Positions 1 through 64,000 of a DNA stretch of 64,000 bases are shown here, piece after piece; the stretch's first letter is position 1; each line of letters opens with the position of its first letter. Made by a program: the position numbers and the translations under genes. Origin of the DNA: Rikenellaceae bacterium (GTDB taxonomy: Bacteria > Bacteroidota > Bacteroidia > Bacteroidales > Rikenellaceae); NCBI GenBank assembly GCA_902362705.1, contig CABIXK010000004.1, positions 1-64,000 of the forward strand, given 5' to 3'. Below the pieces are notes generated by a model that was given only the letters and a program-made list of their open reading frames with translations, did no database searches and was not told the DNA's origin.

Positions 1-100
1 GAAGATTAAATACTTCTCCAATCGTTGTCCACACCCAATTTTCCGGTATCTCGAACGGCACGTTCTCATAAGGGTATGTATCGGAAGAGGAAATTAGAGT
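1..100 (-). pseudogene. HsdS (type I restriction specificity subunit) fragment, runs off the left edge
   Basis: Read leftwards on the minus strand, this frame encodes PYENVPFEIPENWVW followed by TTIGEVFNL. This is the hallmark opening of a target recognition domain in type I restriction-modification specificity subunits (PFEIPxxWxW). HsdS chooses the DNA sequence for the HsdM/HsdR complex. A stop codon lies in frame at 101-103, and there is no ATG between it and the motif, so this piece cannot start normally inside the window. It is either a broken gene or a promoterless silent cassette of an invertible hsdS locus. The rest lies outside the window, so only the motif is certain. Confidence 0.6.
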
Positions 101-132
101 TTAGTCAGAGCATATATCAACTCAATTTTTGT

Positions 133-140
133 TATTTTTG
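133..140 (+). promoter_or_regulatory. Putative -7 element upstream of the DUF2971 gene
   Basis: TATTTTTG fits the Bacteroidota -7 consensus TAnnTTTG and ends 18 bases before the first ATG of the downstream gene. No clear -33 TTTG is present at the expected distance, and the surroundings are AT-rich, so a chance match is possible. Confidence 0.35.
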
Positions 141-158
141 TAATAAATGAAAGTATAA

Positions 159-1223
159 ATGTGTATGTCTGAATTTAGAGAATGTTTCCAGAAATTAATA
201 GAAGAATCATATATTCCTTTTAACGCTGACCCAGTGGCAAGAACTGATGTATGGCATCAGATTTATCGTTTAGTACTCCCCAATATTCCGGATAAGCTAT
301 TTCGGTATCGTTCAATGAACGACTATTCTCTTACTGAGTTTAGGAATGGAATGATATCATTATGTCATGCGGGAATGTTCCCTGATAAATATGATTCATA
401 TCTATATGTCAATAATAAGAAAATCAGAGCTGATTTACAAAAAGCACTACGGGATGCGTTGCGTATATGTTTGTCACACATTTCACAACATCATCCTGGT
501 ATTAGAGCAGAAAAAGCCACAAAAATTTGTTATTATAGAGAGTGTGGGTATGACGATGAACAAATCATTGATAAAATAATCGAAGAGGAATACCCGGCGT
601 TTATTGCTCAGATTGAAACTGCTGTTAAACAGCGTGAATCGCGTTTTCGCAGTCCACAAAATAGTGCTAAAATAGGTTGTTTCACAGAAAGTGTACAGTC
701 TAAATATATGTGGGACAGATACGGCGGTGGATATAAGGGTTTTGCTTTGGAATATGATTTGAGAGATTGTATTTTTAGATATAACAATCTGAGTCTTAAT
801 ATAAACCTTTTCCCTATCATATATACTGATCAAAGACCGGATGTTACATTAGATGAGGGCAATATACATACATATGAATTTTTCAAGCAAGCCGAGGATA
901 AAAGATGGTTTGAACATCTCTGTGCACATATTTATATAAATCAAGTATATTGGTATCGAGCATATTTGTATAAAGATAGGCGGGAATATGAACACGAGCA
1001 CGAATGGCGCATGTTGTATTATAATCTTGACAATGAAGATAATTATGAGTTCATACCAGACGTTGGCTGTTTAAAAGCAATATATTATGGGCCGGATATT
1101 GAAGATGAAGATAAGAACAAATTACACGAGATTGCCATATCAAGAGGTATAAAAGAATATGCTGTTAGTATAGACTATGATAGTCCTAAATACGATTTGA
1201 AGATATCCTCTTTTGATTTGTAA
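159..1223 (+). CDS. DUF2971 family protein
   Basis: The protein has 354 residues. It shows the DUF2971 pattern: an early LFRYRSMND (about residue 47), a central block KYMWDRYGGGYKGFALEYD (about residue 182), and a C-terminal HEWRMLYYN plus AIYYGPDIE. No transmembrane segment or signal peptide is seen, so it is probably cytoplasmic. The biochemical function of the family is not established. Members are frequent in mobile elements and defence islands, which fits the neighbouring hsdS fragment and mobilization genes. The gene is much more AT-rich than the rest of the window, a sign of transfer. The start could be the first ATG or the second one two codons later. It is transcribed away from the hsdS fragment. 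Confidence 0.75.
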   Translation: MCMSEFRECFQKLIEESYIPFNADPVARTDVWHQIYRLVLPNIPDKLFRYRSMNDYSLTEFRNGMISLCHAGMFPDKYDSYLYVNNKKIRADLQKALRDALRICLSHISQHHPGIRAEKATKICYYRECGYDDEQIIDKIIEEEYPAFIAQIETAVKQRESRFRSPQNSAKIGCFTESVQSKYMWDRYGGGYKGFALEYDLRDCIFRYNNLSLNINLFPIIYTDQRPDVTLDEGNIHTYEFFKQAEDKRWFEHLCAHIYINQVYWYRAYLYKDRREYEHEHEWRMLYYNLDNEDNYEFIPDVGCLKAIYYGPDIEDEDKNKLHEIAISRGIKEYAVSIDYDSPKYDLKISSFDL

Positions 1224-1370
1224 TATTAGGTTTAAATTTCCTGTCTGTGATTCAGAATCGACATTGTGCTGAGAATATTATGTATTTCTCTTGAATATTA
1301 CGGAAATTGGCTGCAAAATAGAAGTTGCCGTTCCAGATTTAGCCATTTCCTTTGGTAGCGACCAGCCGAT

Positions 1371-1439
1371 GCCGCCGGAAAGAATATCCGCAAGGTTTGC
1401 GAAGCAACTTGCATGACCTTGCGGATTTCTTTCGGTGGC
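1371..1439. repeat. Long imperfect inverted repeat (large hairpin)
   Basis: The arms 1371-1396 and 1416-1439 pair almost completely (ATCCGCAAGGT with ACCTTGCGGAT, plus outer GCCGCCGGAAAGAA with TTCTTTCGGTGGC), around a 19-base loop. The loop itself holds TTGC-GAA-GCAA. A second perfect small hairpin, CCTTTG-CGGA-CAAAGG, follows at 1445-1460. The structure lies between the convergent ends of the DUF2971 gene and the last gene of the mobilization run. It could be a terminator, a recombination or transfer site, or a structured RNA. The sequence alone does not decide. Confidence 0.6.
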
Positions 1440-1466
1440 AATACCTTTGCGGACAAAGGGAATGGC

Positions 1467-2135
1467 TTATTTGTTTTTCAGTCGGGAGGCGTTTCCGTTC
1501 AGGCGTTCGGCTTCGCGTTCTTTGAGCCTCGCTTGTTCTTCCAACTGCACCTTGCGTTGTATGGTTCGTTCATACTCTTCAACATCTCTTTTCATTCGGC
1601 GGATTTTTGCGTTGTCGCGGTTCAGTTCGAATAGTTCTTCCAGTTCGGCAATGCGGTCGGGTAGCGCTTCGCCTTTCATTTTGAGGTAGCGGTATTTCAG
1701 GTCATTGTCGATGCGGTCGTAGTTCGGTTTCGCTGCCCAATACAGCATCGTGCATAGCAGCACGATTGCCGTCATCATTCCTATCATCGCCCAGAATATT
1801 CCTTTCGATTCAATGGCGAGCGATATTCTGTGTTGAGTTATTCTCGGCGGCAATTCGGCGGGGATTTCGATCGATTCGACAAATATTTGCAGATTATCCA
1901 TACTAGCCTGCGTCTTTGCGTTGTTTCGTTCGATGCTTTCCAATCGTCCGGCAAGCTGGGTTATTATTGCCCGTTGCTGTTCTTGTTCGGCGTGAACGAT
2001 TTGTTCTATTTGTTGCGGCCAATCCGTATCGGTCGGTTGATTATTCTCTGCTGAAAGTTCGGTTTTGATGGTTTTAACCATCGTCTCCTTGAAGTCTTCG
2101 TACATTTCGTAAGACATCATATCGTTTTCTTTCAT
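1467..2135 (-). CDS. Coiled-coil membrane protein of the mobilization cluster
   Basis: This 222-residue protein is not recognised by a family name. It has a long charged, helix-prone N-terminal half (to about residue 110), one hydrophobic segment GIFWAMIGMMTAIVLLCTML (about residues 113-132), and a highly charged C-terminal coiled coil rich in Glu, Arg and Lys. It lies 17 bases after the relaxase gene on the same strand and probably ends the mob operon. Position and topology suggest a helper of conjugal mobilization or element maintenance anchored in the inner membrane. That is inference. The start at 2135 is taken; an ATG five codons later is an alternative. Confidence 0.6.
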   Translation of the reverse strand: MKENDMMSYEMYEDFKETMVKTIKTELSAENNQPTDTDWPQQIEQIVHAEQEQQRAIITQLAGRLESIERNNAKTQASMDNLQIFVESIEIPAELPPRITQHRISLAIESKGIFWAMIGMMTAIVLLCTMLYWAAKPNYDRIDNDLKYRYLKMKGEALPDRIAELEELFELNRDNAKIRRMKRDVEEYERTIQRKVQLEEQARLKEREAERLNGNASRLKNK

Positions 2136-2152
2136 TGTTGCTTGTTTTAGGG

Positions 2153-3229
2153 TTATAATTTCATTTTGGTTTTGCGTTCACGCAGGCGGCGTTTTCGCTC
2201 CATGGCCGCTATTGCCATTGCTTCGGCGACATTGTTGAGTAATGCCGTAATGCGGGCGATATGTTCTTCGGGACTTTCGCCGGGCTTGCGTTGAAGTTGA
2301 GCCGCCGACAATCCGACAGATGAATCATCGGGCGGCAACGGCAATGCACCGATATTGTCGCCGACGTTGATCGAACCGGCATCCGCTTGGCCCTTATTTC
2401 CTCCACCGTCCATATCGCCGAATAGGTCGATACATGCCGACCGATAATTGCCTATGGCCGCATGGAATCCCCTTGCAAGCGTCGCCCGATATCGGGTTTG
2501 TTGCTGTGCTTGTGCAAAGTGCCGGCTCAACTTGGAATAGCTGAATTGCCGGTCGATTTTCGACCCGGAAAATTCGAATCCGTTTTTGCTGAACAGCACC
2601 CCTTGTTTTTGAGAGGTCGAACCGCAATACTTGTAGCGCATAGCAATACCTCGCTCTTTCAGCCGAAGCTCTAAATCACTCCAACTGCCGCACTTAGGTA
2701 AACTCGTTTTGATTGCGTCGTATATTTCGTATTTTGTTTTGTCGGGTTCCCGCAAGCGTTCCCTGCGTACCGATTCTTTGCTCGGCGCAAGATGCAATTC
2801 GTATTTCTCGGTCAAAGCGCGACAAACCTTCGCATTGCGGATTTTAACGTTCTTGTCCGATATGGTCTGTCCGTTGTTGCCTACCCGATTATAGACCAGA
2901 TGGCAGTGCGGATGCGGTTGGTCAAGGTGGCGCACCTGCAGATACTGCGTGTCGGTAATTCCCATGCGTTGCATATATTCTGTGGCAATATCCCGCATCA
3001 AAGCGTCCGTCATTCGCACGCCGTCTTTCGGAGAGAATGAAAGGGATATGTGCCCGACGGCATTTCTCAGCCGAGGATTCAGTAATGTTTGGTCTTTGAA
3101 GTCTTGCACTATATCCCGAACATCGGGCGGGGTTATCCCCTCGGCTGCCAATATCCGCGATTGTTCTTTCATTACATATCCGACCGTTCCGGCAAATGAC
3201 GACCCGGCGATGATTTTACCTATCATCAC
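2153..3229 (-). CDS. mobA: MobA-type relaxase (relaxase/mobilization nuclease)
   Basis: The relaxase nicks oriT and stays covalently attached to the DNA strand during transfer. The 358-residue protein has an N-terminal tyrosine in the expected place (SSFAGTVGYVM, Tyr18), the VGHISLSFSP strand around residue 60, and the metal-binding three-histidine motif HLDQPHPHCHLVYNRV near residue 103. Together these match the relaxase domain of Bacteroides mobilizable elements (MOBP-like). The C-terminal third is low in recognisable features and ends with a basic ERKRRLRERKTKMK tail. The start overlaps the mobC stop by 14 bases, so translation is probably coupled. No transfer (tra) genes are in the window, so the element would need a helper conjugative element. 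Confidence 0.9.
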   Translation of the reverse strand: MMIGKIIAGSSFAGTVGYVMKEQSRILAAEGITPPDVRDIVQDFKDQTLLNPRLRNAVGHISLSFSPKDGVRMTDALMRDIATEYMQRMGITDTQYLQVRHLDQPHPHCHLVYNRVGNNGQTISDKNVKIRNAKVCRALTEKYELHLAPSKESVRRERLREPDKTKYEIYDAIKTSLPKCGSWSDLELRLKERGIAMRYKYCGSTSQKQGVLFSKNGFEFSGSKIDRQFSYSKLSRHFAQAQQQTRYRATLARGFHAAIGNYRSACIDLFGDMDGGGNKGQADAGSINVGDNIGALPLPPDDSSVGLSAAQLQRKPGESPEEHIARITALLNNVAEAMAIAAMERKRRLRERKTKMKL

Positions 3230-3575
3230 GAAGATGCTTTAACAAGATTTCGATGTTTGCTACAATAGTCGCATGACGGGACACTATACCCGTCAATCCT
3301 TTCGCATGGGCAAGGCGGGTAAGTTGGTTCAGGTTGCGGGCCATGCCTTTGAGTTGGGACATGAAGTCGAGATGTTCGCGGCGCAGACGTTCGCGCACAC
3401 GACCGGCGGCTATCAGCTGGCGGAAGACTTCGGCTGTTCCATGACCGGAGGTGCGGACAAGCGATTTCAGTTTGAAGTAATGTTCTGTATCGAGCCGTAA
3501 CGATAGCTGGTATTTCTTGCGACGGCCCTCGCTTATGGCAGGTCGTCCGCCTTTGTGAATCGGTATTTGTTTCAT
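3216..3575 (-). CDS. mobC: MobC-type relaxosome protein
   Basis: MobC helps open DNA at oriT and recruits the relaxase. From the ATG at 3575 the protein has about 119 residues: a basic N-terminus with GGRPAISEGRRKKYQLSLRL (ribbon-helix-helix-like strand), then a helical C-terminal half with the family signature MARNLNQLTRLAHAKG. An upstream in-frame extension exists, but it runs through a palindrome proposed as part of oriT and is cysteine-rich and unlike the family, so the internal ATG was chosen. The gene directly precedes and overlaps mobA, the usual order in Bacteroides mobilizable transposons. Confidence 0.85.
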   Translation of the reverse strand: MKQIPIHKGGRPAISEGRRKKYQLSLRLDTEHYFKLKSLVRTSGHGTAEVFRQLIAAGRVRERLRREHLDFMSQLKGMARNLNQLTRLAHAKGLTGIVSRHATIVANIEILLKHLRDDR

Positions 3576-3609
3576 GGGTTGTTTCGTATTGATAGACCAG
3601 CGGGATGTT

Positions 3610-3649
3610 GCCACCGAGGTTCGGCGGCACGTTTTTGTACTACAAAAAC
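3610..3649. other. Candidate origin of transfer (oriT) region
   Basis: The 144-base gap between mobC and the HTH gene contains a perfect palindrome GTTTTTGTACTACAAAAAC (3631-3649). It also contains an adjacent imperfect inverted repeat, GCCACCGA with TCGGCGGC (about 3611-3628), and a further GCTCCG/CGGAGC hairpin near 3690. Inverted repeats directly upstream of mob genes are typical of oriT. No nick-site consensus was recognised. Confidence 0.45.
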
Positions 3650-3719
3650 ACAAACTTGCCTTACTGATTGATAGAAAATCCGACCCGCTCCGAAGAGCCG
3701 GAGCAGGCCGGATGAAATG

Positions 3720-4019
3720 CTACCTCGGGCGTCGTTTGCGGATGACGTAATCGCCGGCTTCGCGTTCTTTCTGTTCGGCCGTCCTAACGGGATTTTGCAG
3801 CAGCCACCATTCCAACTCCTCGCGGTTGAAATAGATGTTCTTGCCGTGGGGCTTGAAATGGGGGATTCGCCCTTGGTGGGTGAGCTTGTACATGTAGGTC
3901 TTCGACAGCCCCGTAAATTCGCACGCTTCGGCGATGTTCAAGACCGTCTTTTGTCCCCGAAGCAGTTGTTCGATGCGGTCGAGCCGCTGCTCGACGGTTG
4001 TGTTTTCACTCATAATCAT
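3720..4019 (-). CDS. Excisionase-like helix-turn-helix protein
   Basis: A 99-residue DNA-binding protein. After an N-terminal helical stretch (EQRLDRIEQLLRGQ), residues about 28-75 form an HTH_17/MerR-like winged helix: LNIAEACEFTGLSKTYMYKL, then HFKPHGKNIYFNREELEWWL. This is the compact domain used by Xis-type recombination directionality factors and small regulators of Bacteroidota mobile elements. The C-terminus is basic (VIRKRRPR). It lies between the integrase/rhuM run and the mob genes on the same strand, consistent with control of excision or of mob expression. The partner DNA site is unknown. A second ATG two codons in is a possible start. Confidence 0.75.
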   Translation of the reverse strand: MIMSENTTVEQRLDRIEQLLRGQKTVLNIAEACEFTGLSKTYMYKLTHQGRIPHFKPHGKNIYFNREELEWWLLQNPVRTAEQKEREAGDYVIRKRRPR

Positions 4020-4223
4020 TTTGTTTTAGCGTTTCATAAAAAGCGTTGCGCAACGCTCGTGATGTAATTACGAGTGCAAATAAAATTCAACGAAAAGCTG
4101 TCCGCATTGGCTGCCCATGTTTCGACATTTTTGAACAATGTTTCCAAGGTTCGATGGGCGTATGGAGATGAAAAAACAGGATTCCGGTGGAGCGGAATCC
4201 TGTTAAAGATGAACGTGTCGAAA

Positions 4224-5172
4224 CTATTCTGTTGCTTCCAGTGCTTCGATGCAGTCGAGGATCATCCGCTCTTTGCGGCGGTCGATGATTTCGGCCATTT
4301 GTTTGGCCGCCGAGAGGTCTTTCGCCGTCAGCGGTTTGCCCAACTTCGAGGTAAAACAGCCGTTGTTTCCGGCGACCCGCTGCCATTTCGGGGTAATCAG
4401 CCGGGATGCGCTCAACGATTCGAGCAGCAAGCGCCAGCAGCTTGTTGTGCGTCGTCTGCAACGGTTCCGCGAGCTGGCAGGCCAGCAGTCGGGAAAGCTC
4501 CTCTTCGGTCGTGTCGCGTTTGAAGATGCCGATTCGGTTGACGTGTTCGGTCAGCACTGCGATTTGCCGGTCGGTCATACGCGGGCAGAAATCGGTGGGT
4601 GTCGGGTCGAAGCCGGTGCGGCTGCGCTGGGTGGCCCGGCGTTTTTCAGCTTGAGCCAGCAGCTCTGCTTCGTGTTCTTTTCGTTGCTGCTCCTCCGTCT
4701 GCCGATGACGGGTGTAGCCGGCGATTTCGGTAACGGTAGTTCGGACTTCGGCGATTCGGGTCAGCAGTTCGTCCGCAGGCGTATCCGCCGGATAACGGGC
4801 GAAAAGATATTCGAATGTCTTGTCGATGCGGCGCTGTTCCTTGGTCGAAACCGAACCGTAGGCGAGCCAACGGTCGTACTCCTGCTTTTTGCCGGCGATG
4901 TATCGCCGCGCTTCGGCGGTGGATAGGTTGCGATGTTCGATTTCGCACTCCATGTAGTGCAGCGAAAAACGGTTGTCCTTGAACATTTCGGCAGCGAATG
5001 CCAGCCAGCTTACCACGCTGACCGTTCCGTACAGCACCCATGCGACTGCCTGCCATGCACCGCCGAGCCATCGGCTTTTGGCATCCAATCGGGAGCGAAC
5101 CGCCTGCAACCGCTCGCGGATTTTGCGGTTGGTGCGCCGGTGCGACAGACGTATGTATTCGATGCGGGTCAT
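4224..5172 (-). pseudogene. Membrane-anchored mobile-element protein, apparently frameshifted
   Basis: The first 245 or so residues from the start at 5172 read as a plausible protein: a basic N-terminus, one membrane segment (WQAVAWVLYGTVSVVSWLAFA, about residues 40-60), and a charged helical middle. Near 4430 the frame stops looking coding. A neighbouring frame then continues with protein-like sequence (ASRLITPKWQRVAGNNGCF through MILDCIEALEATE) to a stop at 4224. Shifting by one base around 4430 would join them into about 316 residues. If no shift is made, the original frame runs to 4087 with a Pro/Arg/His-rich tail. The family is not recognised. It overlaps rhuM by four bases (ATGA), so the two are translationally coupled. 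Confidence 0.55.
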
Positions 5173-6164
5173 GATTGTTTCTTGGCGGCGGCTTGCAGGT
5201 CGGCTTCGAGTTCGGCAAGACTCGCGCGGCGTTCTTCTTCACGCAAACGCCCCTTGTAGGCATCGAGCTGTTGGGCCGCGATGCTTTCGGCGACCTTGCG
5301 GCTGATTTGCCCGGCATGTTCGAGCAGTTCGCGCCCGTTGATGACCAGAATGTCGTTCAGTTTCTTGATCCAGTCGGCCATATACATGGGCACTTGCCGC
5401 CGCGCCTGGCTTTCGGCGAATGCGAGGTATTGTTCGACCAGCAGCCCGAGGTCTTTCATTTCGTCTTCGGTCAGGTAGTTCTTGGCGGTTGCGGCATCGG
5501 CCTTGGTAATGCGCCGCGGGTCGCTCTTGTCGCAGGAGGTCATGCCCATCATCGGCAGCCGGGCATCGGCGCGGCGGGCGACCAGTTCGGCTGCCGTCTG
5601 GCTGCTGATGGCCCACAGCAGTTTGTTCTGCACGATTTTGAAAAACTCGACCGTCTTTTCGGCTTTCGGGTCGTAGTCGATGCTCGTCGTGTAAATGTCC
5701 TTGACCTTTTGGTAGAACACCCGTTCCGAAAGGCGGATTTCGCGGATGCGCTCCTGCAGCTCGTCGAAATAGTTCATCGACTTGCCCGACTTCATCCGTT
5801 CGTCGTTCAGCGCGAAACCCTTGATGAGGTATTCGCGCAGCACCTGCGTCGCCCAGATGCGGAACTGCGTGCCTTGATGCGATTTCACGCGGTAGCCGAC
5901 CGAAATAATCACGTCGAGGTTGTAGTAGTTCGTGTCGTAGCTTTTGCCGTCGGCGGCAGTTGTTGCAAATTTTGCAACAACTGAATTCTCGCTCAACTCG
6001 TGCTCCTCGAAAATGTTCTTCAAGTGGCGCGAAATTACGGATTTGTCTCTGTCGAACAGTGCTGCCATCTGGTCTTGGGTCAGCCAGACGGTCTCCTCGC
6101 CCATGCGGACGTCTATTTTGATGCTCCCGTCGGTCGAGCGGTATATCAGCATTTCGTTCTCCAT
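5169..6164 (-). CDS. rhuM: RhuM family protein
   Basis: This 331-residue protein matches the RhuM family end to end: an N-terminal strand region LIYRSTDGSIKIDVRMGEET, the HTH-like VWLTQDQMAALFDRDKSVIS, and the signature NYYNLDVIISVGYRVKS followed by GTQFRIWATQVLREYLIKG. Conserved FFKIVQNKLLWAISSQTAAE sits mid-protein. RhuM was named from a Salmonella pathogenicity island. Its biochemical role is unknown, and homologues are often found inside type I restriction loci and mobile islands. Here it lies 13 bases downstream of the integrase on the same strand and overlaps the next gene, so it seems to be element cargo expressed with int. The ATG at 6164 is chosen because the longer frame would overlap int and lacks family similarity. 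Confidence 0.85.
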   Translation of the reverse strand: MENEMLIYRSTDGSIKIDVRMGEETVWLTQDQMAALFDRDKSVISRHLKNIFEEHELSENSVVAKFATTAADGKSYDTNYYNLDVIISVGYRVKSHQGTQFRIWATQVLREYLIKGFALNDERMKSGKSMNYFDELQERIREIRLSERVFYQKVKDIYTTSIDYDPKAEKTVEFFKIVQNKLLWAISSQTAAELVARRADARLPMMGMTSCDKSDPRRITKADAATAKNYLTEDEMKDLGLLVEQYLAFAESQARRQVPMYMADWIKKLNDILVINGRELLEHAGQISRKVAESIAAQQLDAYKGRLREEERRASLAELEADLQAAAKKQS

Positions 6165-6177
6165 AGCATAAAGATAG

Positions 6178-7302
6178 TTATAATTCCGGAATCCGGTTGA
6201 CCGCTTCGCGTTTCTTCGCATCCATAATCTGCGCATAGACCTGCGTCGTTTTCAGTTCGCGGTGGCCGAGGAGCTTCGACACGGTGTAGATTTCCGTACC
6301 GAGCGAGAGTTGCAGCACGGCGAACGTGTGGCGGGCGATGTGGAATGTGATATGTTTCGTAATACCCGCTTTCAGGCACCATTCACGCAGGGCGAGGTTG
6401 TGCCATGCGGAGTATTTCAGCCCGGCGAAGACCCGCTCGTCGGCCTTGCCGTGCTGGCCCATGTAGCGCACGGCTTGGCCGGTAATGTCGAGGTATTCCA
6501 GCCCTTTGGTCTTTTTCTGCCGGAAGACGACGCGCGTGCCGCCGTCGAACTCCTGCACCTCGGCCCACGTCAGTTTGTTGATGTCGCTCCAACGCATGCC
6601 GGTCAGGCACGAGAAGAGGAACGCGTCTTTCAGCACGGGATACGGACACTCCGTTTTGGCGAGGCGCTGCAACTCGTCGAAAGTCAGGTATTCGCGGTGT
6701 ACGTCCTCGACATGCGCGGGTTTGACCGACATGGCGGGCGAGTGGGGGATGATGCCGTCCTCGACTGCTTGGTTCAGTGCTGCTTTGAGTTTGAGGAAAT
6801 AGCTGCTTTGGCTGTTCGTCGAAAGAGCGGTGCCGCTTTTGGTCTTGGCCTGCTTTGCCAAATAAGTTTTGAACCCCTCGACGAACTTCTTGTCGACCAT
6901 CTCGAACGTCGTGTTCGTTCCGGCGTAGGCGACGAAGTGTTTCAGTGCGCTGTCCCAGTTGCCCCAGTTCCCCGGCGACTCCTTGCGTTGCTCTATCAAT
7001 CCTTTGATGTATTCGACGAGGTTGGTGCGGATTTTATATTTCACCGCAAAGCCGTATTGCTCGTTCTGCTCGGCGAGCAGCCGTTTGGCCTTGACCTTCT
7101 CGGCCATTTCGAGGTTGACCTTGTTGTGGTCGCGCTCCAACTTGTTTTTCGGGTCGGTGTAGAGATAGTATTCGAGGGTCTCGAATTTACGGCGATGCTT
7201 GATGCGCCCTTCATCGTCGCGGGTGTACCCGTAATAGTATTCCAGCACCAACGAGGTCTTGCCCGTCGAGCGCTGCGGTTTCTGCCGAATTTTGATCTCC
7301 AT
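6178..7302 (-). CDS. int: Tyrosine recombinase / integrase
   Basis: Site-specific recombinase of 374 residues with the layout of Bacteroidota element integrases: an N-terminal arm-binding domain (residues 1-85), a SAM-like core-binding domain (about 90-190), and the catalytic domain. Catalytic residues are visible: Arg in LTGMRWSDINKL (about 237), the beta-hairpin Lys in RQKKTKGLEYL, HIARH (His-x-x-Arg, about 320), His in LLGHRELKTTQVYA, and the nucleophilic Tyr nine residues on. It is the gene nearest mnmE, as expected for an integrase adjoining its attachment site. It could integrate the mob element or act on the neighbouring hsdS region; the first is more likely. Confidence 0.92.
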   Translation of the reverse strand: MEIKIRQKPQRSTGKTSLVLEYYYGYTRDDEGRIKHRRKFETLEYYLYTDPKNKLERDHNKVNLEMAEKVKAKRLLAEQNEQYGFAVKYKIRTNLVEYIKGLIEQRKESPGNWGNWDSALKHFVAYAGTNTTFEMVDKKFVEGFKTYLAKQAKTKSGTALSTNSQSSYFLKLKAALNQAVEDGIIPHSPAMSVKPAHVEDVHREYLTFDELQRLAKTECPYPVLKDAFLFSCLTGMRWSDINKLTWAEVQEFDGGTRVVFRQKKTKGLEYLDITGQAVRYMGQHGKADERVFAGLKYSAWHNLALREWCLKAGITKHITFHIARHTFAVLQLSLGTEIYTVSKLLGHRELKTTQVYAQIMDAKKREAVNRIPEL

Positions 7303-7402
7303 GCGGTCGAGGTTTTAGGTTCAATTTTTTGCAGGTTTTCTCGCCTCGGCATAGCACGAACTGCGTTCGGCTCTGCGCTCGGCTTATCGAAAACGTTCGG
7401 CA

Positions 7403-7410
7403 CAAAGATA
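7403..7410 (-). promoter_or_regulatory. Putative -7 element of the integrase operon
   Basis: On the minus strand the sequence reads TATCTTTG, a perfect TAnnTTTG. It implies a 5' leader of roughly 95 bases before int. The -33 zone overlaps the TTTACAC repeats at 7421-7437, suggesting that recombinase or directionality-factor binding could control this promoter. Confidence 0.5.
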
Positions 7411-7420
7411 GAAAAATTTC

Positions 7421-7485
7421 TTTACACTTTTTTACACCTCGATTGCTGTGAGTTGTAAATAAGCGGCAAATTTTACACCTCGAAT
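7421..7485. repeat. TTTACAC direct repeats upstream of int
   Basis: TTTACAC occurs at 7421, 7431 and 7472. The last two extend to a shared TTTACACCTCGA with a spacing of 41 bases, about four helical turns. Repeats beside an integrase gene and its junction are typical arm-type sites for tyrosine recombinases. Binding is not shown. Confidence 0.5.
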
Positions 7486-7582
7486 GATAAAATGAAGTCG
7501 AAATAAAAGCCAGTTGTTTGTTGGTAAATAGTTGAATTTATGAATTTTATTTTGATAATTCTTTGTCTTTTGTTTTATTAGG

Positions 7583-7603
7583 TTACTTTCCGATGCAGAA
7601 TTT
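7583..7603. other. Candidate attachment-site core in the mnmE 3' end
   Basis: The last codons of mnmE (FCIGK and the stop; minus strand TTCTGCATCGGAAAGTAA) lie 280 bases from the integrase. Genomic islands such as SGI1 insert at the trmE/mnmE 3' end in other bacteria. No second copy of this 18-mer was found in positions 1-7500, so the other junction would be to the left of the window. Confidence 0.4.
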
Positions 7604-9127
7604 GGAGAAGATGCTGGCGAGGATCTCTTCGGAGGCGATGGCGCCGCGCGAAGTGATGGAGCCCAGGTGGTGGATGACGGCGCGGATCTCCTCGCTCAGC
7701 AGGTCGGCGGGCAGGCCCTGGTCGAGCGCTGCGAGGGCGGCGTCGAGCGCGCGGCCCGCCTCATCGAGGGCGGCGTAGTGGCGGGTGTGCGAGACCACGG
7801 CGTCGCCGTGGTAGAGGGCCTCGGTGTCGACCGCCGCGCGCAGGGCCGCGCGCAGGACGTCGATGCCCCGCCCCTCGCGGGCCGAGATGCCGATCGTGCC
7901 GGCGGGGAGTGTCAGCCCGGGACGCAGGTCGATCTTGTTGATGACCGTCAGCAGCCGCTGGTCGTCGCGCAGCGAGAAATCGGGGGGCGGGAGGGGCGCC
8001 GCATCTTTAGGCGCTGCTGTCCCGTGGTGTGTCGTCGCATCGTCGCGTGTGGCCGTGCTGTCGGGCGCCGCTGCCTCGTCGCGCAGCGAGAAGTCGGGAG
8101 CTGGGAGGGTTGCCGCATCGTTAGGCGTCGCCGTCCCGCCGAGCGTCGTTGCGTCCCCGAACGATGCCGCGTCGTCCGGCGTCGCCGCCTCGTCGAGCGC
8201 CGTGGCGTCGAGGAGCCGCACGACCACCGCCGCGCGGGCGATCGAGGAGTGCGTGCGCTCGATGCCCATGCGCTCGAGGCGGTCGTCGGTCGTGCGGAGG
8301 CCCGCCGTGTCGAGCAGGCGGAAGAGCACCTGGTCGATCACCACGCGCTCCTCCACCACGTCGCGCGTGGTGCCGGCGATATCCGAGACCATCGCCCGCT
8401 CGTCGCCCGCGAGGCGGTTGAGCAGCGTCGACTTGCCGGCGTTGGGCGCCCCGACGATTGCCACGGCGACCCCCTCGCGCAGGGCGTTGCCCAGGGCGAA
8501 CGAGCCGCGCAGCGAGGCGATCTCGCCGCCGATGCGCTCCATCGTGCGGCGCAGCTCGCCGCGGTCGGCGAACTCGACCTCCTCCTCCGAGAAGTCGAGC
8601 TCGAGTTCGAGCAGCGCCGTGAGGCGCAGCAGCTCGTCGCGCAGCGTGTCGAGCGCCGCCGAGTAGCCGCCGCGCATCTGCGTGGAGGCCATCGTGTGGG
8701 CCGCGCGCGACGACGAGGCGATCAGGTCGGCGACCGCCTCGGCCTGCGAGAGGTCCATCTTGCCGTTCAGATAGGCGCGCAGTGTGAACTCGCCCGGCTC
8801 GGCCGTGCGGCAGCCGGCCTCGCGGAGCAGGCGCAGGAGCTCGCCCACGACGTAGGAGGATCCGTGGCACGAGAGCTCGACGGCATCCTCGCCCGTGTAG
8901 GAGCGGGGGGCGCGGAAGACCGTGGCGAGCACGTCGTCGACGGTGCGCCCGTCGTCGACGATGCGCCCGTAGTGCACCGTGTAGCCTTCGGCGGCGGCGA
9001 GGGGCTGTCGCCCGCGGAAGATGCGGTCGCAGCAGGCCAGCGCCTCGGGGCCGCTGATGCGCACCACGGCCAGCGCACCGCCGGGGGCGGTAGCCGGGGC
9101 GACGATGGTCTCTCGGTCCGATGGCAT
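7583..9127 (-). CDS. mnmE: tRNA uridine-5-carboxymethylaminomethyl modification GTPase MnmE
   Basis: With MnmG, MnmE modifies U34 of certain tRNAs in the cytoplasm. The start at 9127 gives MPSDRETIVAPATAPGGALA, the family N-terminus. The folate-binding domain follows. The G domain has the P-loop GAPNAGKSTLLNRL, the G3 motif DTAGLR, G4 NKID, and the C-terminal FCIGK with the essential cysteine. At 514 residues it is about 60 longer than usual. The excess is an Ala/Asp/Thr-rich stretch between G3 and G4, made of an imperfect 38-residue duplication (see the repeat entry). It is the last gene of the parA-parB-DUF5683-mltD run, with 11 bases to mltD. A mobile element abuts its 3' end. Confidence 0.95.
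   Translation of the reverse strand: MPSDRETIVAPATAPGGALAVVRISGPEALACCDRIFRGRQPLAAAEGYTVHYGRIVDDGRTVDDVLATVFRAPRSYTGEDAVELSCHGSSYVVGELLRLLREAGCRTAEPGEFTLRAYLNGKMDLSQAEAVADLIASSSRAAHTMASTQMRGGYSAALDTLRDELLRLTALLELELDFSEEEVEFADRGELRRTMERIGGEIASLRGSFALGNALREGVAVAIVGAPNAGKSTLLNRLAGDERAMVSDIAGTTRDVVEERVVIDQVLFRLLDTAGLRTTDDRLERMGIERTHSSIARAAVVVRLLDATALDEAATPDDAASFGDATTLGGTATPNDAATLPAPDFSLRDEAAAPDSTATRDDATTHHGTAAPKDAAPLPPPDFSLRDDQRLLTVINKIDLRPGLTLPAGTIGISAREGRGIDVLRAALRAAVDTEALYHGDAVVSHTRHYAALDEAGRALDAALAALDQGLPADLLSEEIRAVIHHLGSITSRGAIASEEILASIFSKFCIGK
7962..8200. repeat. Imperfect 114-bp tandem duplication inside mnmE
   Basis: CGCGCAGCGAGAA occurs at 7966 and again at 8080, exactly 114 bases (38 codons) apart, and the flanks align imperfectly over the whole period. 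The encoded protein repeats PDFSLRD twice, separated by AAAPDST-type low-complexity sequence. The reading frame is preserved. Confidence 0.75.
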
Positions 9128-9138
9128 CGCGAAGAGGA

Positions 9139-10521
9139 TTAGCGGGCCGAGACGCGGATGCGCTGGCCGATGCGGAGCTTGCGGGGGTCCTTGATGTTGT
9201 TCCAGCGCATGAGCTGCGCCGTAGTCACGCGGTAGCGGCGGGCTATGAGCCCCAGCGTGTCGCCGCTCTTGATGCGGTAGTAGGTGCCGCCGGGGGCTTC
9301 GGTGCGCTTGCGGTCGATGGTCGCCGGGTCGAGGAACTCCTTCAGGTAGAGCGAGTCCTTGCTGCGGATCTCCGCCTCGCGGGCGATGTAGTCGGCGATG
9401 TTGCGCTGCGGCAGTACCAGGGCGTAGCTCTTGGTCGTGGCGGGGATCACGTCGAGTTTGTACTGGGGGTTGAGCAGCCGCAGCGTCTCGACGGGCACCT
9501 CGATCGTCGAGGCGATCTGCCCGAAGTGGGTGAGGCGGTCGACGTGCACCGTGTCGACCGAGAGGGGTATGGGGGCCTCGGTGGGCTCGATGTCGTGGTG
9601 GCGGTGGTAGGCGTAGGCGTAGGAGGCGCCGATGAAGGCGGGCACGTAGCCGCGCGTCTCGCGCGGGAGGTAGTCGTAGATCTCCCAGAAGGTCTTGCCG
9701 CCCGAACGGGCGATGGCCTTGTTGACGTTGCCCGGGCCGCAGTTGTAGGCGGCGATGGCCAGCGTCCAGTCGTGGTAGATGGCGTAGAGGTCCTTCAGGT
9801 AGCGGCACGCGGCCTGCGTCGAGCGCACGGGGTCGCGCCGCTCGTCGACGAGCGAGTTGACCTCCAGGCCGTAGCTGCGGCCCGTGGTGGGCATGAACTG
9901 CCACAGCCCCGCGGCGCCGGCGCGCGACGTGGCGCCCGGTTGCAGCGCCGACTCGATGATCGGCAGCGCCCGCAGCTCGACCGGCAGGTCGGCCTTCAGC
10001 AGCTCCTCCTCGATGAGCGGGAAGTAGTACTTCGACAGTCCGAGGATGCGGCTGATGAGCCCGTCGGGGCGGGCCGTGTAGCGGGCGATGTAGCCCTTGA
10101 CGACCTCGTTGTAGGAGAGGGGCACGGGCGAGACGAGGGCCCGCAGCCGCTCGGCGTAGAGCGAGTCGGGCGCCGTGTCGGGCGCGGCGGTGCTGTCGGC
10201 GAGGATGTAGCGCGCGAAGAACTCGTCGTAGGCGTCCTGGCGCTGCCGCTCGCGCCACACGGCCACCAGCGAGTCGACCTGGCGGGGCGTGAGGCCCAGC
10301 GTGAGGTCGTCGACGCGCGGCGCGGCGGGTTCGGGGGCCGGTTCGAGCGGCTCCACGGGTTCGGGGCACGCCTCGGGCTGGGGCGCGGGGGCCGGGGCGG
10401 CGACGACCGCCTCGGTGCGGGCGCGCCGCTTCTTCCGCTCCTTGCGGGGCGAGCGGTCGAGGGGCGCGGCGTGGGTCGTGCCGACGAGGGCGGCGAAGAG
10501 CAGGCAGCAGAGGATTCTCAT
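9139..10521 (-). CDS. mltD: MltD-like membrane-bound lytic transglycosylase with LysM
   Basis: This enzyme cleaves peptidoglycan glycan strands in the periplasm. The 460 residues begin with a signal peptide (MRILCCLLFAALVGTTHA), then a Pro/Glu-rich linker. The SLT domain lies at about 140-300 with the catalytic Glu in LPIIESALQPGATSRAGAAG, then LWQFMPTTGR and AIAAYNCGPGNVNKAI. A C-terminal LysM repeat (YYRIKSGDTLGLIARRY, about 410-455) binds glycan. A degenerate LysM-like region precedes it. It lies three bases from the upstream DUF5683 gene on the same strand, so the two are probably co-transcribed. parA-parB-DUF5683-mltD is a conserved order in Bacteroidota. Confidence 0.93.
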   Translation of the reverse strand: MRILCCLLFAALVGTTHAAPLDRSPRKERKKRRARTEAVVAAPAPAPQPEACPEPVEPLEPAPEPAAPRVDDLTLGLTPRQVDSLVAVWRERQRQDAYDEFFARYILADSTAAPDTAPDSLYAERLRALVSPVPLSYNEVVKGYIARYTARPDGLISRILGLSKYYFPLIEEELLKADLPVELRALPIIESALQPGATSRAGAAGLWQFMPTTGRSYGLEVNSLVDERRDPVRSTQAACRYLKDLYAIYHDWTLAIAAYNCGPGNVNKAIARSGGKTFWEIYDYLPRETRGYVPAFIGASYAYAYHRHHDIEPTEAPIPLSVDTVHVDRLTHFGQIASTIEVPVETLRLLNPQYKLDVIPATTKSYALVLPQRNIADYIAREAEIRSKDSLYLKEFLDPATIDRKRTEAPGGTYYRIKSGDTLGLIARRYRVTTAQLMRWNNIKDPRKLRIGQRIRVSAR

Positions 10522-10523
10522 GG

Positions 10524-11690
10524 TCAGAATGTGAGGCTCAGGTTAAATCCGAAGACGGGACGGTTGGACCCCTGCGCCGGCACGAACGTGTAGTCGACCA
10601 GCGGTTCGAGGTTCATCGACAGGTCGTCCGAGATGTCGTAGTCCTTCAGGTGGGCGTCGACATGGGCGTCGATGATCTGGATGACGTAGAGCGCCCCGGT
10701 GAGGATGATGCAGAGGTCGCGGTTGCGCCGGAAATTGTTGCGCAGGTCGCGCAGGTAGCTGGCCGAGTAGCGGCCGCTGAACTCGTCGGTGGGGCCGTCG
10801 GGGTAGTTCTCGGGATGGTTGTCGTAGTCGGCCACCAGCCCGTAGGCCTTCTTGAAGCGCTGGTAGCCGCGGTTGTTCCAGTCGATGCAGTAGATCATCG
10901 AGGCGAAACCTCCGACGACGAAGGGCACCTTCCAGTAGCTGCGGTTGTAGATCTGTCCCGCGCCGGGGAAGATGCAGGCCAGCGTGGTGGCCTTCTTCAC
11001 GCGCGAGACCTCGTTGGTGCTGTAGCTGACCGCCGCGTCGCCGATCGAGTAGATGTAGGAGGCGAGCGTGACCCCGAGGTAGATCTGGCGCCGCGTGTTG
11101 CTGCGGATCATCCGCTCCTGCAGGGCGTCGAGCTCGGGCGTGCGCACCGAGCTGCGGTCGGTGTAGGCCTCGTAGGCGCGCTTGAGGGGCTTGAAGCGGC
11201 TGTTCTCGTGGATGAAGAGGGCCAGACCCGTGCCCATGGCGCCGTAGAAGACGGGCAGCTTCCAGTATTGCTTGTTGTAGATCTGTCCGTAGCCGGGCAG
11301 CAGGGCCGAGACCCAGGTGACCTTCGACAGCCCCATCGAGTCGCTCATGAGCCACCCCTTGCGGAAGACCTTGCGGCGGGGTGCGAGCGCCCCGGGTCCC
11401 TCGGCGAAGCGCAGGGCGGCCAGCGAGTCGAGTTCGGCGGGGTCGGCGTCGGTGCGCGCCGCGGCGACGAAGGCCGAGTCGGCGGCGTAGTGGGCGCGGG
11501 CGATCGAGTCGAAGCTGCGCGCCGCAGCCTCCGTGCGCAGCGAGTCGAGGCGCCGCCGCACGGAGTCGGGGCGCTCGATCTGCCCGCCGCGCACCAGCGT
11601 GCGGGCGCTGCGGGGCAGCTGCGCCCGTGCGGGCGTGTGCAGCGAGAGGAGCATCGCCGCCGCGAGCAGGAGGATCGGAAGCCTTACCAC
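10524..11690 (-). CDS. DUF5683 domain-containing envelope protein
   Basis: Protein of 388 residues with an N-terminal signal sequence (MVRLPILLLAAAMLLSLHTPARAQ, GTG start) and an Asp-Ser-Leu-rich spacer. It then has two copies of a hydrophobic hairpin motif: LLPGYGQIYNKQYWKLPVFYGA near residue 130 and FPGAGQIYNRSYWKVPFVVGG near residue 240. The duplication is the mark of DUF5683, a Bacteroidota family of unknown function located between parB and mltD. It ends in FGFNLSLTF, a pattern compatible with an outer-membrane strand, but whether it sits in the inner or outer membrane is not decided. The GTG start is the only candidate upstream of the signal peptide. Confidence 0.85.
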   Translation of the reverse strand: MVRLPILLLAAAMLLSLHTPARAQLPRSARTLVRGGQIERPDSVRRRLDSLRTEAAARSFDSIARAHYAADSAFVAAARTDADPAELDSLAALRFAEGPGALAPRRKVFRKGWLMSDSMGLSKVTWVSALLPGYGQIYNKQYWKLPVFYGAMGTGLALFIHENSRFKPLKRAYEAYTDRSSVRTPELDALQERMIRSNTRRQIYLGVTLASYIYSIGDAAVSYSTNEVSRVKKATTLACIFPGAGQIYNRSYWKVPFVVGGFASMIYCIDWNNRGYQRFKKAYGLVADYDNHPENYPDGPTDEFSGRYSASYLRDLRNNFRRNRDLCIILTGALYVIQIIDAHVDAHLKDYDISDDLSMNLEPLVDYTFVPAQGSNRPVFGFNLSLTF

Positions 11691-11703
11691 GTGGCGCGAG
11701 GGG

Positions 11704-12570
11704 TTAGGAGCGCTCGGCGAAGCGCTCGATGAAGCGTTCGATGTCGCCGTCGTCGGCGAAGCCGATGGTGATGCGGCCGCCGCCGCTCTTCGACCGCTTG
11801 ATCGAGATCTCCTCCGAGAAGAACTTCTCGAGGTGCTCGACCAGACGCGAGTAGCTCTCGGGGTACTCCTCCTCCTCGGGCGCGGGCTGCGGGGCGGGAG
11901 CGGCCAGCGCGCGGACCAGCTCCTCGGTCTGGCGCACCGAGAGTCCCTTCTTGACGCAGCGCTTCAGCACGCGCAGCTGTTCGTCGGCCGGTGCGCCGGC
12001 TATGGCCTTGGCATGGCCCATGGAGATGAGCCCCTCCTTGAGGGCCAGCTGCACCTCGTCGGGGAGCTTGAGCAGACGCAGGTAGTTCGACACCGACGAG
12101 CGCTTCTTGCCCACCTTCTCCGAGAGCGCGTCCTGCGTGAGGCTGCACTCGTCGATCAGGCGCTGCATGCCCAGCGCGATCTCGATGGCGTTGAGGTCCT
12201 GGCGCTGGATGTTCTCGACCAGGGCCATGGCGTGGAGGTTCTCGTCGTCGGCCTCGCGCACGTAGGCCGGCAACGTCTTCAGGTCGGCGCGCTGCGCCGC
12301 GCGCCAGCGGCGTTCGCCGCTGATGAGCAGGTAGCGGCCGTCGCCCGCGGGGCGCACCGTCACGGGCTGGATCACTCCCAGCTGGCGGATCGAGTCGGCC
12401 AGCTCGTCGAGCGCCTCCTCGTCGAACTGCGTGCGGGGCTGCGTGGGGTTGGGTACGATCGCCGCGATGTCGATCTCGTCCATGCGGCTCATGGGCCGCA
12501 GGCGCGCGTCGACCTTTTCGGTGCCGAAGATGGCGTCCAGGCCGCGGCCTAATCCCTTCTGAGGTTTCAT
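11704..12570 (-). CDS. parB: Chromosome-partitioning protein ParB
   Basis: ParB binds parS sites near the origin, spreads along DNA as a CTP-dependent clamp, and works with ParA in chromosome segregation. The 288-residue protein has the N-terminal ParA-stimulating stretch KGLGRGLDAIFG, the CTPase core with IVPNPTQPRTQFDEEAL and LISGERRWRAAQ, the box MALVENIQRQDLN, an HTH region (LTQDALSEKVGKKRSSVSNY), and a basic C-terminal dimerisation domain. It follows parA after 36 bases. No parS-like 16-mer was confirmed by eye in the window. Confidence 0.96.
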   Translation of the reverse strand: MKPQKGLGRGLDAIFGTEKVDARLRPMSRMDEIDIAAIVPNPTQPRTQFDEEALDELADSIRQLGVIQPVTVRPAGDGRYLLISGERRWRAAQRADLKTLPAYVREADDENLHAMALVENIQRQDLNAIEIALGMQRLIDECSLTQDALSEKVGKKRSSVSNYLRLLKLPDEVQLALKEGLISMGHAKAIAGAPADEQLRVLKRCVKKGLSVRQTEELVRALAAPAPQPAPEEEEYPESYSRLVEHLEKFFSEEISIKRSKSGGGRITIGFADDGDIERFIERFAERS

Positions 12571-12606
12571 GGGTTGCGTGTTTTAGGTTCGTGATCGGCG
12601 GGCGGG

Positions 12607-13368
<762 letters not shown>

Positions 13369-13394
13369 GTGTTCGGTAGGAGATAATAATCGGG

Positions 13395-13402
13395 CAAATT
13401 TA
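13395..13402 (-). promoter_or_regulatory. Putative -7 element of the parA operon
   Basis: The minus strand reads TAAATTTG, matching TAnnTTTG, with a predicted transcription start about 20 bases ahead of the parA ATG. No convincing -33 element is seen. Confidence 0.5.
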
Positions 13403-13444
13403 ATGAAATTAAATGGAAATCCGAAACCGTTGCCGAAAAATGCT

Positions 13445-13452
13445 TACCTTTG
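13445..13452 (+). promoter_or_regulatory. Putative -7 element of the CPBP protease gene
   Basis: TACCTTTG fits the TAnnTTTG consensus 30 bases before the ATG. It diverges from the parA promoter, leaving a 42-base shared control region between the two -7 elements. Confidence 0.5.
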
Positions 13453-13482
13453 GCCTCGTAATCAATCCGAAACGCGACGACG

Positions 13483-14355
13483 ATGCGACACGATACGAAC
13501 GACCGGGCGACGCCTCCCTCCGACTGGCGGCCCGAGCCGCTGCGCGGCGCCTTCCCCACGTGGGGAGACCTGCTGGCGATGCTGGGCATCTTTCTGGGAG
13601 CCAACGTTCTGGTTGGGGGCACGGCGGGGCTGGTGCGTCTGGCTCTGCTGGGCGCCGAGGCGCCCGATGCGGCGCAGGCCGGGCGCATGCTCTTCGTGAC
13701 CTACCTCCTCTCGATGGGGCTCGCCCTGGGCGGCGTGCTCCTCTACCGCCGCCTGCGGGGCGGGAGGGCGCGCGTGGCGCGCCTTTCGCGGCGGGGGCTC
13801 GACCCGGCGCTGCTGGGGTGGGCGCTGCTGCTCGTCGTGGCGCTGGAGGTGGTGCTCGACCCGCTCACCTCGCGCCTGCCCGGCCCGCCCTACGAGGCGA
13901 TGGGGCGCGGCGCATGGACTTTCGCCGCGCTGGTCGTGCTGGCGCCCTTTCTGGAGGAGCTGCTCTGCCGCGGCGCGGTGCTGGAGGCGCTGCGCAGCCG
14001 CCGCGGCGACCGTGCGGCCTGGATCGGCTCGTCGCTCTTCTTCGGGATCATGCACCTCTACCCGGCCCAGGCGCTGGGGGCTTTCGTCATCGGTCTGGTG
14101 CTGGGCTACGTCTGTCTGGTCTCGGGCTCGCTGTGGGGCGCCGTGGCGCTCCACGCCGCCAACAACGCGCTGGCCTACTGGCTCATGACGGCCGGATACG
14201 CCGAGACGAGCTGCGCCGAGGCGGTGGGCCACAGGGCCCTCTACGTCGTGCTCTACGCGGCGGCGCTGGGCGCCGCGGTCGCGGCCGTGCGCGGGCTTCG
14301 CAGGGCGGGCCGGCGGCTCCGTGCCGCAGCCGATAAAAATCGGGAGGCGGCGTAA
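13483..14355 (+). CDS. CPBP family intramembrane metalloprotease
   Basis: Multi-pass membrane protein of 290 residues in the CAAX/bacteriocin-processing (Abi) family. It shows the family motifs inside hydrophobic helices: FLEELLCRGAVLEAL (the paired glutamates and Arg, about residue 151), FFGIMHLYPAQALGAFVIGL (His, about 190), and ALHAANNALAYW (His/Asn, about 224). These residues are thought to form a metal site that cleaves membrane substrates. Substrates are unknown here; self-immunity and envelope protein processing are known roles in the family. Seven or eight transmembrane helices can be counted. It is transcribed divergently from parA and is followed by the lipoprotein chaperone gene after 58 bases. 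Confidence 0.88.
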   Translation: MRHDTNDRATPPSDWRPEPLRGAFPTWGDLLAMLGIFLGANVLVGGTAGLVRLALLGAEAPDAAQAGRMLFVTYLLSMGLALGGVLLYRRLRGGRARVARLSRRGLDPALLGWALLLVVALEVVLDPLTSRLPGPPYEAMGRGAWTFAALVVLAPFLEELLCRGAVLEALRSRRGDRAAWIGSSLFFGIMHLYPAQALGAFVIGLVLGYVCLVSGSLWGAVALHAANNALAYWLMTAGYAETSCAEAVGHRALYVVLYAAALGAAVAAVRGLRRAGRRLRAAADKNREAA

Positions 14356-14369
14356 TAATCGCCGCGCCC

Positions 14370-14402
14370 TTGCGTTTATTAAAGGTAAAAAACGTATATT
14401 TG
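14370..14402 (+). promoter_or_regulatory. Promoter of the SurA/OstA envelope run
   Basis: TATATTTG at 14395-14402 is a perfect -7 element, and TTG at 14370-14372 lies 22 bases upstream as a weak -33. The predicted start site is only about six bases before the ATG, implying a very short leader. Confidence 0.5.
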
Positions 14403-14413
14403 CCCTTCGGAAC

Positions 14414-15319
14414 ATGAAACGGCTCGTCTACATACTCGCCGCAGCGGCGCTCTGCGCCCTTGCGGCCTGTCAGGAGATACCCCGCTATTTCGCCAGCGAC
14501 CGCACGCTCGCTCGCGCAGGCGGGCGCGAGCTGCGGCTGGGCGACGTGCGCTCGTCGATGCCCGAGGGGCTCTCGGGCGAGGACAGCGCGGCCTTCCTCC
14601 GCGTCTACATCGACCGCTGGGTGCGCAAGCAGCTCAAGCTGGAGGAGGCCGAGGAGCTCTTCTCCTCGTCGGAGGCCGACATCGACCGCATGGTCGAGGA
14701 GTACCGCCAGGCGCTGCTCATCCGCCGCCTCGACCAGCACTACGTCGACCGCGACATCGACACGCTCTTCACCGACGAGCAGATCGCCGAGTACTACCGC
14801 GCCCACCGCGCCGACTTCCGCTCCGACCGCACGCTGGTCCGCGGGCGCATCGTGCAGTTCCAGCCCGGGGCGCGGCAGGCGCGCAAGCTGCGCGAGCTGC
14901 TGGGCTCGGACGGGGCGGCGCGCGAGCGCGACCTCTCGGACCTGTGCGCCAAGAACGGCTTCACGCTCACCGATCTGGAGGGGCAGTGGGTCGACTACTC
15001 CGAATTTCTGAGCTACCTGCCCACGCTGCGGTCGCAGAACTACGACTCGGCGCTCGCCTCGCGCGCGGTGCAGGAGATGCGCGACAGCCGCGCGCAATAC
15101 TACTACCGGATCTCCGACGTGCGGCGTCCGGGCGAGACCATCCCGCTCGAGCTGCTGCGCCCGACCATCCGCCGCATCCTCTTCAACCGGCGCCAGGGCG
15201 AGATCGTCCGCCGCCACGAGCAGGAGCTCTACGACCGCGCCGTGGAGCGCAAGCGGGTGCGCCTGTTCGTCGACGAGGAGCAGGAACAGGAGTCCGATTC
15301 CCGAGCTATAAACGAATAA
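14414..15319 (+). CDS. Periplasmic lipoprotein, parvulin/SurA-chaperone-like
   Basis: Lipoprotein of 301 residues: signal MKRLVYILAAAALCALAAC with a lipobox ending in Cys19. The rest is charged and helical, with ADIDRMVEEYRQALLIRRLD and FTDEQIAEYYRAHRADF, the pattern of the N-terminal chaperone domain of peptidyl-prolyl isomerases of the SurA/PpiD type. No clear catalytic parvulin core is visible, so it may be a pure chaperone. It stands at the head of a tightly packed run with the SurA-like gene (6 bases) and the OstA-like gene, which suggests assembly of outer-membrane proteins and lipopolysaccharide transport. The internal ATG at 14414 is chosen because it starts a proper signal peptide. 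Confidence 0.75.
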   Translation: MKRLVYILAAAALCALAACQEIPRYFASDRTLARAGGRELRLGDVRSSMPEGLSGEDSAAFLRVYIDRWVRKQLKLEEAEELFSSSEADIDRMVEEYRQALLIRRLDQHYVDRDIDTLFTDEQIAEYYRAHRADFRSDRTLVRGRIVQFQPGARQARKLRELLGSDGAARERDLSDLCAKNGFTLTDLEGQWVDYSEFLSYLPTLRSQNYDSALASRAVQEMRDSRAQYYYRISDVRRPGETIPLELLRPTIRRILFNRRQGEIVRRHEQELYDRAVERKRVRLFVDEEQEQESDSRAINE

Positions 15320-15325
15320 ACCGAT

Positions 15326-16735
15326 ATGATGCAACGCAAGAAGACGATCATGCTGGCGGCGCTCGTCCTGCTCTTCGCAGGGGCGCTCGCGCAGAAACGA
15401 CAGGTGATGCTCGACCGGGTGGTCGCCGTGGTGGGCAACTCGTCGATCCTCTACTCCGAGGTGGACGAGGCGGCCCGGCGCATGGTGGCCGAACGCCGCC
15501 AGATGGGCTACACCTCCGACCGCGACCCGATGAACGAGGCGCTCGAGGAGCTCATGACCCAGAAGCTGCTCTACAACCAGGGGCAGATCGACTCGGTGGC
15601 CGTGAACGAGATGGACATCGCCTCGCGCGTCGACGACCAGGTGCAGCTGATGGTCGACGAGGCCGGCTCGATCGCCGAGCTGGAGGCGCGCCACCACATG
15701 GCCATCTACAACATCCGCGAGATGATGCGCCGCCGCTACGTCGAGCAGGCCTACGCCATGTCGATGCAGAGCGAGGTGATGGGCAAGGTATCGGTGGTGC
15801 CCGGCGAGGTCGAGCGCTATTTCAAGTCGCTCGACAAGGACGACCTGCCGATCATCCCCGTGCAGTATGTCTACGCCCAGATCACCAAATACCCCAAGTC
15901 GCTCACCGCGGCCAAGCAGCGCACGCGCGAGCGGCTGGTCGACATGCGCGAGCGCGTCATCACGGGCAAGGCCCGCTTCGACAACCTCGCCCGCATGTAT
16001 TCGCAGGACGGCACGGCCATGCGCGGCGGCGAGATGGAGCCCTCGACCCTCTCGCAGCTCGACCACGCCTTCGGCGCGGCCCTCGAGGCGATGAAGCCCG
16101 GGCAGATCTCCGAGGTCGTCGAGTCGCAGTACGGCTACCACATCATCGAGCTGCTCGACCGCCGCGGCCAGCTCTACCATTTCCGCCACATCCTGCTGCG
16201 GCCCGTCTTCACCGACAGCGAGCTGGGCGAGACGGCCAACCAGCTCGACAGCATCGCCCGCCTGATCCGCCGCGACTCGCTCACGTTCGAGGCTGCGGCG
16301 CTCGCCCACTCCGACGACGCCGGGTCGAAGATGAACGGCGGCATCGTCTCCAACAGCGAGCTGCTGGAGCACTCGATGGAGGCCTCGGCGCGGCTCACCG
16401 TGACCAAGTTCCTCGAGGAGGACTTCGCGCAGGTCCGCCGTCTGGACGACTACCACCGCCTCACGCGCATGAAGCCCGGCGAGATCTCCGAGGCCTACCT
16501 CACGGAGGACCTGCTGCGCAACCAGCTGGCCAAGGTGGTCAAGCTCGTGGAGGTGATCCCGGCCCATCCCGCCTCGCTCGAGGAGGACTACCTCCGTCTG
16601 GAGGAGATGGCTCTGGCCGACAAGCGCGAGCGCGTGTTCAGGGAGTGGCTCGACAAGAAGATCCGCTCGATGTACGTGCACATCGATCCCGAGTTCCGCG
16701 GCGGGGCGTTCGAGAACGAAAACTGGGTGAAGTAG
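15326..16735 (+). CDS. surA: SurA-like periplasmic peptidyl-prolyl cis-trans isomerase
   Basis: Periplasmic chaperone and foldase for outer-membrane proteins. The 469-residue protein has a signal peptide (MMQRKKTIMLAALVLLFAGALA), then the SurA N-terminal domain starting VMLDRVVAVVGNSSILYSEV. Two parvulin domains follow: one around residues 175-285 (VYAQITKYPKS, MYSQDGTAMRGGEM, GYHIIELLDRRG) and a second, less typical one after FRHILLRPVF (about 290-400; AHSDDAGSKMNGGIVSN). This is the usual SurA plan. It lies between the lipoprotein chaperone and the OstA-like gene with very short gaps, so co-expression is likely. Confidence 0.92.
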   Translation: MMQRKKTIMLAALVLLFAGALAQKRQVMLDRVVAVVGNSSILYSEVDEAARRMVAERRQMGYTSDRDPMNEALEELMTQKLLYNQGQIDSVAVNEMDIASRVDDQVQLMVDEAGSIAELEARHHMAIYNIREMMRRRYVEQAYAMSMQSEVMGKVSVVPGEVERYFKSLDKDDLPIIPVQYVYAQITKYPKSLTAAKQRTRERLVDMRERVITGKARFDNLARMYSQDGTAMRGGEMEPSTLSQLDHAFGAALEAMKPGQISEVVESQYGYHIIELLDRRGQLYHFRHILLRPVFTDSELGETANQLDSIARLIRRDSLTFEAAALAHSDDAGSKMNGGIVSNSELLEHSMEASARLTVTKFLEEDFAQVRRLDDYHRLTRMKPGEISEAYLTEDLLRNQLAKVVKLVEVIPAHPASLEEDYLRLEEMALADKRERVFREWLDKKIRSMYVHIDPEFRGGAFENENWVK

Positions 16736-16739
16736 CGCC

Positions 16740-19178
16740 GTGCGTCGTCTGCTCACGATAGCGCTCCTCGCCCTGGCGGGGTGGGGCTTCCTCGCGGCGC
16801 ATCCCGGGCGCGGTCCGCTGCGCCAGGCCCCTGCGACGGCTCCCGAGGCGCCGGCCGAAGCGCCGCGCGTGGTCGACACCAAGTCGGACGTCATGGGTCC
16901 CGTGGCGCCGGGCGACTCGGTGCTCTTCATGGTCCACAACTTCGCCGCGCAGCACAACGGCGCCGTCATCACGTGCGACAGCGCCGTGCGCTACTCCGAC
17001 TACCGCATCGAGTTCTTCGGCAATGTGCTGATAAACAAGAATACCACCTATATCTACGGCGAGCGCGCCCTCTACGACGGCGAGATTAACGAGGCGCGCA
17101 TCTTCTCCGAGCTGGTGAAGGTCGTCGACGGCCAGACGACGCTCTACACCCGCGACTTCCTCTTCAACACGCTCGACAACGTGGGCGAGTTCGGCGGGGG
17201 CGGCGTGGCCACCCACGGCGACAACCGTCTGGAGGCGCAGCGCGGCTACTACTACGCCGACACGCGGCAGCTGGTCTGCGTCGACGAGGTCGAGCTGCGC
17301 GGTGACGAATACGAGCTGCGCGGCGACTCGGTGATCTACGATCTGGCCGGCGACAACGCCTACTTTTTCGACCGCACCCACATCTGGAACAGCGACGGCG
17401 ACTACCTCTATGCCGACCGGGGCGAGTACCGCAAGGCCGACACGCTCTATGTCGTGCGGCGCAACGGCTACCTGCTCACCGCCGAGCAGGAGCTGTGGAG
17501 CGACAGCATCGACTACTACCGCGCCCGCGAGCGCGCGGTGCTGCGCCGCGACATCCAGATCGACGACCGTGAGCACAAGGTGCTGGCCTTCGGCGACTAC
17601 GGCGAATACTGGAAGGAGCCCGGCGACGCGCTGCTCACGCGGCGTCCGTCGGCCGTGAGCTACGATCTCTCGCAGGGGCCCGATTCGCTCTACATGCGCG
17701 CCGACACGATCCGTCTGTTCACCGTCTTCCCCGGCCGCTGGGCGGCGGAGGCTGCGGCCGGGGAGGCCGCGGCGGGGCCCGACTCGCTCGTGCGCGCGGT
17801 GTCCGGTGCCGAGCCGGCGGCACCCGATTCGCTCGCCGCGCGGCGGGCGCCGCATCTGGAGGCCGAGCAGGAGGCGACGCGGGAGGTTGCAGGCGGAGCC
17901 GCCGAGGCTGCTGGGGCTTCGGAGGCGTCCGTGGCCCTCGCTCCGGCGGTCGATTCGCTCGCGCAGGCCGCGCAGGCCGACAGCGTGCGGCTGACCGATG
18001 CCGAGCGCAAGGCGCAGCAGCGCGAGGAGGCCCGCCGGGCGCGGCAGGTGCGCAAGAAGGCCGCCGCAGCGGCCAAGCGCGAGCATCTGGCCCGCATCGC
18101 CGAGGCGCGGCGCGAGAAGCGCGTGGCCAAGCTCGAGGAGCAGCGCCGCCGCGAGGAGCTCCGCTCCGAGAAGCAGGAGGAGCGGGCCCGCAGGCGTCTG
18201 GAGGCGCGGCTGCGCAAGACGGCCCGCAAGGGCGATCTCCTGCCCGCCGTCGATTTCGAGGAGCCGGCACAGGCCGACACGCTCCCCGGTGCCGACACGC
18301 TCGTGGTGCCGGCGACCGATTCGGCGCTGCTGCGCGCGACGCTCGACGCATCGGCGGCGCCCGACTCGCTCGCCGGGGCCGACAGCTCGGCCGTCGAGCC
18401 GCTCTACCGCCTGGTCAAGGGCTTCCGCAACGTGAAGATCTACCGCACCGACTTCCAGGCCGTGTGCGACTCGCTCACGGCGCAGAGCCTCGATTCGACG
18501 CTCCACCTCTACATCCGGCCCGTCATCTGGAACGGCGAGAACCAGATCACCTCCGAGGTGATGGACCTCTATACCGAGCGGCAGCAGCTGCAACGCGCCG
18601 AGTTCGTGGGCGAGCCGATGATGGTCTCGCGCATCGATACGCTCCACTACAACCAGATCGCCGGCAAGCGCATGACGGCCTTCTTCCGCGAAAACAAGAT
18701 CTTCCGCAACGACGTCAACGGCAACGTGCGCACGATCTTCTATGTCGAGGACGGCGAGCCGGCCGAGGTGACGATGATGTCGACGGTCGAGAGCGGCGAC
18801 GCCTCGTTCTACATCGAGGAGAACCAGGTGGTGTGGATCGTCTACCGCAACGAAATCGAGGACGCCTTCTACCCGCTCGACCAGGTACCCGCGACGCAGG
18901 AGCCCTACCTGAAGGGCTTCTCGTGGGAGGGGGCCCGGCGGCCCGTGCTCGGCGAGGTCTTCGACCGGCGCGTGCGCCCCTCGGAGCGCGACGCGCGCGA
19001 GGCGCTGCCGCGTCCCACGTTCCCCATCATGCAGCGCATGGACGCCTACCGCAAACAGCTGCTCGAGGAGGGCCGCTGGGCCGACCGCCGCGACGAGGTC
19101 GACCCCGAGACCGTGGAGTGGATGCGCGAAATGGGCTTCGAGGTGGGGCAGCCCCGGCCCGAAGGTTCACCGTTCTGA
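16740..19178 (+). CDS. OstA/LptA-like protein with an Ala-rich insertion
   Basis: Large periplasmic protein (812 residues, GTG start) with a signal peptide and an OstA/LptA-type beta-jellyroll region of repeated short strands at about residues 60-300 (AVRYSDYRIEFFGNVLINKN, TTYIYGERALYDGEI). A second such region lies at about 560-700 (IWNGENQITSEVMDLYTE). OstA domains form the lipopolysaccharide bridge from inner to outer membrane. Between them lies a low-complexity section (about 335-550) with repeated PDSL-type motifs and a long Arg/Glu/Ala coiled coil. It starts five bases after surA. A role in LPS transport is inferred from the fold and neighbours. The insertion is unusual. Confidence 0.8.
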   Translation: MRRLLTIALLALAGWGFLAAHPGRGPLRQAPATAPEAPAEAPRVVDTKSDVMGPVAPGDSVLFMVHNFAAQHNGAVITCDSAVRYSDYRIEFFGNVLINKNTTYIYGERALYDGEINEARIFSELVKVVDGQTTLYTRDFLFNTLDNVGEFGGGGVATHGDNRLEAQRGYYYADTRQLVCVDEVELRGDEYELRGDSVIYDLAGDNAYFFDRTHIWNSDGDYLYADRGEYRKADTLYVVRRNGYLLTAEQELWSDSIDYYRARERAVLRRDIQIDDREHKVLAFGDYGEYWKEPGDALLTRRPSAVSYDLSQGPDSLYMRADTIRLFTVFPGRWAAEAAAGEAAAGPDSLVRAVSGAEPAAPDSLAARRAPHLEAEQEATREVAGGAAEAAGASEASVALAPAVDSLAQAAQADSVRLTDAERKAQQREEARRARQVRKKAAAAAKREHLARIAEARREKRVAKLEEQRRREELRSEKQEERARRRLEARLRKTARKGDLLPAVDFEEPAQADTLPGADTLVVPATDSALLRATLDASAAPDSLAGADSSAVEPLYRLVKGFRNVKIYRTDFQAVCDSLTAQSLDSTLHLYIRPVIWNGENQITSEVMDLYTERQQLQRAEFVGEPMMVSRIDTLHYNQIAGKRMTAFFRENKIFRNDVNGNVRTIFYVEDGEPAEVTMMSTVESGDASFYIEENQVVWIVYRNEIEDAFYPLDQVPATQEPYLKGFSWEGARRPVLGEVFDRRVRPSERDAREALPRPTFPIMQRMDAYRKQLLEEGRWADRRDEVDPETVEWMREMGFEVGQPRPEGSPF

Positions 19179-19190
19179 TTCCTCGAAGCC

Positions 19191-19694
19191 ATGCCGCACG
19201 ACAACGCATCGGAGCTCTTTCCCGTAGTCGACCCCCGCGGGGCGGTCGTCGGCCGGGCCACGCGCGGCGAGTGCCACGGCGGCTCGATGCTGCTCCACCC
19301 GGTGGTGCACCTCCACGTGTTCGACGCCGCGGGGCGGCTCTACCTCCAGCGGCGTCCGCTGTGGAAGGATATTCAGCCCGGGCGGTGGGATACGGCCGTG
19401 GGCGGCCACGTGGCGTGGGGCGAGACGATCGACGAGGCGCTGCGGCGCGAGGCGCGCGAGGAGCTGGGCATCGAGGGCTTCGAGGCCGAGCACGTGGCCA
19501 CCTACCTCTTCCGCTCGGAGCGCGAGCAGGAGCTCGTGCACGTTTTCCGCACCCGCATGGACGGCCCGATTAGCCCGAGCAACGAGCTCGACGGCGGCCG
19601 CTTCTGGTCGCCCGACGAGATCCGCAGCGCCATGGGGCGCGGGGTGCTCACCCCCAACTTCGAGGGCGAAGCGGGCCGCGTGATCGACCTGTAG
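19191..19694 (+). CDS. Nudix hydrolase (IPP-isomerase-like)
   Basis: Protein of 167 residues with a perfect Nudix box, GHVAWGETIDEALRREAREE followed by LGI, at about residues 65-87. The box binds Mg2+ and hydrolyses a nucleoside diphosphate linked to another moiety. The surrounding sequence (FPVVDPRGAVVGRATRGECH, LYLQRRPLWKDIQPGRWD) resembles the Nudix branch related to isopentenyl-diphosphate isomerase, often annotated YfcD-like. The catalytic residues specific to that isomerase are not clearly present, so the substrate is uncertain. It lies 12 bases after the OstA-like gene on the same strand and may only share its transcript. Confidence 0.88.
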   Translation: MPHDNASELFPVVDPRGAVVGRATRGECHGGSMLLHPVVHLHVFDAAGRLYLQRRPLWKDIQPGRWDTAVGGHVAWGETIDEALRREAREELGIEGFEAEHVATYLFRSEREQELVHVFRTRMDGPISPSNELDGGRFWSPDEIRSAMGRGVLTPNFEGEAGRVIDL

Positions 19695-19715
19695 CCGCCC
19701 GGCCGCAGGATAGAC

Positions 19716-19742
19716 CGAACCGCCCGAACCGCCCGAACCGCA
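19716..19742. repeat. Three tandem copies of a 9-base unit
   Basis: CGAACCGCC is repeated three times (the last copy ends in A) in the short gap between the Nudix and MscS genes. It is a simple microsatellite in untranslated DNA; a role is not evident. Confidence 0.7.
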
Positions 19743-19772
19743 AGAAATACCCACCCTCAGATACTTCAATCC

Positions 19773-21071
19773 ATGCAGTCGATACTGAAAACCTGGGCCG
19801 AGACGCTGCTCGACTGGATCGGCGCCACCTCGGCGCAGCACGCCAGCTGGGACCGCTGGGTCGCCGTGGCGCTGGTCGTGGCGGCCGTGCTGCTCTTCGA
19901 TTACCTCGCCCGCAAGGCGGTGATCTTCGTCGTGCGGCGTGCCGTCGAGCGCACGCGCGCGGCGTGGGACGACGAGCTGTTCAGCGTCGACGTGCTGGGC
20001 CGCGGCTGCCACGTGGTGGGCGCCGTGCTGCTGGGGATCGTCGTGCCGATCCTCTTCGAGCCCCACACCGAGATGCGCACGATCGTCGCGCGCCTGGTGC
20101 AGTCGTACCTCATACTGACCATCTTCCGCTTCGTCAACGCCCTGCTGCGGGCCGCCTTCCGCATCGTCTCGGCGCGCCCCGCGTGGCGCAACAAGCCCAT
20201 CAAGGGGCTGCGGCAGACGGCGCAGGGCATCGCGGCGCTGGTGTGCGCCGTCATCATCGTCTCGATCCTGCTCGACAAGTCACCGGCGGTGTTCCTCACC
20301 GGTCTGAGCGCCTCGGCGGCCGTCGTGCTGCTGATCTTCCGCGACAGCATCCTCGGCTTCGTCTCGGGCATCCAGCTCTCGGCCAACGACATGCTGCAGG
20401 TGGGCGACTGGATCACCATGCCCAGGTACGGCGCCGACGGTACGGTGGTCGAGGTGACGCTCACCACCGTGAAGGTCCGCAACTGGGACAACACGATCGT
20501 CACGCTGCCGCCCTACGTGCTGGTGAGCGACTCGTTCCAGAACTGGCAGGCGATGCGCTGCTCGGGCGGGCGGCGCGTCATGCGCTCGGTGGCCATCGAC
20601 ATGTCGAGCGTGGGATTCTGTGCTCCCGAACTGGCCGAGCGCTTCGCCCCGCTGCCCGCCGTGCGCGACTATCTGGCCCGCACGGAGCGCAGCGCCGCGG
20701 CCTACCGCGCAGCCTCGCCCGCAGGGGTTGCCGCGCCGCCGCGCCCGACCAATCTGGGGCTCTTCCGCGCTTACGTGCTCCACTACCTCACCGCGGCGGT
20801 GCAGAGCAATGGCGAGATGACCACCATGGTGCGGCAACTGCAACCCACCGAGCACGGGCTGCCGCTGCAACTCTATTTCTTCACCGATACGGTGGATTGG
20901 ATCGCCTACGAAACGATCCAGTCGGAGGTGTTCGAGCACGTGCTGTCGGTCGCCCGCGAGTTCGGACTGCGGGTGTTCCAGAGCCCCTCGGGCGACGACG
21001 TGGCGGCGCTGCGGGGCGCGGCGGGCAGAGCTTCGGAACGCCCGGCGCCGGAGGCCTCGGCAGAGCTGTAG
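19773..21071 (+). CDS. MscS-family mechanosensitive ion channel
   Basis: Inner-membrane channel of 432 residues that opens under membrane tension to release solutes. Four hydrophobic helices occupy about residues 20-185. The pore-lining helix and beta domain follow: GLSASAAVVLLIFRDSILGF, then SANDMLQVGDWITMPRYGAD and NWDNTIVTLPPYVLVSDSFQ, a close match to the MscS core. Length and the C-terminal alpha/beta domain with LYFFTDTVDWIAYETIQSEV resemble the YbdG branch, which has low conductance and signals osmotic stress. It is preceded by a 78-base gap with a 9-base repeat and converges with the transporter gene ten bases beyond. Confidence 0.92.
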   Translation: MQSILKTWAETLLDWIGATSAQHASWDRWVAVALVVAAVLLFDYLARKAVIFVVRRAVERTRAAWDDELFSVDVLGRGCHVVGAVLLGIVVPILFEPHTEMRTIVARLVQSYLILTIFRFVNALLRAAFRIVSARPAWRNKPIKGLRQTAQGIAALVCAVIIVSILLDKSPAVFLTGLSASAAVVLLIFRDSILGFVSGIQLSANDMLQVGDWITMPRYGADGTVVEVTLTTVKVRNWDNTIVTLPPYVLVSDSFQNWQAMRCSGGRRVMRSVAIDMSSVGFCAPELAERFAPLPAVRDYLARTERSAAAYRAASPAGVAAPPRPTNLGLFRAYVLHYLTAAVQSNGEMTTMVRQLQPTEHGLPLQLYFFTDTVDWIAYETIQSEVFEHVLSVAREFGLRVFQSPSGDDVAALRGAAGRASERPAPEASAEL

Positions 21072-21081
21072 CCGCCTCTTT

Positions 21082-22743
21082 CTATAACATCAGCATCAGC
21101 ACCACCTGGATCGCGATCACGCGCAGGAACATGCACACGGGGTAGACCGTGGCGTAGGAGACCGAGGGGTTGTCGCCCTCGATGGTGTCGTCGGCGTAGT
21201 TGAGGGCCATGGGGTTGGCCATGCTGCCGCAGAGGATGCCCGCCACCGAGCCGAAGTCGAGCTTCAGCGCGCGCAGGCAGAAGAGCGCCGCTGCGAAGAC
21301 CGGCACCGTGGTCAGCAGCAGCCCCAGCCCCAGCCACAACGCCCCCTCGGGGCGCATGACCGTCTCGAAGAAGTGGGCTCCGGCGTCGAGCCCCAGACAA
21401 GCCAGATACATCGAAAGCCCCAGCGCCCGCAGCATGCGGTTGGCGCTCTGCGTGGTGTAGGTAATCATGTGCAGCCGCGGCCCGAAGGTGCCGATGAGGA
21501 TGCCCACGACGATCGGACCGCCCGCCAGACCCAGCTTCACGGGCGCCGAGATGCCCGGCAGGGCGATGGGGATGCTCCCCAGCACCAGACCCAGGATCAG
21601 TCCGATGAAGACGGCCGCCAGGTTCGGCTCGTCGAGGTTGCGCACGGCGTTGCCGAGGATCTTCTCCACGCCGCGGATCGCCTGCTCCTCGCCCACCACC
21701 GTCAGACGGTCGCCCAGCTGCAGGCGCAGGTCGGGCGTGGCGAGCAGCTGCACGCCCGAGCGGTCGACGCGGCTGATGTTGATGCCGTAGTTGTTGCGCA
21801 GGCGCAGCGACGAGAGCTTGCGGCCGTTGATCTCGGGGCGCGTGACCAGGATGGGCTGCGAGGCCAGGCGGCTGTCGACGGCGTTCCAGTCGATGTCCCC
21901 GGCGTTCCAGTCCTTCTGCTCGCGTTCGCCGAAGACCATGGCCAGCGGCTCGGCGTCGGCGGGCGTGGTGATGACCAGCAGCAGGTCGCCCTGCTGCAGC
22001 GTGCGGTCGGAGGTGGGGATCGAGACGTGGCCGTCCCTCCAGCGGCGCGAGATGACGAAGTGGTGGTGGCTCAGGGCCGCCACGTCGTGGATGCTCTTGC
22101 CGAAGAGGGCGGGATTGGTGACGCGGTAGCTGGCGATGAAGACGTTGTTGCGGTGCTCGGCGTCGGGCTCCGGCAGGTCGGCGGGCCGCACGAACCAGCG
22201 GCGCAGCAGGGCCAGCACCAGGATCACCCCCACGACGCCCAGCGGGTAGGTGAGCGCGCAGCTCAGGGCGGCGCCGTTGGCGTCGGTGCCCAGCTGGCGC
22301 AGGGTCTGCTGCGCGGCGCCGAGCGCCGGGGTGTTGGTCGTGGCGCCGCACAGGATGCCCGACATGTCGGGCATGGGCACTCCGCAGGCGAGCGACAGTG
22401 CCACGGCGAGCGCCGTGCCCAGCAGCACGACCCCTACGGCCGGGAGTACCAGCCGCATGCCGTCGGCGCGCAGCGACGAGAAGAAGCCCGGGCCCACCTG
22501 CAGGCCGAGGGCGTAGACGAAGATCACCAGGCCGAAGCTCTCGGCGTAGTCGAGCATCGCGCGGTCGAGCGACAGCCCCAGGTGGCCGGCCAGGATCCCC
22601 ACGAAGAAGATGAAGGCCGTGCCGAGCGAGATGCCGCAGAGGCGGATGCGCCCCAGCCCGATGCCGAGCACCGAGATGAGCGAGATCACCACGACGGCCT
22701 GCAGGGCCGAATGTCCTGTGAAAAGATCAGCCAACCATTCCAT
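21082..22743 (-). CDS. YidE/AspT-type putative transporter
   Basis: Membrane protein of 553 residues with the duplicated plan of the aspartate-alanine exchanger family. The first membrane half (about 1-170) contains DMSGILCGATTNTPALGAAQ. Two RCK_C (TrkA-C) regulatory domains lie at about 195-360 (NPALFGKSIHDVAALSHHHF, GDRLTVVGEEQAIRGVEKIL). The second membrane half holds GSVAGILCGSMANPMALNYA. The two ILCG(A/S)xxNPxAL signatures are the transport repeats. The substrate is unknown; YidE and YbjL proteins are uncharacterised in E. coli. The ATG at 22743 is preferred to the upstream TTG. Confidence 0.88.
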   Translation of the reverse strand: MEWLADLFTGHSALQAVVVISLISVLGIGLGRIRLCGISLGTAFIFFVGILAGHLGLSLDRAMLDYAESFGLVIFVYALGLQVGPGFFSSLRADGMRLVLPAVGVVLLGTALAVALSLACGVPMPDMSGILCGATTNTPALGAAQQTLRQLGTDANGAALSCALTYPLGVVGVILVLALLRRWFVRPADLPEPDAEHRNNVFIASYRVTNPALFGKSIHDVAALSHHHFVISRRWRDGHVSIPTSDRTLQQGDLLLVITTPADAEPLAMVFGEREQKDWNAGDIDWNAVDSRLASQPILVTRPEINGRKLSSLRLRNNYGINISRVDRSGVQLLATPDLRLQLGDRLTVVGEEQAIRGVEKILGNAVRNLDEPNLAAVFIGLILGLVLGSIPIALPGISAPVKLGLAGGPIVVGILIGTFGPRLHMITYTTQSANRMLRALGLSMYLACLGLDAGAHFFETVMRPEGALWLGLGLLLTTVPVFAAALFCLRALKLDFGSVAGILCGSMANPMALNYADDTIEGDNPSVSYATVYPVCMFLRVIAIQVVLMLML

Positions 22744-22886
22744 TTCCAAGCGGATTAAGATGCAAAAGTAGCCAAATTTTTCGATCGGCGCGCTTTTCGG
22801 CGGGGAAAAGTCGGTGCGGCGCGGTGGTGCTGCAATGAATAATGAACGAGGGATAATGGGGGCGGGCGATTTTGTCGCGGCAGACC

Positions 22887-22953
22887 GTAGCCGGCGAAGA
22901 GGCGCGAGAGTAGCGAGCAGCCGTTCGCCCGGGGGCGGCTGCGGGTCGCCGGC
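22887..22953 (+). repeat. Dispersed hairpin repeat, copy 1
   Basis: The stem GTAGCC-G-GCGAA pairs with TTCGCC...GGCTGC around an apical GCGAGCAGCC. The 3' arm carries the one-sided G-rich bulge (CGGGGGC). The copy is followed by the small palindrome CGGCTCTCCGAGCCG. Confidence 0.7.
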
Positions 22954-23028
22954 TCTCCGAGCCGAAGTAAAAAGTAATAAAGTAAAAAGTGAGAAGTAAT
23001 AAGTGGAAAGAGAGGGGCGTTTTCAGCG

Positions 23029-23097
23029 CGCAGCCAGCGGAGGAGTCTGCGAACGAAGCGAGCAGCCCTCCGCGCCGGGTGGCTGCGGGCTGCCGGC
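23029..23097 (+). repeat. Dispersed hairpin repeat, copy 2
   Basis: GCAGCC-A-GCGGAGG pairs with CCTCCGC...GGCTGC; the apex contains GCGAGCAGCC. It is followed by CGGCTCTGCGAGCCG. Compared with copy 3, the stem replaces a T-A pair with C-G. Confidence 0.75.
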
Positions 23098-23299
23098 TCT
23101 GCGAGCCGATGTTTTCGCGCACGATCTCCCTTTGCCGGCTGGGGCGATCGCGCCGCAGGCGCGAGCCGGCAAAGGGACGAAGCCGGAGACTTCGCAATGC
23201 ACAATTCATAATTCACAATGCAGAATTACGAGCGCGCATCGCTTGGGCTTGCAGTTCGCAGTCAGCGCCCGGCTAAGAGCCGGGATTCGCTTTTCAGTC

Positions 23300-23374
23300 C
23301 GTAGCCAGCGGAGGCGCTCGGGAGGCGCCGCCGACAGAGCAGCCCTCCGCCGGGGGTGGCTACGGGCTGCCGGC
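23300..23374 (+). repeat. Dispersed hairpin repeat, copy 3
   Basis: GTAGCC-A-GCGGAGG pairs with CCTCCGC-CGGGGGT-GGCTAC, apex ending in GAGCAGCC. It is followed by the palindrome GGCCTTCGGCC, identical to that after copy 7 at 35.9 kb. Confidence 0.8.
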
Positions 23375-23594
23375 CTTCGGCCGTTGCTTTGCGCCTTCCT
23401 CTGTCGTTGTCCGATGCAGCGTTAGCTGCACGGGCCGCAGCCTCCGGCAGCGGACGCCCGCATTTCGCGGCTGCTCGTTCGTCCCTCTGCAGACAGCGGC
23501 CCGAGAACGGGTGGAGCGTTGAAAAGGCAGATGTCATCTCGCCGCGGGGCCTGCCGGCTCTTCGGGAGAAGTTCTCCCGTCGTCTTTTCGGGCG

Positions 23595-23665
23595 GCAGCC
23601 TGCGGAGGTCCCGGCTCTGTCAAGAGTTGCGGGCCTCCGCCGCCCGGAGGCTGCGGCCCGCCGGC
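23595..23665 (+). repeat. Dispersed hairpin repeat, copy 4
   Basis: GCAGCC-T-GCGGAGG pairs with CCTCCGC...GGCTGC. The apex differs from copies 1-3 and holds TGTCAAGAGTTGCGGG, also found in copy 7 and, with changes, in copy 8. The same 3' palindrome as copy 1 follows. Confidence 0.75.
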
Positions 23666-23713
23666 TCTCCGAGCCGAAGACAGAGAGCCCCTCTCCTGAA
23701 ACAGGAAACACGA

Positions 23714-23739
23714 AAGCCGACCCGGCGAAGGGTCGGCTT
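23714..23739 (-). terminator. Terminator of the efflux operon
   Basis: A perfect 10-bp stem AAGCCGACCC / GGGTCGGCTT with a six-base loop lies 49 bases beyond the tolC stop. The downstream side on the minus strand is T-rich (TTTCGTGTTTCCTGTTT). Confidence 0.7.
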
Positions 23740-23788
23740 CGGTGTTTGGGCCGGCGGCAGTGAGGCGTATCGAACGCCCCTCCCCGGA

Positions 23789-25153
23789 TTACAGCCGCAG
23801 CGGCTCGCCGCGGTAGTAGTCGAGGATCTTGGCGCGGAAGACGAACTCGTACTTGGCCTGCACCAGGTCTGCCTCGGCCTTCTCGACGCGCGTCTTGGCG
23901 TCGTTGAAGTCGTAGAGGGTCGAGCGGCCCGCCTCGGCCTTCTGCTCGGCATAGGCGAAGGCCACACGCGCCGAGGCGAGCGCCGTCTCGGCCGTGCGGA
24001 ACTTGACGTAGGCGGCGTCGGCGTTGTACCACGCCTGCTCGATCTCCTTGCGCAGCGCGAGTTCGGCCTGCGTGAGGGCCAGCTGCTGGTTGCGCACGGC
24101 GATCTGCGCCGAGCGGATGTTGTTGCGCGTGGCGCGGCGGTTGAAGATGGGGATGCTCATCGACACGCCCACATACTCGCTGCTCTTGTGGCGGAACTGC
24201 GACCAGAAGCTGTCGGGATCGCCGTCGTAGATGCTCGTGCCGTAGCCGCCGCTGGCCGAGATGGTGGGGTAGAGGGCCGAGCGGGCGATGCGCACGTTGT
24301 TCTCGGAGCTCCGCAGGCGCAGCCGCTCGGCGCGCAGGTGGGGGCGCTCGTCGGCGGCTGCGGCGTAGACCTCGTCGACCGATCCGAGCCGGCGCAGCGA
24401 CTCGAGCGAGAGGCTGTCGAGCGCGGGCGCCGCGACGTCGAAGCCCGCGGCGCTCTCGCGGTTGAGCGCCTGGCTTAGGTTGAGCAGCGCGAGCTGGAGC
24501 TCGTTGCGCGACTGGGCGAGCGAAGAGAGGTCGTTGGCGGCGAGCGCCTCGCTCTCGTAGCGGGCCGACTCGGGCTGCTTGCCCGCGGCGACCAGCGCCC
24601 GGCTGCGCTCGACCTGCTGGGCGCTCAGCTCGGCCTGCCGCTCGGCCACGCCGACCAGCTCGCGCGTGAAGAGCACTTGCAGATAGAGCGTCATGACGCG
24701 CACCGACACATCCTCGCGGGCGCGCCGGAGGTCCTGCACGGCGGCCTCCAGGTCGAGCTTGCTGCCCTCGATCTCGCGGTTGATGCGCATGCCCTGGAAT
24801 ATGGGCAGGCTGCCCGAGACGCCGAACGAGCCGCTGGTCTGGTTGTTGTCGCGGTAGGTGTTGTCGCTCGACAGCGCACGGCCGAACGAGGCGTTGCCGC
24901 TGATCGAGGCGTTGACGCTCGGCAGGCGGCTCCAGCGGGCGGTCGAGAGCTCGACGTCGCGCTGCTCGACCTGCAGGCTGCGCTGCCGCACGTCGATGTT
25001 GTTCTGCAGGGCGTAGGCGATGCAGTCGTCGAGCGTCCAGGGGGCGCCGGCGGCCGGTTCGCGGAGCGGCGCCGGCGTGTCGATGCCTACCACCGTCTGG
25101 GCGCGGAGCCCCCACGCGGCGCACAGCGCCAGGAGAAGAAGGATTCGTTTCAT
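23789..25153 (-). CDS. TolC-family outer-membrane efflux protein
   Basis: Outer-membrane channel of 454 residues that completes a tripartite exporter. It has a signal peptide (MKRILLLLALCAAWGLRA) and two OEP repeats: WTLDDCIAYALQNNIDVRQR at about residue 39 and the helical-hairpin pattern again from about 255 (ERLRLRSSENNVRIARSALY). The strand sections GGYGTSIYDGD and PIFNRRATRNNIRSAQIAV are also typical. It is the last gene of a five-gene minus-strand operon, after the membrane-fusion protein (6-base gap), and a strong hairpin terminator follows. The substrate cannot be told from the sequence. Confidence 0.94.
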   Translation of the reverse strand: MKRILLLLALCAAWGLRAQTVVGIDTPAPLREPAAGAPWTLDDCIAYALQNNIDVRQRSLQVEQRDVELSTARWSRLPSVNASISGNASFGRALSSDNTYRDNNQTSGSFGVSGSLPIFQGMRINREIEGSKLDLEAAVQDLRRAREDVSVRVMTLYLQVLFTRELVGVAERQAELSAQQVERSRALVAAGKQPESARYESEALAANDLSSLAQSRNELQLALLNLSQALNRESAAGFDVAAPALDSLSLESLRRLGSVDEVYAAAADERPHLRAERLRLRSSENNVRIARSALYPTISASGGYGTSIYDGDPDSFWSQFRHKSSEYVGVSMSIPIFNRRATRNNIRSAQIAVRNQQLALTQAELALRKEIEQAWYNADAAYVKFRTAETALASARVAFAYAEQKAEAGRSTLYDFNDAKTRVEKAEADLVQAKYEFVFRAKILDYYRGEPLRL

Positions 25154-25159
25154 GGCTCT

Positions 25160-26266
25160 TTATTTTTTCTCGATGCGGGCGCCGCGGACCTTATCCTCGG
25201 CCGTCACCCCTTCGGTGATCTCGATGTTGATGCCGTCCGAGAGGCCGATCTTCACCTCGCGGCGCTCGAAGGTCTGCTCCTCGTCGCCCTCGGGGCTGGT
25301 GAGCAGCTGCACGTAGCTCTTGTCGCCCTCGAACTCCACGCACCCCTCCGGGAGGGTCAGCACACCCTCGCGGCTCTCGATCACCACCGAGGCGTTGGCG
25401 CTGTAGCCGGCGCGGACGAAGACGTCGTCGGGGATTTTCACGGCGGCCTTCACCTCGAAGAGGATGATGCCGCTCTCCTCGGTCGCCTTGGGCGATACGT
25501 ACTCGAGCTCGGCGTCGAGCGAGACGTTCTGCAGGGCGCCGATGGTCAGCTTGACGGGCATCCCCTCGCGGAGCTTGCCCACGTCCGTCTCGTCGATGTT
25601 GCCCTGGAAGAGCATGTTGGACATGTCGGCGACCGTGGCGATCGTCGTGCCGTCGTTGAAGGTGTTGGACTGGATCACCGAGTTGCCGACCTTGATGGGC
25701 ACGTCGAGGATCATGCCCGTGATCGTCGAGCGGATCTGGGTGTTGCTCAGCTCCTTGTAGCGGCTCGAAATGCCGTTCTTGACGATCTCGAAGCTCTCCT
25801 TGGCGTTGGCCAGCTCCTCCTCGGCCTTGCGCAGCGACGTGCGCGCCTGCTCGAACTCCTCGTCCGAGACCACGCCCTGGCCGTGGAGCCGCTCCGTGCG
25901 CTCGAAGTCGCTGCGCAGCTGCGAGAGCGAGAGCTCGGCCACCGTCACGCGCGACTCGGCGCTCGAGAGCTGACCCATCTCCGGGACGACCTTCACCGTG
26001 GCGAGCACCTCGCCCTGGCGGACGATCTGTCCCGCCTCCTTGTAGACGGCCGAGATGATGCCCGAGATCTGGGGCTTGATGAGCACCTCGTCGCGGGGCT
26101 GCACCTTGCCCGTGGCCACCACGTACTGGCGCAGGGTGTCGGTTTTGGGCTGTACGATCGAGTAGACCACCTTGACCGGCTGGGTTTTCCGCCACAGGAA
26201 CCAGAAGGTCATGAGAAGCAGCGCTGCGAAGAGCACTCCCAGGAAGATTTTCAGAAATTTTTTCAT
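25160..26266 (-). CDS. MacA-like periplasmic adaptor (HlyD/RND membrane-fusion family)
   Basis: Adaptor of 368 residues linking the inner-membrane ABC exporter to TolC. It has one N-terminal membrane anchor (IFLGVLFAALLLMTFWFLW), a barrel-sandwich half-motif (VLIKPQISGIISAVYKEAGQ, about residue 62), and an alpha hairpin of about 70 residues (LSQLRSDFERTERLHGQGVV). The second lipoyl half follows (ITGMILDVPIKVGNSVIQSN), then beta-barrel and membrane-proximal domains ending ITEGVTAEDKVRGARIEKK. The order with the ATPase, two permeases and TolC indicates a MacAB-type exporter of peptides, lipids or macrolide-like compounds. Confidence 0.93.
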   Translation of the reverse strand: MKKFLKIFLGVLFAALLLMTFWFLWRKTQPVKVVYSIVQPKTDTLRQYVVATGKVQPRDEVLIKPQISGIISAVYKEAGQIVRQGEVLATVKVVPEMGQLSSAESRVTVAELSLSQLRSDFERTERLHGQGVVSDEEFEQARTSLRKAEEELANAKESFEIVKNGISSRYKELSNTQIRSTITGMILDVPIKVGNSVIQSNTFNDGTTIATVADMSNMLFQGNIDETDVGKLREGMPVKLTIGALQNVSLDAELEYVSPKATEESGIILFEVKAAVKIPDDVFVRAGYSANASVVIESREGVLTLPEGCVEFEGDKSYVQLLTSPEGDEEQTFERREVKIGLSDGINIEITEGVTAEDKVRGARIEKK

Positions 26267-26334
26267 ATCCGTTCGGTAATTATAATTCTCAATTCATCAT
26301 TCACAATCGAGGACCCCCTCTCCTCACGCAGGGA

Positions 26335-27594
26335 TCACTCCTCGCGGATGGCGTCGACGGCCTTGATGCTCAGTGCGCGCATGGCCGGGATGACGCCCGC
26401 CAGCAGGCTGCCCGTCACCAGGATCGCGAGGGCCAGGATGCCCATGCCGAAGGAGATCTGCCACGACACCTCGACCCCCTCCTGCGCCACGGTCACCGCC
26501 TGGTAGTAGATCGAGTCGGCCACCGACAGCACCCCCACGGCGGCCGTGAGGCCCAGCACGCCGGCGATGAAGGTGAGCACGAAGCTCTCGGAGAGGATCT
26601 GCGAGATGATGACCGTGGGCTTGGCGCCCAGGGCGCGGCGGATGCCGATCTCCTGCGTGCGCTCCTTGACCAGCACCAGCATGATGTTGCTCACGCCCAC
26701 GATGCCCGCCAGCAGCGTGCCCAGCCCCACGACCCACGTGAGGAAAGCGATGCCGAAGAAGAGCCCGTGCACCTTCTCGAACATCTCGGCCGTGGCCATG
26801 CACCACATGGCCTTCTCGTCGTCGGGCGCGATCAGGTGGCGGGCGTAGACCGTCTCGCGGCACGCCTGCTCGACCTGCTTGCTGGGCGTGCGCTCGTCGC
26901 CCGCCACGGCCAGCATGTGTATCTGGTTGCCGCGGCCGTACATCTGCTGCGCCAGCGTCACGGGCACGAAGGCCGTGCGCTCGATGTCGCTGAAGGTCAT
27001 CGCCTCGCTCTGCTTGCGGAGGACGCCCACGACGGTGAAGTAACTGTTGTTGAGCTTGATGATCTTGCCCGAGGGGTCCTGCCCTCCGGGGAAGAGGTCC
27101 TTCCAGATCTGGGTGCCGATGACGCACACCTTGCGCTTCTGCACCATGTCGACCTCGTTGATGAAGCGGCCGTAGAGCATCTTCTGGGGGTTGATCTTCT
27201 GGTAGTCGGGCGAGTAGCCCATGAGCGAGTAGTCGCCCTTGCGCTCCTCGTAGCTGCCGTGGATCTCGCCGCCCCAGTAGACGGCCGAGGCGTAGAGCAC
27301 CTCGGGCAGCTTCTTGACCGCCTCCACGTCGTCGTTGTCCATGCGCCAGTAGCGGTTCTTGGGCATGCCCTTGTAGGGGATGCCGGTCTGGGAGGGCTGC
27401 AGCAGCAGCGTGTTGGTCGAGAGGTCGCCCAGCTGGGCGCGGAACAGACGTCCCAGGCCCGTGCCGGCGCCCAGCATCACGATGAGCATGAAGATGCCCC
27501 AGAAGACGCCCAGCGCCGTCATGATGCTGCGCTTGCGGTTGCGGGAGATCGTTTGCCAGATCTCGTTCCAGCGGTCTATGTCGAAAAATCGCAT
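26335..27594 (-). CDS. MacB-like ABC transporter permease (second of two)
   Basis: Permease of 419 residues with the MacB/FtsX plan: TM1 near residues 22-45 (RKRSIMTALGVFWGIFMLIV), a large periplasmic MacB_PCD domain (about 50-270) with the family's YSLMGYSPDYQ and KVCVIGTQIWKDLFP, and three C-terminal helices with the FtsX core (ERTQEIGIRRALGAKPTVII). It lacks its own ATPase domain. The ATPase is the separate first gene of the operon. With the paralogous permease 10 bases upstream it should form a heterodimeric mechanotransmission exporter. Confidence 0.93.
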   Translation of the reverse strand: MRFFDIDRWNEIWQTISRNRKRSIMTALGVFWGIFMLIVMLGAGTGLGRLFRAQLGDLSTNTLLLQPSQTGIPYKGMPKNRYWRMDNDDVEAVKKLPEVLYASAVYWGGEIHGSYEERKGDYSLMGYSPDYQKINPQKMLYGRFINEVDMVQKRKVCVIGTQIWKDLFPGGQDPSGKIIKLNNSYFTVVGVLRKQSEAMTFSDIERTAFVPVTLAQQMYGRGNQIHMLAVAGDERTPSKQVEQACRETVYARHLIAPDDEKAMWCMATAEMFEKVHGLFFGIAFLTWVVGLGTLLAGIVGVSNIMLVLVKERTQEIGIRRALGAKPTVIISQILSESFVLTFIAGVLGLTAAVGVLSVADSIYYQAVTVAQEGVEVSWQISFGMGILALAILVTGSLLAGVIPAMRALSIKAVDAIREE

Positions 27595-27604
27595 CGTCGG
27601 TCTC

Positions 27605-28858
27605 TTATTTGTTGTATCGCAGCGCGTCTATCGTTTTGAGCTGGGCGGCGCGGTAGGCCGGCACGTAGCCGGCGATGAGCCCCGCGACGACGAGCACCAG
27701 CGTGGCGCTCACGGCCACGCCCAGGTCGAGCGTCGGGTCGAGGAATACGGTGCCCATGCCGCGGCCCGAGGGGGTCGCCTGCCCCACGACGAGCCCCACG
27801 AGCTCCATGACGGCCACGCCGAGCACCATGCCGATGTAGCCGAAGGCGGCGGTGATGAGGACCGACTCGGTGAGGATCAGCCGGATGATCGACGCCGGCT
27901 TGGCCCCCAGCGCCTTGCGTATGCCGAACTCGGCCGTGCGCTCCGAGACGGTCACCAGCATGATGTTGCTCACGCCCACGACGCCCGCCAGCAGCGTGCC
28001 CAGGCCGATGATCCAGATGAAGGCGTTGATGCCCGCGAAGACCATCGAGAAGCTCTTGTAGCGCTCCATGTTGTTGTCGATCCATATGGCGCTCCGGTCC
28101 TCGGGGTCGAAGTAGTGCTCGGCCGAGAGGCGGCGCAGCAGCCGCTTCTCGAAATCCTCCAGCGCCTGGTCGGTCTCGAGGCCCTGCACCGTGATGATGG
28201 CGTTGTCGACCACGGGGTCGTTGGCCGCGTAGAGCAGCTGGCCCGTGGTCAGCGGGATGTAGCACGACGAGCTGTTGCGCTGCGCGTCGCCCTCCATGAC
28301 GCCGATGATGCGGAAGACCGAGCTGCCCACCTTGACCTCCTTGCCCAGCGGGTCGCCCCCCTTGAAGAGGATGCGGCGCATGGGCTCGTCGATGACGATC
28401 ACCTTGCGGTATTCGGCCACGTCGGTGTCGTTGATGAAGCGCCCCGAGGAGAGCTTGCGCCCCTCGATGCGGGCGATCTTGGGCAGCGCGCCGCGCATCC
28501 ACACCGAGGTGAACTCCTTGCCGTAGGTGGCCTTCTGGCCGCTGAACCACGAGTTGGCCGCCACCTCCTCCACCTCGGGAAATTCGCGCGCAATGATCTC
28601 CAGGTCGCTGTTGCGCATGCGGATGTGGCGCCCCTTCTGGTAGCCCTTGTAGGGCTTGGAGGTCCAGCCGCCGTAGAGGTCGATCGAGTTGACGGCGTAG
28701 TCGCCGAAGTTCGACTCCACGCCGTGCTTCAGTCCGTTGCCTGAGCCGAGCAGGATGGCCAGCATGAAGATACCCCACGCTACCGAGAAGCCCGTGAGGC
28801 AGGTGCGCAGCTTGTTGCGCCGCACCGAGGTCCAGATTTCCAGCAGCAGCTCCCTCAT
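27605..28858 (-). CDS. MacB-like ABC transporter permease (first of two)
   Basis: Permease of 417 residues, paralogous to the next gene: TM1 (RTCLTGFSVAWGIFMLAILL), a periplasmic MacB_PCD domain with VEEVAANSWFSGQ and YRKVIVIDEPMRRILFKGGD, then FtsX helices with ERTAEFGIRKALGAKPASII and VAGLIAGYVPAYRAAQ. The ATG at 28858 overlaps the stop of the ATPase gene by four bases (ATGA), so translation is coupled. A longer upstream frame reads through the ATPase gene and is rejected. It works with the ATPase, the other permease, the adaptor and TolC. Confidence 0.93.
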   Translation of the reverse strand: MRELLLEIWTSVRRNKLRTCLTGFSVAWGIFMLAILLGSGNGLKHGVESNFGDYAVNSIDLYGGWTSKPYKGYQKGRHIRMRNSDLEIIAREFPEVEEVAANSWFSGQKATYGKEFTSVWMRGALPKIARIEGRKLSSGRFINDTDVAEYRKVIVIDEPMRRILFKGGDPLGKEVKVGSSVFRIIGVMEGDAQRNSSSCYIPLTTGQLLYAANDPVVDNAIITVQGLETDQALEDFEKRLLRRLSAEHYFDPEDRSAIWIDNNMERYKSFSMVFAGINAFIWIIGLGTLLAGVVGVSNIMLVTVSERTAEFGIRKALGAKPASIIRLILTESVLITAAFGYIGMVLGVAVMELVGLVVGQATPSGRGMGTVFLDPTLDLGVAVSATLVLVVAGLIAGYVPAYRAAQLKTIDALRYNK

Positions 28859-29544
28859 CGCCGTCCCAGTCCCGTTTCTTCGATGGTGGCGATCAGGCCG
28901 TCCTTCAGACGGATGATCTTGTCGGTCTGGTCGGCGATCGACTGCTCGTGCGTGACGCAGATGATCGTCATGCCCATGTCGACGTTGACGCTCCGCAGCA
29001 GGTTCATCACCTCCTGCGAGGTGGCGCTGTCGAGGGCGCCCGTGGGCTCGTCGGCCAGGATGATGCGGGGCTTGTTTATAAGTGCGCGGGCGATGGCCAC
29101 GCGCTGCTTCTGGCCGCCCGACATCTCGTTGGGCATGTGGTCGGCCCACTGCTTGAGCCCCAGCATGTCGAGATATTCGAGCGCCAGGGCGTTGCGCTTG
29201 CGGCGCGACATGCCCTGGTAATAGAGCGGCAGGGCGACGTTCTCCATCGCGTTCTTGTAGTTGATGAGGTTGAACGACTGGAAGATGTAGCCGATCATGT
29301 TGTTGCGCGCGGCGGCCGCCTGCGTCTCCGAAAGGTTCTTGATGAGCCGCCCGGCGAGGTAGTAGTTGCCGCTGTCGTAGTCGTCGAGGATGCCGAGGAT
29401 GTTGAGCAGCGTCGACTTGCCCGAGCCCGAGGCGCCCATGATCGAGACCAGCTCGCCCTCCTCGACCGAGAGGTCGATGCCCTTCAGCACGTGGAGGGGC
29501 GAACCGTTGTTGTAGGTTTTGTTGATGTTCTCCAGTTTGATCAT
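28855..29544 (-). CDS. ABC transporter ATP-binding protein (MacB/LolD-type)
   Basis: ATPase of 229 residues that drives the two permeases. Motifs in order: Walker A GASGSGKSTLLNILG (about residue 36), a Q-loop in FQSFNLINYKNAMENVALPL, signature SGGQKQRVAIARAL, Walker B RIILADEPTGALDS, and the H-loop ICVTHEQSIADQTDKIIRL. The subfamily (LolD, MacB, FtsE) is the one coupled to FtsX-like permeases. It is the first gene of the efflux operon and has a well-spaced Bacteroidota promoter about 90 bases upstream. The short LxDG end lacks any regulatory extension. Confidence 0.95.
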   Translation of the reverse strand: MIKLENINKTYNNGSPLHVLKGIDLSVEEGELVSIMGASGSGKSTLLNILGILDDYDSGNYYLAGRLIKNLSETQAAAARNNMIGYIFQSFNLINYKNAMENVALPLYYQGMSRRKRNALALEYLDMLGLKQWADHMPNEMSGGQKQRVAIARALINKPRIILADEPTGALDSATSQEVMNLLRSVNVDMGMTIICVTHEQSIADQTDKIIRLKDGLIATIEETGLGRR

Positions 29545-29633
29545 CTCTCTGTATGCGATAAAGCGCTTGTATTCACGCCGTTCTGTCTTTTGCGGGCCGA
29601 TGCGGATCGTAACTTTCCGCCTGCTATCGGTGA

Positions 29634-29663
29634 CAAATATACGGATTAAATTTTGAAAAACAA
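29634..29663 (-). promoter_or_regulatory. Promoter of the MacAB-TolC-like operon
   Basis: On the minus strand TTG (29661-29663) is followed after exactly 19 bases by TATATTTG (29634-29641), the Bacteroidota -33/-7 arrangement. The predicted leader to the ATPase gene is about 80 bases. This is the best-formed promoter in the window. Confidence 0.7.
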
Positions 29664-30274
29664 CTATTTTTTATCGAAAATCAATAAAAACTTACCCCCC
29701 CCGATAATGAGCGGTTGCGATTCGTCGCGGGAGGGGCGCGATGAAGCGGCGCACGGGGTTGCGGGGCGGGATTTCGGTGCCCGGTTGCGGCGGTGTGCGG
29801 TGGGTGCGGCGTGCGATGCCATGCGGCGGTGCAGTGCGGTTCCGGGCGCGGTGCGGCGTCGCGCGGGGTTGCGGGGCAGGATTTCGGTGCCCGGTTGCGG
29901 TGTGGTGCGGGTCGGCGGTGTGCGGTGGGTGCGGCGTGCGATGCCATGCGGCGGTGCAGTGCGGTTCCGGACGCGGTGCGCCGCCGCGCGATTTCGGCAC
30001 GGGGCTGGCTCCCGGCGCCTGCCGGCGCGGCACGAGGGCCGCATGTGGCGGGAGGGCGGAGCATGGATGGTGGGGGACCGACATTTCAGGTATAACGCGC
30101 CGCGTGCGGAAATATTGCTCCAGCGGGCCGGTTTATGCGCTGTTCGGGCGCGTTGGATCGTCGGAACGGACACATGGTGGGGCGGGTGTCGGTCGGCAGG
30201 GCCTTTGCGCGGCCTCTGCGAGCGTGGGGTGGGTGCGGTCGGTGGGGCGGGCGGAGCCGAAAGGGCGGGGCGCG
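29664..30274. other. Gene-free gap with a tandem duplication
   Basis: No credible gene: the open frames are Arg/Ala/Gly/Pro-rich shadows with no domain on either strand. The stretch carries a tandem repeat and is strongly skewed, with a G-rich plus strand. The efflux promoter bounds it at one side and the end of a small minus-strand gene at the other. Confidence 0.6.
29755..29990. repeat. Tandem duplication of about 110-125 bp
   Basis: Unit 1 (29755-29864) begins GGGGTTGCGGGGCGGGATTT. Unit 2 (29865-29990) begins GGGGTTGCGGGGCAGGATTT. Both continue with GGTGCCCGGTTGCGG and, later, the same GCGTGCGATGCCATGCGGCG block. Unit 2 has about 15 extra bases after GGTTGCGG. A third, truncated beginning (GATTTCGG) follows. 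Confidence 0.8.
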
Positions 30275-30667
30275 TCAGCGGAGGAGGGAGAGGTGCCGGC
30301 CGAGGCGGTGGAGCCAGCGCGTGGCGTGGCGGAGGTGGACCTCCTGCAGGGCGGCGTCGCGCAGGCGCAGGCTGTCGGCGGCGGGGATGACGCTGTAGCT
30401 GTCGATCTCCAGCAGGTCGTTGCGGTAGTGGATGGGGATGAAGCGGCCCGTGCGGCCGACATAGGCGAAGTGCATCTCGGGGGCGCGCAGGCGGCGGCCG
30501 TCGATCGGCTCGAAGTGGGTGAGCGCAAGGAGCGTGTATCCCTCCGTGCGGCCCGCGATTTCGAAGCGCACGGCAAGCGACGGGTCGTCGGGGCATCCGA
30601 TGTCGGTCTTTCTGAAGGCGGCCAGCGCGCGCAGCGTCTCCGCCGCCCTTCGGTCGAGTGATTTCAT
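30275..30667 (-). CDS. Small hypothetical protein (DUF6908-like pattern)
   Basis: From the ATG at 30667 this encodes 130 residues: MKSLDRRAAETLRALAAF, a mixed alpha/beta middle (LALTHFEPIDGRRLRAPEMH, then FIPIHYRNDLLEIDSYSVIP), and a basic helical end (HLRHATRWLHRLGRHLSLLR). The middle resembles small DUF6908-type proteins of Bacteroidota mobile elements, but that match is from memory and weak. A longer frame runs upstream over the tRNA and its terminator and is rejected. It stands alone between a repeat-rich gap and tRNA-Arg, which would suit a leftover of an element once inserted near the tRNA. No function is assigned. Confidence 0.5.
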   Translation of the reverse strand: MKSLDRRAAETLRALAAFRKTDIGCPDDPSLAVRFEIAGRTEGYTLLALTHFEPIDGRRLRAPEMHFAYVGRTGRFIPIHYRNDLLEIDSYSVIPAADSLRLRDAALQEVHLRHATRWLHRLGRHLSLLR

Positions 30668-30847
30668 CGCGGTGGGGATTGGGTGGGCCGGCGGGCGGGC
30701 GGGGCGTACTGCCGCTGCCTCCGGTCCGTTTTCCGCTCCAATATTCGTACCGTGCTGCGCGGGGCGCAGGCGGGTGCGTTTGCGGTGCCGCTGCGCCGAT
30801 GAGACCGGCGGATGGCCGCTTCGGCGCGTGGCTCCCTGCAAACGCAA

Positions 30848-30874
30848 GAAAGAGAGCCTTTTGGACTCTCTTTC
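30848..30874 (-). terminator. Terminator after tRNA-Arg
   Basis: The stem GAAAGAGAG-CC / GG-(A)-CTCTCTTTC with a TTTT loop lies immediately 3' of the tRNA on the minus strand. It is nearly symmetrical, so it may also work in the other direction. Confidence 0.65.
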
Positions 30875-30879
30875 TTCAG

Positions 30880-30953
30880 TGACACCGACAGGACTCAAAC
30901 CTGTAACCTTCTGATCCGTAGTCAGATGCTCTATTCAATTAAGCTACGGTGCC
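30880..30953 (-). tRNA. tRNA-Arg(ACG)
   Basis: The minus strand folds into a full cloverleaf. Acceptor GGCACCG pairs with CGGTGTC (one G-U), the D arm GAGC closes around TTAATTGAATA, and the anticodon stem TCTGA/TCAGA holds loop CTACGGA with anticodon ACG. The T arm is ACAGG-TTTGAGT-CCTGT, and the discriminator base is A. CCA is not encoded. Anticodon ACG (A34 read as inosine) decodes CGU/CGC/CGA arginine codons. Confidence 0.95.
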
Positions 30954-31025
30954 GAATTGCGATGCAAATATAAGGCGAAAAATCGGAACCCGCAAACTTT
31001 TTACGAAGAATTTTTAATAAAAATA

Positions 31026-31064
31026 AATACAACGAAGAGCCGCAAAGGGTCACTCCGTTGTATT
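31026..31064 (-). terminator. Terminator after the TlpA-like lipoprotein gene
   Basis: AATACAACG and CGTTGTATT form a nine-base perfect outer stem 25 bases past the gene's stop, with a further partly paired interior. The minus strand continues with a T-rich run. Confidence 0.65.
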
Positions 31065-31088
31065 TCAGTGTGTTGTCGATTTTCTCTG

Positions 31089-32162
31089 TCAGGGCATCGC
31101 TTCGGCCAGTTTTTGCATCAGCGCCTCGCCGTGGAGGTTCCGGGCGACGATCACCCCGTCGGGCGAGATGAGGAAATTGGAGGGAATGGCCCGTATGCCG
31201 TAGCGCTCGGCCGCGTCGGCAGCCGCTTCGTCGGGGCTGTTCACCACGTGGACCCATGCCGTATCGTCGCGGCTGGCGAGCGCGCGCCACTGCTCCGCGT
31301 CGGGCCGCAGCGCCACGGCGTAGATCTCCAGCCCGCGGGGGTGGTAGGCGGCGTAGGCGGCGCGGAGCGCAGGCAGCTCCTCCATGCAGGGGCGGCACCA
31401 GGTCGACCAGAAGTCGAGCAGCACCCAGCGTCCCGGCCCCACGAGCGACGAGAGCGCCGTGGGCTTGCCCGCCGGATCGGGCAGTACGAGGTCGGTATAG
31501 CGGCTGCCGACCGAGCTCCGCTCCAGCTGCTCGGCGTAGCGGCGCACGCTCTCCAGCGCGGGGTTGCGTCTCAGCGCCTCGGGGAAGCGGTCGAGCTCCC
31601 GGCGCAGGGTGGCCGGATCGCCCGCGGCGCGGCGGGCATAGAGGAGGGCCCCCAGCAGGTCGTCGTGGTGGGCCTCCATCGTCTGGCCGGGAATCTGCCG
31701 GTAGAGGCTGCCCAGCGAGTCGGCCATCCGGTCGCGCTCGGGCGATGCGGGGAGCTGCTCGAGGGCCAGGAGCTCGGGCATGAGGGCGATCTGCCGGGCG
31801 CTCATGGCGTCGAGCGCGTCGTTGAGCGGGGTGCCGACGATGCGCCACGGGCGCAGGTCGCCGCTCGCGACGAGGCGTATGTCGCCCGCCTCGAGCAGGA
31901 CCGGGTCGGGGCCCAGGCGCCGGTCCCCGTGCCGCATCTCGGCCACGAGGGGCTGCGCGAGGCGCCCTTCGATGCGGAAGGTGCTGTCGGAGCCGATGAC
32001 GGCCGCGGCGATGAGCCGCCCCTCCTCGAACGTGGAGCAGAGGCGCAGCGTGTCGCCCGGGGCGAGGCCCGGCGCGCCCGCGAGCGTGTAGCGGAAGGTG
32101 TCGCCGCAGCCCGTGAGCAGGGCGCAGAGGGCCGAGGCGGCGAGGGGTGCGAATGGTTTCAT
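31089..32162 (-). CDS. TlpA-like thioredoxin lipoprotein with DUF4369-type N-terminus
   Basis: Envelope thiol-disulfide protein of 357 residues. It has a lipoprotein signal (MKPFAPLAASALCALLTGC, Cys19), a DUF4369-like beta domain (FRYTLAGAPGLAPGDTLRLC, about residues 23-130), and a C-terminal thioredoxin fold from about 215. The active site is WVLLDFWSTWCRPCMEELPA, with a CxxC pair, and the cis-proline region is RYGIRAIPSNFLISPDG. Such proteins are attached to the outer or inner membrane of Bacteroidota and reduce or isomerise disulfides of unknown partners. A paralogue lies on the other side of ruvC. The gene has its own downstream terminator. Confidence 0.88.
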   Translation of the reverse strand: MKPFAPLAASALCALLTGCGDTFRYTLAGAPGLAPGDTLRLCSTFEEGRLIAAAVIGSDSTFRIEGRLAQPLVAEMRHGDRRLGPDPVLLEAGDIRLVASGDLRPWRIVGTPLNDALDAMSARQIALMPELLALEQLPASPERDRMADSLGSLYRQIPGQTMEAHHDDLLGALLYARRAAGDPATLRRELDRFPEALRRNPALESVRRYAEQLERSSVGSRYTDLVLPDPAGKPTALSSLVGPGRWVLLDFWSTWCRPCMEELPALRAAYAAYHPRGLEIYAVALRPDAEQWRALASRDDTAWVHVVNSPDEAAADAAERYGIRAIPSNFLISPDGVIVARNLHGEALMQKLAEAMP

Positions 32163-32180
32163 CTCTCTGGTTTTTATTCG

Positions 32181-32798
32181 TTATTTGAGCTCCCGGTCGG
32201 GGTGGGCGCGCAGGAACTGCTCCCAGCTCTGCGATCCGCTCTTCGAGGCGGCCTTCCGGCCGCCGCCGAGCCCCTTCACGCGCTCGTCGCCGAGCAGGGC
32301 GCAGAGCGGTCCCGAGGTGGCGTAGTAGTGGCACAGGGCCACGGCCATGCCGTCGGTGGCGTCGAGCCGCCGGGGCGGAACCTCGATCGCGAGCGTGCGG
32401 CAGACGATCGACGCCACCTGCTCCTTGGTGGCGGCGCCGCGGCCCGTGATCGCCTGCTTGATACGCATGGGGGCGTACTCGGTGACGGCCAGACCGCGGC
32501 TCAACGCCGCGGCCATCGCCACCCCTTGGGCGCGGCCGAGCTTGAGCATCGACTGCACGTTCTCGCCGAAGAAGGGCGATTCGAGCGCCACCTCGCGCGG
32601 GCGGTATTCGTCGACGAGCGCACCCACGCGCTCGAAGATGCGGCGCAGCTTGTCGTAGGGGTCGCCGATGCGGTGCAGGTCGATGTCGCCCAGCACCACC
32701 GGGCGGAGCGTGCGCCCCTCGACCTCCAGGATGCCGTAGCCCATATAATTGGTGCCGGGGTCGATGCCCATGATGCGGAAGCGGTCCGAAGATTTCAT
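32181..32798 (-). CDS. ruvC: Crossover junction endodeoxyribonuclease RuvC
   Basis: RuvC resolves Holliday junctions together with RuvAB. The 205-residue protein shows the first catalytic aspartate in IMGIDPGTNYMGYGI, the acidic motif VALESPFFGENVQSMLKLGR (Glu), and the C-terminal DATDGMAVALCHYY with two aspartates. These four acidic residues bind the metal ions. It carries a C-terminal extension of about 30 residues after the core (KGLGGGRKAASKSGSQSW). A terminator separates it from the upstream TlpA-like gene, so it is probably transcribed on its own or with the downstream TlpA-like gene 18 bases further. Confidence 0.96.
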   Translation of the reverse strand: MKSSDRFRIMGIDPGTNYMGYGILEVEGRTLRPVVLGDIDLHRIGDPYDKLRRIFERVGALVDEYRPREVALESPFFGENVQSMLKLGRAQGVAMAAALSRGLAVTEYAPMRIKQAITGRGAATKEQVASIVCRTLAIEVPPRRLDATDGMAVALCHYYATSGPLCALLGDERVKGLGGGRKAASKSGSQSWEQFLRAHPDRELK

Positions 32799-32807
32799 GG
32801 CGTGCGG

Positions 32808-32848
32808 AAGAAAAGCCCCTCCGACCCGGATGGCCGGAGCGGAGGGGC
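32808..32848 (-). terminator. Terminator between a tlpA-like gene and ruvC
   Basis: GCCCCTCCG pairs perfectly with CGGAGGGGC (32815-32848), and the minus strand then reads TTTTCTTC, a classic rho-independent signal for the upstream TlpA-like transcript. Confidence 0.75.
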
Positions 32849-32871
32849 GGTGGATGTGCGGGTGGGGCTGC

Positions 32872-33924
32872 TTACTCGGCCAGCAGCTCGGCGATCTTCT
32901 CGTAGAGCGCCTCGCCGCGCAGGTTCTTGGCCACGATCTTGCCCTCGGCGTCGATCAGCAGGTTGGTGGGGATGGCCTGCACGGCGTAGTCCTTGCCTGC
33001 CTGGCAGTCGAAGCGGTTGAGCTCGCTCACGTGGATCCAGTTCATGCCGTTCTGCTCGACGGCGGCGAGCCACTTCTCGCGGTCCTTGTCGAACGAGACG
33101 CCGTAGATCTCGAAGCCCTTGTCGTGGAACGCCTCGTAGGTCTTCTTCAGGTGGGGTACCTCGCCCATGCAGGGGCCGCACCACGAAGCCCAGAAGTCGA
33201 GCAGGACGTACTTCACCGCGGGATTCTCCACCACCGACTTGAGCGTGACGAGGTTGCCGTCGGCATCGGGCTGCTCGACGTCGATGTAGGTCTGGCCCAC
33301 GTCGGTGCGGATCTTCTGCTCGGCGCCCTCGCGCAGCTTGACGATCGCCTCGGTCTGCTGCATGGCGGGCGAGAAGAGGGCGATCTGGTCGAGGGTCTCC
33401 TGGCCCGAGAGCTCGTAGGCGAGCTGCTGGAGCATCATCGCGCCGAAGTAGTTGTCGCGGTTGGCCTCCATGGCCGTGCGGCCCAGCTTGCCGAACTCCT
33501 CCTCGATGGCCTCGCGGCGCTCCTCGGTGGTCTCCGGGTTGCGGTACTCCTTGACCAGCGCCGTCGACTGGGCGCTGTAGGCGGCGTAGGCGTCGTTGGC
33601 CGGCGTGCCCGACACCTGCTTCGAAGCGGGGTTCTCGGCGTTGTCGGCCACCGTGATCGCGCCCGGCTCGAGGATAACCATCGCCGAGAAGGTCGCGGGC
33701 TTGCCCTCCGCTGCGTCGGTCAGGTAGCGCACGGCGGGCTCGGTGAGCTCGCCTTCGAGCAGGAACGCGCCGTTGTCGACGGTCGTCGAGTCGACGGCCC
33801 GGTCGCGGTCGTAGAGGTAGATCGTGCCGCTCACCCCTTCGAGCTGGCCGCTGATCGTGTACTTCTTGTTGCCGCCGCAGGCGCACAGCGCCGTTGCGGC
33901 AGCGAGGATCATGAGTTTTTTCAT
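32872..33924 (-). CDS. TlpA-like thioredoxin lipoprotein with DUF4369
   Basis: Paralogue of the other TlpA-like gene, 350 residues, with lipoprotein signal MKKLMILAAATALCACGG, DUF4369 domain beginning KYTISGQLEGVSGTIYLYDR, and a thioredoxin domain from about 205. Its active site is VLLDFWASWCGPCMGEVPHL (WCGPC, the commonest form), followed by DYAVQAIPTNLLIDAEGKIV with the cis-proline. It is predicted to be anchored in the envelope as a thiol reductase. The gene starts seven bases after the lpxD stop, so it likely belongs to a coaD-lpxD-tlpA transcript that ends at the terminator before ruvC. Confidence 0.9.
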   Translation of the reverse strand: MKKLMILAAATALCACGGNKKYTISGQLEGVSGTIYLYDRDRAVDSTTVDNGAFLLEGELTEPAVRYLTDAAEGKPATFSAMVILEPGAITVADNAENPASKQVSGTPANDAYAAYSAQSTALVKEYRNPETTEERREAIEEEFGKLGRTAMEANRDNYFGAMMLQQLAYELSGQETLDQIALFSPAMQQTEAIVKLREGAEQKIRTDVGQTYIDVEQPDADGNLVTLKSVVENPAVKYVLLDFWASWCGPCMGEVPHLKKTYEAFHDKGFEIYGVSFDKDREKWLAAVEQNGMNWIHVSELNRFDCQAGKDYAVQAIPTNLLIDAEGKIVAKNLRGEALYEKIAELLAE

Positions 33925-33931
33925 CGCTGTA

Positions 33932-34966
33932 CTATTGTTTTTTGAGTTCTGCCAGTTGTTTGCTGAGCTCCCGCACCTGGCGCGCCAGGTCGGGCAGCGT
34001 CTTGAACACGGCCGCCGAGCGGTGGTACTGCATGCCCGGCAGGGCGGGGTAGCCGAAGCGGATCTCGCCGTCGGGGACGTTCTTGTCGATGCCGCTCTTG
34101 GAGCCCACCTGCACGCGGTCGCCGATCACCACGTGGTCGGCGATGCCCACCTGCCCCGCCAGGAAGCAGTTGCGGCCCACGCGCGAGGTGCCGGCGATGC
34201 CGGTCTGGGCCGACGATACGGTGTTCTCGCCGATCTGCACGTTGTGGCCGATCTGGATCAGGTTGTCGAGCTTCACGCCCCGGCGGATGATCGTAGAGTC
34301 GGTCTTGGCGCGGTCGATGCAGGTGTTGGCGCCGATCTCCACGTCGTCCTCGATGACCACGTTGCCCAGCTGGGGGATCTTGTCGAAGCCCCCCGCGGCG
34401 TTGGGCATGAAGCCGAAGCCGTCGGCGCCGATCACGGCCCCGGCGTGGAGGATGCAGCGGCTGCCCACCGAGCAGCCCTCGTAGATCTTCACCCCGGCGT
34501 AGAGGATCGTCTCCTCGCCCACCGACGAGCCGGCGCCCACGTAGCACTGGGGGTAGATCTGCGCCCCGCGGCCGATCTTCGCGCCCGCCTCGACCACGGC
34601 GAAGTCGCCCACGTAGCAGTCGTCGCCCACCTCGGCACCCTCGGCGATCGAGGCGCGGGGGCTGATGCCCCGGCGGCGGGGCTTGGCGGCGTTGTACATC
34701 TCGAGCAGCCGGAGCACGCAGGCTGCCGCGTCGTCGACCTTGACGAGCGTCGCCGCGACAGGCTGCGAGGGCATGAACGACTTGTCGACCAGCACGATCG
34801 ACGCGTGGGTCGTGTAGAGGAAGGGTTCGTATTTGGGGTTGGTCAGGTAGGCCAGCGACCCGGGCTTGCCCTCCTCGATCGACGAGACGGTGTGCACGGC
34901 GGCTCCGCTGTCGCCCACGATCTCGCCGCCCAGAAAGCCGGCGATCATTTCGGCGGTAAATTCCAT
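33932..34966 (-). CDS. lpxD: UDP-3-O-acylglucosamine N-acyltransferase LpxD
   Basis: Third enzyme of lipid A synthesis, adding an acyl chain to UDP-3-O-acylglucosamine in the cytoplasm. The 344-residue protein has the N-terminal uridine-binding domain (LGGEIVGDSGAAVHTVSSIE), then about ten hexapeptide repeats forming a left-handed beta helix from about residue 100 (ASIAEGAEVGDDCYVGDFAV). The catalytic His lies in LIQIGHNVQIGE, preceded by ILHAGAVIGADGFGF. A C-terminal amphipathic helix ends ELSKQLAELKKQ. It follows coaD after six bases. Its presence fits a Gram-negative outer membrane. Confidence 0.96.
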   Translation of the reverse strand: MEFTAEMIAGFLGGEIVGDSGAAVHTVSSIEEGKPGSLAYLTNPKYEPFLYTTHASIVLVDKSFMPSQPVAATLVKVDDAAACVLRLLEMYNAAKPRRRGISPRASIAEGAEVGDDCYVGDFAVVEAGAKIGRGAQIYPQCYVGAGSSVGEETILYAGVKIYEGCSVGSRCILHAGAVIGADGFGFMPNAAGGFDKIPQLGNVVIEDDVEIGANTCIDRAKTDSTIIRRGVKLDNLIQIGHNVQIGENTVSSAQTGIAGTSRVGRNCFLAGQVGIADHVVIGDRVQVGSKSGIDKNVPDGEIRFGYPALPGMQYHRSAAVFKTLPDLARQVRELSKQLAELKKQ

Positions 34967-34972
34967 GTATCT

Positions 34973-35446
34973 CTATTTTAGATAGTTTTCGATGTCGATC
35001 CCCTCGGGCAGGAACTCCTCGACCGACCGGCCGAAGGAGAGCACCTCGCGCACGGTCGACGACGAGATGTCGGCCACCGAGGCGGGGGTGAAGAGCATGA
35101 CGGTGGTGATCGAGGGGCAGAGACGGTGGTTCGTGGCCTCCATCGTCCGCTCGTACTCGAAGTCGGTGGTGTTGCGCACGCCCCGCAGGATGGCGCAGGC
35201 GCCGATGCGCTCGGCCAGCTCGCCCGTCAGACCCGTGTAGATCTGCGCCTCGACCCGCGGCTCGCGGGCGTAGAGGTCGTCGACGAGCCGCTTGCGCGCC
35301 TCGACCGGGAGCAGGCCCGTCTTGGCGACGTTGTTGCCGATGCCCACCACGACGCGGTCGAAGAGGTTGAGCGCCTCCTCGACCAGCGCGGCGTGGCCGC
35401 GCGTGAAGGGGTCGAACGATCCCGGAAAGAGTACGATACGTTCCAT
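34973..35446 (-). CDS. coaD: Phosphopantetheine adenylyltransferase CoaD
   Basis: CoaD makes dephospho-CoA from ATP and 4'-phosphopantetheine. The ATG at 35446 gives 157 residues, the usual length: nucleotidyltransferase motif PGSFDPFTRGHAALVE with T-x-G-H, LRGVRNTTDFEYERTMEATN in the substrate pocket, and the ISSSTVRE signature near residue 128. A longer frame extends upstream through repeat sequence and is rejected. It heads the coaD-lpxD-tlpA run. A TACATTTG -7 element ends only six bases before the ATG, so the transcript is predicted to be leaderless or nearly so. Confidence 0.96.
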   Translation of the reverse strand: MERIVLFPGSFDPFTRGHAALVEEALNLFDRVVVGIGNNVAKTGLLPVEARKRLVDDLYAREPRVEAQIYTGLTGELAERIGACAILRGVRNTTDFEYERTMEATNHRLCPSITTVMLFTPASVADISSSTVREVLSFGRSVEEFLPEGIDIENYLK

Positions 35447-35452
35447 AATCCG

Positions 35453-35460
35453 CAAATGTA
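35453..35460 (-). promoter_or_regulatory. Putative -7 element of coaD
   Basis: The minus strand has TACATTTG followed by CGGATT and then ATG. With a start site about six bases beyond the -7 element, the mRNA would begin at or next to the start codon. Confidence 0.5.
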
Positions 35461-35563
35461 GGAAAATAAATCGAATAATCGCCCATCGGGGTGGATTTTC
35501 GCATGCGGGACGGCGGGGCGCCGGCTCTGTCGGGGCAAGTGAAAAGTTGCGGCCGCAGGCCGC

Positions 35564-35640
35564 GCAGCCCGCAGCCATCCCCGGCGGAGGGCTGCTCGTC
35601 TCGCCCGAAGGCTCGGCGGCACCCTCCGCTGGCTGCGGGC
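35564..35640 (-). repeat. Dispersed hairpin repeat, copy 5 (reverse orientation)
   Basis: In its own orientation GCAGCC-A-GCGGAGGG pairs with CCCTCCGC...GGCTGC. The apex contains GAGCAGCC and, in this copy, GCCTTCGGGC. It is one of three copies in the gap between coaD and the DUF6549-like gene. Confidence 0.75.
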
Positions 35641-35698
35641 CGCAGCCTCCGGCACAGAGGGCCGCAAACGCAAATAATAAACCCCGGCTCTTAGCTGG

Positions 35699-35764
35699 GC
35701 AGCCCGTAGCCGCCCCCGGGCGAAGGGCTGCTCGCTGGCTCTCGCGCCGCTTCGCCGGCTACGG
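35699..35764 (-). repeat. Dispersed hairpin repeat, copy 6 (reverse orientation)
   Basis: In its own orientation GTAGCC-G-GCGAAG pairs with CTTCGC-CCGGGGGC-GGCTAC, with GCGAGCAGCC at the apex. It combines the T-A form of the outer stem with the A-T form of the inner stem. Confidence 0.75.
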
Positions 35765-35799
35765 TCTGAAAGCGCACGTTTTCAACTTCTCTTCGGGCG

Positions 35800-35870
35800 G
35801 CAGCCAGCGAAGGGCGCATACTCTGTCAAGAGTTGCGGGCCTTCGCCCGGGGTGGCTGCGGCCCGCCGGC
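35800..35870 (+). repeat. Dispersed hairpin repeat, copy 7
   Basis: GCAGCC-A-GCGAAGG pairs with CCTTCGC-CCGGGGT-GGCTGC. The apex has TGTCAAGAGTTGCGGG, as in copy 4. It is followed by GGCCTTCGGCC, as in copy 3. Confidence 0.8.
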
Positions 35871-35995
35871 CTTCGGCCGTCGTTTCGTCGATCCGGTTTC
35901 AGTTATTCAGGAGCCCCCTCCCGATTTTCCACGATTCGTGGAAACCGAACCGCCCCGGCGCGGCGTACCTTGCGGCGTCGAAAAACACGAATCCC

Positions 35996-36586
35996 ATGAG
36001 ACGATTTCTTGCGATCTATGCCCTGGCGGCGACGTTGCTGCTGGGGGTGTCGGTGCGGCACTACCGCGCCGAAAACAGGCGTCTTGCCGCGAACCAGCAG
36101 GCCCTGGCGGCCGATGCGGCCCTCTACCGCGCCCGCTCGGGCGAGGCGGCGGCCTCGGTGCAGGCGTTGAGGCTGCGGTGCGCCGAGTTCGAGGCGCTGC
36201 GTGCCGACGATGCCGCGCGCATCGAGCGCATGGGGGTGAGGCTGCGGCGGCTGGAGGCCGCGGCGAAGGCGGTCGCGGAGAGCCGGGTGGAGGTGCGCGC
36301 GCCGCTGCGCGATACGGTGGTGGTGCGGCTGCGCGATACGGTCGTGCGCGTCGATACGGTGCGCGTGTTCCGCTGGCGCGACGCGTGGGTCGAGGTCGAG
36401 GGGTGCGTCGGGGCCGACTCGCTCCGCTGCCGCGTGACGTCGGTCGACACGCTGCGGCAGGTCGTCCACCGCATCCCGCGGCGTTTCCTCTTCATCCGCT
36501 GGGGCACCAAGGCGCTGCGGCAGGAGATCCGCTCGTCGAATCCCCATTCGCGCATCGTCTATTCGGAGTATGTGCGTATCGAGTGA
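35996..36586 (+). CDS. DUF6549-type phage-associated protein
   Basis: Protein of 196 residues with one N-terminal hydrophobic segment (MRRFLAIYALAATLLLGVSV), a helical coiled-coil stretch to about residue 95 (SVQALRLRCAEFEALRADDA), and a conserved C-terminal domain (VRVFRWRDAWVEVEGCVGAD, then VDTLRQVVHRIPRRFLFIRW and SNPHSRIVYSEYVRIE). This matches small membrane proteins common near lysis genes of Bacteroides prophages (DUF6549; recalled, not searched). No other phage gene is nearby, so it is probably a domesticated or stranded remnant. It could act like a spanin or holin accessory protein, but that is speculation. It converges with the next gene, 3 bases apart. Confidence 0.65.
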   Translation: MRRFLAIYALAATLLLGVSVRHYRAENRRLAANQQALAADAALYRARSGEAAASVQALRLRCAEFEALRADDAARIERMGVRLRRLEAAAKAVAESRVEVRAPLRDTVVVRLRDTVVRVDTVRVFRWRDAWVEVEGCVGADSLRCRVTSVDTLRQVVHRIPRRFLFIRWGTKALRQEIRSSNPHSRIVYSEYVRIE

Positions 36587-36589
36587 GGG

Positions 36590-37294
36590 TCAGAGGCGGC
36601 CCATCGCTGCGGCGATGCGGGCGGCCGTGAGCGACATGTAGGGCATCCCCTCGCAGTGGCCCAGGGCCGTGATGCCCCGGTGGTCGGCGTAGAAGAGCTC
36701 GTCGTAGCGGGCCAGGCGGTCGGGCGCGAGCGGCTCGTCGTCGACCTCCAGTCCCAGAGCCGCGCAGGCGTCGAACACGCGCTGCCGCTCGACGGAGGGC
36801 GGTGCCGGGGCGGTCAGCACCCGCTTGTCGCGCACGGCGAACAGCGGGGCGTCGTCGGCCGTGAGGAGCACCCCGCCGCTGCACTGCACGGCCACGGGGG
36901 CGCCCCGTAGCGCGGCCTGCACGCGTGCCAGCGCGGCGGCGGCCTCGCGGGCCGAGGTGGGGGCCTCGGCGAGCGGTGACGAGAACTCCACGACTACGGC
37001 GTCGGGCGTCACGCTGCGCAGGGCGGGCCCCTCGTAGAGCGAGATGCCGGCTGCGAGGAGGCGCTCCGCACCGTCGGCCCCGAGCTCCAGGCGCACGAAC
37101 GACGAGAGGTCGCGCGGGTAGCGCTCGCGCTCGGCCAGGGCGGCGATCCGCCGCTCGAGGTCGCGCGCGTCGGGGGCGTAGCCGATGCCGAACAGCTCGG
37201 CGGCCCACTCTCCGAGCAGCTCCGCATGGCGGTCGACCTGCAACGGACGGCGGCCTCTCAGGTGAATGGTCTGGTAGAGGTAGGGACCCCTCAT
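36590..37294 (-). CDS. Class IV aminotransferase-like protein, catalytic Lys not seen
   Basis: Protein of 234 residues. The C-terminal half follows the fold-type IV PLP pattern: VLLTADDAPLFAVRDKRVLT (position of the EGSxxNLF strand), the turn PSVERQRVFDACAALGLEV, and ARYDELFYADHRGITALGHC (position of the LTNSxxGI loop). The N-terminal half is short and divergent. The only lysine lies in RDKRVL, not where the PLP Schiff-base lysine belongs, so it may be inactive or use another chemistry. Relatives include PabC and IlvE. The start at 37294 overlaps the holA stop (ATGA), so it is coupled to holA. Confidence 0.6.
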   Translation of the reverse strand: MRGPYLYQTIHLRGRRPLQVDRHAELLGEWAAELFGIGYAPDARDLERRIAALAERERYPRDLSSFVRLELGADGAERLLAAGISLYEGPALRSVTPDAVVVEFSSPLAEAPTSAREAAAALARVQAALRGAPVAVQCSGGVLLTADDAPLFAVRDKRVLTAPAPPSVERQRVFDACAALGLEVDDEPLAPDRLARYDELFYADHRGITALGHCEGMPYMSLTAARIAAAMGRL

Positions 37295-38361
37295 CGGAGG
37301 AGGATTTTCAGCAGCAGCTCGCGCAGCAGCTCGCCGTCGGACATGCCGCCGGCGTTGAGCCCCTTGCTCTTGGCGTCGTACTCGCGCAGCAGCCCGAGGA
37401 TGGCGAAGACGCGGCGGTTGTCCCACGCTGCGGCCGACTGCTTGATCTCGGCCACGGCGTAGGGGTTGTTCACGCGCAGCAGCTTCATCAGCTCGCCGTC
37501 CGAGGGCAGGGGCGTGCCCTGCCGGCGGCTCTGCCAGCGCAGGTAGTTCATCGTGAAGAGCTGGCGGAACTGGCTGAAGAGGGTCGCGACGGTCACCAGC
37601 AGCGGGTTCTCCTTGGGGTTGCGGGCGAAGTGGTCGGCGATGCGCAGCGCGCGGGCCGCGTCGCGCGCGAGTACCGCCTTGCAGAGCTCGAAGTTGTTGT
37701 ACTCCTTGGAGATGCCTACGTAGGTCTCGATGTCGGTGTCGGTGATGCGTCGGGTCCCCTCGGGCAGCGACACAGCGAGCTTGTCCAGCTCGCGGGCGAT
37801 GCGCCCCAGGTCGGTGCCCAGGTGGTCGACGATCATCGACAGCGCCTTGGGGTCGATGGCGAAGCCCCGCTCGCGCACCGTCTGCTGGAGCCAGGGGCCG
37901 ATCTCGTAGTCGCGCGGGCGCACCGACTCGAGCACCGCGCCGTGGGCCGCACAGCCCTTGTAGAAGGCCGAGCGCTTGTCGGCGTTGCGCTCCTTGTGGC
38001 AGACGACCAGGATGGTCGTGGGCGAGGGTTTCTGGGTGTAGAGCGAGAGCTTCTCCAGGCCGCGCAGCTGCTGCGCCTCGCGCAGGATGACCACCTGGTA
38101 GGAGCCCATCATGGGCATCTGGCGGCAGAGGTTGATGACCTGCCCCGCCTCGGAGTCCTTGCCGTAGACGACGATCTGGTTGAAGGCGCGCTCGGCCTCC
38201 GACAGCACCGACGAGGCGATGCGGTCGGCGATGCGGTCGATGAAGTGGCTCTCCTCGCCCATGAGCAGGTATACGGGGGCGAAGCGGCGGGCGGCGATGT
38301 CGCCCTCGATCTGCTCGGCCCGGGCGGCCGAGTCGCGGAATTTGACGGTCGATTTGGCCAT
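37291..38361 (-). CDS. holA: DNA polymerase III subunit delta HolA
   Basis: The delta subunit opens the sliding clamp during replication. The 356 residues match the family: an N-terminal RFAPVYLLMGEESHFIDRIA (degenerate P-loop area, lid), VVILREAQQLRGLEKLSLYT, the clamp-contacting region, ILVVCHKERNADKRSAFYKG, then the helical middle (DPKALSMIVDHLGTDLGRIA) and collar domain (LLVTVATLFSQFRQLFTMNY). The gene lies three bases after tilS (minus strand) and overlaps the aminotransferase-like gene. The longer frame that joins the two downstream genes is an artefact of frame overlap. Confidence 0.93.
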   Translation of the reverse strand: MAKSTVKFRDSAARAEQIEGDIAARRFAPVYLLMGEESHFIDRIADRIASSVLSEAERAFNQIVVYGKDSEAGQVINLCRQMPMMGSYQVVILREAQQLRGLEKLSLYTQKPSPTTILVVCHKERNADKRSAFYKGCAAHGAVLESVRPRDYEIGPWLQQTVRERGFAIDPKALSMIVDHLGTDLGRIARELDKLAVSLPEGTRRITDTDIETYVGISKEYNNFELCKAVLARDAARALRIADHFARNPKENPLLVTVATLFSQFRQLFTMNYLRWQSRRQGTPLPSDGELMKLLRVNNPYAVAEIKQSAAAWDNRRVFAILGLLREYDAKSKGLNAGGMSDGELLRELLLKILLR

Positions 38362-38364
38362 GCG

Positions 38365-39714
38365 TCAGATGATCTCTTTGGTGATGCGCAGCACGTTCTC
38401 GGTCGACGAGGTGAGGCGGTAGCGGTCGTCGATGCGCCGGCCGACGAGCCACACGATGTCGTCGCCCGAGAGCAGCACGAACTGCCGCTGCTTCTCGGGC
38501 AGCGACGCCTTGGCGTCGACCAGGTAGTCGCTCACCTTCTTGCGGCCGGTCATGCCGAAGGGGACGAACCAGTCGCCCTCCCTCCAGCGGCGCAGCGTGA
38601 GGGGAAAGCGCAGCAGGTCGGCGTCGACTTGGGCGATCTGCTCGGGGGTGCCGAAGGCATCGATCGTGTCGATGTCGCGGTATTCGTAGTAGAGGACGGC
38701 ATTGCCGCAGTAGCTGCGCTGCGCCCCCTGCGGCACCTCGACCTCGCAGGGGTCCTCTTCGGCGATGGGGGTCACGACGATGCGCCTGCGGTCGACCGTG
38801 GCCACGCGGTCGCGGGCGTAGAAGCGGCGCCCGGTGGCTCCGTGGTGCAGCGCCCGGCAGAGGGCGTCGACCACGTCGCCCTTGAAGCCGTAGGCCGAGC
38901 CCAGCAGCTCGTAGATGACGAACTCGAGCGGGAAGGCCGGGTCGATGCGGTCGATGCGGATCGTGTCGGCCGTTCCGTCGCTCTCGACAGCCTCGGCGCG
39001 GATGCGGTCGATGCCCCGGTCGATGAAGCGCTGGGCGTCGCCCAGGCGCGCGAGGTTGCGGCGCATGAGGGCCGTGAACTTGGGGTTGATCTCGCGGATG
39101 CGGGGGATGAGCCCCAGGCGGATCTTGTTGCGCAGGTACTTGGTCGAGCGGTTGGACGAATCCTCGCGGAAGGGGAGGTGCCGCGCGACGGCGTACTCGA
39201 GGATCTCCTTGCGCGTGGCGAACATCAGCGGGCGGATGATGCGCCCGGCCTGCATGGAGATGCCCGTCAGGCCGCGCAGTCCGGTGCCGCGCAGCAGGTT
39301 GATGAAAAAGGTCTCGACCGAGTCGTCGGCGTGGTGGGCCACCGCCACCGCGGTGTAGCCCTCCGTGCGGCTCAGCTCGTCGAACCAGGCGTAGCGCAGC
39401 CGCCGCGCGGCCATCTCCATCGACTCGCCCGTGCGCTCCATCTCGGCCGCCGTCTCGAAGCGGCGGTTGTAGAAAGGCACACCCCGCAGCCGCGCCTGCT
39501 CCTCGACCAGCAGCTCGTCCTCGTCGCTCTCGGCGCCCCGCAGCTGGAAGTTGCAGTGGGCGACGCCCACGCGGTAGCCCGCGCGGGTGAAGAGGTCGAG
39601 CAGTACCATCGAGTCGACGCCCCCCGAGACGGTGAGCAGGATGCGGTCGTCGGCCGTCGCCAGCTCGTGACGCTCGACATAGCGGCGGAAGGATTCGAGA
39701 AAGGTCGGAGACAT
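38365..39714 (-). CDS. tilS: tRNA(Ile)-lysidine synthase TilS
   Basis: TilS converts C34 of tRNA-Ile2 to lysidine so that it reads AUA. From the ATG at 39714 the protein has 449 residues: PP-loop ATPase motif LLTVSGGVDSMVLLDLF (about residue 26), VGVAHCNFQLRGAESDEDE, AVAHHADDSVETFFINLLRG, LRGLTGISMQAGRIIRPLMF, and the C-terminal TilS_C domain with LRRWREGDWFVPFGMTGRKK. A much longer frame runs into murB and is rejected. It lies between murB (11 bases) and holA (3 bases) in one transcription unit. Confidence 0.95.
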   Translation of the reverse strand: MSPTFLESFRRYVERHELATADDRILLTVSGGVDSMVLLDLFTRAGYRVGVAHCNFQLRGAESDEDELLVEEQARLRGVPFYNRRFETAAEMERTGESMEMAARRLRYAWFDELSRTEGYTAVAVAHHADDSVETFFINLLRGTGLRGLTGISMQAGRIIRPLMFATRKEILEYAVARHLPFREDSSNRSTKYLRNKIRLGLIPRIREINPKFTALMRRNLARLGDAQRFIDRGIDRIRAEAVESDGTADTIRIDRIDPAFPLEFVIYELLGSAYGFKGDVVDALCRALHHGATGRRFYARDRVATVDRRRIVVTPIAEEDPCEVEVPQGAQRSYCGNAVLYYEYRDIDTIDAFGTPEQIAQVDADLLRFPLTLRRWREGDWFVPFGMTGRKKVSDYLVDAKASLPEKQRQFVLLSGDDIVWLVGRRIDDRYRLTSSTENVLRITKEII

Positions 39715-39725
39715 ACGGCGGTCTG

Positions 39726-40736
39726 TTACAGAATGTTCACTTCGGTGTCGATCGCGATGCCGAACCGCTCGCCGACGGCTTGCTGCACGCGGCGGGCAAA
39801 GGCGATCACCTCGCCGCCCGTGGCGCCTCCGAGGTTGACCAGCACCAGCGCCTGCCGCTCGTGCACGCCCACGCGCCCTTCGGCGTATCCCTTCATGCCG
39901 GCGCGGTCGATCAGCCAGCCGGCGGCCAGCTTCACCTTTGAGGGGTCGGCGGCCGGGTAGCGGGGCATGTCGGGCCAGCTGTCCGACAGCGCGTCGGCCA
40001 CGGAGCGGTCGACCACGGGGTTCTTGAAGAAGCTCCCGGCGTTGCCCCGCTCGGCTGGGTCGGGGAGCTTGGCGCGGCGGATGGCCGTGATCGCCTCGCG
40101 GATGTTGCGCAGCGTGGCGCCGCCGCGCGCCGCGACCTCGCGCTCGACGTCGCCGTAGCCCAGCTTGGGCGCCGCCGTGTGCGAGAGGCGGATCTCGATG
40201 GCGGTGATGACGGCCCGCCCGCGCAGCTCGTGCTTGAAGATGCTCTCGCGGTAGCCGAAGCGGCACGCGGCCGCCTCGAGCGTCTCTTCGCGCAGCGTGT
40301 CGGTGCGGAACAGGTGCACGCGCTCGATCGCGTCCTTCGCCTCGCAGCCGTAGGCGCCGATGTTCTGCACCGGCGCGGCGCCCGCCTTGCCGGGGATCAG
40401 CGAAAGGTTCTCGATGCCCCACAGCCCGCGCGCGACGGCCCACTCGACCAGGTCGTCCCACTCGACGCCCGCGTCGACGCGTACAAGCGCCGTGCACCCG
40501 TCGTCGTCGAGCGTCTCGATGCCGCACGCCACGGGGGTGAGCAGCACGCCGTCGTAGTCGCGCGTGAAGAGGATGTTGTTACCCCCGGAGAGGACCGTCC
40601 ACCGCGCGGGGCCCCCGTCGGCGAAGAGCGACCGCAGGTCGTCGGCCGTGTCGAACTCGACGAGGCGCGCGGCGCGCTGCCGCACGCGGAAGCTGTTGCG
40701 CGGCGTGAGGTCTATGTCGGTATATTCGCGGATCAT
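39726..40736 (-). CDS. murB: UDP-N-acetylenolpyruvoylglucosamine reductase MurB
   Basis: FAD enzyme that makes UDP-MurNAc for peptidoglycan. The 336-residue protein has NSFRVRQRAARLVEFDTADD at the N-terminus, the FAD-binding WTVLSGGNNILFTRDYDGVL, and NLSLIPGKAGAAPVQNIGAY. LGYGD (Tyr loop of type I MurB) is present, then GNAGSFFKNPVV with the proton-donor Ser. The C-terminus carries FGIAIDTEVNIL with the catalytic Glu. It begins four bases before the protease stop and precedes tilS, so it is likely co-transcribed with them. Confidence 0.96.
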   Translation of the reverse strand: MIREYTDIDLTPRNSFRVRQRAARLVEFDTADDLRSLFADGGPARWTVLSGGNNILFTRDYDGVLLTPVACGIETLDDDGCTALVRVDAGVEWDDLVEWAVARGLWGIENLSLIPGKAGAAPVQNIGAYGCEAKDAIERVHLFRTDTLREETLEAAACRFGYRESIFKHELRGRAVITAIEIRLSHTAAPKLGYGDVEREVAARGGATLRNIREAITAIRRAKLPDPAERGNAGSFFKNPVVDRSVADALSDSWPDMPRYPAADPSKVKLAAGWLIDRAGMKGYAEGRVGVHERQALVLVNLGGATGGEVIAFARRVQQAVGERFGIAIDTEVNIL

Positions 40737-40740
40737 AGGG

Positions 40741-43700
40741 CTATCGCTTTTTTGCGGCGTCGATCTCTTCGAGCAGCGCCCGCACGGCCGTTTCCAGCTG
40801 CTCGTCGCGCCCCCGGATCACCTCCTCGGGCGAGTTGGCCACGCGGATGTCGGGCTCGAGCTGCGCGTTCTCGAGGTAGCTGCCGTCGTCGAGGCGGTAG
40901 CCGACGATCGGAATGCCGAAGACGAGCGTCGGGTCCTGCAGGCGCTCCCACGAGACGCTGGTCATGGTGCCCGGCACGGGCATGCCCACCAGCTTGCCCA
41001 GCCCGCGGTGCTTGTAGACCCAGGGGGTGCCGTGGGCGTTGGAGTAGTTGGCCTCGCCCGTCAGCATGATCGAGGGCTTGTTCCAGCGGCGGCTGGGCAT
41101 GTCGCACGACTCCTTGCCGCGGATGACCTGCGTGAAGTATTTGTCGCCCGAGAAGAGCACCTCGATGTCCTCGTGGAGGCGTCCGCCGCCGTTGAAGCGG
41201 GTGTCGATGACGATGCCCTCGCGGTCGTTGTACTTGCCCAGGATGTCGGAGTAGACCGAGCGGAAGCTCGGGTCGCCCATCGACTCGATGTGGACGTAGC
41301 CCAGCCGTCCGCCCGAGAGCCGGTCGACGTCGGCCGCGCGCTGCTTGACCCAGCGGCGGTAGAGCAGCTGCGACCAGGCGCCGCGCGAGAGGGGCTCGAC
41401 GACCTCCTCCCAGCGCGTGCCGTCCGCGGGGCGCAGGATCGAGACGAGCGTCTTGCGGCCCGCCTTGCCGTCGAGCAGCGGGTAGTAGTCCTCGCCGCGG
41501 CGCACGGGCACCCCGTCGATGCGCTCCACGATGTCGCCCGGGGCGATCTTCGAGGCGGCCCGGTCGAACGGACCCCGCTCGACCACCTCCTCGACGCGCA
41601 GGCCGTCGCCCGCGTGGCGCTCGTCGAAGAAGAGCCCCAGCTCGGCCGTCGAGGCGCTGCCCTTCGGCGCGGGGTGGGAGTAGCGGCCGCCCGTGTGCGA
41701 GACGTTGAGCTCGCCCAGCCACTCGCTCAGCAGCTCGGCGAAGTCGTAGTTGTCGCCGATGTGGGGCAGGAAGCGGGCGTAGTTGTCGCGCAGCGCCTCC
41801 CAGTCGACGCCGTGCATCCGCTCGTCGTAGAAGCGCCGCTTCTCCTCGCGGTAGACGCGGTGGAACATATATTCGCGCTCGGCCGCCGGGTCTATCTTCA
41901 TCTCGGCGCGCAGCGTGATGGGTGTGAGCTTGCCGCTCTTGAGCTTCGACATGCGGCCGCGCCCCAGGATGAACAGGTCGTCGTGCTTGGCGTCCCACTC
42001 GAGCGAGCCGCTGCCGCCCACCTTCTGGAGCATCTTGTGGCCGCGGTCGCGCAGGTCGAGCTCCCAGAGGTCGGGTGCTCCGCCGAATGCGGCCAGGTAG
42101 TAGAGCTTCTCGCCCTTCTTGTCGACGGTGGCGTCGGCGATGTGGGCCGACGAGGGGGTGAGGCGCACCGTGCGCTCCTCGATGCCGCGCAGCTCGACCG
42201 CCGTGGGGCCTGCTGCCGGGCGCTCGGGCTTCTTGGCGTCGCCCTCCTTCTTTTCCGTCTTCTTCTCGGCCTCCTTGTCGAGCTCGTACTGCTCCTTCGT
42301 CAGGCGGAAGCGGTCGTAGGCCTCCTGGTTGAGGAAGACGATCATCACGTCGTCGAGCGACCCCCACGAGGCGTGGTTGCGCATGCCGTAGCGCTCCGAG
42401 AGGAAGAGGATGGCCTCGCCGCCCAGCACCCAGCGGGGCGCGCGGTCGGTGTAGCCGCTGCCCGTCAGATCGACGATCCGATCGCCGCCCGCGGCGCTCA
42501 CCAGACCGATGTCGGTATAGGGCTCGTGGCGGTTGGCCGTGTGGGTGAGGGCGAACCATTTGCCGTCGGGCGACCACGAATAGTCGATCATGCCGGTGGT
42601 CGAGTAGTGGTGGCTTCCGTCGGTGATCTGCCGCACCTTGCCCGTGGAGAGGTTCTTGACCATCAGGCGGCAGCGGTCCTCGATGAAGGCCAGCTCCTTG
42701 CCGTCGGGCGAGTACCGGGGCAGGAAGCGCTCGTGGCGCGCGTCGTCGAAGAGGGGCTTCTCGTCGACGAGCGTGGCGTTGGGGAAGTTGGGCTCCTCGT
42801 CGCGCGCGATGGAGGCCGTGTAGATGTTCCAGCGGCCGTCGCGCTCCGAGGCGTAGGCCAGCGTGCGGCTGTCGGGGGCGAAGCAGAGGTCGCGCTCGGC
42901 GGCCGCCGTGCGGGTGATCTGGCGCGTCGAGGCGTAGTCGACCGACGTGACGAAGACCTCGCCGCGCGAGAGCAGCGCCACCTGTTTGCCGTCGGGCGAG
43001 ACGACGGCGCCGCTGCCCGATGCGACCGCGAGCGTCAGCTCCTCCCCGGCGGGCTCCGTTTCGGTGATCCCGACGGCCACCTTGCGCGGAGAGGCCGTGC
43101 CGCGGGCGGTGTAGATCTCGCCGTTGTAGCCGAAGCAGAGGGTGCCGTCGGCGGCCACCGTGAGGAAGCGCACGGGATGGGTTCTGAAGCGGGTCACCTG
43201 CCGCGCGGCCGCGGGGTCGTCGATCGGGAACGACCAGACGTTGAACGAGCCGTCGCGCTCGCTCAGGAAGTAGACCGTGCGGCCGTCGGGCGAGAGGCGC
43301 GGCTGGCGGTCCTCGCCGGCGAAGTCGGTGAGGCGGCTGTGGCGCCCCGTGGCGGCGTCGTAGTGCCAGATGTCGCGCGCGACGGACGAGGTGTGGTGCT
43401 TGCGCCAGACGTTCTCGCCGCCCTTGCAGTCCTGGTAGAGGAAGCTGCGGCCGTCGGCGGCGAAGGAGATCTCCTCGGCCGGGGTGGCCAGGATGCGCTC
43501 GGGGCGCCCGCCGTCGAGCCTCACGGCGTAGAGCTCGCTCATCGAGCTCTTGGGGAAGAGGGCGCTCGATGCCGGGTCGGCGATCGTGGCCGTGAAGTAG
43601 ACCCGCTTGCCGTCGGGCGAGAAGGCGCACGGAACCTCCGCGGCCGAGTGGGTCGTCAGGCGGCGCGGACGGCCCCCCTCGGCGGCGACGGCGTAGAGGT

Positions 43701-43959
43701 CGAAGTTGCCGTGGCGGTCCGACGCATAGGCGATCGTGCGCGAGTCGGGCGACCATACGGGGGCGAAGTCGTGCGATGCGCCCGAGGTGAGGCGGCGGGC
43801 CTGCCCGCCCTCGGCGTCGACCACGTAGAGGTCGCCGCGGTAGGCGAAGGCGATCTGCCGCCCGTCGGGCGAGAGGGCGGGGTAACGCATCCACAGCGGA
43901 GCTGCGCAGGCTGCGCCCGAGACGAGGAGCGCCAGCAGCGCGAGGAGGGTCTTTTTCAT
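40741..43959 (-). CDS. Tricorn-like S41 family protease
   Basis: Exported protease of 1072 residues: signal peptide MKKTLLALLALLVSGAACA, two beta-propellers of PD40/WD40-like blades (YPALSPDGRQIAFAYRGDLY and many similar repeats with xxPDGxxLAF) over about residues 20-640, a PDZ domain around 720-800, and a C-terminal S41 catalytic domain. Active-site features match Tricorn: ELNVSHTGGRYSH (Ser-His), GEANYSNAHGTP with the nucleophile Ser, and DDGSYLENAQLEPDI with the Glu. It probably digests peptides in the periplasm. The shorter ATG start at 43959 is used because it begins the signal peptide. The promoter is shared with the DUF4301 gene. Confidence 0.92.
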   Translation of the reverse strand: MKKTLLALLALLVSGAACAAPLWMRYPALSPDGRQIAFAYRGDLYVVDAEGGQARRLTSGASHDFAPVWSPDSRTIAYASDRHGNFDLYAVAAEGGRPRRLTTHSAAEVPCAFSPDGKRVYFTATIADPASSALFPKSSMSELYAVRLDGGRPERILATPAEEISFAADGRSFLYQDCKGGENVWRKHHTSSVARDIWHYDAATGRHSRLTDFAGEDRQPRLSPDGRTVYFLSERDGSFNVWSFPIDDPAAARQVTRFRTHPVRFLTVAADGTLCFGYNGEIYTARGTASPRKVAVGITETEPAGEELTLAVASGSGAVVSPDGKQVALLSRGEVFVTSVDYASTRQITRTAAAERDLCFAPDSRTLAYASERDGRWNIYTASIARDEEPNFPNATLVDEKPLFDDARHERFLPRYSPDGKELAFIEDRCRLMVKNLSTGKVRQITDGSHHYSTTGMIDYSWSPDGKWFALTHTANRHEPYTDIGLVSAAGGDRIVDLTGSGYTDRAPRWVLGGEAILFLSERYGMRNHASWGSLDDVMIVFLNQEAYDRFRLTKEQYELDKEAEKKTEKKEGDAKKPERPAAGPTAVELRGIEERTVRLTPSSAHIADATVDKKGEKLYYLAAFGGAPDLWELDLRDRGHKMLQKVGGSGSLEWDAKHDDLFILGRGRMSKLKSGKLTPITLRAEMKIDPAAEREYMFHRVYREEKRRFYDERMHGVDWEALRDNYARFLPHIGDNYDFAELLSEWLGELNVSHTGGRYSHPAPKGSASTAELGLFFDERHAGDGLRVEEVVERGPFDRAASKIAPGDIVERIDGVPVRRGEDYYPLLDGKAGRKTLVSILRPADGTRWEEVVEPLSRGAWSQLLYRRWVKQRAADVDRLSGGRLGYVHIESMGDPSFRSVYSDILGKYNDREGIVIDTRFNGGGRLHEDIEVLFSGDKYFTQVIRGKESCDMPSRRWNKPSIMLTGEANYSNAHGTPWVYKHRGLGKLVGMPVPGTMTSVSWERLQDPTLVFGIPIVGYRLDDGSYLENAQLEPDIRVANSPEEVIRGRDEQLETAVRALLEEIDAAKKR

Positions 43960-44028
43960 ATCAGCGTTCTTTGCGTTCGTGTGCGGGGCGAAAAGGGGCG
44001 ATCGCGAAAAAATCGTCCTTACGGATAG

Positions 44029-44056
44029 CAAAGTTAGGAATTATTCCGTAACTTTG
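44029..44056. promoter_or_regulatory. Palindromic divergent promoter
   Basis: CAAAGTTA and TAACTTTG form the outer arms, and GGAATTATTCC the palindromic centre. Each outer arm is a TAnnTTTG -7 element, one for the Tricorn-like gene (minus strand) and one for the DUF4301 gene (plus strand), only 12 bases apart. Confidence 0.55.
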
Positions 44057-44084
44057 AAAGAAGAAACCTAAACCCCGAAGAATT

Positions 44085-45512
44085 ATGTTTACCGAAAAGG
44101 ATTTGCAGCAGATAGCCGACCACGGACTCACTCCCGAAGCGGTCGAACGGCAGATCGCCGCTTTCCGCAGCGGATTTCCCTTCCTGAAAGTCGTGCGCGC
44201 CGCATCGCCCGCCGACGGCATCCTGACCCTCGACGACGACGCTGCCGACCGCGCCGTGGCCCGCTACGACGCCTCCGGCCGCTCGGTCGTGAAGTTCGTC
44301 CCCGCGTCGGGCGCCGCCACGCGCATGTTCAAGGAGCTCTTCGAGTTCGTCAACGAGGGCAAGCGCGGCAAGGGCATCGACACGCTGGTGGAGAACATCC
44401 GCCGCTTCGCCTTCTGGCCCGAGCTGGAGGCCCTGCTCCCCGCGGGCGCCGACGACCGCACGCTCGTCTCGGCCATCGTGAAGGAGGGGCTCGGCTACGG
44501 CAGCAAGCCCAAGGGGCTGGTGACCTTCCACGCCTATCCCGAGGGGGCCCGCAAGGCTGTCGAGGAGCACCTGGTCGAGGGGGCGCAGTACGCCGCCCAC
44601 GAGGGCACGGCGCGCATCCACTTCACCGTCTCGCCCGAGCACCGCGCGGGCTTCGAGGCGCTGCTGGCCGAGAAGATCCCCGCCTACGAGCGGCGCTTCG
44701 GCATCCGCTACGACATCACCTTCTCGGTGCAGAAGCCCTCGACCGACACGATCGCCGTCAACCCCGACAACACCCCCTTCCGCTGCGACGACGGCTCGCT
44801 GCTCTTCCGCCCGGCGGGCCACGGCGCGCTGATCGAGAACCTCGACGAGATCGATGCCGATCTGATCTTCATCAAGAACATCGACAACGTGACCACCGAC
44901 GCCCGCCGCGGCGACACGGTGCGCTGCAAGAAGGTGCTGGCCGGCCTGCTGCTCGACCTGCAGGAGCGCGCCTTCGGCTACCTGAAGGCCCTCGACGCCG
45001 GCTCGGCCGATCTGGCGGCGGTCGCCGCCTTCGTCGAACGCGAACTCTGCGTCAAGCTGCCCGCCTCCTGCGATGCCGCGCTGCTGCGCTCCGTGCTCGA
45101 CCGTCCCATCCGCCTCTGCGGCATGGTCCGCAACGAGGGCGAGCCGGGCGGCGGCCCCTTCTGGGTGGCCAACCCCGACGGTACGGAGTCGCTCCAGATC
45201 GCCGAGTCGAGCCAGATAGCGCCCGCCGACATGCCGCTGATGCGGGGCGCGACCCACTTCAACCCCGTGGATCTGGTCTGCGGCGTGCGGCGCTGGGACG
45301 GCTCCAAGTTCGATCTGCGCCGGTTCACCGACCCGGCCACGGGCTTCATATCCTCCAAGTCCTCCGGCGGCCGCGAGCTGCGCGCCCAGGAGCTGCCCGG
45401 CCTCTGGAACGGCGCCATGGCCCGCTGGAACACCGTCTTTGTCGACGTGCCCGTCTCCACCTTCTCGCCCGTGAAGGTGGTGCAGGATCTGTTGCGGCCC
45501 CAACACCAGTAA
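44085..45512 (+). CDS. DUF4301 family protein
   Basis: Cytoplasmic protein of 475 residues in a family found mostly in Bacteroidota and unknown in function. It starts MFTEKDLQQIADHGLTPEAV and contains the conserved VVKFVPASGAATRMFKELFE (about residue 68), KGLVTFHAYPEGARKAVEEH, VNPDNTPFRCDDGSLLFRPA and HGALIENLDEIDADLIFIKN. Its latter half has PFWVANPDGTESLQIAESSQ. The GAATRM region and HGALIENL blocks resemble nucleotidyl-sugar transferases in places, but no catalytic claim can be made. It is transcribed alone, divergent from the Tricorn-like gene, and followed by a repeat-rich gap. Confidence 0.9.
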   Translation: MFTEKDLQQIADHGLTPEAVERQIAAFRSGFPFLKVVRAASPADGILTLDDDAADRAVARYDASGRSVVKFVPASGAATRMFKELFEFVNEGKRGKGIDTLVENIRRFAFWPELEALLPAGADDRTLVSAIVKEGLGYGSKPKGLVTFHAYPEGARKAVEEHLVEGAQYAAHEGTARIHFTVSPEHRAGFEALLAEKIPAYERRFGIRYDITFSVQKPSTDTIAVNPDNTPFRCDDGSLLFRPAGHGALIENLDEIDADLIFIKNIDNVTTDARRGDTVRCKKVLAGLLLDLQERAFGYLKALDAGSADLAAVAAFVERELCVKLPASCDAALLRSVLDRPIRLCGMVRNEGEPGGGPFWVANPDGTESLQIAESSQIAPADMPLMRGATHFNPVDLVCGVRRWDGSKFDLRRFTDPATGFISSKSSGGRELRAQELPGLWNGAMARWNTVFVDVPVSTFSPVKVVQDLLRPQHQ

Positions 45513-45547
45513 TTCCGATTTCGGAACGTATCTTTGCACTCGCTCTT

Positions 45548-45596
45548 GCGGAGCGCGAATGGAATGTACTCCGAGTACTACCCATCCGCGCTCCGC
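45548..45596. repeat. Long palindrome A
   Basis: Arms GCGGAGCGCG and CGCGCTCCGC pair perfectly, extended by ATGG/CCAT, around a loop that holds its own small palindrome GTACTCCGAGTAC. It lies 36 bases after the DUF4301 stop. It may serve as a terminator although no T-run follows. Confidence 0.65.
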
Positions 45597-45647
45597 TGCG
45601 TTTGAGCGCAAATCTACTGTCCCGAAATCGAAATTCTTCCGGCATCT

Positions 45648-45688
45648 GCCCCGAACGGGAAATACCTCGTGTATGTCCCGTCCGGGGC
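45648..45688. repeat. Long palindrome B
   Basis: GCCCCGAACGGGA pairs with TCCCGTCCGGGGC (one mismatch), with an inner AATAC/GTATG pairing around CTCGT. It is built like palindrome A and, like it, is followed within a few bases by CTGCG. Confidence 0.65.
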
Positions 45689-45763
45689 AAGCTGCGTTAG
45701 GCCGAAACCTGCACCGCGTTGGAAGCCCCTTTCGATTTTCCATTTGCAGCCTCGGCTCACAGA

Positions 45764-45842
45764 GCCGGCGGGCCGCAGCCCCCCCCCGGCGGAGGCCTGC
45801 AATTCTTGACTGCCCCCCCCCTCCGCAAGGGAACAGGCTGCG
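45764..45842 (-). repeat. Dispersed hairpin repeat, copy 8 (reverse orientation, degenerate)
   Basis: In its own orientation GCAGCC and GCGGAGG pair with CCTCCGCC...GGCTGC, but the 5' arm holds an extra block between the two segments. The apex reads GTCAAGAATTGCAGG, close to copies 4 and 7. The G-rich bulge has expanded to nine G. Confidence 0.6.
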
Positions 45843-46013
45843 CAGCCGGCGCTGTATTTTCACTGCCCGCTTTTTCCTTCTCGAAGTTGCGGATCGTCGC
45901 CGTCGGGGGTCCCGAGGTTCTGTTTTTTGCCCCGGAGGGCTCCCGAAGCGAAAGATTGTCGCCCGGGCCGAAGAAAAACGGATGGGGAAATCGTAAATTC
46001 GGGAATCTTTATT

Positions 46014-46021
46014 TATATTTG
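46014..46021 (+). promoter_or_regulatory. Putative -7 element of the V-ATPase operon
   Basis: TATATTTG is a perfect TAnnTTTG 40 bases before the ATG of the E subunit gene. No good -33 TTTG is found at 17-23 bases upstream. Confidence 0.5.
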
Positions 46022-46061
46022 TACGCTCGTTTCGAAAACAATAATCAAATTATAGATCGCT

Positions 46062-46676
46062 ATGGAAAACAAACTGCAACAGTTGACCCAGAAGCTCTAC
46101 GACGAAGGGCTGGAGAAAGGCCGCTCGGAGGCCGGCAAACTCGTGGCCGACGCCGAGGCCCAGGCTGCGAAGATCGTCGCCGAGGCGAAGGCCCAGGCCG
46201 ACGCCATCGAGCGCGAGGCCCGTGCGCGGGTCGAGGACGTGGAGAAGAACACCATGGCCGAGATCGCGCTGGCCGGCAAGCAGGCCGTGGCGAAGATCAA
46301 GCAGCAGATCGCCGGGGCGATCGTGGTCCGCGCCACGTCGGAGGGCGTGAAGTCGGCCGTCGTTGACCCCGCCTTCATCCGCGAGATGCTTCTCTCGGTG
46401 GCCCGCAACTGGAACGGCGCCGACGCCGGCAAGGTGGAGCTCGTGGCCCTGCTGCCCGAGGCCGACCGCCGGAAGCTCGACGCCGCATTCGCCGATAGCG
46501 CCCGCGCGCTGCTCGCCGAGGGCATCGAGGTGGGCTACTCCGACCGCGTGCGCACGGGCTTCCGCGTGGGCGCCAAGGATGGCGGCTACTACATCTCCTT
46601 CTCCGAGTCCGACGTCGAGGCGCTGCTCTCGGAGTATCTGCGCGACAAGGTTTCCGAAATGCTGTTCAAGGCGTAG
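46062..46676 (+). CDS. atpE: V-type ATPase subunit E
   Basis: Peripheral-stalk subunit of 204 residues that ties the catalytic head to the membrane part. It begins with a long Ala/Lys/Glu coiled coil (MENKLQQLTQKLYDEGLEKG, then ADAEAQAAKIVAEAKAQADA, to about residue 100), followed by a globular end (KDGGYYISFSESDVEALLSE, EMLFKA). This two-part plan is typical. It is the first gene of the operon and starts about 40 bases after a TATATTTG element. The DUF2764 gene follows three bases later. No separate subunit G/H gene, its usual partner, is found in the window. Confidence 0.85.
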   Translation: MENKLQQLTQKLYDEGLEKGRSEAGKLVADAEAQAAKIVAEAKAQADAIEREARARVEDVEKNTMAEIALAGKQAVAKIKQQIAGAIVVRATSEGVKSAVVDPAFIREMLLSVARNWNGADAGKVELVALLPEADRRKLDAAFADSARALLAEGIEVGYSDRVRTGFRVGAKDGGYYISFSESDVEALLSEYLRDKVSEMLFKA

Positions 46677-46679
46677 CAC

Positions 46680-47504
46680 ATGTTCGCGACCAACTATTAC
46701 TGTCTGGTGGCGGGGCTGCGCGAGTACGCGCTCGACTCCGACTCCAAGGGCTTCGACGCCGCGGCGATCGTCTCCGAGATCCTCGAGGAGCTCACGGCCG
46801 ACGACGCGCGGCAGGTGCGCCTGCTCTTCGGCTACTATGACTGCGGCAACCTCTGCGCCCTGCGCGCGGGCCGCGCGGCCCACAATCCGCTGGGCAACTT
46901 CTCGCGCGAGGAGCTGGAGGAGGAGCTGAAGACCCCTCGCCGGCTGCCCGGCGCGCTGGCCGACGTGGTGCGCGCCTACGCCGACCCCGAGAGCGAGCTG
47001 GCCGAGCGCATCGGCACCTCGCAGGGCTTCGAGCGTTCGCTGCTGGCCGCCTACTATGCGCTCTGCGAGCGCGAGGGGTGCCGCTTCCTGCGCGGCTGGG
47101 CGCGCTTCGACCGCAACCTGCGCAACGTCGCGGCGGCCGTCGCGGCCCGTGCGGCGCAGCGTCCGACCGACGAGGCGGTGGTGGGCGGCGGCCCGGTCGT
47201 CGACCAGCTGCTGCACAGCTCGGCGGCCGATTTCGGCCTTAGGGGCGAGCTGGCCTACGTCGATGCGGTGATCGCCGCCGTCGACGAGACCAACCTCGTG
47301 GAGAAGGAGCGCAAGATCGACCTCATCCGCTGGAACGAGGCCGTGGAGCTGGCCGCCTTCGACTATTTCGACATCAACGCCGTGCTCTCCTACCTGGCGC
47401 GCATCGCCCTGGTGGCCCGCTGGATGCGGCTCGACGCCGTGCGCGGCCGCGAGCTGTTCGACCGCCTGGTGGCCGATCTCGACGGGCGCGAGCTCATTAA
47501 ATAA
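46680..47504 (+). CDS. DUF2764 protein of the V-ATPase operon
   Basis: Protein of 274 residues in the DUF2764 family, which in Bacteroidota is always near V-ATPase genes. It starts FATNYYCLVAGLREYALDSD and is helical throughout, with VRLLFGYYDCGNLCALRAGR, WARFDRNLRNVAAAVAARAA, and LVEKERKIDLIRWNEAVELA followed by FDYFDINAVLSYLARIALVA. The all-helical composition, size and position between E and A suggest that it replaces subunit C (the AC39/Vma6 type) that sits between the rotor and the stalk. That is inference; no experimental role is recalled. It ends 26 bases before atpA. Confidence 0.8.
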   Translation: MFATNYYCLVAGLREYALDSDSKGFDAAAIVSEILEELTADDARQVRLLFGYYDCGNLCALRAGRAAHNPLGNFSREELEEELKTPRRLPGALADVVRAYADPESELAERIGTSQGFERSLLAAYYALCEREGCRFLRGWARFDRNLRNVAAAVAARAAQRPTDEAVVGGGPVVDQLLHSSAADFGLRGELAYVDAVIAAVDETNLVEKERKIDLIRWNEAVELAAFDYFDINAVLSYLARIALVARWMRLDAVRGRELFDRLVADLDGRELIK

Positions 47505-47530
47505 GAGGAAACAAACAACAGAACATACCG

Positions 47531-49285
47531 ATGAAAACAACAGGACGTGTAAACGGTATCATCTCCAACATCGTGATCGTCAAGGCCGACGGAGCCGTGG
47601 GCCAGAACGAGATATGCTACGTGTGGGCGGGCGGTACCAAAATGATGGCCGAGGTCATCAAGGTCATGGGCGACAACGCCTATGTACAGGTTTTCGACAG
47701 CACGCGCGGGCTGAAGATCGGCGACAAGGTCGAATTCGAGGGCCACATGCTCGAGGCGACGCTCGCCCCGGGTCTGCTCTCGCGTAACTACGACGGTCTG
47801 CAGAACGACCTGGAGAAGATGGACGGGCTCTTCATCGCCCGCGGTTCGATCACCGATCCGATCGACTTCGGCGCCGAGTGGGAGTTCGCTCCGCTGGCCA
47901 AGGCGGGCGACAAGGTGTCGGCCGCCTCGTGGCTGGGCGAGGTCAAGGAGCAGTGGGTGATGCACAAGATCATGGTCCCCTTCGCGATGACGGGCGAATA
48001 TACGGTCAAGAGCGTCGCCGCGGCCGGTAAATACAAGGTCACCGACACGGTGGCCGTCCTGACCGACGCCGAGGGCGGCGAGCACGCCGTGACGATGGTC
48101 CAGAAGTGGCCCGTCAAGCAGGCTGTGCGCTGCTACACCGAGAAGCCCCGTCCGTCGCGCGTGATGGAGACGGGCGTGCGCCCCATCGACACGTTCAACC
48201 CGCTGGCCGAGGGCGGCACGGGCTTCATCCCCGGGCCCTTCGGCGCCGGCAAGACCGTGCTCCAGCACGCCATCTCGAAGCAGGCCGAGGCCGACATCAT
48301 CATCATCGTGGCGTGCGGCGAGCGTGCCAACGAGGTGGTGGAGATCTTCAAGGAGTTCCCCGAGCTGGTCGACCCCCGTACGGGCCACAAGCTCATGGAG
48401 CGCACGATCATCATCTGCAATACGTCGAACATGCCCGTCGCCGCGCGCGAGGCGTCGGTCTACACGGGCATGACCATCGGCGAGTACTACCGCTCGATGG
48501 GTCTGAAGGTGCTGGTGATGGCCGACTCGACCTCGCGCTGGGCCCAGGCGCTGCGCGAGATGTCGAACCGTCTGGAGGAGCTTCCGGGTCAGGACGCCTT
48601 CCCGATGGACCTCTCGGCGATCATCTCCAACTTCTACTCGCGCGCCGGTCTGGTGAAGCTTTCCAACGGCCATACGGGTTCGGTGACCTTCCTCGGCACG
48701 GTGTCGCCTGCGGGCGGTAACCTCAAGGAGCCCGTCACCGAGTCGACCAAGAAGGCCGCGCGCTGCTTCTACGCCCTCTCGCAGGGCCGCGCCGACTCGA
48801 AGCGCTACCCGGCCATCGACCCGCTCGACTCCTACTCGAAGTACCTGGAGTACCCCGAGATCCGCAATTACCTCGACGAGCATGTCGAGAAGCAGTGGGT
48901 GGACCTGGTCTACGAGGGCAAGACGATCGTGCAGCGCGGCAAGGAGGCCAACGACCAGATCAACATCCTGGGCGACGACGGCGTGCCGGTCGACTACCAC
49001 GAGCGTTTCTGGAAGTCGGAGCTCATCGACTTCGTGATCCTGCAGCAGGACGCCTTCGACGAGATCGACGCCAACTGCCCCATGGAGCGTCAGAAGATGA
49101 TGTACAAGATGGTGATCGACATCTGCCGCATCGACTTCCCCTTCACCGATTTCGAGGAGTGTTCGAAGTTCTTCAAGGGGCTCATCAACCTCTTCCGCCA
49201 GATGAACTACACGGAGTGGCAGTCGGAGAAGTTCGAGCAGTACAAACGGCAGATCGCCGAGTATGTGAGTGAAAAAACCAAGTAA
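47531..49285 (+). CDS. atpA: V-type ATPase catalytic subunit A
   Basis: Catalytic ATP-hydrolysing subunit of 584 residues: N-terminal beta barrel (GRVNGIISNIVIVKADGAVG), the V/A-specific non-homologous insert of about 90 residues with GEVKEQWVMHKIMVPFAMTG, P-loop IPGPFGAGKTVLQHAI (about residue 237), Walker B-like KVLVMADSTSRWAQAL, and the C-terminal helical domain. The preserved P-loop and long insert distinguish it from F-type beta subunits. It is expressed with B immediately downstream (3-base gap). Three A and three B subunits form the head that couples ATP hydrolysis to ion pumping. Confidence 0.97.
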   Translation: MKTTGRVNGIISNIVIVKADGAVGQNEICYVWAGGTKMMAEVIKVMGDNAYVQVFDSTRGLKIGDKVEFEGHMLEATLAPGLLSRNYDGLQNDLEKMDGLFIARGSITDPIDFGAEWEFAPLAKAGDKVSAASWLGEVKEQWVMHKIMVPFAMTGEYTVKSVAAAGKYKVTDTVAVLTDAEGGEHAVTMVQKWPVKQAVRCYTEKPRPSRVMETGVRPIDTFNPLAEGGTGFIPGPFGAGKTVLQHAISKQAEADIIIIVACGERANEVVEIFKEFPELVDPRTGHKLMERTIIICNTSNMPVAAREASVYTGMTIGEYYRSMGLKVLVMADSTSRWAQALREMSNRLEELPGQDAFPMDLSAIISNFYSRAGLVKLSNGHTGSVTFLGTVSPAGGNLKEPVTESTKKAARCFYALSQGRADSKRYPAIDPLDSYSKYLEYPEIRNYLDEHVEKQWVDLVYEGKTIVQRGKEANDQINILGDDGVPVDYHERFWKSELIDFVILQQDAFDEIDANCPMERQKMMYKMVIDICRIDFPFTDFEECSKFFKGLINLFRQMNYTEWQSEKFEQYKRQIAEYVSEKTK

Positions 49286-49288
49286 GCC

Positions 49289-50611
49289 ATGACAACACGC
49301 GCATTTCAGAAGATATACACCAAGATCGACAACATCACCAAGGCGACCGTGACGCTGCGCGCCTCGGGCGTGGGCAACGACGAGCTGGCCACCGTGGGCG
49401 GCAAGCTGGCCCAGGTGGTGAAGATCATGGGCGAGAGCGTTACCCTGCAGGTCTTCGCCGGCACGGAGGGCATCGCCACCGACTCCGAAGTCATTTTCCA
49501 CGGCGAGCCCCCCAAGCTCCGCGTCTCGGACAGCCTGGCCGGCCGCTTCTTCAACGCCTACGGCGAGCCGCTCGAGGGCGGCGAGATCGTCGAGGGCGAG
49601 GCCCGCGAGATCGGCGGCCCGACGGTGAACCCCTTCCGGCGACTGCAACCCTCGGAGCTCATCGCCACGGGTATCGCCGGCATCGACCTCAACAACACCA
49701 TCGTGACCGGCCAGAAGATCCCCTTCTTCGCCGATCCCGACCAGCCCTACAACGCCGTGATGGCCAACGTGGCCCTGCGCGCCAAGGCCGACAAGATCAT
49801 CCTGGGCGGCATGGGTCTGACGAACGACGACTTCCTCTACTTCAAGTCGGTCTTCGAGAACGCCGGTGCGCTCGACCGCATCGTCTCGTTCGTCAACACC
49901 ACGGAGAACCCGCCCGTGGAGCGTCTGCTGGTGCCCGACATGGCGCTGACGGCCGCCGAGTACTTCGCCGTTGACAAGGGCGAGAAGGTGCTGGTGCTGC
50001 TGACGGACATGACCCTCTACGCCGACGCCCTGGCCATCGTCTCGAACCGCATGGACCAGATCCCCTCGAAGGACTCGATGCCCGGTTCGCTCTATTCGGA
50101 CCTGGCGAAGATCTACGAGAAGGCCGTTCAGCTGCCCAACGGCGGTTCGATCACCATCATCGCCGTGACCACCCTCTCGGGCGGCGACATCACCCACGCC
50201 ATCCCCGACAACACGGGCTACATCACCGAGGGTCAGCTGTTCCTGCGCAACGACTCCGACACGGGCAAGGTCATCGTCGATCCGTTCCGTTCGCTCTCGC
50301 GTCTGAAGCAGCTGGTCATCGGCAAGAAGACGCGCGAGGACCATCCCCAGGTGATGAACGCCTGCGTGCGTCTGTTCGCCGACGCGGCCAACGCCAAGAC
50401 CAAGCTGGAGAACGGTTTCGACCTGTCGGACTACGACGAGCGCGCCCTGAAGTTCGCCCACGACTACTCGGAGCGGCTGCTGGCCATCGACGTCAACATC
50501 GGCATCACGGAGATGCTCGACACGGCCTGGACGCTCTTCTCGAAATACTTCTCGCGCGAGGAGGTGGCCATCAAGGAGGAGCTCATCAAGAAGTACTGGA
50601 AGGAGGCTTAA
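49289..50611 (+). CDS. atpB: V-type ATPase regulatory subunit B
   Basis: Non-catalytic nucleotide-binding subunit of 440 residues: barrel domain (TKIDNITKATVTLRASGVGN), central domain TGIAGIDLNNTIVTGQKIPF with no classical P-loop lysine motif (as normal for B), NPPVERLLVPDMALTAAEYF, VLVLLTDMTLYADALAIVSN, and SLYSDLAKIYEKAVQLPNGG. The Arg finger that completes the A site is expected in the PFRSLSRLKQLVIG region. It forms the A3B3 ring with subunit A and precedes the D rotor gene by six bases. Confidence 0.96.
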   Translation: MTTRAFQKIYTKIDNITKATVTLRASGVGNDELATVGGKLAQVVKIMGESVTLQVFAGTEGIATDSEVIFHGEPPKLRVSDSLAGRFFNAYGEPLEGGEIVEGEAREIGGPTVNPFRRLQPSELIATGIAGIDLNNTIVTGQKIPFFADPDQPYNAVMANVALRAKADKIILGGMGLTNDDFLYFKSVFENAGALDRIVSFVNTTENPPVERLLVPDMALTAAEYFAVDKGEKVLVLLTDMTLYADALAIVSNRMDQIPSKDSMPGSLYSDLAKIYEKAVQLPNGGSITIIAVTTLSGGDITHAIPDNTGYITEGQLFLRNDSDTGKVIVDPFRSLSRLKQLVIGKKTREDHPQVMNACVRLFADAANAKTKLENGFDLSDYDERALKFAHDYSERLLAIDVNIGITEMLDTAWTLFSKYFSREEVAIKEELIKKYWKEA

Positions 50612-50617
50612 GGCGCG

Positions 50618-51226
50618 ATGGCTATCAAGTTCCAATACAACAAAACTTCGCTCGGCGAACTCGGCAAGCAGCTGAAAATGCGGCAGAAGGCCCTTCCTAC
50701 GATCAAAAGTAAGGAGTCGGCCCTGCGCTCCGAGGTCAAGAAGGCGAAGGACTCCGCCGCGGACTACCGCCGTCGGCTCGACGCCCTGAAGGCCGAGTAC
50801 GACTACATGGCGGCGCTGTGGGGGGAGTTCGAGAGCGATCTGCTGCGCGTGGGCGACGTGCGCCTGGCGACGCAGAAGATCGCCGGCGTGCGCACGCCGG
50901 TGCTCGAGGAGGTCCTCTTCGAGGAGAAGCCCTACGACCTCTTCACCTCGCCCGTGTGGTACGCCGACGGCGTGGAACTCCTCAAGCGGCTGGCCCGCCT
51001 GGGTATCGAGTTCGAAGTCTACAACCGCAAGATGGAGCTTCTGGACTATGCGCGGCGCAAGACCACGCAGAAGGTCAATCTGTACGAGAAGGTGCAGATC
51101 CCGGGTTACGAAGACGCCATCCGTAAGATCAAACGCTTCATGGAGGACGAGGAGAACCTCTCCAAGTCGGCCCAGAAGATCGTGAAAACCAAACAACAGC
51201 AGGCCGGGGAGGGCGCGATGTTATGA
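50618..51226 (+). CDS. atpD: V-type ATPase subunit D
   Basis: Central rotor shaft of 202 residues, almost entirely helical. The N-terminal antiparallel coil contains KTSLGELGKQLKMRQKALPT and RSEVKKAKDSAADYRRRLDA; the C-terminal coil contains LNRxxEL-like IPGYEDAIRKIKRFMEDEE followed by NLSKSAQKIVKTKQQQ. The long two-helix coiled coil inserts into the A3B3 ring. Its stop overlaps the start of the I subunit gene (ATGA). The usual partner, subunit F, is not seen in the operon. Confidence 0.93.
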   Translation: MAIKFQYNKTSLGELGKQLKMRQKALPTIKSKESALRSEVKKAKDSAADYRRRLDALKAEYDYMAALWGEFESDLLRVGDVRLATQKIAGVRTPVLEEVLFEEKPYDLFTSPVWYADGVELLKRLARLGIEFEVYNRKMELLDYARRKTTQKVNLYEKVQIPGYEDAIRKIKRFMEDEENLSKSAQKIVKTKQQQAGEGAML

Positions 51227-53061
51227 TAGCTAAAATGTCGAAATACGACTTTGTGCTCCATGCGGCGCAAAGCGAGGATTTCATCGACCGGCTGCGCGCG
51301 CTGGGGCTCGTCGACGTCACCGTCGCGGGCTGGGAGCCCTCGGAGGAGGACCGCCGGCTACTGCTCGACATCGAGGGCGCGGCGCGCGCCGCGGAGACGC
51401 TCCGCAGCTGGAGCGCTGCGCACGACGGCGTCCGGGGCGTGCCCTACGCCTCGGGCGAGGAGGCCTACGCCGCCTATGTCGAGGCGCAGCGCGAGGCCGC
51501 ACGCCTGCGCGGCGAGATCGCCCGCCTGGAGAAGGCGGCCGACGAGCTGCGTCCGTGGGGCGCCTTCGACGCGTCGCGCACGCAGCGTCTTGCGGACGAG
51601 GGGATCGTGTTGCGCTACTTCTCGGCGCAGGCCTCCACCTACGACAAGTCGCTGGCCGAGTGGGGCGAGCGGCACACGATCGTCGAGGTCGCGCGCAATG
51701 GCTCTATGGTGTGGTTCGTGGCCGTGACGGCTCCGGGCGAGGAGGTCTACCTCGACGCCCAGGAGATGAAGGCCCCGGCGATGGACATCCGCGAGGCGGA
51801 GCGCCGCATCGCCGACGAACGCCAGCAGCTGGCGCGGCTCGACGAGGTATTCGCCCGTGCCGCTGCGTCGACGGAGGCCATCGCCGCCTACGGCTGTCGG
51901 CTGCGCGAGCGGTTGCAGGGCGTCAAGGTGCTCGCCACGGCGCAGCAGGCCGCCGACGGCCACCTGGTGGTCATGGAGGGCTGGGCCGAGGCCGCCACGT
52001 CGGCCGCGGTCGACGCGCTGCTGGAGGAGTATCCCAATGTGGTGTGGCTCAAGAGCGACCCCACGCCCGAGGACGACACCCCCGTCAAGCTCAGCAACGG
52101 CCGCTTCGCGCGCATCTTCGAGATGGTGGGCGACATGTACGCCCGCCCGAAGTACGGCACGCTCGACCTCACCCCCTTCTTCGCGCCGTTCTACATGCTC
52201 TTCTTCGGCATCTGTCTCAACGACGCCGGCTACGGACTGGTCCTGCTGGCCATGGGTCTCTTCCTGCTGCGCAAGAACCCCGCGCAGGGGATGATGCGCC
52301 GCGCCGCGTGGTTCGCCACGATGTGCGCCTCGGCGACGATCCTCTTCGGGCTCTTCTGCGGGTCGTTCTTCGGTCTGAACCTCAAGGAGTACTTCCCCGA
52401 CGTCCCCTTCTTCGACTTCCAGGGGCGGTTCTTCTCGGTGGCGCTGGCCATCGGCATGGTGCAGATCCTCTTCGGCATGGCCATCAACGTGTGGGTCGTC
52501 ACCCGCTCGTTCGGCTTTAGGTATGCGCTGGGCGCGTTGGGCTGGTTCGTCATCCTGCTCGCGGGTTCGGTGGCCGCCGGCCTTCCGATGCTCGATCCGG
52601 CGTGGACGATCCCCGGCTTCAGCGCCTCGTCGCCCGCCTTCTACGGCGTCGTGGCTCTGGGCGCGGTGCTCATGCTGCTGCTCAATACGCCGGGCCGCAA
52701 CCCGCTGGTGAACCTCGGTTCGGGACTGTGGAACTTCTATAACAACCTCACGGGTCTGCTGAGCGATGTGCTGTCGTACATCCGTCTGTTCGCCATCGGT
52801 CTGTCGGGCGGCGTGCTGGCGCTGGTCTTCAACTCGCTGGCCGACGGCTTCGTGCCCGAGGGGGCGAACATCGTCGTGCGCATCCTCATCATGCTGCCGA
52901 TCCTGCTGATCGGCCACGGCATCAACCTCTTCATGTCGACCATCTCGTCGTTCGTCCACCCGATGCGTCTCACGTTCGTGGAGTTCTACAAGAACGCCGG
53001 CTTCGAGATGGCGTCGCGCTCGTTCGACCCTCTTCGCAAAATGGATCAAACAAACGAATAA
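51223..53061 (+). CDS. atpI: V-type ATPase subunit I (a)
   Basis: Membrane stator of 612 residues, with an N-terminal cytoplasmic half of alpha helices (EAQREAARLRGEIARLEKAA, about 85-250) and seven or eight membrane helices from about 310 (FFAPFYMLFFGICLNDAGYG). The helix LLSDVLSYIRLFAIGLSGGV carries the essential arginine that faces the K ring. This is the ion channel half opposite the rotor ring. The start at 51223 overlaps the D stop. An alternative ATG lies four codons downstream. The K gene follows after 27 bases. Confidence 0.95.
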   Translation: MIAKMSKYDFVLHAAQSEDFIDRLRALGLVDVTVAGWEPSEEDRRLLLDIEGAARAAETLRSWSAAHDGVRGVPYASGEEAYAAYVEAQREAARLRGEIARLEKAADELRPWGAFDASRTQRLADEGIVLRYFSAQASTYDKSLAEWGERHTIVEVARNGSMVWFVAVTAPGEEVYLDAQEMKAPAMDIREAERRIADERQQLARLDEVFARAAASTEAIAAYGCRLRERLQGVKVLATAQQAADGHLVVMEGWAEAATSAAVDALLEEYPNVVWLKSDPTPEDDTPVKLSNGRFARIFEMVGDMYARPKYGTLDLTPFFAPFYMLFFGICLNDAGYGLVLLAMGLFLLRKNPAQGMMRRAAWFATMCASATILFGLFCGSFFGLNLKEYFPDVPFFDFQGRFFSVALAIGMVQILFGMAINVWVVTRSFGFRYALGALGWFVILLAGSVAAGLPMLDPAWTIPGFSASSPAFYGVVALGAVLMLLLNTPGRNPLVNLGSGLWNFYNNLTGLLSDVLSYIRLFAIGLSGGVLALVFNSLADGFVPEGANIVVRILIMLPILLIGHGINLFMSTISSFVHPMRLTFVEFYKNAGFEMASRSFDPLRKMDQTNE

Positions 53062-53088
53062 CAAACAATAAAAAACCTTTTTTGAATT

Positions 53089-53541
53089 ATGGAAACAACT
53101 GCTTTGGTAATGGCCTACGTCGGCGTCGTGCTGATGGTGGGTCTGGCCGGTATCGCATCGGCCGTGGGTACTTCGATCACCGGTCAGGCCGCCGTGGGCG
53201 CCATGAAAAAGAACAGCGGCGCGTTCGGTAGCTACATGATCCTCTCGGCCCTCCCGGGTTCGCAGGGTCTCTACGGTTTCGTCTGCTTCTTCATGGTTCA
53301 GGGCTTCCTCTCCTCGCCCTCGATGCTGCAGGCTGCCGCCGTGCTGGGTGCCGGTATCCTCGTGGGTATGGTCAACCTGGCCGCCTCGATCTACCAGGCC
53401 AAGGTCTGCGCCAACGGTATCGCGGCCATCGGCAACGGCCACGACGTGATGGGTAAGACGCTTATCCTGGCCGCTTTCCCCGAGCTCTACGCCATTCTGA
53501 CGGTCGCCGCGACGTTCCTCATCGCCAACATCGTGCGCTAA
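53089..53541 (+). CDS. atpK: V-type ATPase subunit K (rotor ring proteolipid)
   Basis: Membrane ring subunit of 150 residues with four helices (two hairpins): MAYVGVVLMVGLAGIASAVG, ILSALPGSQGLYGFVCFFM, LVGMVNLAASIYQAKVCANG, and ILAAFPELYAILTVAATFLI. The ion-binding Glu is in FPELYAI of the last helix; the first hairpin lacks one. Residues that ligand Na+ in the Enterococcus K ring are present at matching positions: Gln in PGSQGLYG with its Tyr, Gln in SIYQAKV, and the Glu; one Thr is Ser here. A Na+-coupled enzyme is therefore likely (inference). It ends the operon, followed by a strong terminator. Confidence 0.95.
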   Translation: METTALVMAYVGVVLMVGLAGIASAVGTSITGQAAVGAMKKNSGAFGSYMILSALPGSQGLYGFVCFFMVQGFLSSPSMLQAAAVLGAGILVGMVNLAASIYQAKVCANGIAAIGNGHDVMGKTLILAAFPELYAILTVAATFLIANIVR

Positions 53542-53566
53542 GCGCCGCCGACCGTTTTCGGACGAA

Positions 53567-53602
53567 AGACGCCCCGCAGCTCAGCTGCGGGGCGTCTTTT
53601 TG
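53567..53602 (+). terminator. Terminator of the V-ATPase operon
   Basis: AGACGCCCCGCAGC and GCTGCGGGGCGTCT form a perfect 14-base stem with a three-base loop, and TTTTT follows. It is a textbook rho-independent terminator 25 bases after the atpK stop. Confidence 0.95.
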
Positions 53603-53666
53603 TGCTTGTTCGTGGGGAAAAACGGGGCGTTCGTTGAAAAAATTTCCAAAAAAGGCGCGCATGTGC

Positions 53667-53674
53667 TACTTTTG
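53667..53674 (+). promoter_or_regulatory. Putative -7 element of the lipoprotein locus
   Basis: TACTTTTG matches TAnnTTTG and lies 26 bases before the ATG of the fimbrillin-like gene. It comes after the V-ATPase terminator, so the lipoprotein operon has its own promoter. No TTTG is found at the -33 position. Confidence 0.5.
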
Positions 53675-53700
53675 AGCCTGTTTTAGACAAGGCGTTTGAG

Positions 53701-55476
53701 ATGAAGTTATCGCGATTGGTATTTCTCCTCGCAGCCGCGGCCCTCGCCGCGGCGGGCACCTCGTGCCGCGACGCGGAGCCGGCCTCCGATCTTCCGGCCC
53801 GGCAGGTGGAGGTCTCGATCTGCATTCCCGAAACGCGCACGGCGCTCGACGACGACGGCCTCTCGACCCGCTGGGAGAAGGGCGACCGCATGGCGCTGTG
53901 GGCCTATGCGGGCGACAAGGAGGCCTTCGCGAACGCTCCGTTCGTCTACTACGGCGGCAAGCCCGGCAGCGGAAGCAAGGCCCTCTTCACGGGCTCGGTG
54001 TCCGCGATGCAGCCGGGCACCTATACTTATTACGCCGCGTCGCCCGTGCCTGCCCGCGTCGAGGGGACGCGCGTGAGCTACGACCTGCCCGCGGTGCAGG
54101 ACGGCGCCTGGCACGGCGAGCGGGACGTGCTGCTGGCCTGCGCCGAGGCTCCCGAGCTGAAGGAGAACCGCGATGCGGCCTCCGACATCAACCCCCTCGA
54201 CCTGCGCTTCCGACACAAGGTCCACGCCGTGAAGGTGACCATCCCCGCGGGGCGCAACCGCTTCGGACGCCCCGTCAGGCGGCTGCGCGTGGAGTTCCCG
54301 CGCCCGGTCGCCGGTCGCCTGACCTGGGACCTCGCGGCGCAGGACGACGCGCCCTCGATCGAGCCCGTGTCGAACGCCGTGACGCTGGAGTTCGCCCGCC
54401 CGGTGGGCGAGGGCGACAGCTTCTGGCTCTTCATAGCCCCGGGCGACATGACGGGCGGCGCGGTGCGCTTCACCGCCACCGACGGGGAGGAGTTCTCGTG
54501 GCCGATCGAGACCGCCGCCTTCCGCAACTGCGCGGCGGGCGAGATCACCACCGTCACCCTCACCGTTCCGGCCCTGCGGCCCCAGATCGACTACCGGCTG
54601 ACGGTCGACCCCGCCCAGCTGGGCGAGGCGGTGACCGAGATCGATGCCGTGGAGCTGCCCGATGGGTATAGCTTCCCGAGCCTCGACCTGGCGCTGCGGC
54701 GCGCCGAGCGGCTCCGGGCCAACGGCGACGGCACCTTCGCGCTGCGGATATTCGAGGACATGAGCGGCGATTTCCCCGCCGAGCTGGGGCTCACGGTGGG
54801 CTCGGCCAATACCGTGGGGGTGGTCGGCGAGCTCGGCACGGGCCAGTGCACCGTCAGCGGCGTCACGGCTTCGGGTTGCACGGTCAAGGCGCCGTATCTG
54901 TTCTATGAGAATTTCAGCGGGGTGGGCGACCATTCGACCGAGAACGCCGCCCTGCTTACCGACTGGGGCCTTTACGGTTGGAGCGGTGCCCGCGCCGCCA
55001 CCGTGGCCGCCACCTGCATCATGGCCAACTGTCATGTCTCCACCCATTCGGGCATCACCGACTCGCGCTCCCGCGGGCGTGTAGATACGGCGCCGATGCC
55101 GATCCGGGCGGGAAAGACGCTCGCCGTGTCGGTCTCGTTCGACATGGGCTACGACACGCAGAACGGAGCGCTCGGGACGGGCGCCGGCAACAGCACGGCG
55201 ACCTGCACTTTCGGCCGCACCAATGCCGCCGCAGGCCCGGCGATCGACGCCGACGCGGCATTCGCGCATGCGGTCTTCTCGGATCGGTCGGTGAGCGGCC
55301 TGTCCGATGCGAACAACCTGCCCGACAAGCTGACGGGACAGCGCGTTCCCGGCTGCGGCTCCTCGTCGCGCCTTTCGTGGCAGATCTACACCACCAAACG
55401 CAGCTGGGGTGCGACGACTACCAACGTTACCTATCGTTGCCATATCGACAACATCCGCGTGACGATCGTACAGTGA
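53701..55476 (+). CDS. Fimbrillin-family-like surface lipoprotein
   Basis: Lipoprotein of 591 residues: signal and lipobox end at Cys22 (AAAGTSC). The following domain matches fimbrillin-like (Mfa/FimA-type) N-termini: ETRTALDDDGLSTRWEKGDR then MALWAYAG, and a YAASPVPARVEGTRVSYDLP strand region. The remaining half (from about 385) is a beta-rich C-terminal domain (YLFYENFSGVGDHSTENAAL, VSFDMGYDTQNGALGTGAGN) ending HIDNIRVTIVQ, like the carbohydrate-binding-type end domains of secreted Bacteroidota proteins. It opens the operon of seven outer-surface genes. A fimbrial subunit role is possible but unproven, because the usual donor-strand partner genes are absent. Confidence 0.7.
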   Translation: MKLSRLVFLLAAAALAAAGTSCRDAEPASDLPARQVEVSICIPETRTALDDDGLSTRWEKGDRMALWAYAGDKEAFANAPFVYYGGKPGSGSKALFTGSVSAMQPGTYTYYAASPVPARVEGTRVSYDLPAVQDGAWHGERDVLLACAEAPELKENRDAASDINPLDLRFRHKVHAVKVTIPAGRNRFGRPVRRLRVEFPRPVAGRLTWDLAAQDDAPSIEPVSNAVTLEFARPVGEGDSFWLFIAPGDMTGGAVRFTATDGEEFSWPIETAAFRNCAAGEITTVTLTVPALRPQIDYRLTVDPAQLGEAVTEIDAVELPDGYSFPSLDLALRRAERLRANGDGTFALRIFEDMSGDFPAELGLTVGSANTVGVVGELGTGQCTVSGVTASGCTVKAPYLFYENFSGVGDHSTENAALLTDWGLYGWSGARAATVAATCIMANCHVSTHSGITDSRSRGRVDTAPMPIRAGKTLAVSVSFDMGYDTQNGALGTGAGNSTATCTFGRTNAAAGPAIDADAAFAHAVFSDRSVSGLSDANNLPDKLTGQRVPGCGSSSRLSWQIYTTKRSWGATTTNVTYRCHIDNIRVTIVQ

Positions 55477-55496
55477 AAAACAACAAGAACGAACAT

Positions 55497-56351
55497 ATGA
55501 AAAGAATGCTTGCAATAGGTGCCGCGGCGGCGCTGCTGCTGGGTGCCTGCTCCAAGGGCGAGGTTCCCCCCCCCGAAGAGGGTGAGGCATACGGCACGCT
55601 GGCCATCGACGCCTCGTGCGTCGCGGCCGTCGACGCCGTGACGCGCGCCCGCGTCGAGCTTCCCGACCATGTCGCGGTGCCCGATCCGCAGGATATGACG
55701 ATGCGCATCTCCAGCACCACGCCTGGGCTGAACTACAACCGCGTGTGGGCCCGCGTGGGCAACTACGACGTGCGCAAGGACCAGCTGTTAGAGGGCGAGT
55801 ACTCCCTGGAGATCTACTCGACCAAGACGTGGCAGGGCGTGGACCAGATCGAGGAGGGGGCCGACAAACCCTACTTCGAGGGCACGGTCTCGGGCATCGC
55901 CATCGTGCGGCGCACGCAGACCCCCGTGACCGTGCGGGCCGCGCTGGCCAACACGATCGTGCGTATCGAGTTCACCGACAGCTTCAGGAGCTACTTCGCC
56001 AACGGGGCGACCTTCACGCTGAAGACCGCCGCCGAGAACGAGTTCACGGTGAGCTACACGGCCGACGATCCCGCGGTGGCCGACACCTGGTGGTATGTGC
56101 GTCCGGGCAAGCCCTTCACCATTACGGGCCGCGCCACCAAGCAGACCCCCTCGGCCACGGCCGACCCCGAGACCGTGCGTTTCAACCCCGTGGAGAACGC
56201 GGCGCCGCAGCCCGCGACGCTCTACACCTACCGCTTCGACATCTCGGGCGTGGGCAGCACCGGCCCCGGCGGCGTGACGATCACGCTCAACGGCGAGCCC
56301 GTCGACACGGAGGTCGTCGACGAGGAGCTCAACCCCGATTCCAAACTCTAA
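55497..56351 (+). CDS. DUF4493-type lipoprotein
   Basis: Lipoprotein of 284 residues with signal MKRMLAIGAAAALLLGAC (Cys18). Then follows the DUF4493 pattern: YGTLAIDASCVAAVDAVTRA, the strand LLEGEYSLEIYSTKTW, YFEGTVSGIAIVRRTQTPVT, VRAALANTIVRIEFTDSFRS, and a C-terminal end LYTYRFDISGVGSTGPGGVT. DUF4493 proteins of Bacteroidota are outer-surface lipoproteins of beta-sandwich type with no known enzymatic activity. It follows the fimbrillin-like gene after 20 bases and is followed by a larger DUF4493 protein (17 bases). It may be a subunit or anchor of a surface assembly, which is inference. Confidence 0.75.
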   Translation: MKRMLAIGAAAALLLGACSKGEVPPPEEGEAYGTLAIDASCVAAVDAVTRARVELPDHVAVPDPQDMTMRISSTTPGLNYNRVWARVGNYDVRKDQLLEGEYSLEIYSTKTWQGVDQIEEGADKPYFEGTVSGIAIVRRTQTPVTVRAALANTIVRIEFTDSFRSYFANGATFTLKTAAENEFTVSYTADDPAVADTWWYVRPGKPFTITGRATKQTPSATADPETVRFNPVENAAPQPATLYTYRFDISGVGSTGPGGVTITLNGEPVDTEVVDEELNPDSKL

Positions 56352-56368
56352 TCCATCGAGCCAAGATC

Positions 56369-58117
56369 ATGAAAACCCTGTTCAAATACTTCGCAGCCAT
56401 CGGCCTCGCCGCGGCGACGGTCGCCTGCGTGAACGAAGAGCCGAAGATCGATCCCACGCCTGAGCCGCCCGTCGACGGGCGCGATGTGGGCACGCTCGTC
56501 CTCGACGGGTCGTTCGGCCTGGTGGTCGAGTCGCGCAACGAGGAGATCGACAACACTCCGGGCGCCGGGACGCGCGCCAACGGTAATACCGACGTCAACA
56601 CCTACACGGTCAAGATCCTCAATGCCGACAAGGGCTCGGAGGAGGTCGCCTCCTTCCTCTACGGCGAGCGCCCGACCGAGCCGATCGAGCTGCCCGTGGG
56701 CAACTACGTGCTGAAGGTCTTCTCGGCCGACACCCCCGACGCGGCGTGGGAGGGTGTGGCCGACACCCCGACCTACGGCATCGAGAAGGCGTTCCGTATC
56801 TCGAAGGGCCAGCGCACCGAGCTGGGCACGCTGACCTGCCGTCCGCTCTCGGTGAAGGTGACGGTGGCCTACCGCCAGTCGCTCTACGAACTGCTGAGCG
56901 CCGACACGGAGGCCGACGTGGTGCTCTCGGGCGTGCACAACCTCGTCTTCGCCAAGGACGAGAAGAAGGCGGGCTACCTGCGTCCGCTCCACACCGGGGC
57001 CGACAAGGAGAACGACCTCGTCCTCTACCTCACGACCGTCTACGAGGGCAAGCAGATCACGCGCCAGCCCCTCAAGGTGACCAACAACGCTAAGGCGGGC
57101 GAGTGGCGCAAGATCACCATCTTCCTCGAGAACGGCGAGAGCGGCTCGGTGATCATCAACGCCGAGATCGAGACGTGGGTCAACGGCGAGACGATCGACG
57201 TCGACGTGCAGCAGCTGGCGACCATCGGCGAGGCTACGATCCCCGACATCGACGACCCCGATGCGCCGAAGGTCGTATGGTCGAAGAGCGACGAGCCCAT
57301 CCGCGACAAGGTGGTGCTCACGGACGACTCCTACAACGAGGACGGCTACTACCTGGGCGACGCCAACGTGACGATCCACGCCAAGGACCCGATGCAGCGC
57401 TTCATGCTGGAGGTCGGGAGCGACAACGCCGACGTGAAGGCCCTGCTCGAGGAGAACGAGCTGACCGAGGAGGTCGACCTGTTCACCGTCAGCGGCAAGG
57501 CGCGCAGCCGCCTGCGTCTGTGGGGATTCCCGACGATGAACCTCAACGTCACCGACCGCACGTTCGACCTGGCGCCGCTGGTGAAGGTGATCTTCGACTA
57601 CGAGGGTACGCACACCTTCCGCATGACCGTGACCGACGAGCGCAACCGCCGCTCGACCACCGAGCTGATCTTCGAGGTCAATAAGTCCGGGGGCGCCGAC
57701 CCCAACATCCGCTGGATCGGCAACGACATCGACCAGCGCCACGACGTGGTGGACGGGCTCCAGGTGGAGATCCGCATCACCGCCACCAAGGGTATCCGAT
57801 CGCTGATGGTGGAGATCGAAGGCGCGCTGGGTGAAGGGTTGCCGAGCGTACAGATTCCGTCTAAATTCGATTTGGTTGATCCCGAAGCGACACAAGCCGG
57901 ATTGAGCACGATATTGGGCCCCTTTAATGAGGCAACGGGCGTGGGCTTCGGTTTTCCGGTTGGTGATGATGTCCGGAACCAGACCTCGATCCTCTTCCCG
58001 ATCACCACCTTCATGCCGCTCATGGGCTCTTTCAAGGGCGATACCGATTTCAAGCTGACGGTGACCGACAACGAGGGCAATACGATCGCCAAGACGGTGA
58101 TGCTTCATGTCAACTAA
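56369..58117 (+). CDS. DUF4493-type lipoprotein with extended C-terminal domains
   Basis: Lipoprotein of 582 residues (signal MKTLFKYFAAIGLAAATVAC). The N-terminal DUF4493 domain (about 40-270) has VGTLVLDGSFGLVVESRNEE, LPVGNYVLKVFSADTPDAAW and RTELGTLTCRPLSVKVTVAY. Further beta-rich domains follow from about 300: FMLEVGSDNADVKALLEENE, LRLWGFPTMNLNVTDRTFDL with THTFRMTVTDERNRR, and a last region from about 480 that ends DTDFKLTVTDNEGNTIAKTV. Repeated strands of this kind look like Ig-like folds. Codons in about 57815-57985 are AT-richer than their surroundings. A surface location is inferred. Confidence 0.75.
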   Translation: MKTLFKYFAAIGLAAATVACVNEEPKIDPTPEPPVDGRDVGTLVLDGSFGLVVESRNEEIDNTPGAGTRANGNTDVNTYTVKILNADKGSEEVASFLYGERPTEPIELPVGNYVLKVFSADTPDAAWEGVADTPTYGIEKAFRISKGQRTELGTLTCRPLSVKVTVAYRQSLYELLSADTEADVVLSGVHNLVFAKDEKKAGYLRPLHTGADKENDLVLYLTTVYEGKQITRQPLKVTNNAKAGEWRKITIFLENGESGSVIINAEIETWVNGETIDVDVQQLATIGEATIPDIDDPDAPKVVWSKSDEPIRDKVVLTDDSYNEDGYYLGDANVTIHAKDPMQRFMLEVGSDNADVKALLEENELTEEVDLFTVSGKARSRLRLWGFPTMNLNVTDRTFDLAPLVKVIFDYEGTHTFRMTVTDERNRRSTTELIFEVNKSGGADPNIRWIGNDIDQRHDVVDGLQVEIRITATKGIRSLMVEIEGALGEGLPSVQIPSKFDLVDPEATQAGLSTILGPFNEATGVGFGFPVGDDVRNQTSILFPITTFMPLMGSFKGDTDFKLTVTDNEGNTIAKTVMLHVN

Positions 58118-58132
58118 AACGGAGACTCTACG

Positions 58133-60355
58133 ATGAAAAAAACGATCATACATCTTATGCTGTGCCTCGGTGCGCTCCTGCTTTGCGGTGCGTGCCAGAA
58201 GGAGGACACGGGGCGCGACGGTGAGGGTGCCGTGAAGGTTCAGCTGGGTCTGGGCGGGACGCGCGCCGGGATCGATCCCTCGGCCTATCCGTGGACCCAA
58301 TGCGCCATCCGCGTCTACCGCTACGGCGCCGGCGAGGGCGCCGCCCGCGAGCGGCTGCTCGTGCGCCGCTACGCCTCGGTCGGGGAGATGCCCGCGTCGC
58401 TGTGGCTCGCGGCGGGCGACTACGTGATCTCGGTCGAGCTGGGCCAGCAGCCCGAGGATGCGCGGCTGGGTCTGGCGACCTGGGACCGCATGCTCTACCG
58501 CGGCGAGCGCGACTTTACGATCGTCGCCGGTCGGAGCGTCGACGTGGCGGTAGAGTGCCGCGTGGCCAACACGATCGTCGAGGTGGAGTACGACAAGACG
58601 GTTACCGATCTGTTCACCGAGGAGCTCTGGACCAATGTCGCCCTACAGGAGAAATACGACCAGCAGGAGGTGGCTGCGGGCCGAGTGCCCTACCTCGCTT
58701 TTAATAAGGAGAAAGGCCGCGGCTACTTCATCCTGCCCGAGGGGTCGGAGGCCTTCAGCTGGCGCTTCCGCGGCGTGGGCAAGATGGATGGCGAGGACAA
58801 GATCGTGATGGTCGACAAGACCAAGCACGTCTCGACGCTGCCGGGCATGTGCTACACGCTCCGCTTCAAATATTCGCCCGACCTGGGCGGTACGCTCTCC
58901 TTCGAGATAGCCGTCTCGGCCACGTGGGACGAATACAACGACAACGTGATGTTCCAGCCCTCGCCGCAGATCTCGGGCGAAGGCTTCGAGATCGGCGAAC
59001 GCCAGGAGTTCGCCTCGGGGACGATCAACTACGGCATCACCGCGGTGAGCAATCTGGCCGGCGTGACGCTCAAGGTCCGCGAGGGGGGCTCGGACGAGGC
59101 GACGCGCGCCGAGCCGGCCACGTGGCAGATTCCGCTCGAGACGGGCACGCCCGAGCGCGGCATCTCGGTGCGGATGAACACCCCGTCGGACATGCTGCTC
59201 ACGCTGGGCGCCGAGTTCTTCGCGCAGCTGCGCGGCGGCGATCTGGAGCTTATCTTCGAGGTGGTGGACGAGGACGGCCGCGACTCGGAGAAGAGTTCGC
59301 TCCTCCGCACGCAGGGCGTCTTCGACGCCGAGACGACCGACGCCTGGAACGACGGGGCGCAACTCCGGGCCTACGTCTTCGACGAGGCGGCCGCCGACGT
59401 GAAGATTCTCTATCGCGAGCGCGGTACGGAGGAGTGGATCGAGGCCGCCGCCGCGGCCACGACCCAGGGGGGCGTCTACGCCGCTCCGGCCACGCTCCGC
59501 CCCAACACTCCCTACGAGTGCCGCCTCCACTTCGGTCAGAAGGCTGTGAACGGCGCCTCCGAGCAGCGTATCGAGGTGCTCGGGCCGCAGGTCTCCAACG
59601 CCGGGTTCGAGATATGGACGGGCTCTTCGCCGCTGCTGCCCTACGCTTCGGACGCCGATCAGTGGTGGGACACGGGCAACCACGGTTCGGCCACGCTGAA
59701 GAAGAACGTGACGACCAACGTCGAGGATCCGCGCCCCGGATCGTCGGGCAGCACCGCCGCCAAGTTGCAGTCGCAGCATGTCGCCATGTTGGGCATAGGC
59801 AAGTTCGCCGCGGGCAATATCTTTCTGGGCAAGTATCTCGGCACGGACGGCACGGACGGCGTGATCGGGTTCGGCAAGCCCTTCGACTTCACCTACCGGC
59901 CCCGCAAGCTGACCTTCTGGTACAAGGGGTCGGTCGGGACGGTCGACTACGCAGGCGGCGCCGTGGGCAATGGGGATTCGGATGTCTCGCAGGTCTACAT
60001 CCTGCTGTGCAAGACGAGCGGACCCCACGTAGTCAAGACCAGGAAGGGCAACGAGGATACTTTTCTCGATTTCAGCAAGAACTCGAAGACCATCACCTAT
60101 TGTTCGGCTCCTAACGGCACGGACAGCGGCAACGACCGCACCGACGGCAAGATCATCGCCTGGGCCGAGTGGACCAACCAGGTCTCCACGGCCGAGTGGA
60201 AGCAGATCACCCTCACGCTCCACTACAACGAGGAGTACGAAGGCGAGGTGCCGACCTACCTCATGCTCACGGCCTCGGCCAGCAAGTACGGCGACTACTT
60301 CGCCGGATCGACGGGCAGCGTGATGTATCTCGACGATTTCGAACTGGTCTACTAA
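58133..60355 (+). CDS. DUF4493 + PCMD domain lipoprotein
   Basis: Lipoprotein of 740 residues. After the signal (MKKTIIHLMLCLGALLLCGAC) comes a DUF4493 domain (YVISVELGQQPEDARLGLAT, RSVDVAVECRVANTIVEVEY; to about 260), then a bridging region. The C-terminal PCMD domain spans about 480-740: VSNAGFEIWTGSSPLLPYAS, QWWDTGNHGSATLKKNVTTN, MLGIGKFAAGNIFLGKYLGT and a final YLDDFELVY. PCMD is a galactose-binding-like domain suspected to bind carbohydrate. The same domain ends the last gene of this operon. The protein is probably exposed on the cell surface and may bind glycans (inference). Confidence 0.82.
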   Translation: MKKTIIHLMLCLGALLLCGACQKEDTGRDGEGAVKVQLGLGGTRAGIDPSAYPWTQCAIRVYRYGAGEGAARERLLVRRYASVGEMPASLWLAAGDYVISVELGQQPEDARLGLATWDRMLYRGERDFTIVAGRSVDVAVECRVANTIVEVEYDKTVTDLFTEELWTNVALQEKYDQQEVAAGRVPYLAFNKEKGRGYFILPEGSEAFSWRFRGVGKMDGEDKIVMVDKTKHVSTLPGMCYTLRFKYSPDLGGTLSFEIAVSATWDEYNDNVMFQPSPQISGEGFEIGERQEFASGTINYGITAVSNLAGVTLKVREGGSDEATRAEPATWQIPLETGTPERGISVRMNTPSDMLLTLGAEFFAQLRGGDLELIFEVVDEDGRDSEKSSLLRTQGVFDAETTDAWNDGAQLRAYVFDEAAADVKILYRERGTEEWIEAAAAATTQGGVYAAPATLRPNTPYECRLHFGQKAVNGASEQRIEVLGPQVSNAGFEIWTGSSPLLPYASDADQWWDTGNHGSATLKKNVTTNVEDPRPGSSGSTAAKLQSQHVAMLGIGKFAAGNIFLGKYLGTDGTDGVIGFGKPFDFTYRPRKLTFWYKGSVGTVDYAGGAVGNGDSDVSQVYILLCKTSGPHVVKTRKGNEDTFLDFSKNSKTITYCSAPNGTDSGNDRTDGKIIAWAEWTNQVSTAEWKQITLTLHYNEEYEGEVPTYLMLTASASKYGDYFAGSTGSVMYLDDFELVY

Positions 60356-60365
60356 TACGCATCGC

Positions 60366-61211
60366 ATGACACGACGCGCAGTAAAACTTCTGGCCGTACT
60401 GGCGGGGCTCCTCCTCGCGGCGCAGCTCCGCGGGGCCGAGCCCGAAACGGCCGGATCCGGTATCGCTGGCTCCGCCCCCGCCGCGCAGGTCTCCGTCCCC
60501 GGCAGCCTGGCCGCGCAGTCGGCGGCGGAGGATCCCCGCCGCGAGCGCGGTCTGGTCGACATCTCGCACGTCTTCGTGCCCGAGGGGCAGTGGATCTTCG
60601 GCGGCACGGCCTCCTACTCGACCCATACCAACGCGAGCTACACCTTCTTCGTGGTCGAGAACATCGACTCGGAGGGCTACACCTTCAAGGTGAGCCCCAT
60701 GATCGGCTACGCCCTGCGCAACAACATGGCCTTGGGCGGCCGCTTCATCTACGGCCGTTCGCTGCTGCGCGTCGACTCGGGCGAGCTGAACCTGGGCGAC
60801 GAGGAGTCGGGCACCCACCTCTCGGCCGAATACTACTACACGCTGCGCCACTCCTACTCGGCGGCCCTCTTCTGGCGCCAGTATATCCCGCTGGGGCGCA
60901 ACAAGCGTTTCGCCCTCTTCAATGAGATCTCCTTCACGGCGGGCGGTCACCAGAAGAAGTTCGCCGCCGACCAGCCAGTGCGCGGCACCTTCGAGACGGG
61001 CTACTCCCTCTCGCTGGGCGTCTCGCCCGGCATCATCGCCTTCGCGTCGAACACGATGGCCGTGGAGGTCAACGTGGGCGTGATGGGTGTGAGCTATACG
61101 CGGGCCCGTCAGGATCAGAACCACGTGCACGAGGCCGAGTTCAAGTCGAGCTTCATGAACTTCAAGGTCAACCTGCTGTCGATCGGTCTGGGTGTGTCGT
61201 TCTATCTTTAA
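60366..61211 (+). CDS. Outer-membrane beta-barrel protein (paralogue 1)
   Basis: Protein of 281 residues with an N-terminal signal (MTRRAVKLLAVLAGLLLAAQ), an Ala-rich linker to about residue 60, and then an eight-to-ten strand amphipathic barrel. Strands include QWIFGGTASYSTHTNASYTF, FKVSPMIGYALRNNMALGGR, AALFWRQYIPLGRNKRFALF and NLLSIGLGVSFYL at the end (terminal aromatic/hydrophobic strand, as in outer-membrane barrels). It is paralogous in layout to the next gene (both start with VFVPEG- or KMVGLTVS-like first strands). It could be a partner or anchor for the PCMD lipoproteins. The start overlaps nothing; it follows the previous gene after ten bases. Confidence 0.7.
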   Translation: MTRRAVKLLAVLAGLLLAAQLRGAEPETAGSGIAGSAPAAQVSVPGSLAAQSAAEDPRRERGLVDISHVFVPEGQWIFGGTASYSTHTNASYTFFVVENIDSEGYTFKVSPMIGYALRNNMALGGRFIYGRSLLRVDSGELNLGDEESGTHLSAEYYYTLRHSYSAALFWRQYIPLGRNKRFALFNEISFTAGGHQKKFAADQPVRGTFETGYSLSLGVSPGIIAFASNTMAVEVNVGVMGVSYTRARQDQNHVHEAEFKSSFMNFKVNLLSIGLGVSFYL

Positions 61212-61223
61212 CTCCGCCTCACG

Positions 61224-62204
61224 ATGAAAAGAGTGCTTTCATATATAGCTCCGCTGCTTCTGCTCGCCCTCGGGTGCCTTCCCGTGCGGGCCGCTGCCGC
61301 AGAAGAGGCCGGGACCCCGGATGCCGTGGCCGCGGCGCCGGATGCCTCGGCTGCCAGCGCGCCTGCGCCGGACGCACCGGCCATGCCCGCCGACACGTTG
61401 CAGGCGGTCGGCGCTCCCGCCATGCCCGCCGACACGCTGCAGGCGGTCGGCGCTCCCGGGCCGATGCGCACGAAGCGGCGCTTCCTGCCCACCTCGCGGC
61501 GCTTCGACCGCGAGATCAACAAGGGGCGCTTCGTCTACAAGGGGGAGAAGATGGTGGGGCTCACCGTCTCCTACGGCACCCTCTCGTCGGAGGACGCCGA
61601 CATGTTTCCCGTCTTCGAGAACATCAACCTCGACGGCAACGTGATGACCGTCAACCCCTTCTTCGGCTACTTCTACCGCAACAACAACTGCTTCGGCGTG
61701 CGCTTCGGCTACACGAGCATCTCGGGCAAGCTCGACACGTTCGACGTCAACCTGGGCGACCAGAACGATCTGGACATCGACATCCCGTGGCTCGATCTGT
61801 CGAGCGAGCGCTTCTCGTTCGGCCTCTTCCACCGCTCCTACGTGGCCCTCGACGAGAAGGGGCGCTTCGGCCTCTTCGCCGAGCTCGAACTCTCGTTCTC
61901 CACGGGCGAGAACACCTTCGCCTACAAGTCGGGCGAGGCGGTCAAGCAGACCAATTCGGAGAGCATGACCCTGCGCGCGGGCTTCAACCCCGGCGTGGCG
62001 GTCTACGTCTTCCCCAACGTCTGCGCCACGCTCTCGTTCGGCCTGGGCGGCTTCAAGTACACCGCGACCGACCAGTACGACGCCCAGGGGGCGAAGATCG
62101 GCTCGCGCCGCTACTCCAAGATGAATTTCAAGCTCAACCTGGCCGACATACGGATCGGCATGAACATCCATTTGTGGAACAAGAAAAAGGCGATACGCGG
62201 ATGA
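61224..62204 (+). CDS. Outer-membrane beta-barrel protein (paralogue 2)
   Basis: Protein of 326 residues with signal MKRVLSYIAPLLLLALGCLP. A proline/alanine-rich linker contains two exact copies of APAMPADTLQAVG (residues about 51-76). The barrel then begins MVGLTVSYGTLSSEDADMFP, with strands FFGYFYRNNNCFGVRFGYTS, RFGLFAELELSFSTGENTFA and MNFKLNLADIRIGMNIHLW. Barrel features match paralogue 1 immediately upstream. It ends ATGA-overlapping with the next PCMD gene, so it is coupled to it. The function may be transport or anchoring at the outer membrane, which is not evident from the sequence. Confidence 0.7.
   Translation: MKRVLSYIAPLLLLALGCLPVRAAAAEEAGTPDAVAAAPDASAASAPAPDAPAMPADTLQAVGAPAMPADTLQAVGAPGPMRTKRRFLPTSRRFDREINKGRFVYKGEKMVGLTVSYGTLSSEDADMFPVFENINLDGNVMTVNPFFGYFYRNNNCFGVRFGYTSISGKLDTFDVNLGDQNDLDIDIPWLDLSSERFSFGLFHRSYVALDEKGRFGLFAELELSFSTGENTFAYKSGEAVKQTNSESMTLRAGFNPGVAVYVFPNVCATLSFGLGGFKYTATDQYDAQGAKIGSRRYSKMNFKLNLADIRIGMNIHLWNKKKAIRG
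61374..61451. repeat. Tandem 39-bp repeat in the barrel-protein linker
   Basis: Two copies (61374-61412 and 61413-61451) encode APAMPADTLQAVG twice. The copies differ at very few bases, so the duplication is recent. The frame is kept. Confidence 0.85.
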
Positions 62205-63835
62205 ACCGGCTGAAACTGCTCTGCGCGGCGCTCGCGGCGTCGCTGACGCTCCCCTCGTGCATCGAGAACGACCTGCCCTACCCGGTGGTCGTGTGCGCCA
62301 TCGAGTCGATCGCGGCCGAGGGGCTCGCGGGCGATCCGGCGATCGACGCCTCGGCGCGCCGCGTGACGCTGCCGCTGCTCGAGACCACAGACATCCGCGA
62401 GGTGCGGATCACCGAGGCGACCATCACCGAGGGGGCCGAGGCTTCGCTCGCCATCGTCGGGAGCCACGACCTGCGCCTGCCGCTGGCCGTAACCCTCTCG
62501 CGCTACCAGGACTACGCGTGGACCATCGAGGCGTCGCAGACCATCGAGCGGCGCTTCGCCGTCGCCGGCCAGATCGGCGCCACCGTGTGGGACGAGGCCG
62601 ACCGCACGGCGCGCGCCTACGTCGGCACGGACGAACTCACGTCGGTCGAGGTGCTGGCGCTCAAGCTCGGGCCCGCGGGCATCACCCGCATGTCGTGCGC
62701 CGACGTGCCCGACCTGAACGAGAGCAACCTCTCCGCGCTCCACGACTTCACGACGCCCCGCCGCGTCGACGTGACCTACCACGGGCGCACCGAGAGCTGG
62801 TACCTCACGGTGGAGTATACCGATCTGAAGGTCGACTGGTCGCGCATCGACGCCTGGTCGCACTCCGCGTGGCTCTACGCCCAGGGGCAGAGCGACGCGC
62901 AGCCCGGCTTCCGCTACCGCGAGGAGGGGGCCGAGGAGTGGATCGAGGTCGACGCCGCGGCGATCGCGGTCGACGGAGGGTCGTTCTCGACGCAGATCCG
63001 AGGGCTCCGGCCCCAGACGCGCTACGAGGCCGTGGCGAGCTCCGACGCCGACCTGACCGAGGTGCGCAGCTTCACCACCGAGGCGGCGCTGCCGCTGCCC
63101 AACGGCGGTTTCGAGGAGTGGAGCAAGCCGGGCAAGATCGTCTATCCCTACCTGTCGGACGACGACGCCTTCTGGGACAGCGGCAACAAGGGCTCGGCGA
63201 CGGTCGGCGAAACCATCTGCGAGGGCGACGCCGACGTGCGCCCCGGCTCGTCGGGCACGCGCTCGGCACGCCTCACGTCGAAGTTCGCCTCGGTGCTCGG
63301 CATCGGCAAGTTCGCCGCGGGCAACATCTTCATCGGCACCTATGCCGAGACCGTCGGCACCAACGGCAAGGTCAACTTCGGCCGTCCGTTCGCCGCCCAC
63401 CCCGTGGCGCTGCGCGGCTGGCTCAAGTATACGCAGGGCAAGATCGACCGCATCGACAAGCAGCCCCCCGGGCAGACGCTCACCACAGACGACTACGACC
63501 AGGGGTCGATCTACGTGGCTCTGGGCACCTGGACGGCGGCCGCCTACGGCGGTACGGACCAGTCGCCCGTGCAGATCTACACCAAGGACCAGTCGACTTT
63601 CTTCGACAAGAACGCCCCCGACGTGCTGGCCTTCGGCGAGTTGGTGCTCACCGAGAGCGTCGACGGGTGGACGCAGTTCACCATCCCCATCGAGTGGCGG
63701 CGCACCGACGCGGTGCCGACCCACCTGATGATCGTCTGCTCGGCCTCGCGCTGGGGCGACTACTTCACCGGCTCGACGGCCAACCGCATGTCGCTTGACG
63801 ACTTCGAGCTCATCTACGACTACGGCGATCTCTGA
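62201..63835 (+). CDS. PCMD domain lipoprotein
   Basis: Lipoprotein of 544 residues with signal MNRLKLLCAALAASLTLPSC (Cys20). An N-terminal beta domain (LPYPVVVCAIESIAAEGLAG) is followed by a central region (WTIEASQTIERRFAVAGQIG) and the C-terminal PCMD domain from about 300: LPNGGFEEWSKPGKIVYPYL, FWDSGNKGSATVGETICEGD, VLGIGKFAAGNIFIGTYAET and SLDDFELIYDYG. The end matches the PCMD of the gene at 58.1 kb closely, so the two are paralogues. It overlaps the previous gene by four bases (ATGA). A surface role with glycan binding is inferred. It appears to be the last gene of the operon. Confidence 0.82.
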   Translation: MNRLKLLCAALAASLTLPSCIENDLPYPVVVCAIESIAAEGLAGDPAIDASARRVTLPLLETTDIREVRITEATITEGAEASLAIVGSHDLRLPLAVTLSRYQDYAWTIEASQTIERRFAVAGQIGATVWDEADRTARAYVGTDELTSVEVLALKLGPAGITRMSCADVPDLNESNLSALHDFTTPRRVDVTYHGRTESWYLTVEYTDLKVDWSRIDAWSHSAWLYAQGQSDAQPGFRYREEGAEEWIEVDAAAIAVDGGSFSTQIRGLRPQTRYEAVASSDADLTEVRSFTTEAALPLPNGGFEEWSKPGKIVYPYLSDDDAFWDSGNKGSATVGETICEGDADVRPGSSGTRSARLTSKFASVLGIGKFAAGNIFIGTYAETVGTNGKVNFGRPFAAHPVALRGWLKYTQGKIDRIDKQPPGQTLTTDDYDQGSIYVALGTWTAAAYGGTDQSPVQIYTKDQSTFFDKNAPDVLAFGELVLTESVDGWTQFTIPIEWRRTDAVPTHLMIVCSASRWGDYFTGSTANRMSLDDFELIYDYGDL

Positions 63836-63895
63836 TCTCCGGCCGGGGCGAGCGTGCTCCGGGCCGGCGGGCGGCGACGGCATCATGTCATAAAT

Positions 63896-63930
63896 CGACG
63901 GGCGATCCCTTGCAGAGGGACCGCCCGTCG
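63896..63930. terminator. Strong hairpin after the lipoprotein operon
   Basis: CGACGGGCG-ATCCCT pairs with AGGGA-CCGCCCGTCG around TGCAG, 60 bases after the last stop. No T-run follows on the plus strand. On the minus strand it is followed by ATTTATGAC, so it could end a transcript entering from the right. Confidence 0.45.
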
Positions 63931-64000
63931 GCGTTGTCGGGGTAGGGCGCACTGCGTCGCCCCGGCTATTTTCGGCTTCGGTTATTTGCGGCCCCGGCCC

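Follow-up and report, generated by a model that had tools for sequence, protein, structure and literature searches.

Hairpin copies in a 64-kb Alistipes window

The window analyzed here is a 64-kb stretch of DNA from the genus Alistipes with a G+C content of ∼67%. A family of hairpin repeats occupies some of its intergenic gaps (Table 1). Eight copies, in two orientations and in three gene-free gaps, had been proposed in the original prediction. All eight were located and were recovered by R2, a covariance model that was trained solely on 107 copies of the relative G001 and is independent of the window (E-values of 5e-13 to 6.5e-5; E-values from the covariance tool are rough). R2 also found a copy on the minus strand of gap 1 that was absent from the earlier list (copy 9), which brings the total to nine. 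A strict regular expression of the architecture matched six times in the window vs. none in 200 first-order Markov windows.

Table 1. Coordinates of the repeat copies and of gap 1 in the window. X, Y and X' are the 5', inner and 3' terminal hexamers of the unit; paired positions are given out of six.
Feature	Position	Strand	Details
Copy 1, degenerate	22881-22964	+	long hairpin 22881-22948, second hairpin 22949-22964; R2 45.1 bits, E 3.2e-7; Y:X' 3/6
Copy 2	23024-23108	+	hairpin 23024-23092, second hairpin 23093-23108; R2 68.8 bits; Y:X' 6/6, X:X' 5/6
Copy 3	23295-23383	+	hairpin 23295-23369, second hairpin 23370-23383; R2 72.7 bits, E 5.3e-13; Y:X' 6/6, X:X' 5/6
Copy 9, newly found	23415-23503	-	hairpin 23431-23503, second hairpin 23415-23430; R1 47.8 bits, R2 44.9 bits, E 3.6e-7; X:X' 6/6, Y:X' 5/6
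Copy 4, T-A subtype	23589-23676	+	hairpin 23589-23660, second hairpin 23661-23676; R2 58.3 bits; Y:X' 6/6, X:X' 5/6
Copy 5	35549-35642	-	hairpin 35565-35642, second hairpin 35549-35564; R2 70.7 bits; Y:X' 6/6, X:X' 5/6
Copy 6	35683-35768	-	hairpin 35700-35768, imperfect second hairpin 35683-35699; R2 57.6 bits; Y:X' 6/6, X:X' 5/6
Copy 7	35794-35879	+	hairpin 35794-35865, second hairpin 35866-35879; R2 69.7 bits; Y:X' 6/6, X:X' 5/6
Copy 8, degenerate	45753-45842	-	hairpin 45769-45842, second hairpin 45753-45768; R2 34.1 bits, E 6.5e-5 over 45776-45840; R1 62.3 bits; Y:X' 5/6, X:X' 3/6
Gap 1, expanded intergenic region	22744-23788		holds five copies; the gaps at 17 orthologous loci span 43-534 bp

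The gaps are free of genes overall, with two caveats. An ORF in gap 1 (22727-23122, minus strand), listed at the lowest score of the gene caller (8), overlaps copies 1 and 2. Read in its longest frame (34973-35578, minus strand), the gene to the left of gap 2 would extend into copy 5; the Pfam domain of this gene begins at residue 50 and the caller placed its start at 35446. Gap 1 spans 997-1085 bp here vs. the lengths given in Table 1 for 17 of the 23 orthologous loci, those that were measurable. Around gap 1, identity to the nearest relative is only 83-86%; no exact empty site was found there and movement was not observed. For one G001 locus compared with 120 relatives, no species was close enough to provide an exact empty site.

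Architecture and competing folds of the unit

The repeat is a polar unit of 64-81 nt in the order X-A-s-B-(arm, loop)-Y-B'-bulge-s'-A'-X', after which comes a second, small hairpin. The latter starts within 4 nt of the long hairpin in 78 of 104 copies, and its loop is 3-4 nt in 66 of these 78. The outer stem, inner stem and 3' bulge described originally are shared by the copies, with three revisions: the second hairpin belongs to the unit, the outer stem extends by ∼6 more (imperfect) pairs, and the 5' "spacer," taken to be a single unpaired base, pairs with the final base of the 3' bulge in 97 of 106 copies (A-T 33, T-A 28, G-T 20, G-C 16). The stem is therefore continuous and the bulge is on the 3' side only.

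Among the G001 copies, 93.6% of 2122 cells were paired. Changes on both sides were seen in 132 cells at 10 pairs, a level reached by none of 500 shuffles. In the slid-partner control, at most 55.6% of cells were paired, with 18 two-sided cells. The eight window copies by themselves gave 91.4% pairing and nine two-sided cells (a count that none of 500 shuffles attained); their two-sided changes fell at four pairs, which 199 of 500 shuffles equaled, so that support is thinner than in G001. A chance origin, in which G+C-rich intergenic DNA simply folds, would fit the base composition of the window and the single-sequence DNA folds of three of the eight copies, which are not clearly above shuffles (z -0.87, -1.62, and -0.81). 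This explanation is refuted by the independent recovery with R2, by the Markov windows without strict matches, and by the slid and shuffled controls; the copies do not align through G+C content only.

The new observation here is that the Y:X' match exceeds the X:X' match within the unit. X' forms six of six pairs with Y in 72 of 100 G001 copies and with X in only 9 of 100 (7 of the 107 rows were omitted from these counts, and 8 from the per-position analysis, n = 99, because of gaps in the segments). Where X and Y differ, X' suits Y over X at position 4 (43 vs. 4 copies), position 5 (26 vs. 2) and position 2 (20 vs. 8), with no preference for Y at positions 1, 3, and 6 (Y:X 6:6, 3:7, and 2:2). 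Since X' matches Y better than X, two mutually exclusive folds compete. The long hairpin beats the Y:X' fold by ∼9 kcal/mol on average in predicted DNA folds. Three Y:X' pairs have two-sided changes, a number reached by 91 of 500 shuffles, and the Y:X' covariation may in part reflect a few subfamilies. A 5' mini-hairpin formed by the X end with B was rejected as the cause of the X mismatches, with X4-B5 pairs in just 29 of 99 copies.

A regular expression also caught 18 copies in nine genomes besides G001. Six of six pairs were formed by Y:X' in 11 and by X:X' in one of them, counts that retain at least three misread copies (L066 lies within a gene, and the register of L131 and L132 is wrong). 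The Y:X' sum of this set was 85 vs. a shuffle mean of 73.5 and a shuffle maximum of 87.

Distribution among genomes and placement relative to genes

Searching relatives with a covariance model, as suggested originally, yielded further copies. Thirteen genomes were searched, with scoring limited to 150 candidates in each. G001 gave at least 142 matches at E ≤ 0.1 (150 candidates scored), G008 82, G007 31, G012 29, and G003 23; three genomes had 2-4 and five had none. In the genus sample, 17 of 151 genomes were positive (32 candidates scored each). Of 294 other genomes in the order sample, none matched at E ≤ 1e-4 (16 candidates scored each). Several genomes each hold their own versions of the unit. 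The spread of the copies may be old, since identity between non-neighboring copies peaks at ∼90-93% over 1.1 Mb of G001. An exact 22-mer had no occurrence in viral contigs, and positions 23285-23690 of the window had no match to plasmids and phages.

Called coding sequences are overlapped by 2 of the 107 G001 copies in sequence that is 84% coding. The gene caller was trained on the window genes, most of them Pfam-supported; it replaced a first caller that chose antisense frames and by which 21 of 107 copies overlapped genes. Convergent gaps account for 29 of 73 copy-bearing gaps vs. 73 of 317 gaps longer than 100 bp (15 of the 105 non-overlapping copies were unclassified by gap type, a called gene being missing on one side). 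In same-direction gaps, 21 copies run with the genes and 19 against them, i.e., neither strand is preferred with respect to transcription. Genes beside copies were not enriched in paralogs (13% of 144 adjacent genes vs. 12% of 809).

These placements bear on whether the family is an amplified structured RNA, regulatory or processed, whose folds would form an RNA switch and whose second hairpin would be the 3' end. Strong covariation including G-U pairs, the two exclusive folds, the polar second hairpin with its short loop, and a mild enrichment of T (35-40%) 3-6 nt past that hairpin are all compatible with such an RNA. However, the orientation relative to neighboring genes shows no preference, only 9 of 78 tails have at least five Ts in the first eight bases, and more than 100 copies are present in one genome while most of the genus sample has no match. 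At the Rfam gathering score the window gave only a tRNA and seven loci gave nothing; gap 1 had sub-threshold chance matches. We regard a structured RNA family as unlikely.

Candidate mobilizing enzymes and interpretation

REP-like repeats are usually attributed to RAYT transposases. The lack of a RAYT gene in the window, noted originally, is consistent with the genus sample, where Y1_Tnp was found in only 2 of 151 genomes vs. 102 of the 149 genomes of the order sample (the genomes are drafts, and single Y1 losses are indistinguishable from assembly gaps). A RAYT gene flanked by the hairpin, a check proposed with the prediction, was absent from the 13 genomes behind the loci studied, none of which has a Y1 transposase (RAYT/IS200). 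On these counts the Y1 transposase was rejected as a partner. One of the two Y1-positive genus genomes, G088, also has one R1 match. Two other candidates were rejected as well: IS110 (2 of 26 genomes, both carriers, G001 not among them) and TnpB (none over the cut-off in 26 genomes, with three weak matches). PATE-like IS200/IS605 derivatives carry two hairpins. The Alistipes family is similar in having two unlike hairpins per polar unit, and differs in that IS200/IS605 TnpA was not found in the 13 genomes, nor TnpB above the cut-off in the 26.

Spread of RNA copies by the reverse transcriptase of a resident retroelement would agree with the presence of RVT_1 (reverse transcriptase) in 7 of 10 carriers vs. 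4 of 16 genomes without matches. We consider it very improbable: RVT_1 was not found in the draft genomes of the carriers G001 (the richest), G061, and G146, and 5'-truncated copies, which reverse transcription would be expected to leave, are not in excess (9 solo 3' halves vs. 23 solo 5' halves, the 5' count probably including chance matches). A looser half-copy scan, whose 324 solo 3' matches were mostly due to chance, was discarded.

The inverted ends X and X', the high copy number and the intergenic location also recall a MITE-type element derived from a DDE insertion sequence. Such an origin is disfavored and has very little probability in our estimate. Direct repeats of 4-9 nt, as a target duplication would leave, were not found at the two borders of the unit (the base preceding X and the second hairpin's end; borders approximate), the second hairpin extends past the inverted ends at just one side, and the 809 genes called in G001 (1.1 Mb, roughly half of a draft genome) include no pair that is >85% identical. 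Replication-strand bias, which single-strand transposition would predict, was not clear either: 41 of 104 copies when scored in 20-kb chunks, slightly favoring the other strand, and 49 of 107 when scored per contig. With neither a target duplication nor a clear replication-strand bias, nothing positive points to a particular chemistry.

As described in PMC2817692 and PMC8266576, REP and REPtron elements with RAYT (TnpA-REP), e.g., in E. coli and Pseudomonas, are 20-40 bp long and have an unpaired 5' GTAG tag. The Alistipes units share with the elements of those descriptions the high copy number, intergenic location, imperfect palindrome with a bulge, arrays, and conserved single-strand fold. 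Unlike them, they are 64-81 nt long with two hairpins and a competing strand Y, have no Y1 transposase in the 13 genomes, and carry GTAG or GCAG inside the paired stem, with no unpaired GTAG tag seen. The account of CGTC-tagged REP families in PMC3733652 covers five phyla including Bacteroidetes and families apparently without a dedicated transposase. The present hairpins are likewise REP-like and lack a known mobilizing enzyme; the CGTC terminus and short unpaired tail of those families (PMC3733652) were not seen at the Alistipes unit ends, as viewed outside any dedicated tag scan. Subclass 2.6 of the Bacteroidetes TnpA-REP is described with "atypical secondary structures" (PMC6006769). The phylum is the same and atypical hairpins are again copied elsewhere in the genome, but the Y1 gene that defines the subclass in that description was not found in 149 of the 151 genus-sample genomes.

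A classic REP family that has lost its RAYT, with fossil copies retained by host functions (at mRNA ends, or in the binding of gyrase or nucleoid proteins), would fit the over-represented convergent gaps, the Y1 transposases common in the order sample, and the REP families that PMC3733652 describes as apparently lacking a dedicated transposase. We find it doubtful, as Y1_Tnp occurs in so few genus genomes yet several genomes have their own unit versions, the region upstream of X has a T preference only and no conserved tag, and the units are long and carry a second hairpin. This explanation overlaps the "since lost" branch of the one we prefer.

In our preferred explanation, the repeats are probably a REP-like, RAYT-less, non-coding and non-autonomous hairpin family that expanded between the genes of some Alistipes lineages and is recognized as a folded single strand; its movement is inferred. 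Recognition of the folded strand is suggested by the conservation of the fold in units of changing sequence. A copying or transposition process acting on this strand would spread the copies, and selection would remove those landing in genes. The mobilizer may be a non-Y1 enzyme, or a RAYT since lost, in keeping with the lack of a recognizable RAYT/IS200 Y1 in the genomes searched. Of the natures proposed originally, the REP-like one is supported (dispersed, intergenic, patchy). The MITE-like one is not, given the one-sided second hairpin and the missing target duplication, and a structured RNA is less likely, with no strand preference and no Rfam match beyond chance in the window or in seven loci.

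Switching between the two folds, with X and Y as rivals for X', may matter to whatever handles the element. A bolder version, which we hold to be improbable, is a three-strand switch: X' is exactly matched by Y and X is usually one or two letters short, the strand would toggle from the long hairpin to a series of small ones and back, and an undescribed non-Y1 mobilizing enzyme would read the toggle, making the family a new class of mobile or functional element. The unusual X/Y/X' arrangement offers a concrete structural prediction for the enzyme or process that handles the unit. That a hairpin family reached high copy number in a common gut genus where Y1 transposases were hardly ever found makes the question of what else spreads hairpin repeats testable by strain comparison.

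Structure of the hairpin repeat

A covariance model (R1) was built from the eight window copies of the original prediction, which proved mutually alignable, and was used for finding copies in the related genome G001. A second model (R2), based solely on 107 copies in G001, was then searched against the window. All eight predicted copies were recovered, together with an extra one found with both R1 and R2, and the total is nine rather than eight (E-values with R2 of 5e-13 to 6.5e-5). In G001, where the stretches were chosen partly for holding matches, standard pairs filled 93.6% of 2122 cells, a percentage biased towards structure by fitting the alignment to the model, and two-sided changes were seen in 10 pairs (132 cells). 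Shuffling (500 rounds) never equalled the covariation score or the counts of paired cells, two-sided cells and two-sided pairs, and matched the count of pair types in 8 rounds. The slid-partner control gave at most 55.6% paired and 18 two-sided cells. We concluded that the Alistipes hairpin family is real, well structured and polar.

From 5' to 3', the unit consists of X (CRGNCC or CGGGNC), A (GYAGCC), s (one base), B (GCGRAGG), a variable arm whose loop often resembles AGCGANAGCGA (by eye), Y (CAGCCC, CGGCCC or CGGGCC, the last two bases being the first two of B'), B' (CCTYCGC), a G/C bulge on one side only, s', A' (GGCTRC) and X' (GGGCTG, GGGCCG or GGCCCG). The s and s' bases were paired in 97 of 106 G001 copies, and T preceded X in 52%. 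A second hairpin of at least 6 pairs began within 4 nt 3' of X' in 78 of 104 G001 copies; at the mirrored site upstream 4 of 104 had one, and so did 10 of 321 shuffled flanks. Neighbouring G001 copies less than 250 bp apart (22 pairs, counted by hand) were head to tail in 18 cases and inverted in 4.

Features in the window (G+C ~67%) and in two loci of the related genome G001 (contig C3). Gap borders come from a gene caller trained on the codon usage of window genes.
Feature	Position	Strand	Remark
Gap 1	22744-23788		five copies
Gap 2	35447-35995		three copies
Gap 3	45513-46061		one copy
Ninth copy	23431-23503	minus	
Lowest-score ORF	22727-23122	minus	spans copies 1 and 2
A-rich direct repeats, short	22965-23009		AAGTAAAAAGTAATAA type; between copies 1 and 2
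Hairpin, 19-nt arms	23127-23177		in gap 1; arms 89% complementary; by eye unrelated to the family
Terminator-like hairpin	23706-23747		end of efflux operon; similar hairpin, different letters, same place in locus L001
ARAGORN tRNA-Ala call	11898-11983		probably false; opposite the called CDS; no Rfam support at the gathering score
Called CDS	11704-12570	minus	
Low-G+C region	1-8000		G+C 39-56% vs 63-72% in remainder; possibly foreign
Tandem duplication	L032:1600-1725		unit's 3' half and its second hairpin
Second dispersed repeat	L041:14310-14492		~180 nt; GAGCCGGAGTATCTTCGGCGAAG...

X and Y against X'

The long hairpin is closed by X:X' pairing. All six positions of X' could be paired by Y in 72 of 100 G001 copies, and by X in only 9. 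Where Y and X differ, X' was complementary to Y vs X in 43 vs 4 copies at position 4, 26 vs 2 at position 5 and 20 vs 8 at position 2; at positions 1, 3 and 6 the Y:X preference was 6:6, 3:7 and 2:2. Four of the six positions of Y belong to no paired region in the model. Y:X' pairing reached 94.3% with 61 two-sided cells, a level seen in none of 500 shuffles (slid controls at most 57.8% and 3 two-sided cells), but its number of pairs with two-sided change, three, was reached by 91 of 500 shuffles. X:X' pairing was 87.5%, with 48 two-sided cells. Part of the covariation is shared descent because subfamilies exist; the contrast between X and Y as partners of one X' depends on more than shared descent.

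Six of the nine window copies showed 6/6 Y:X' and 5/6 X:X' pairs. Copy 9 showed 6/6 X:X' and 5/6 Y:X', and in the degenerate copies 22881 and 45769 neither pairing was complete. Among 18 copies from nine other genomes Y:X' was complete in 11 and X:X' in one, the total being not above the best shuffle. Competition of Y and X for X' would give each unit two mutually exclusive folds. In DNA energy predictions the long hairpin is favoured by ~9 kcal/mol on average, and the two folds differ by 3 kcal/mol or less in 4 of 74 copies.

Distribution and genomic context

With at most 150 candidates scored per genome, so that the counts are lower bounds, matches at E<=0.1 numbered at least 142, 82, 31, 29 and 23 in the related genomes G001, G008, G007, G012 and G003, at least 4 each in G006 and G010, and at least 2 in G011; 5 of the 13 genomes gave none at this threshold. 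At least 17 of 151 genomes matched in the genus sample at E<=0.001 (32 candidates scored each) and 0 of 294 other genomes in the order sample at E<=1e-4 (16 each), again lower bounds, with kinship within samples not accounted for.

The predicted gene-free gaps were returned by the gene caller, except that one ORF of lowest score covers two copies in gap 1. Overlaps of over 20 bases with a called CDS were limited to 2 of 107 G001 copies (coding share of sequence, 84%). Convergent gaps made up 29 of 73 gaps with copies vs 73 of the 317 gaps above 100 bp, and same-direction gaps held 21 copies along the genes and 19 against (15 copies unclassified). Orientation agreed with GC skew in 41 of 104 copies by 20-kb chunk and in 49 of 107 by contig.

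The 23 loci retrieved with one window protein were all titled Alistipes or Rikenellaceae, the closest being L001 in G001 (89% identity over that protein). In the 17 of these 23 loci whose two flanks both aligned, gap 1 measured 43-534 bp; measured in the same way, the window's gap 1 is 997-1085 bp. R1 gave no match on the 23 loci except one at E 0.62, and the terminator-like hairpin at one side of gap 1 was retained in L001. These observations support a putative gain of the copies by the lineage of the window but fix no exact insertion point. The second dispersed repeat had matches of ~75-88% identity in its own and other genomes, including G178 and G181 of the order sample, and no Rfam match.

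Candidate mobilising enzymes and comparison with known repeats

PF01797 (Y1_Tnp), which covers RAYT and IS200, was not found among the 13 genomes. Two of 151 genus-sample genomes contained it, one as a 25-residue fragment and the other being G088, which had one R1 match; the same search gave matches in 102 of 149 order-sample genomes and in E. coli. A missing gene in a single genome means little, many being drafts; the near absence across the genus means more. RVT_1 was detected in 7 of 10 genomes with family matches (carriers) vs 4 of 16 others, a split that calls for considering spread by a reverse transcriptase; RVT_1 was not found in the carriers G001, G061 or G146, and we regard this route as highly improbable. 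IS110 was present in two of 10 carriers (G008 and G007) and 0 of 16 others. The TnpB C-terminal domain gave no match above the cut-off in 26 genomes, and no duplicated gene family was found beside the copies in 1.1 Mb of G001.

REPs are attributed to RAYT/TnpA-REP (PMC8266576), and CGTC-type REP families, apparently without a dedicated transposase, are already published (PMC3733652). Bacteroidetes TnpA-REP subclass 2.6 is described as flanked by 'atypical secondary structures' (PMC6006769). The available text of RepRanger names three Bacteroidota species, none of them Alistipes, and that word is absent from it (PMC12306157). No published description of the Alistipes family was recognised in the open literature on REP and miniature inverted-repeat elements; the family may be listed without comment in supplementary tables of PMC8040213.

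The Alistipes family works like a REP family and is REP-like; it is not classed as a RAYT-associated REP because no association with RAYT was seen. We infer that it is mobile. Two features are new: the three-strand arrangement, and how rarely the usual enzyme turned up in the genus sample.
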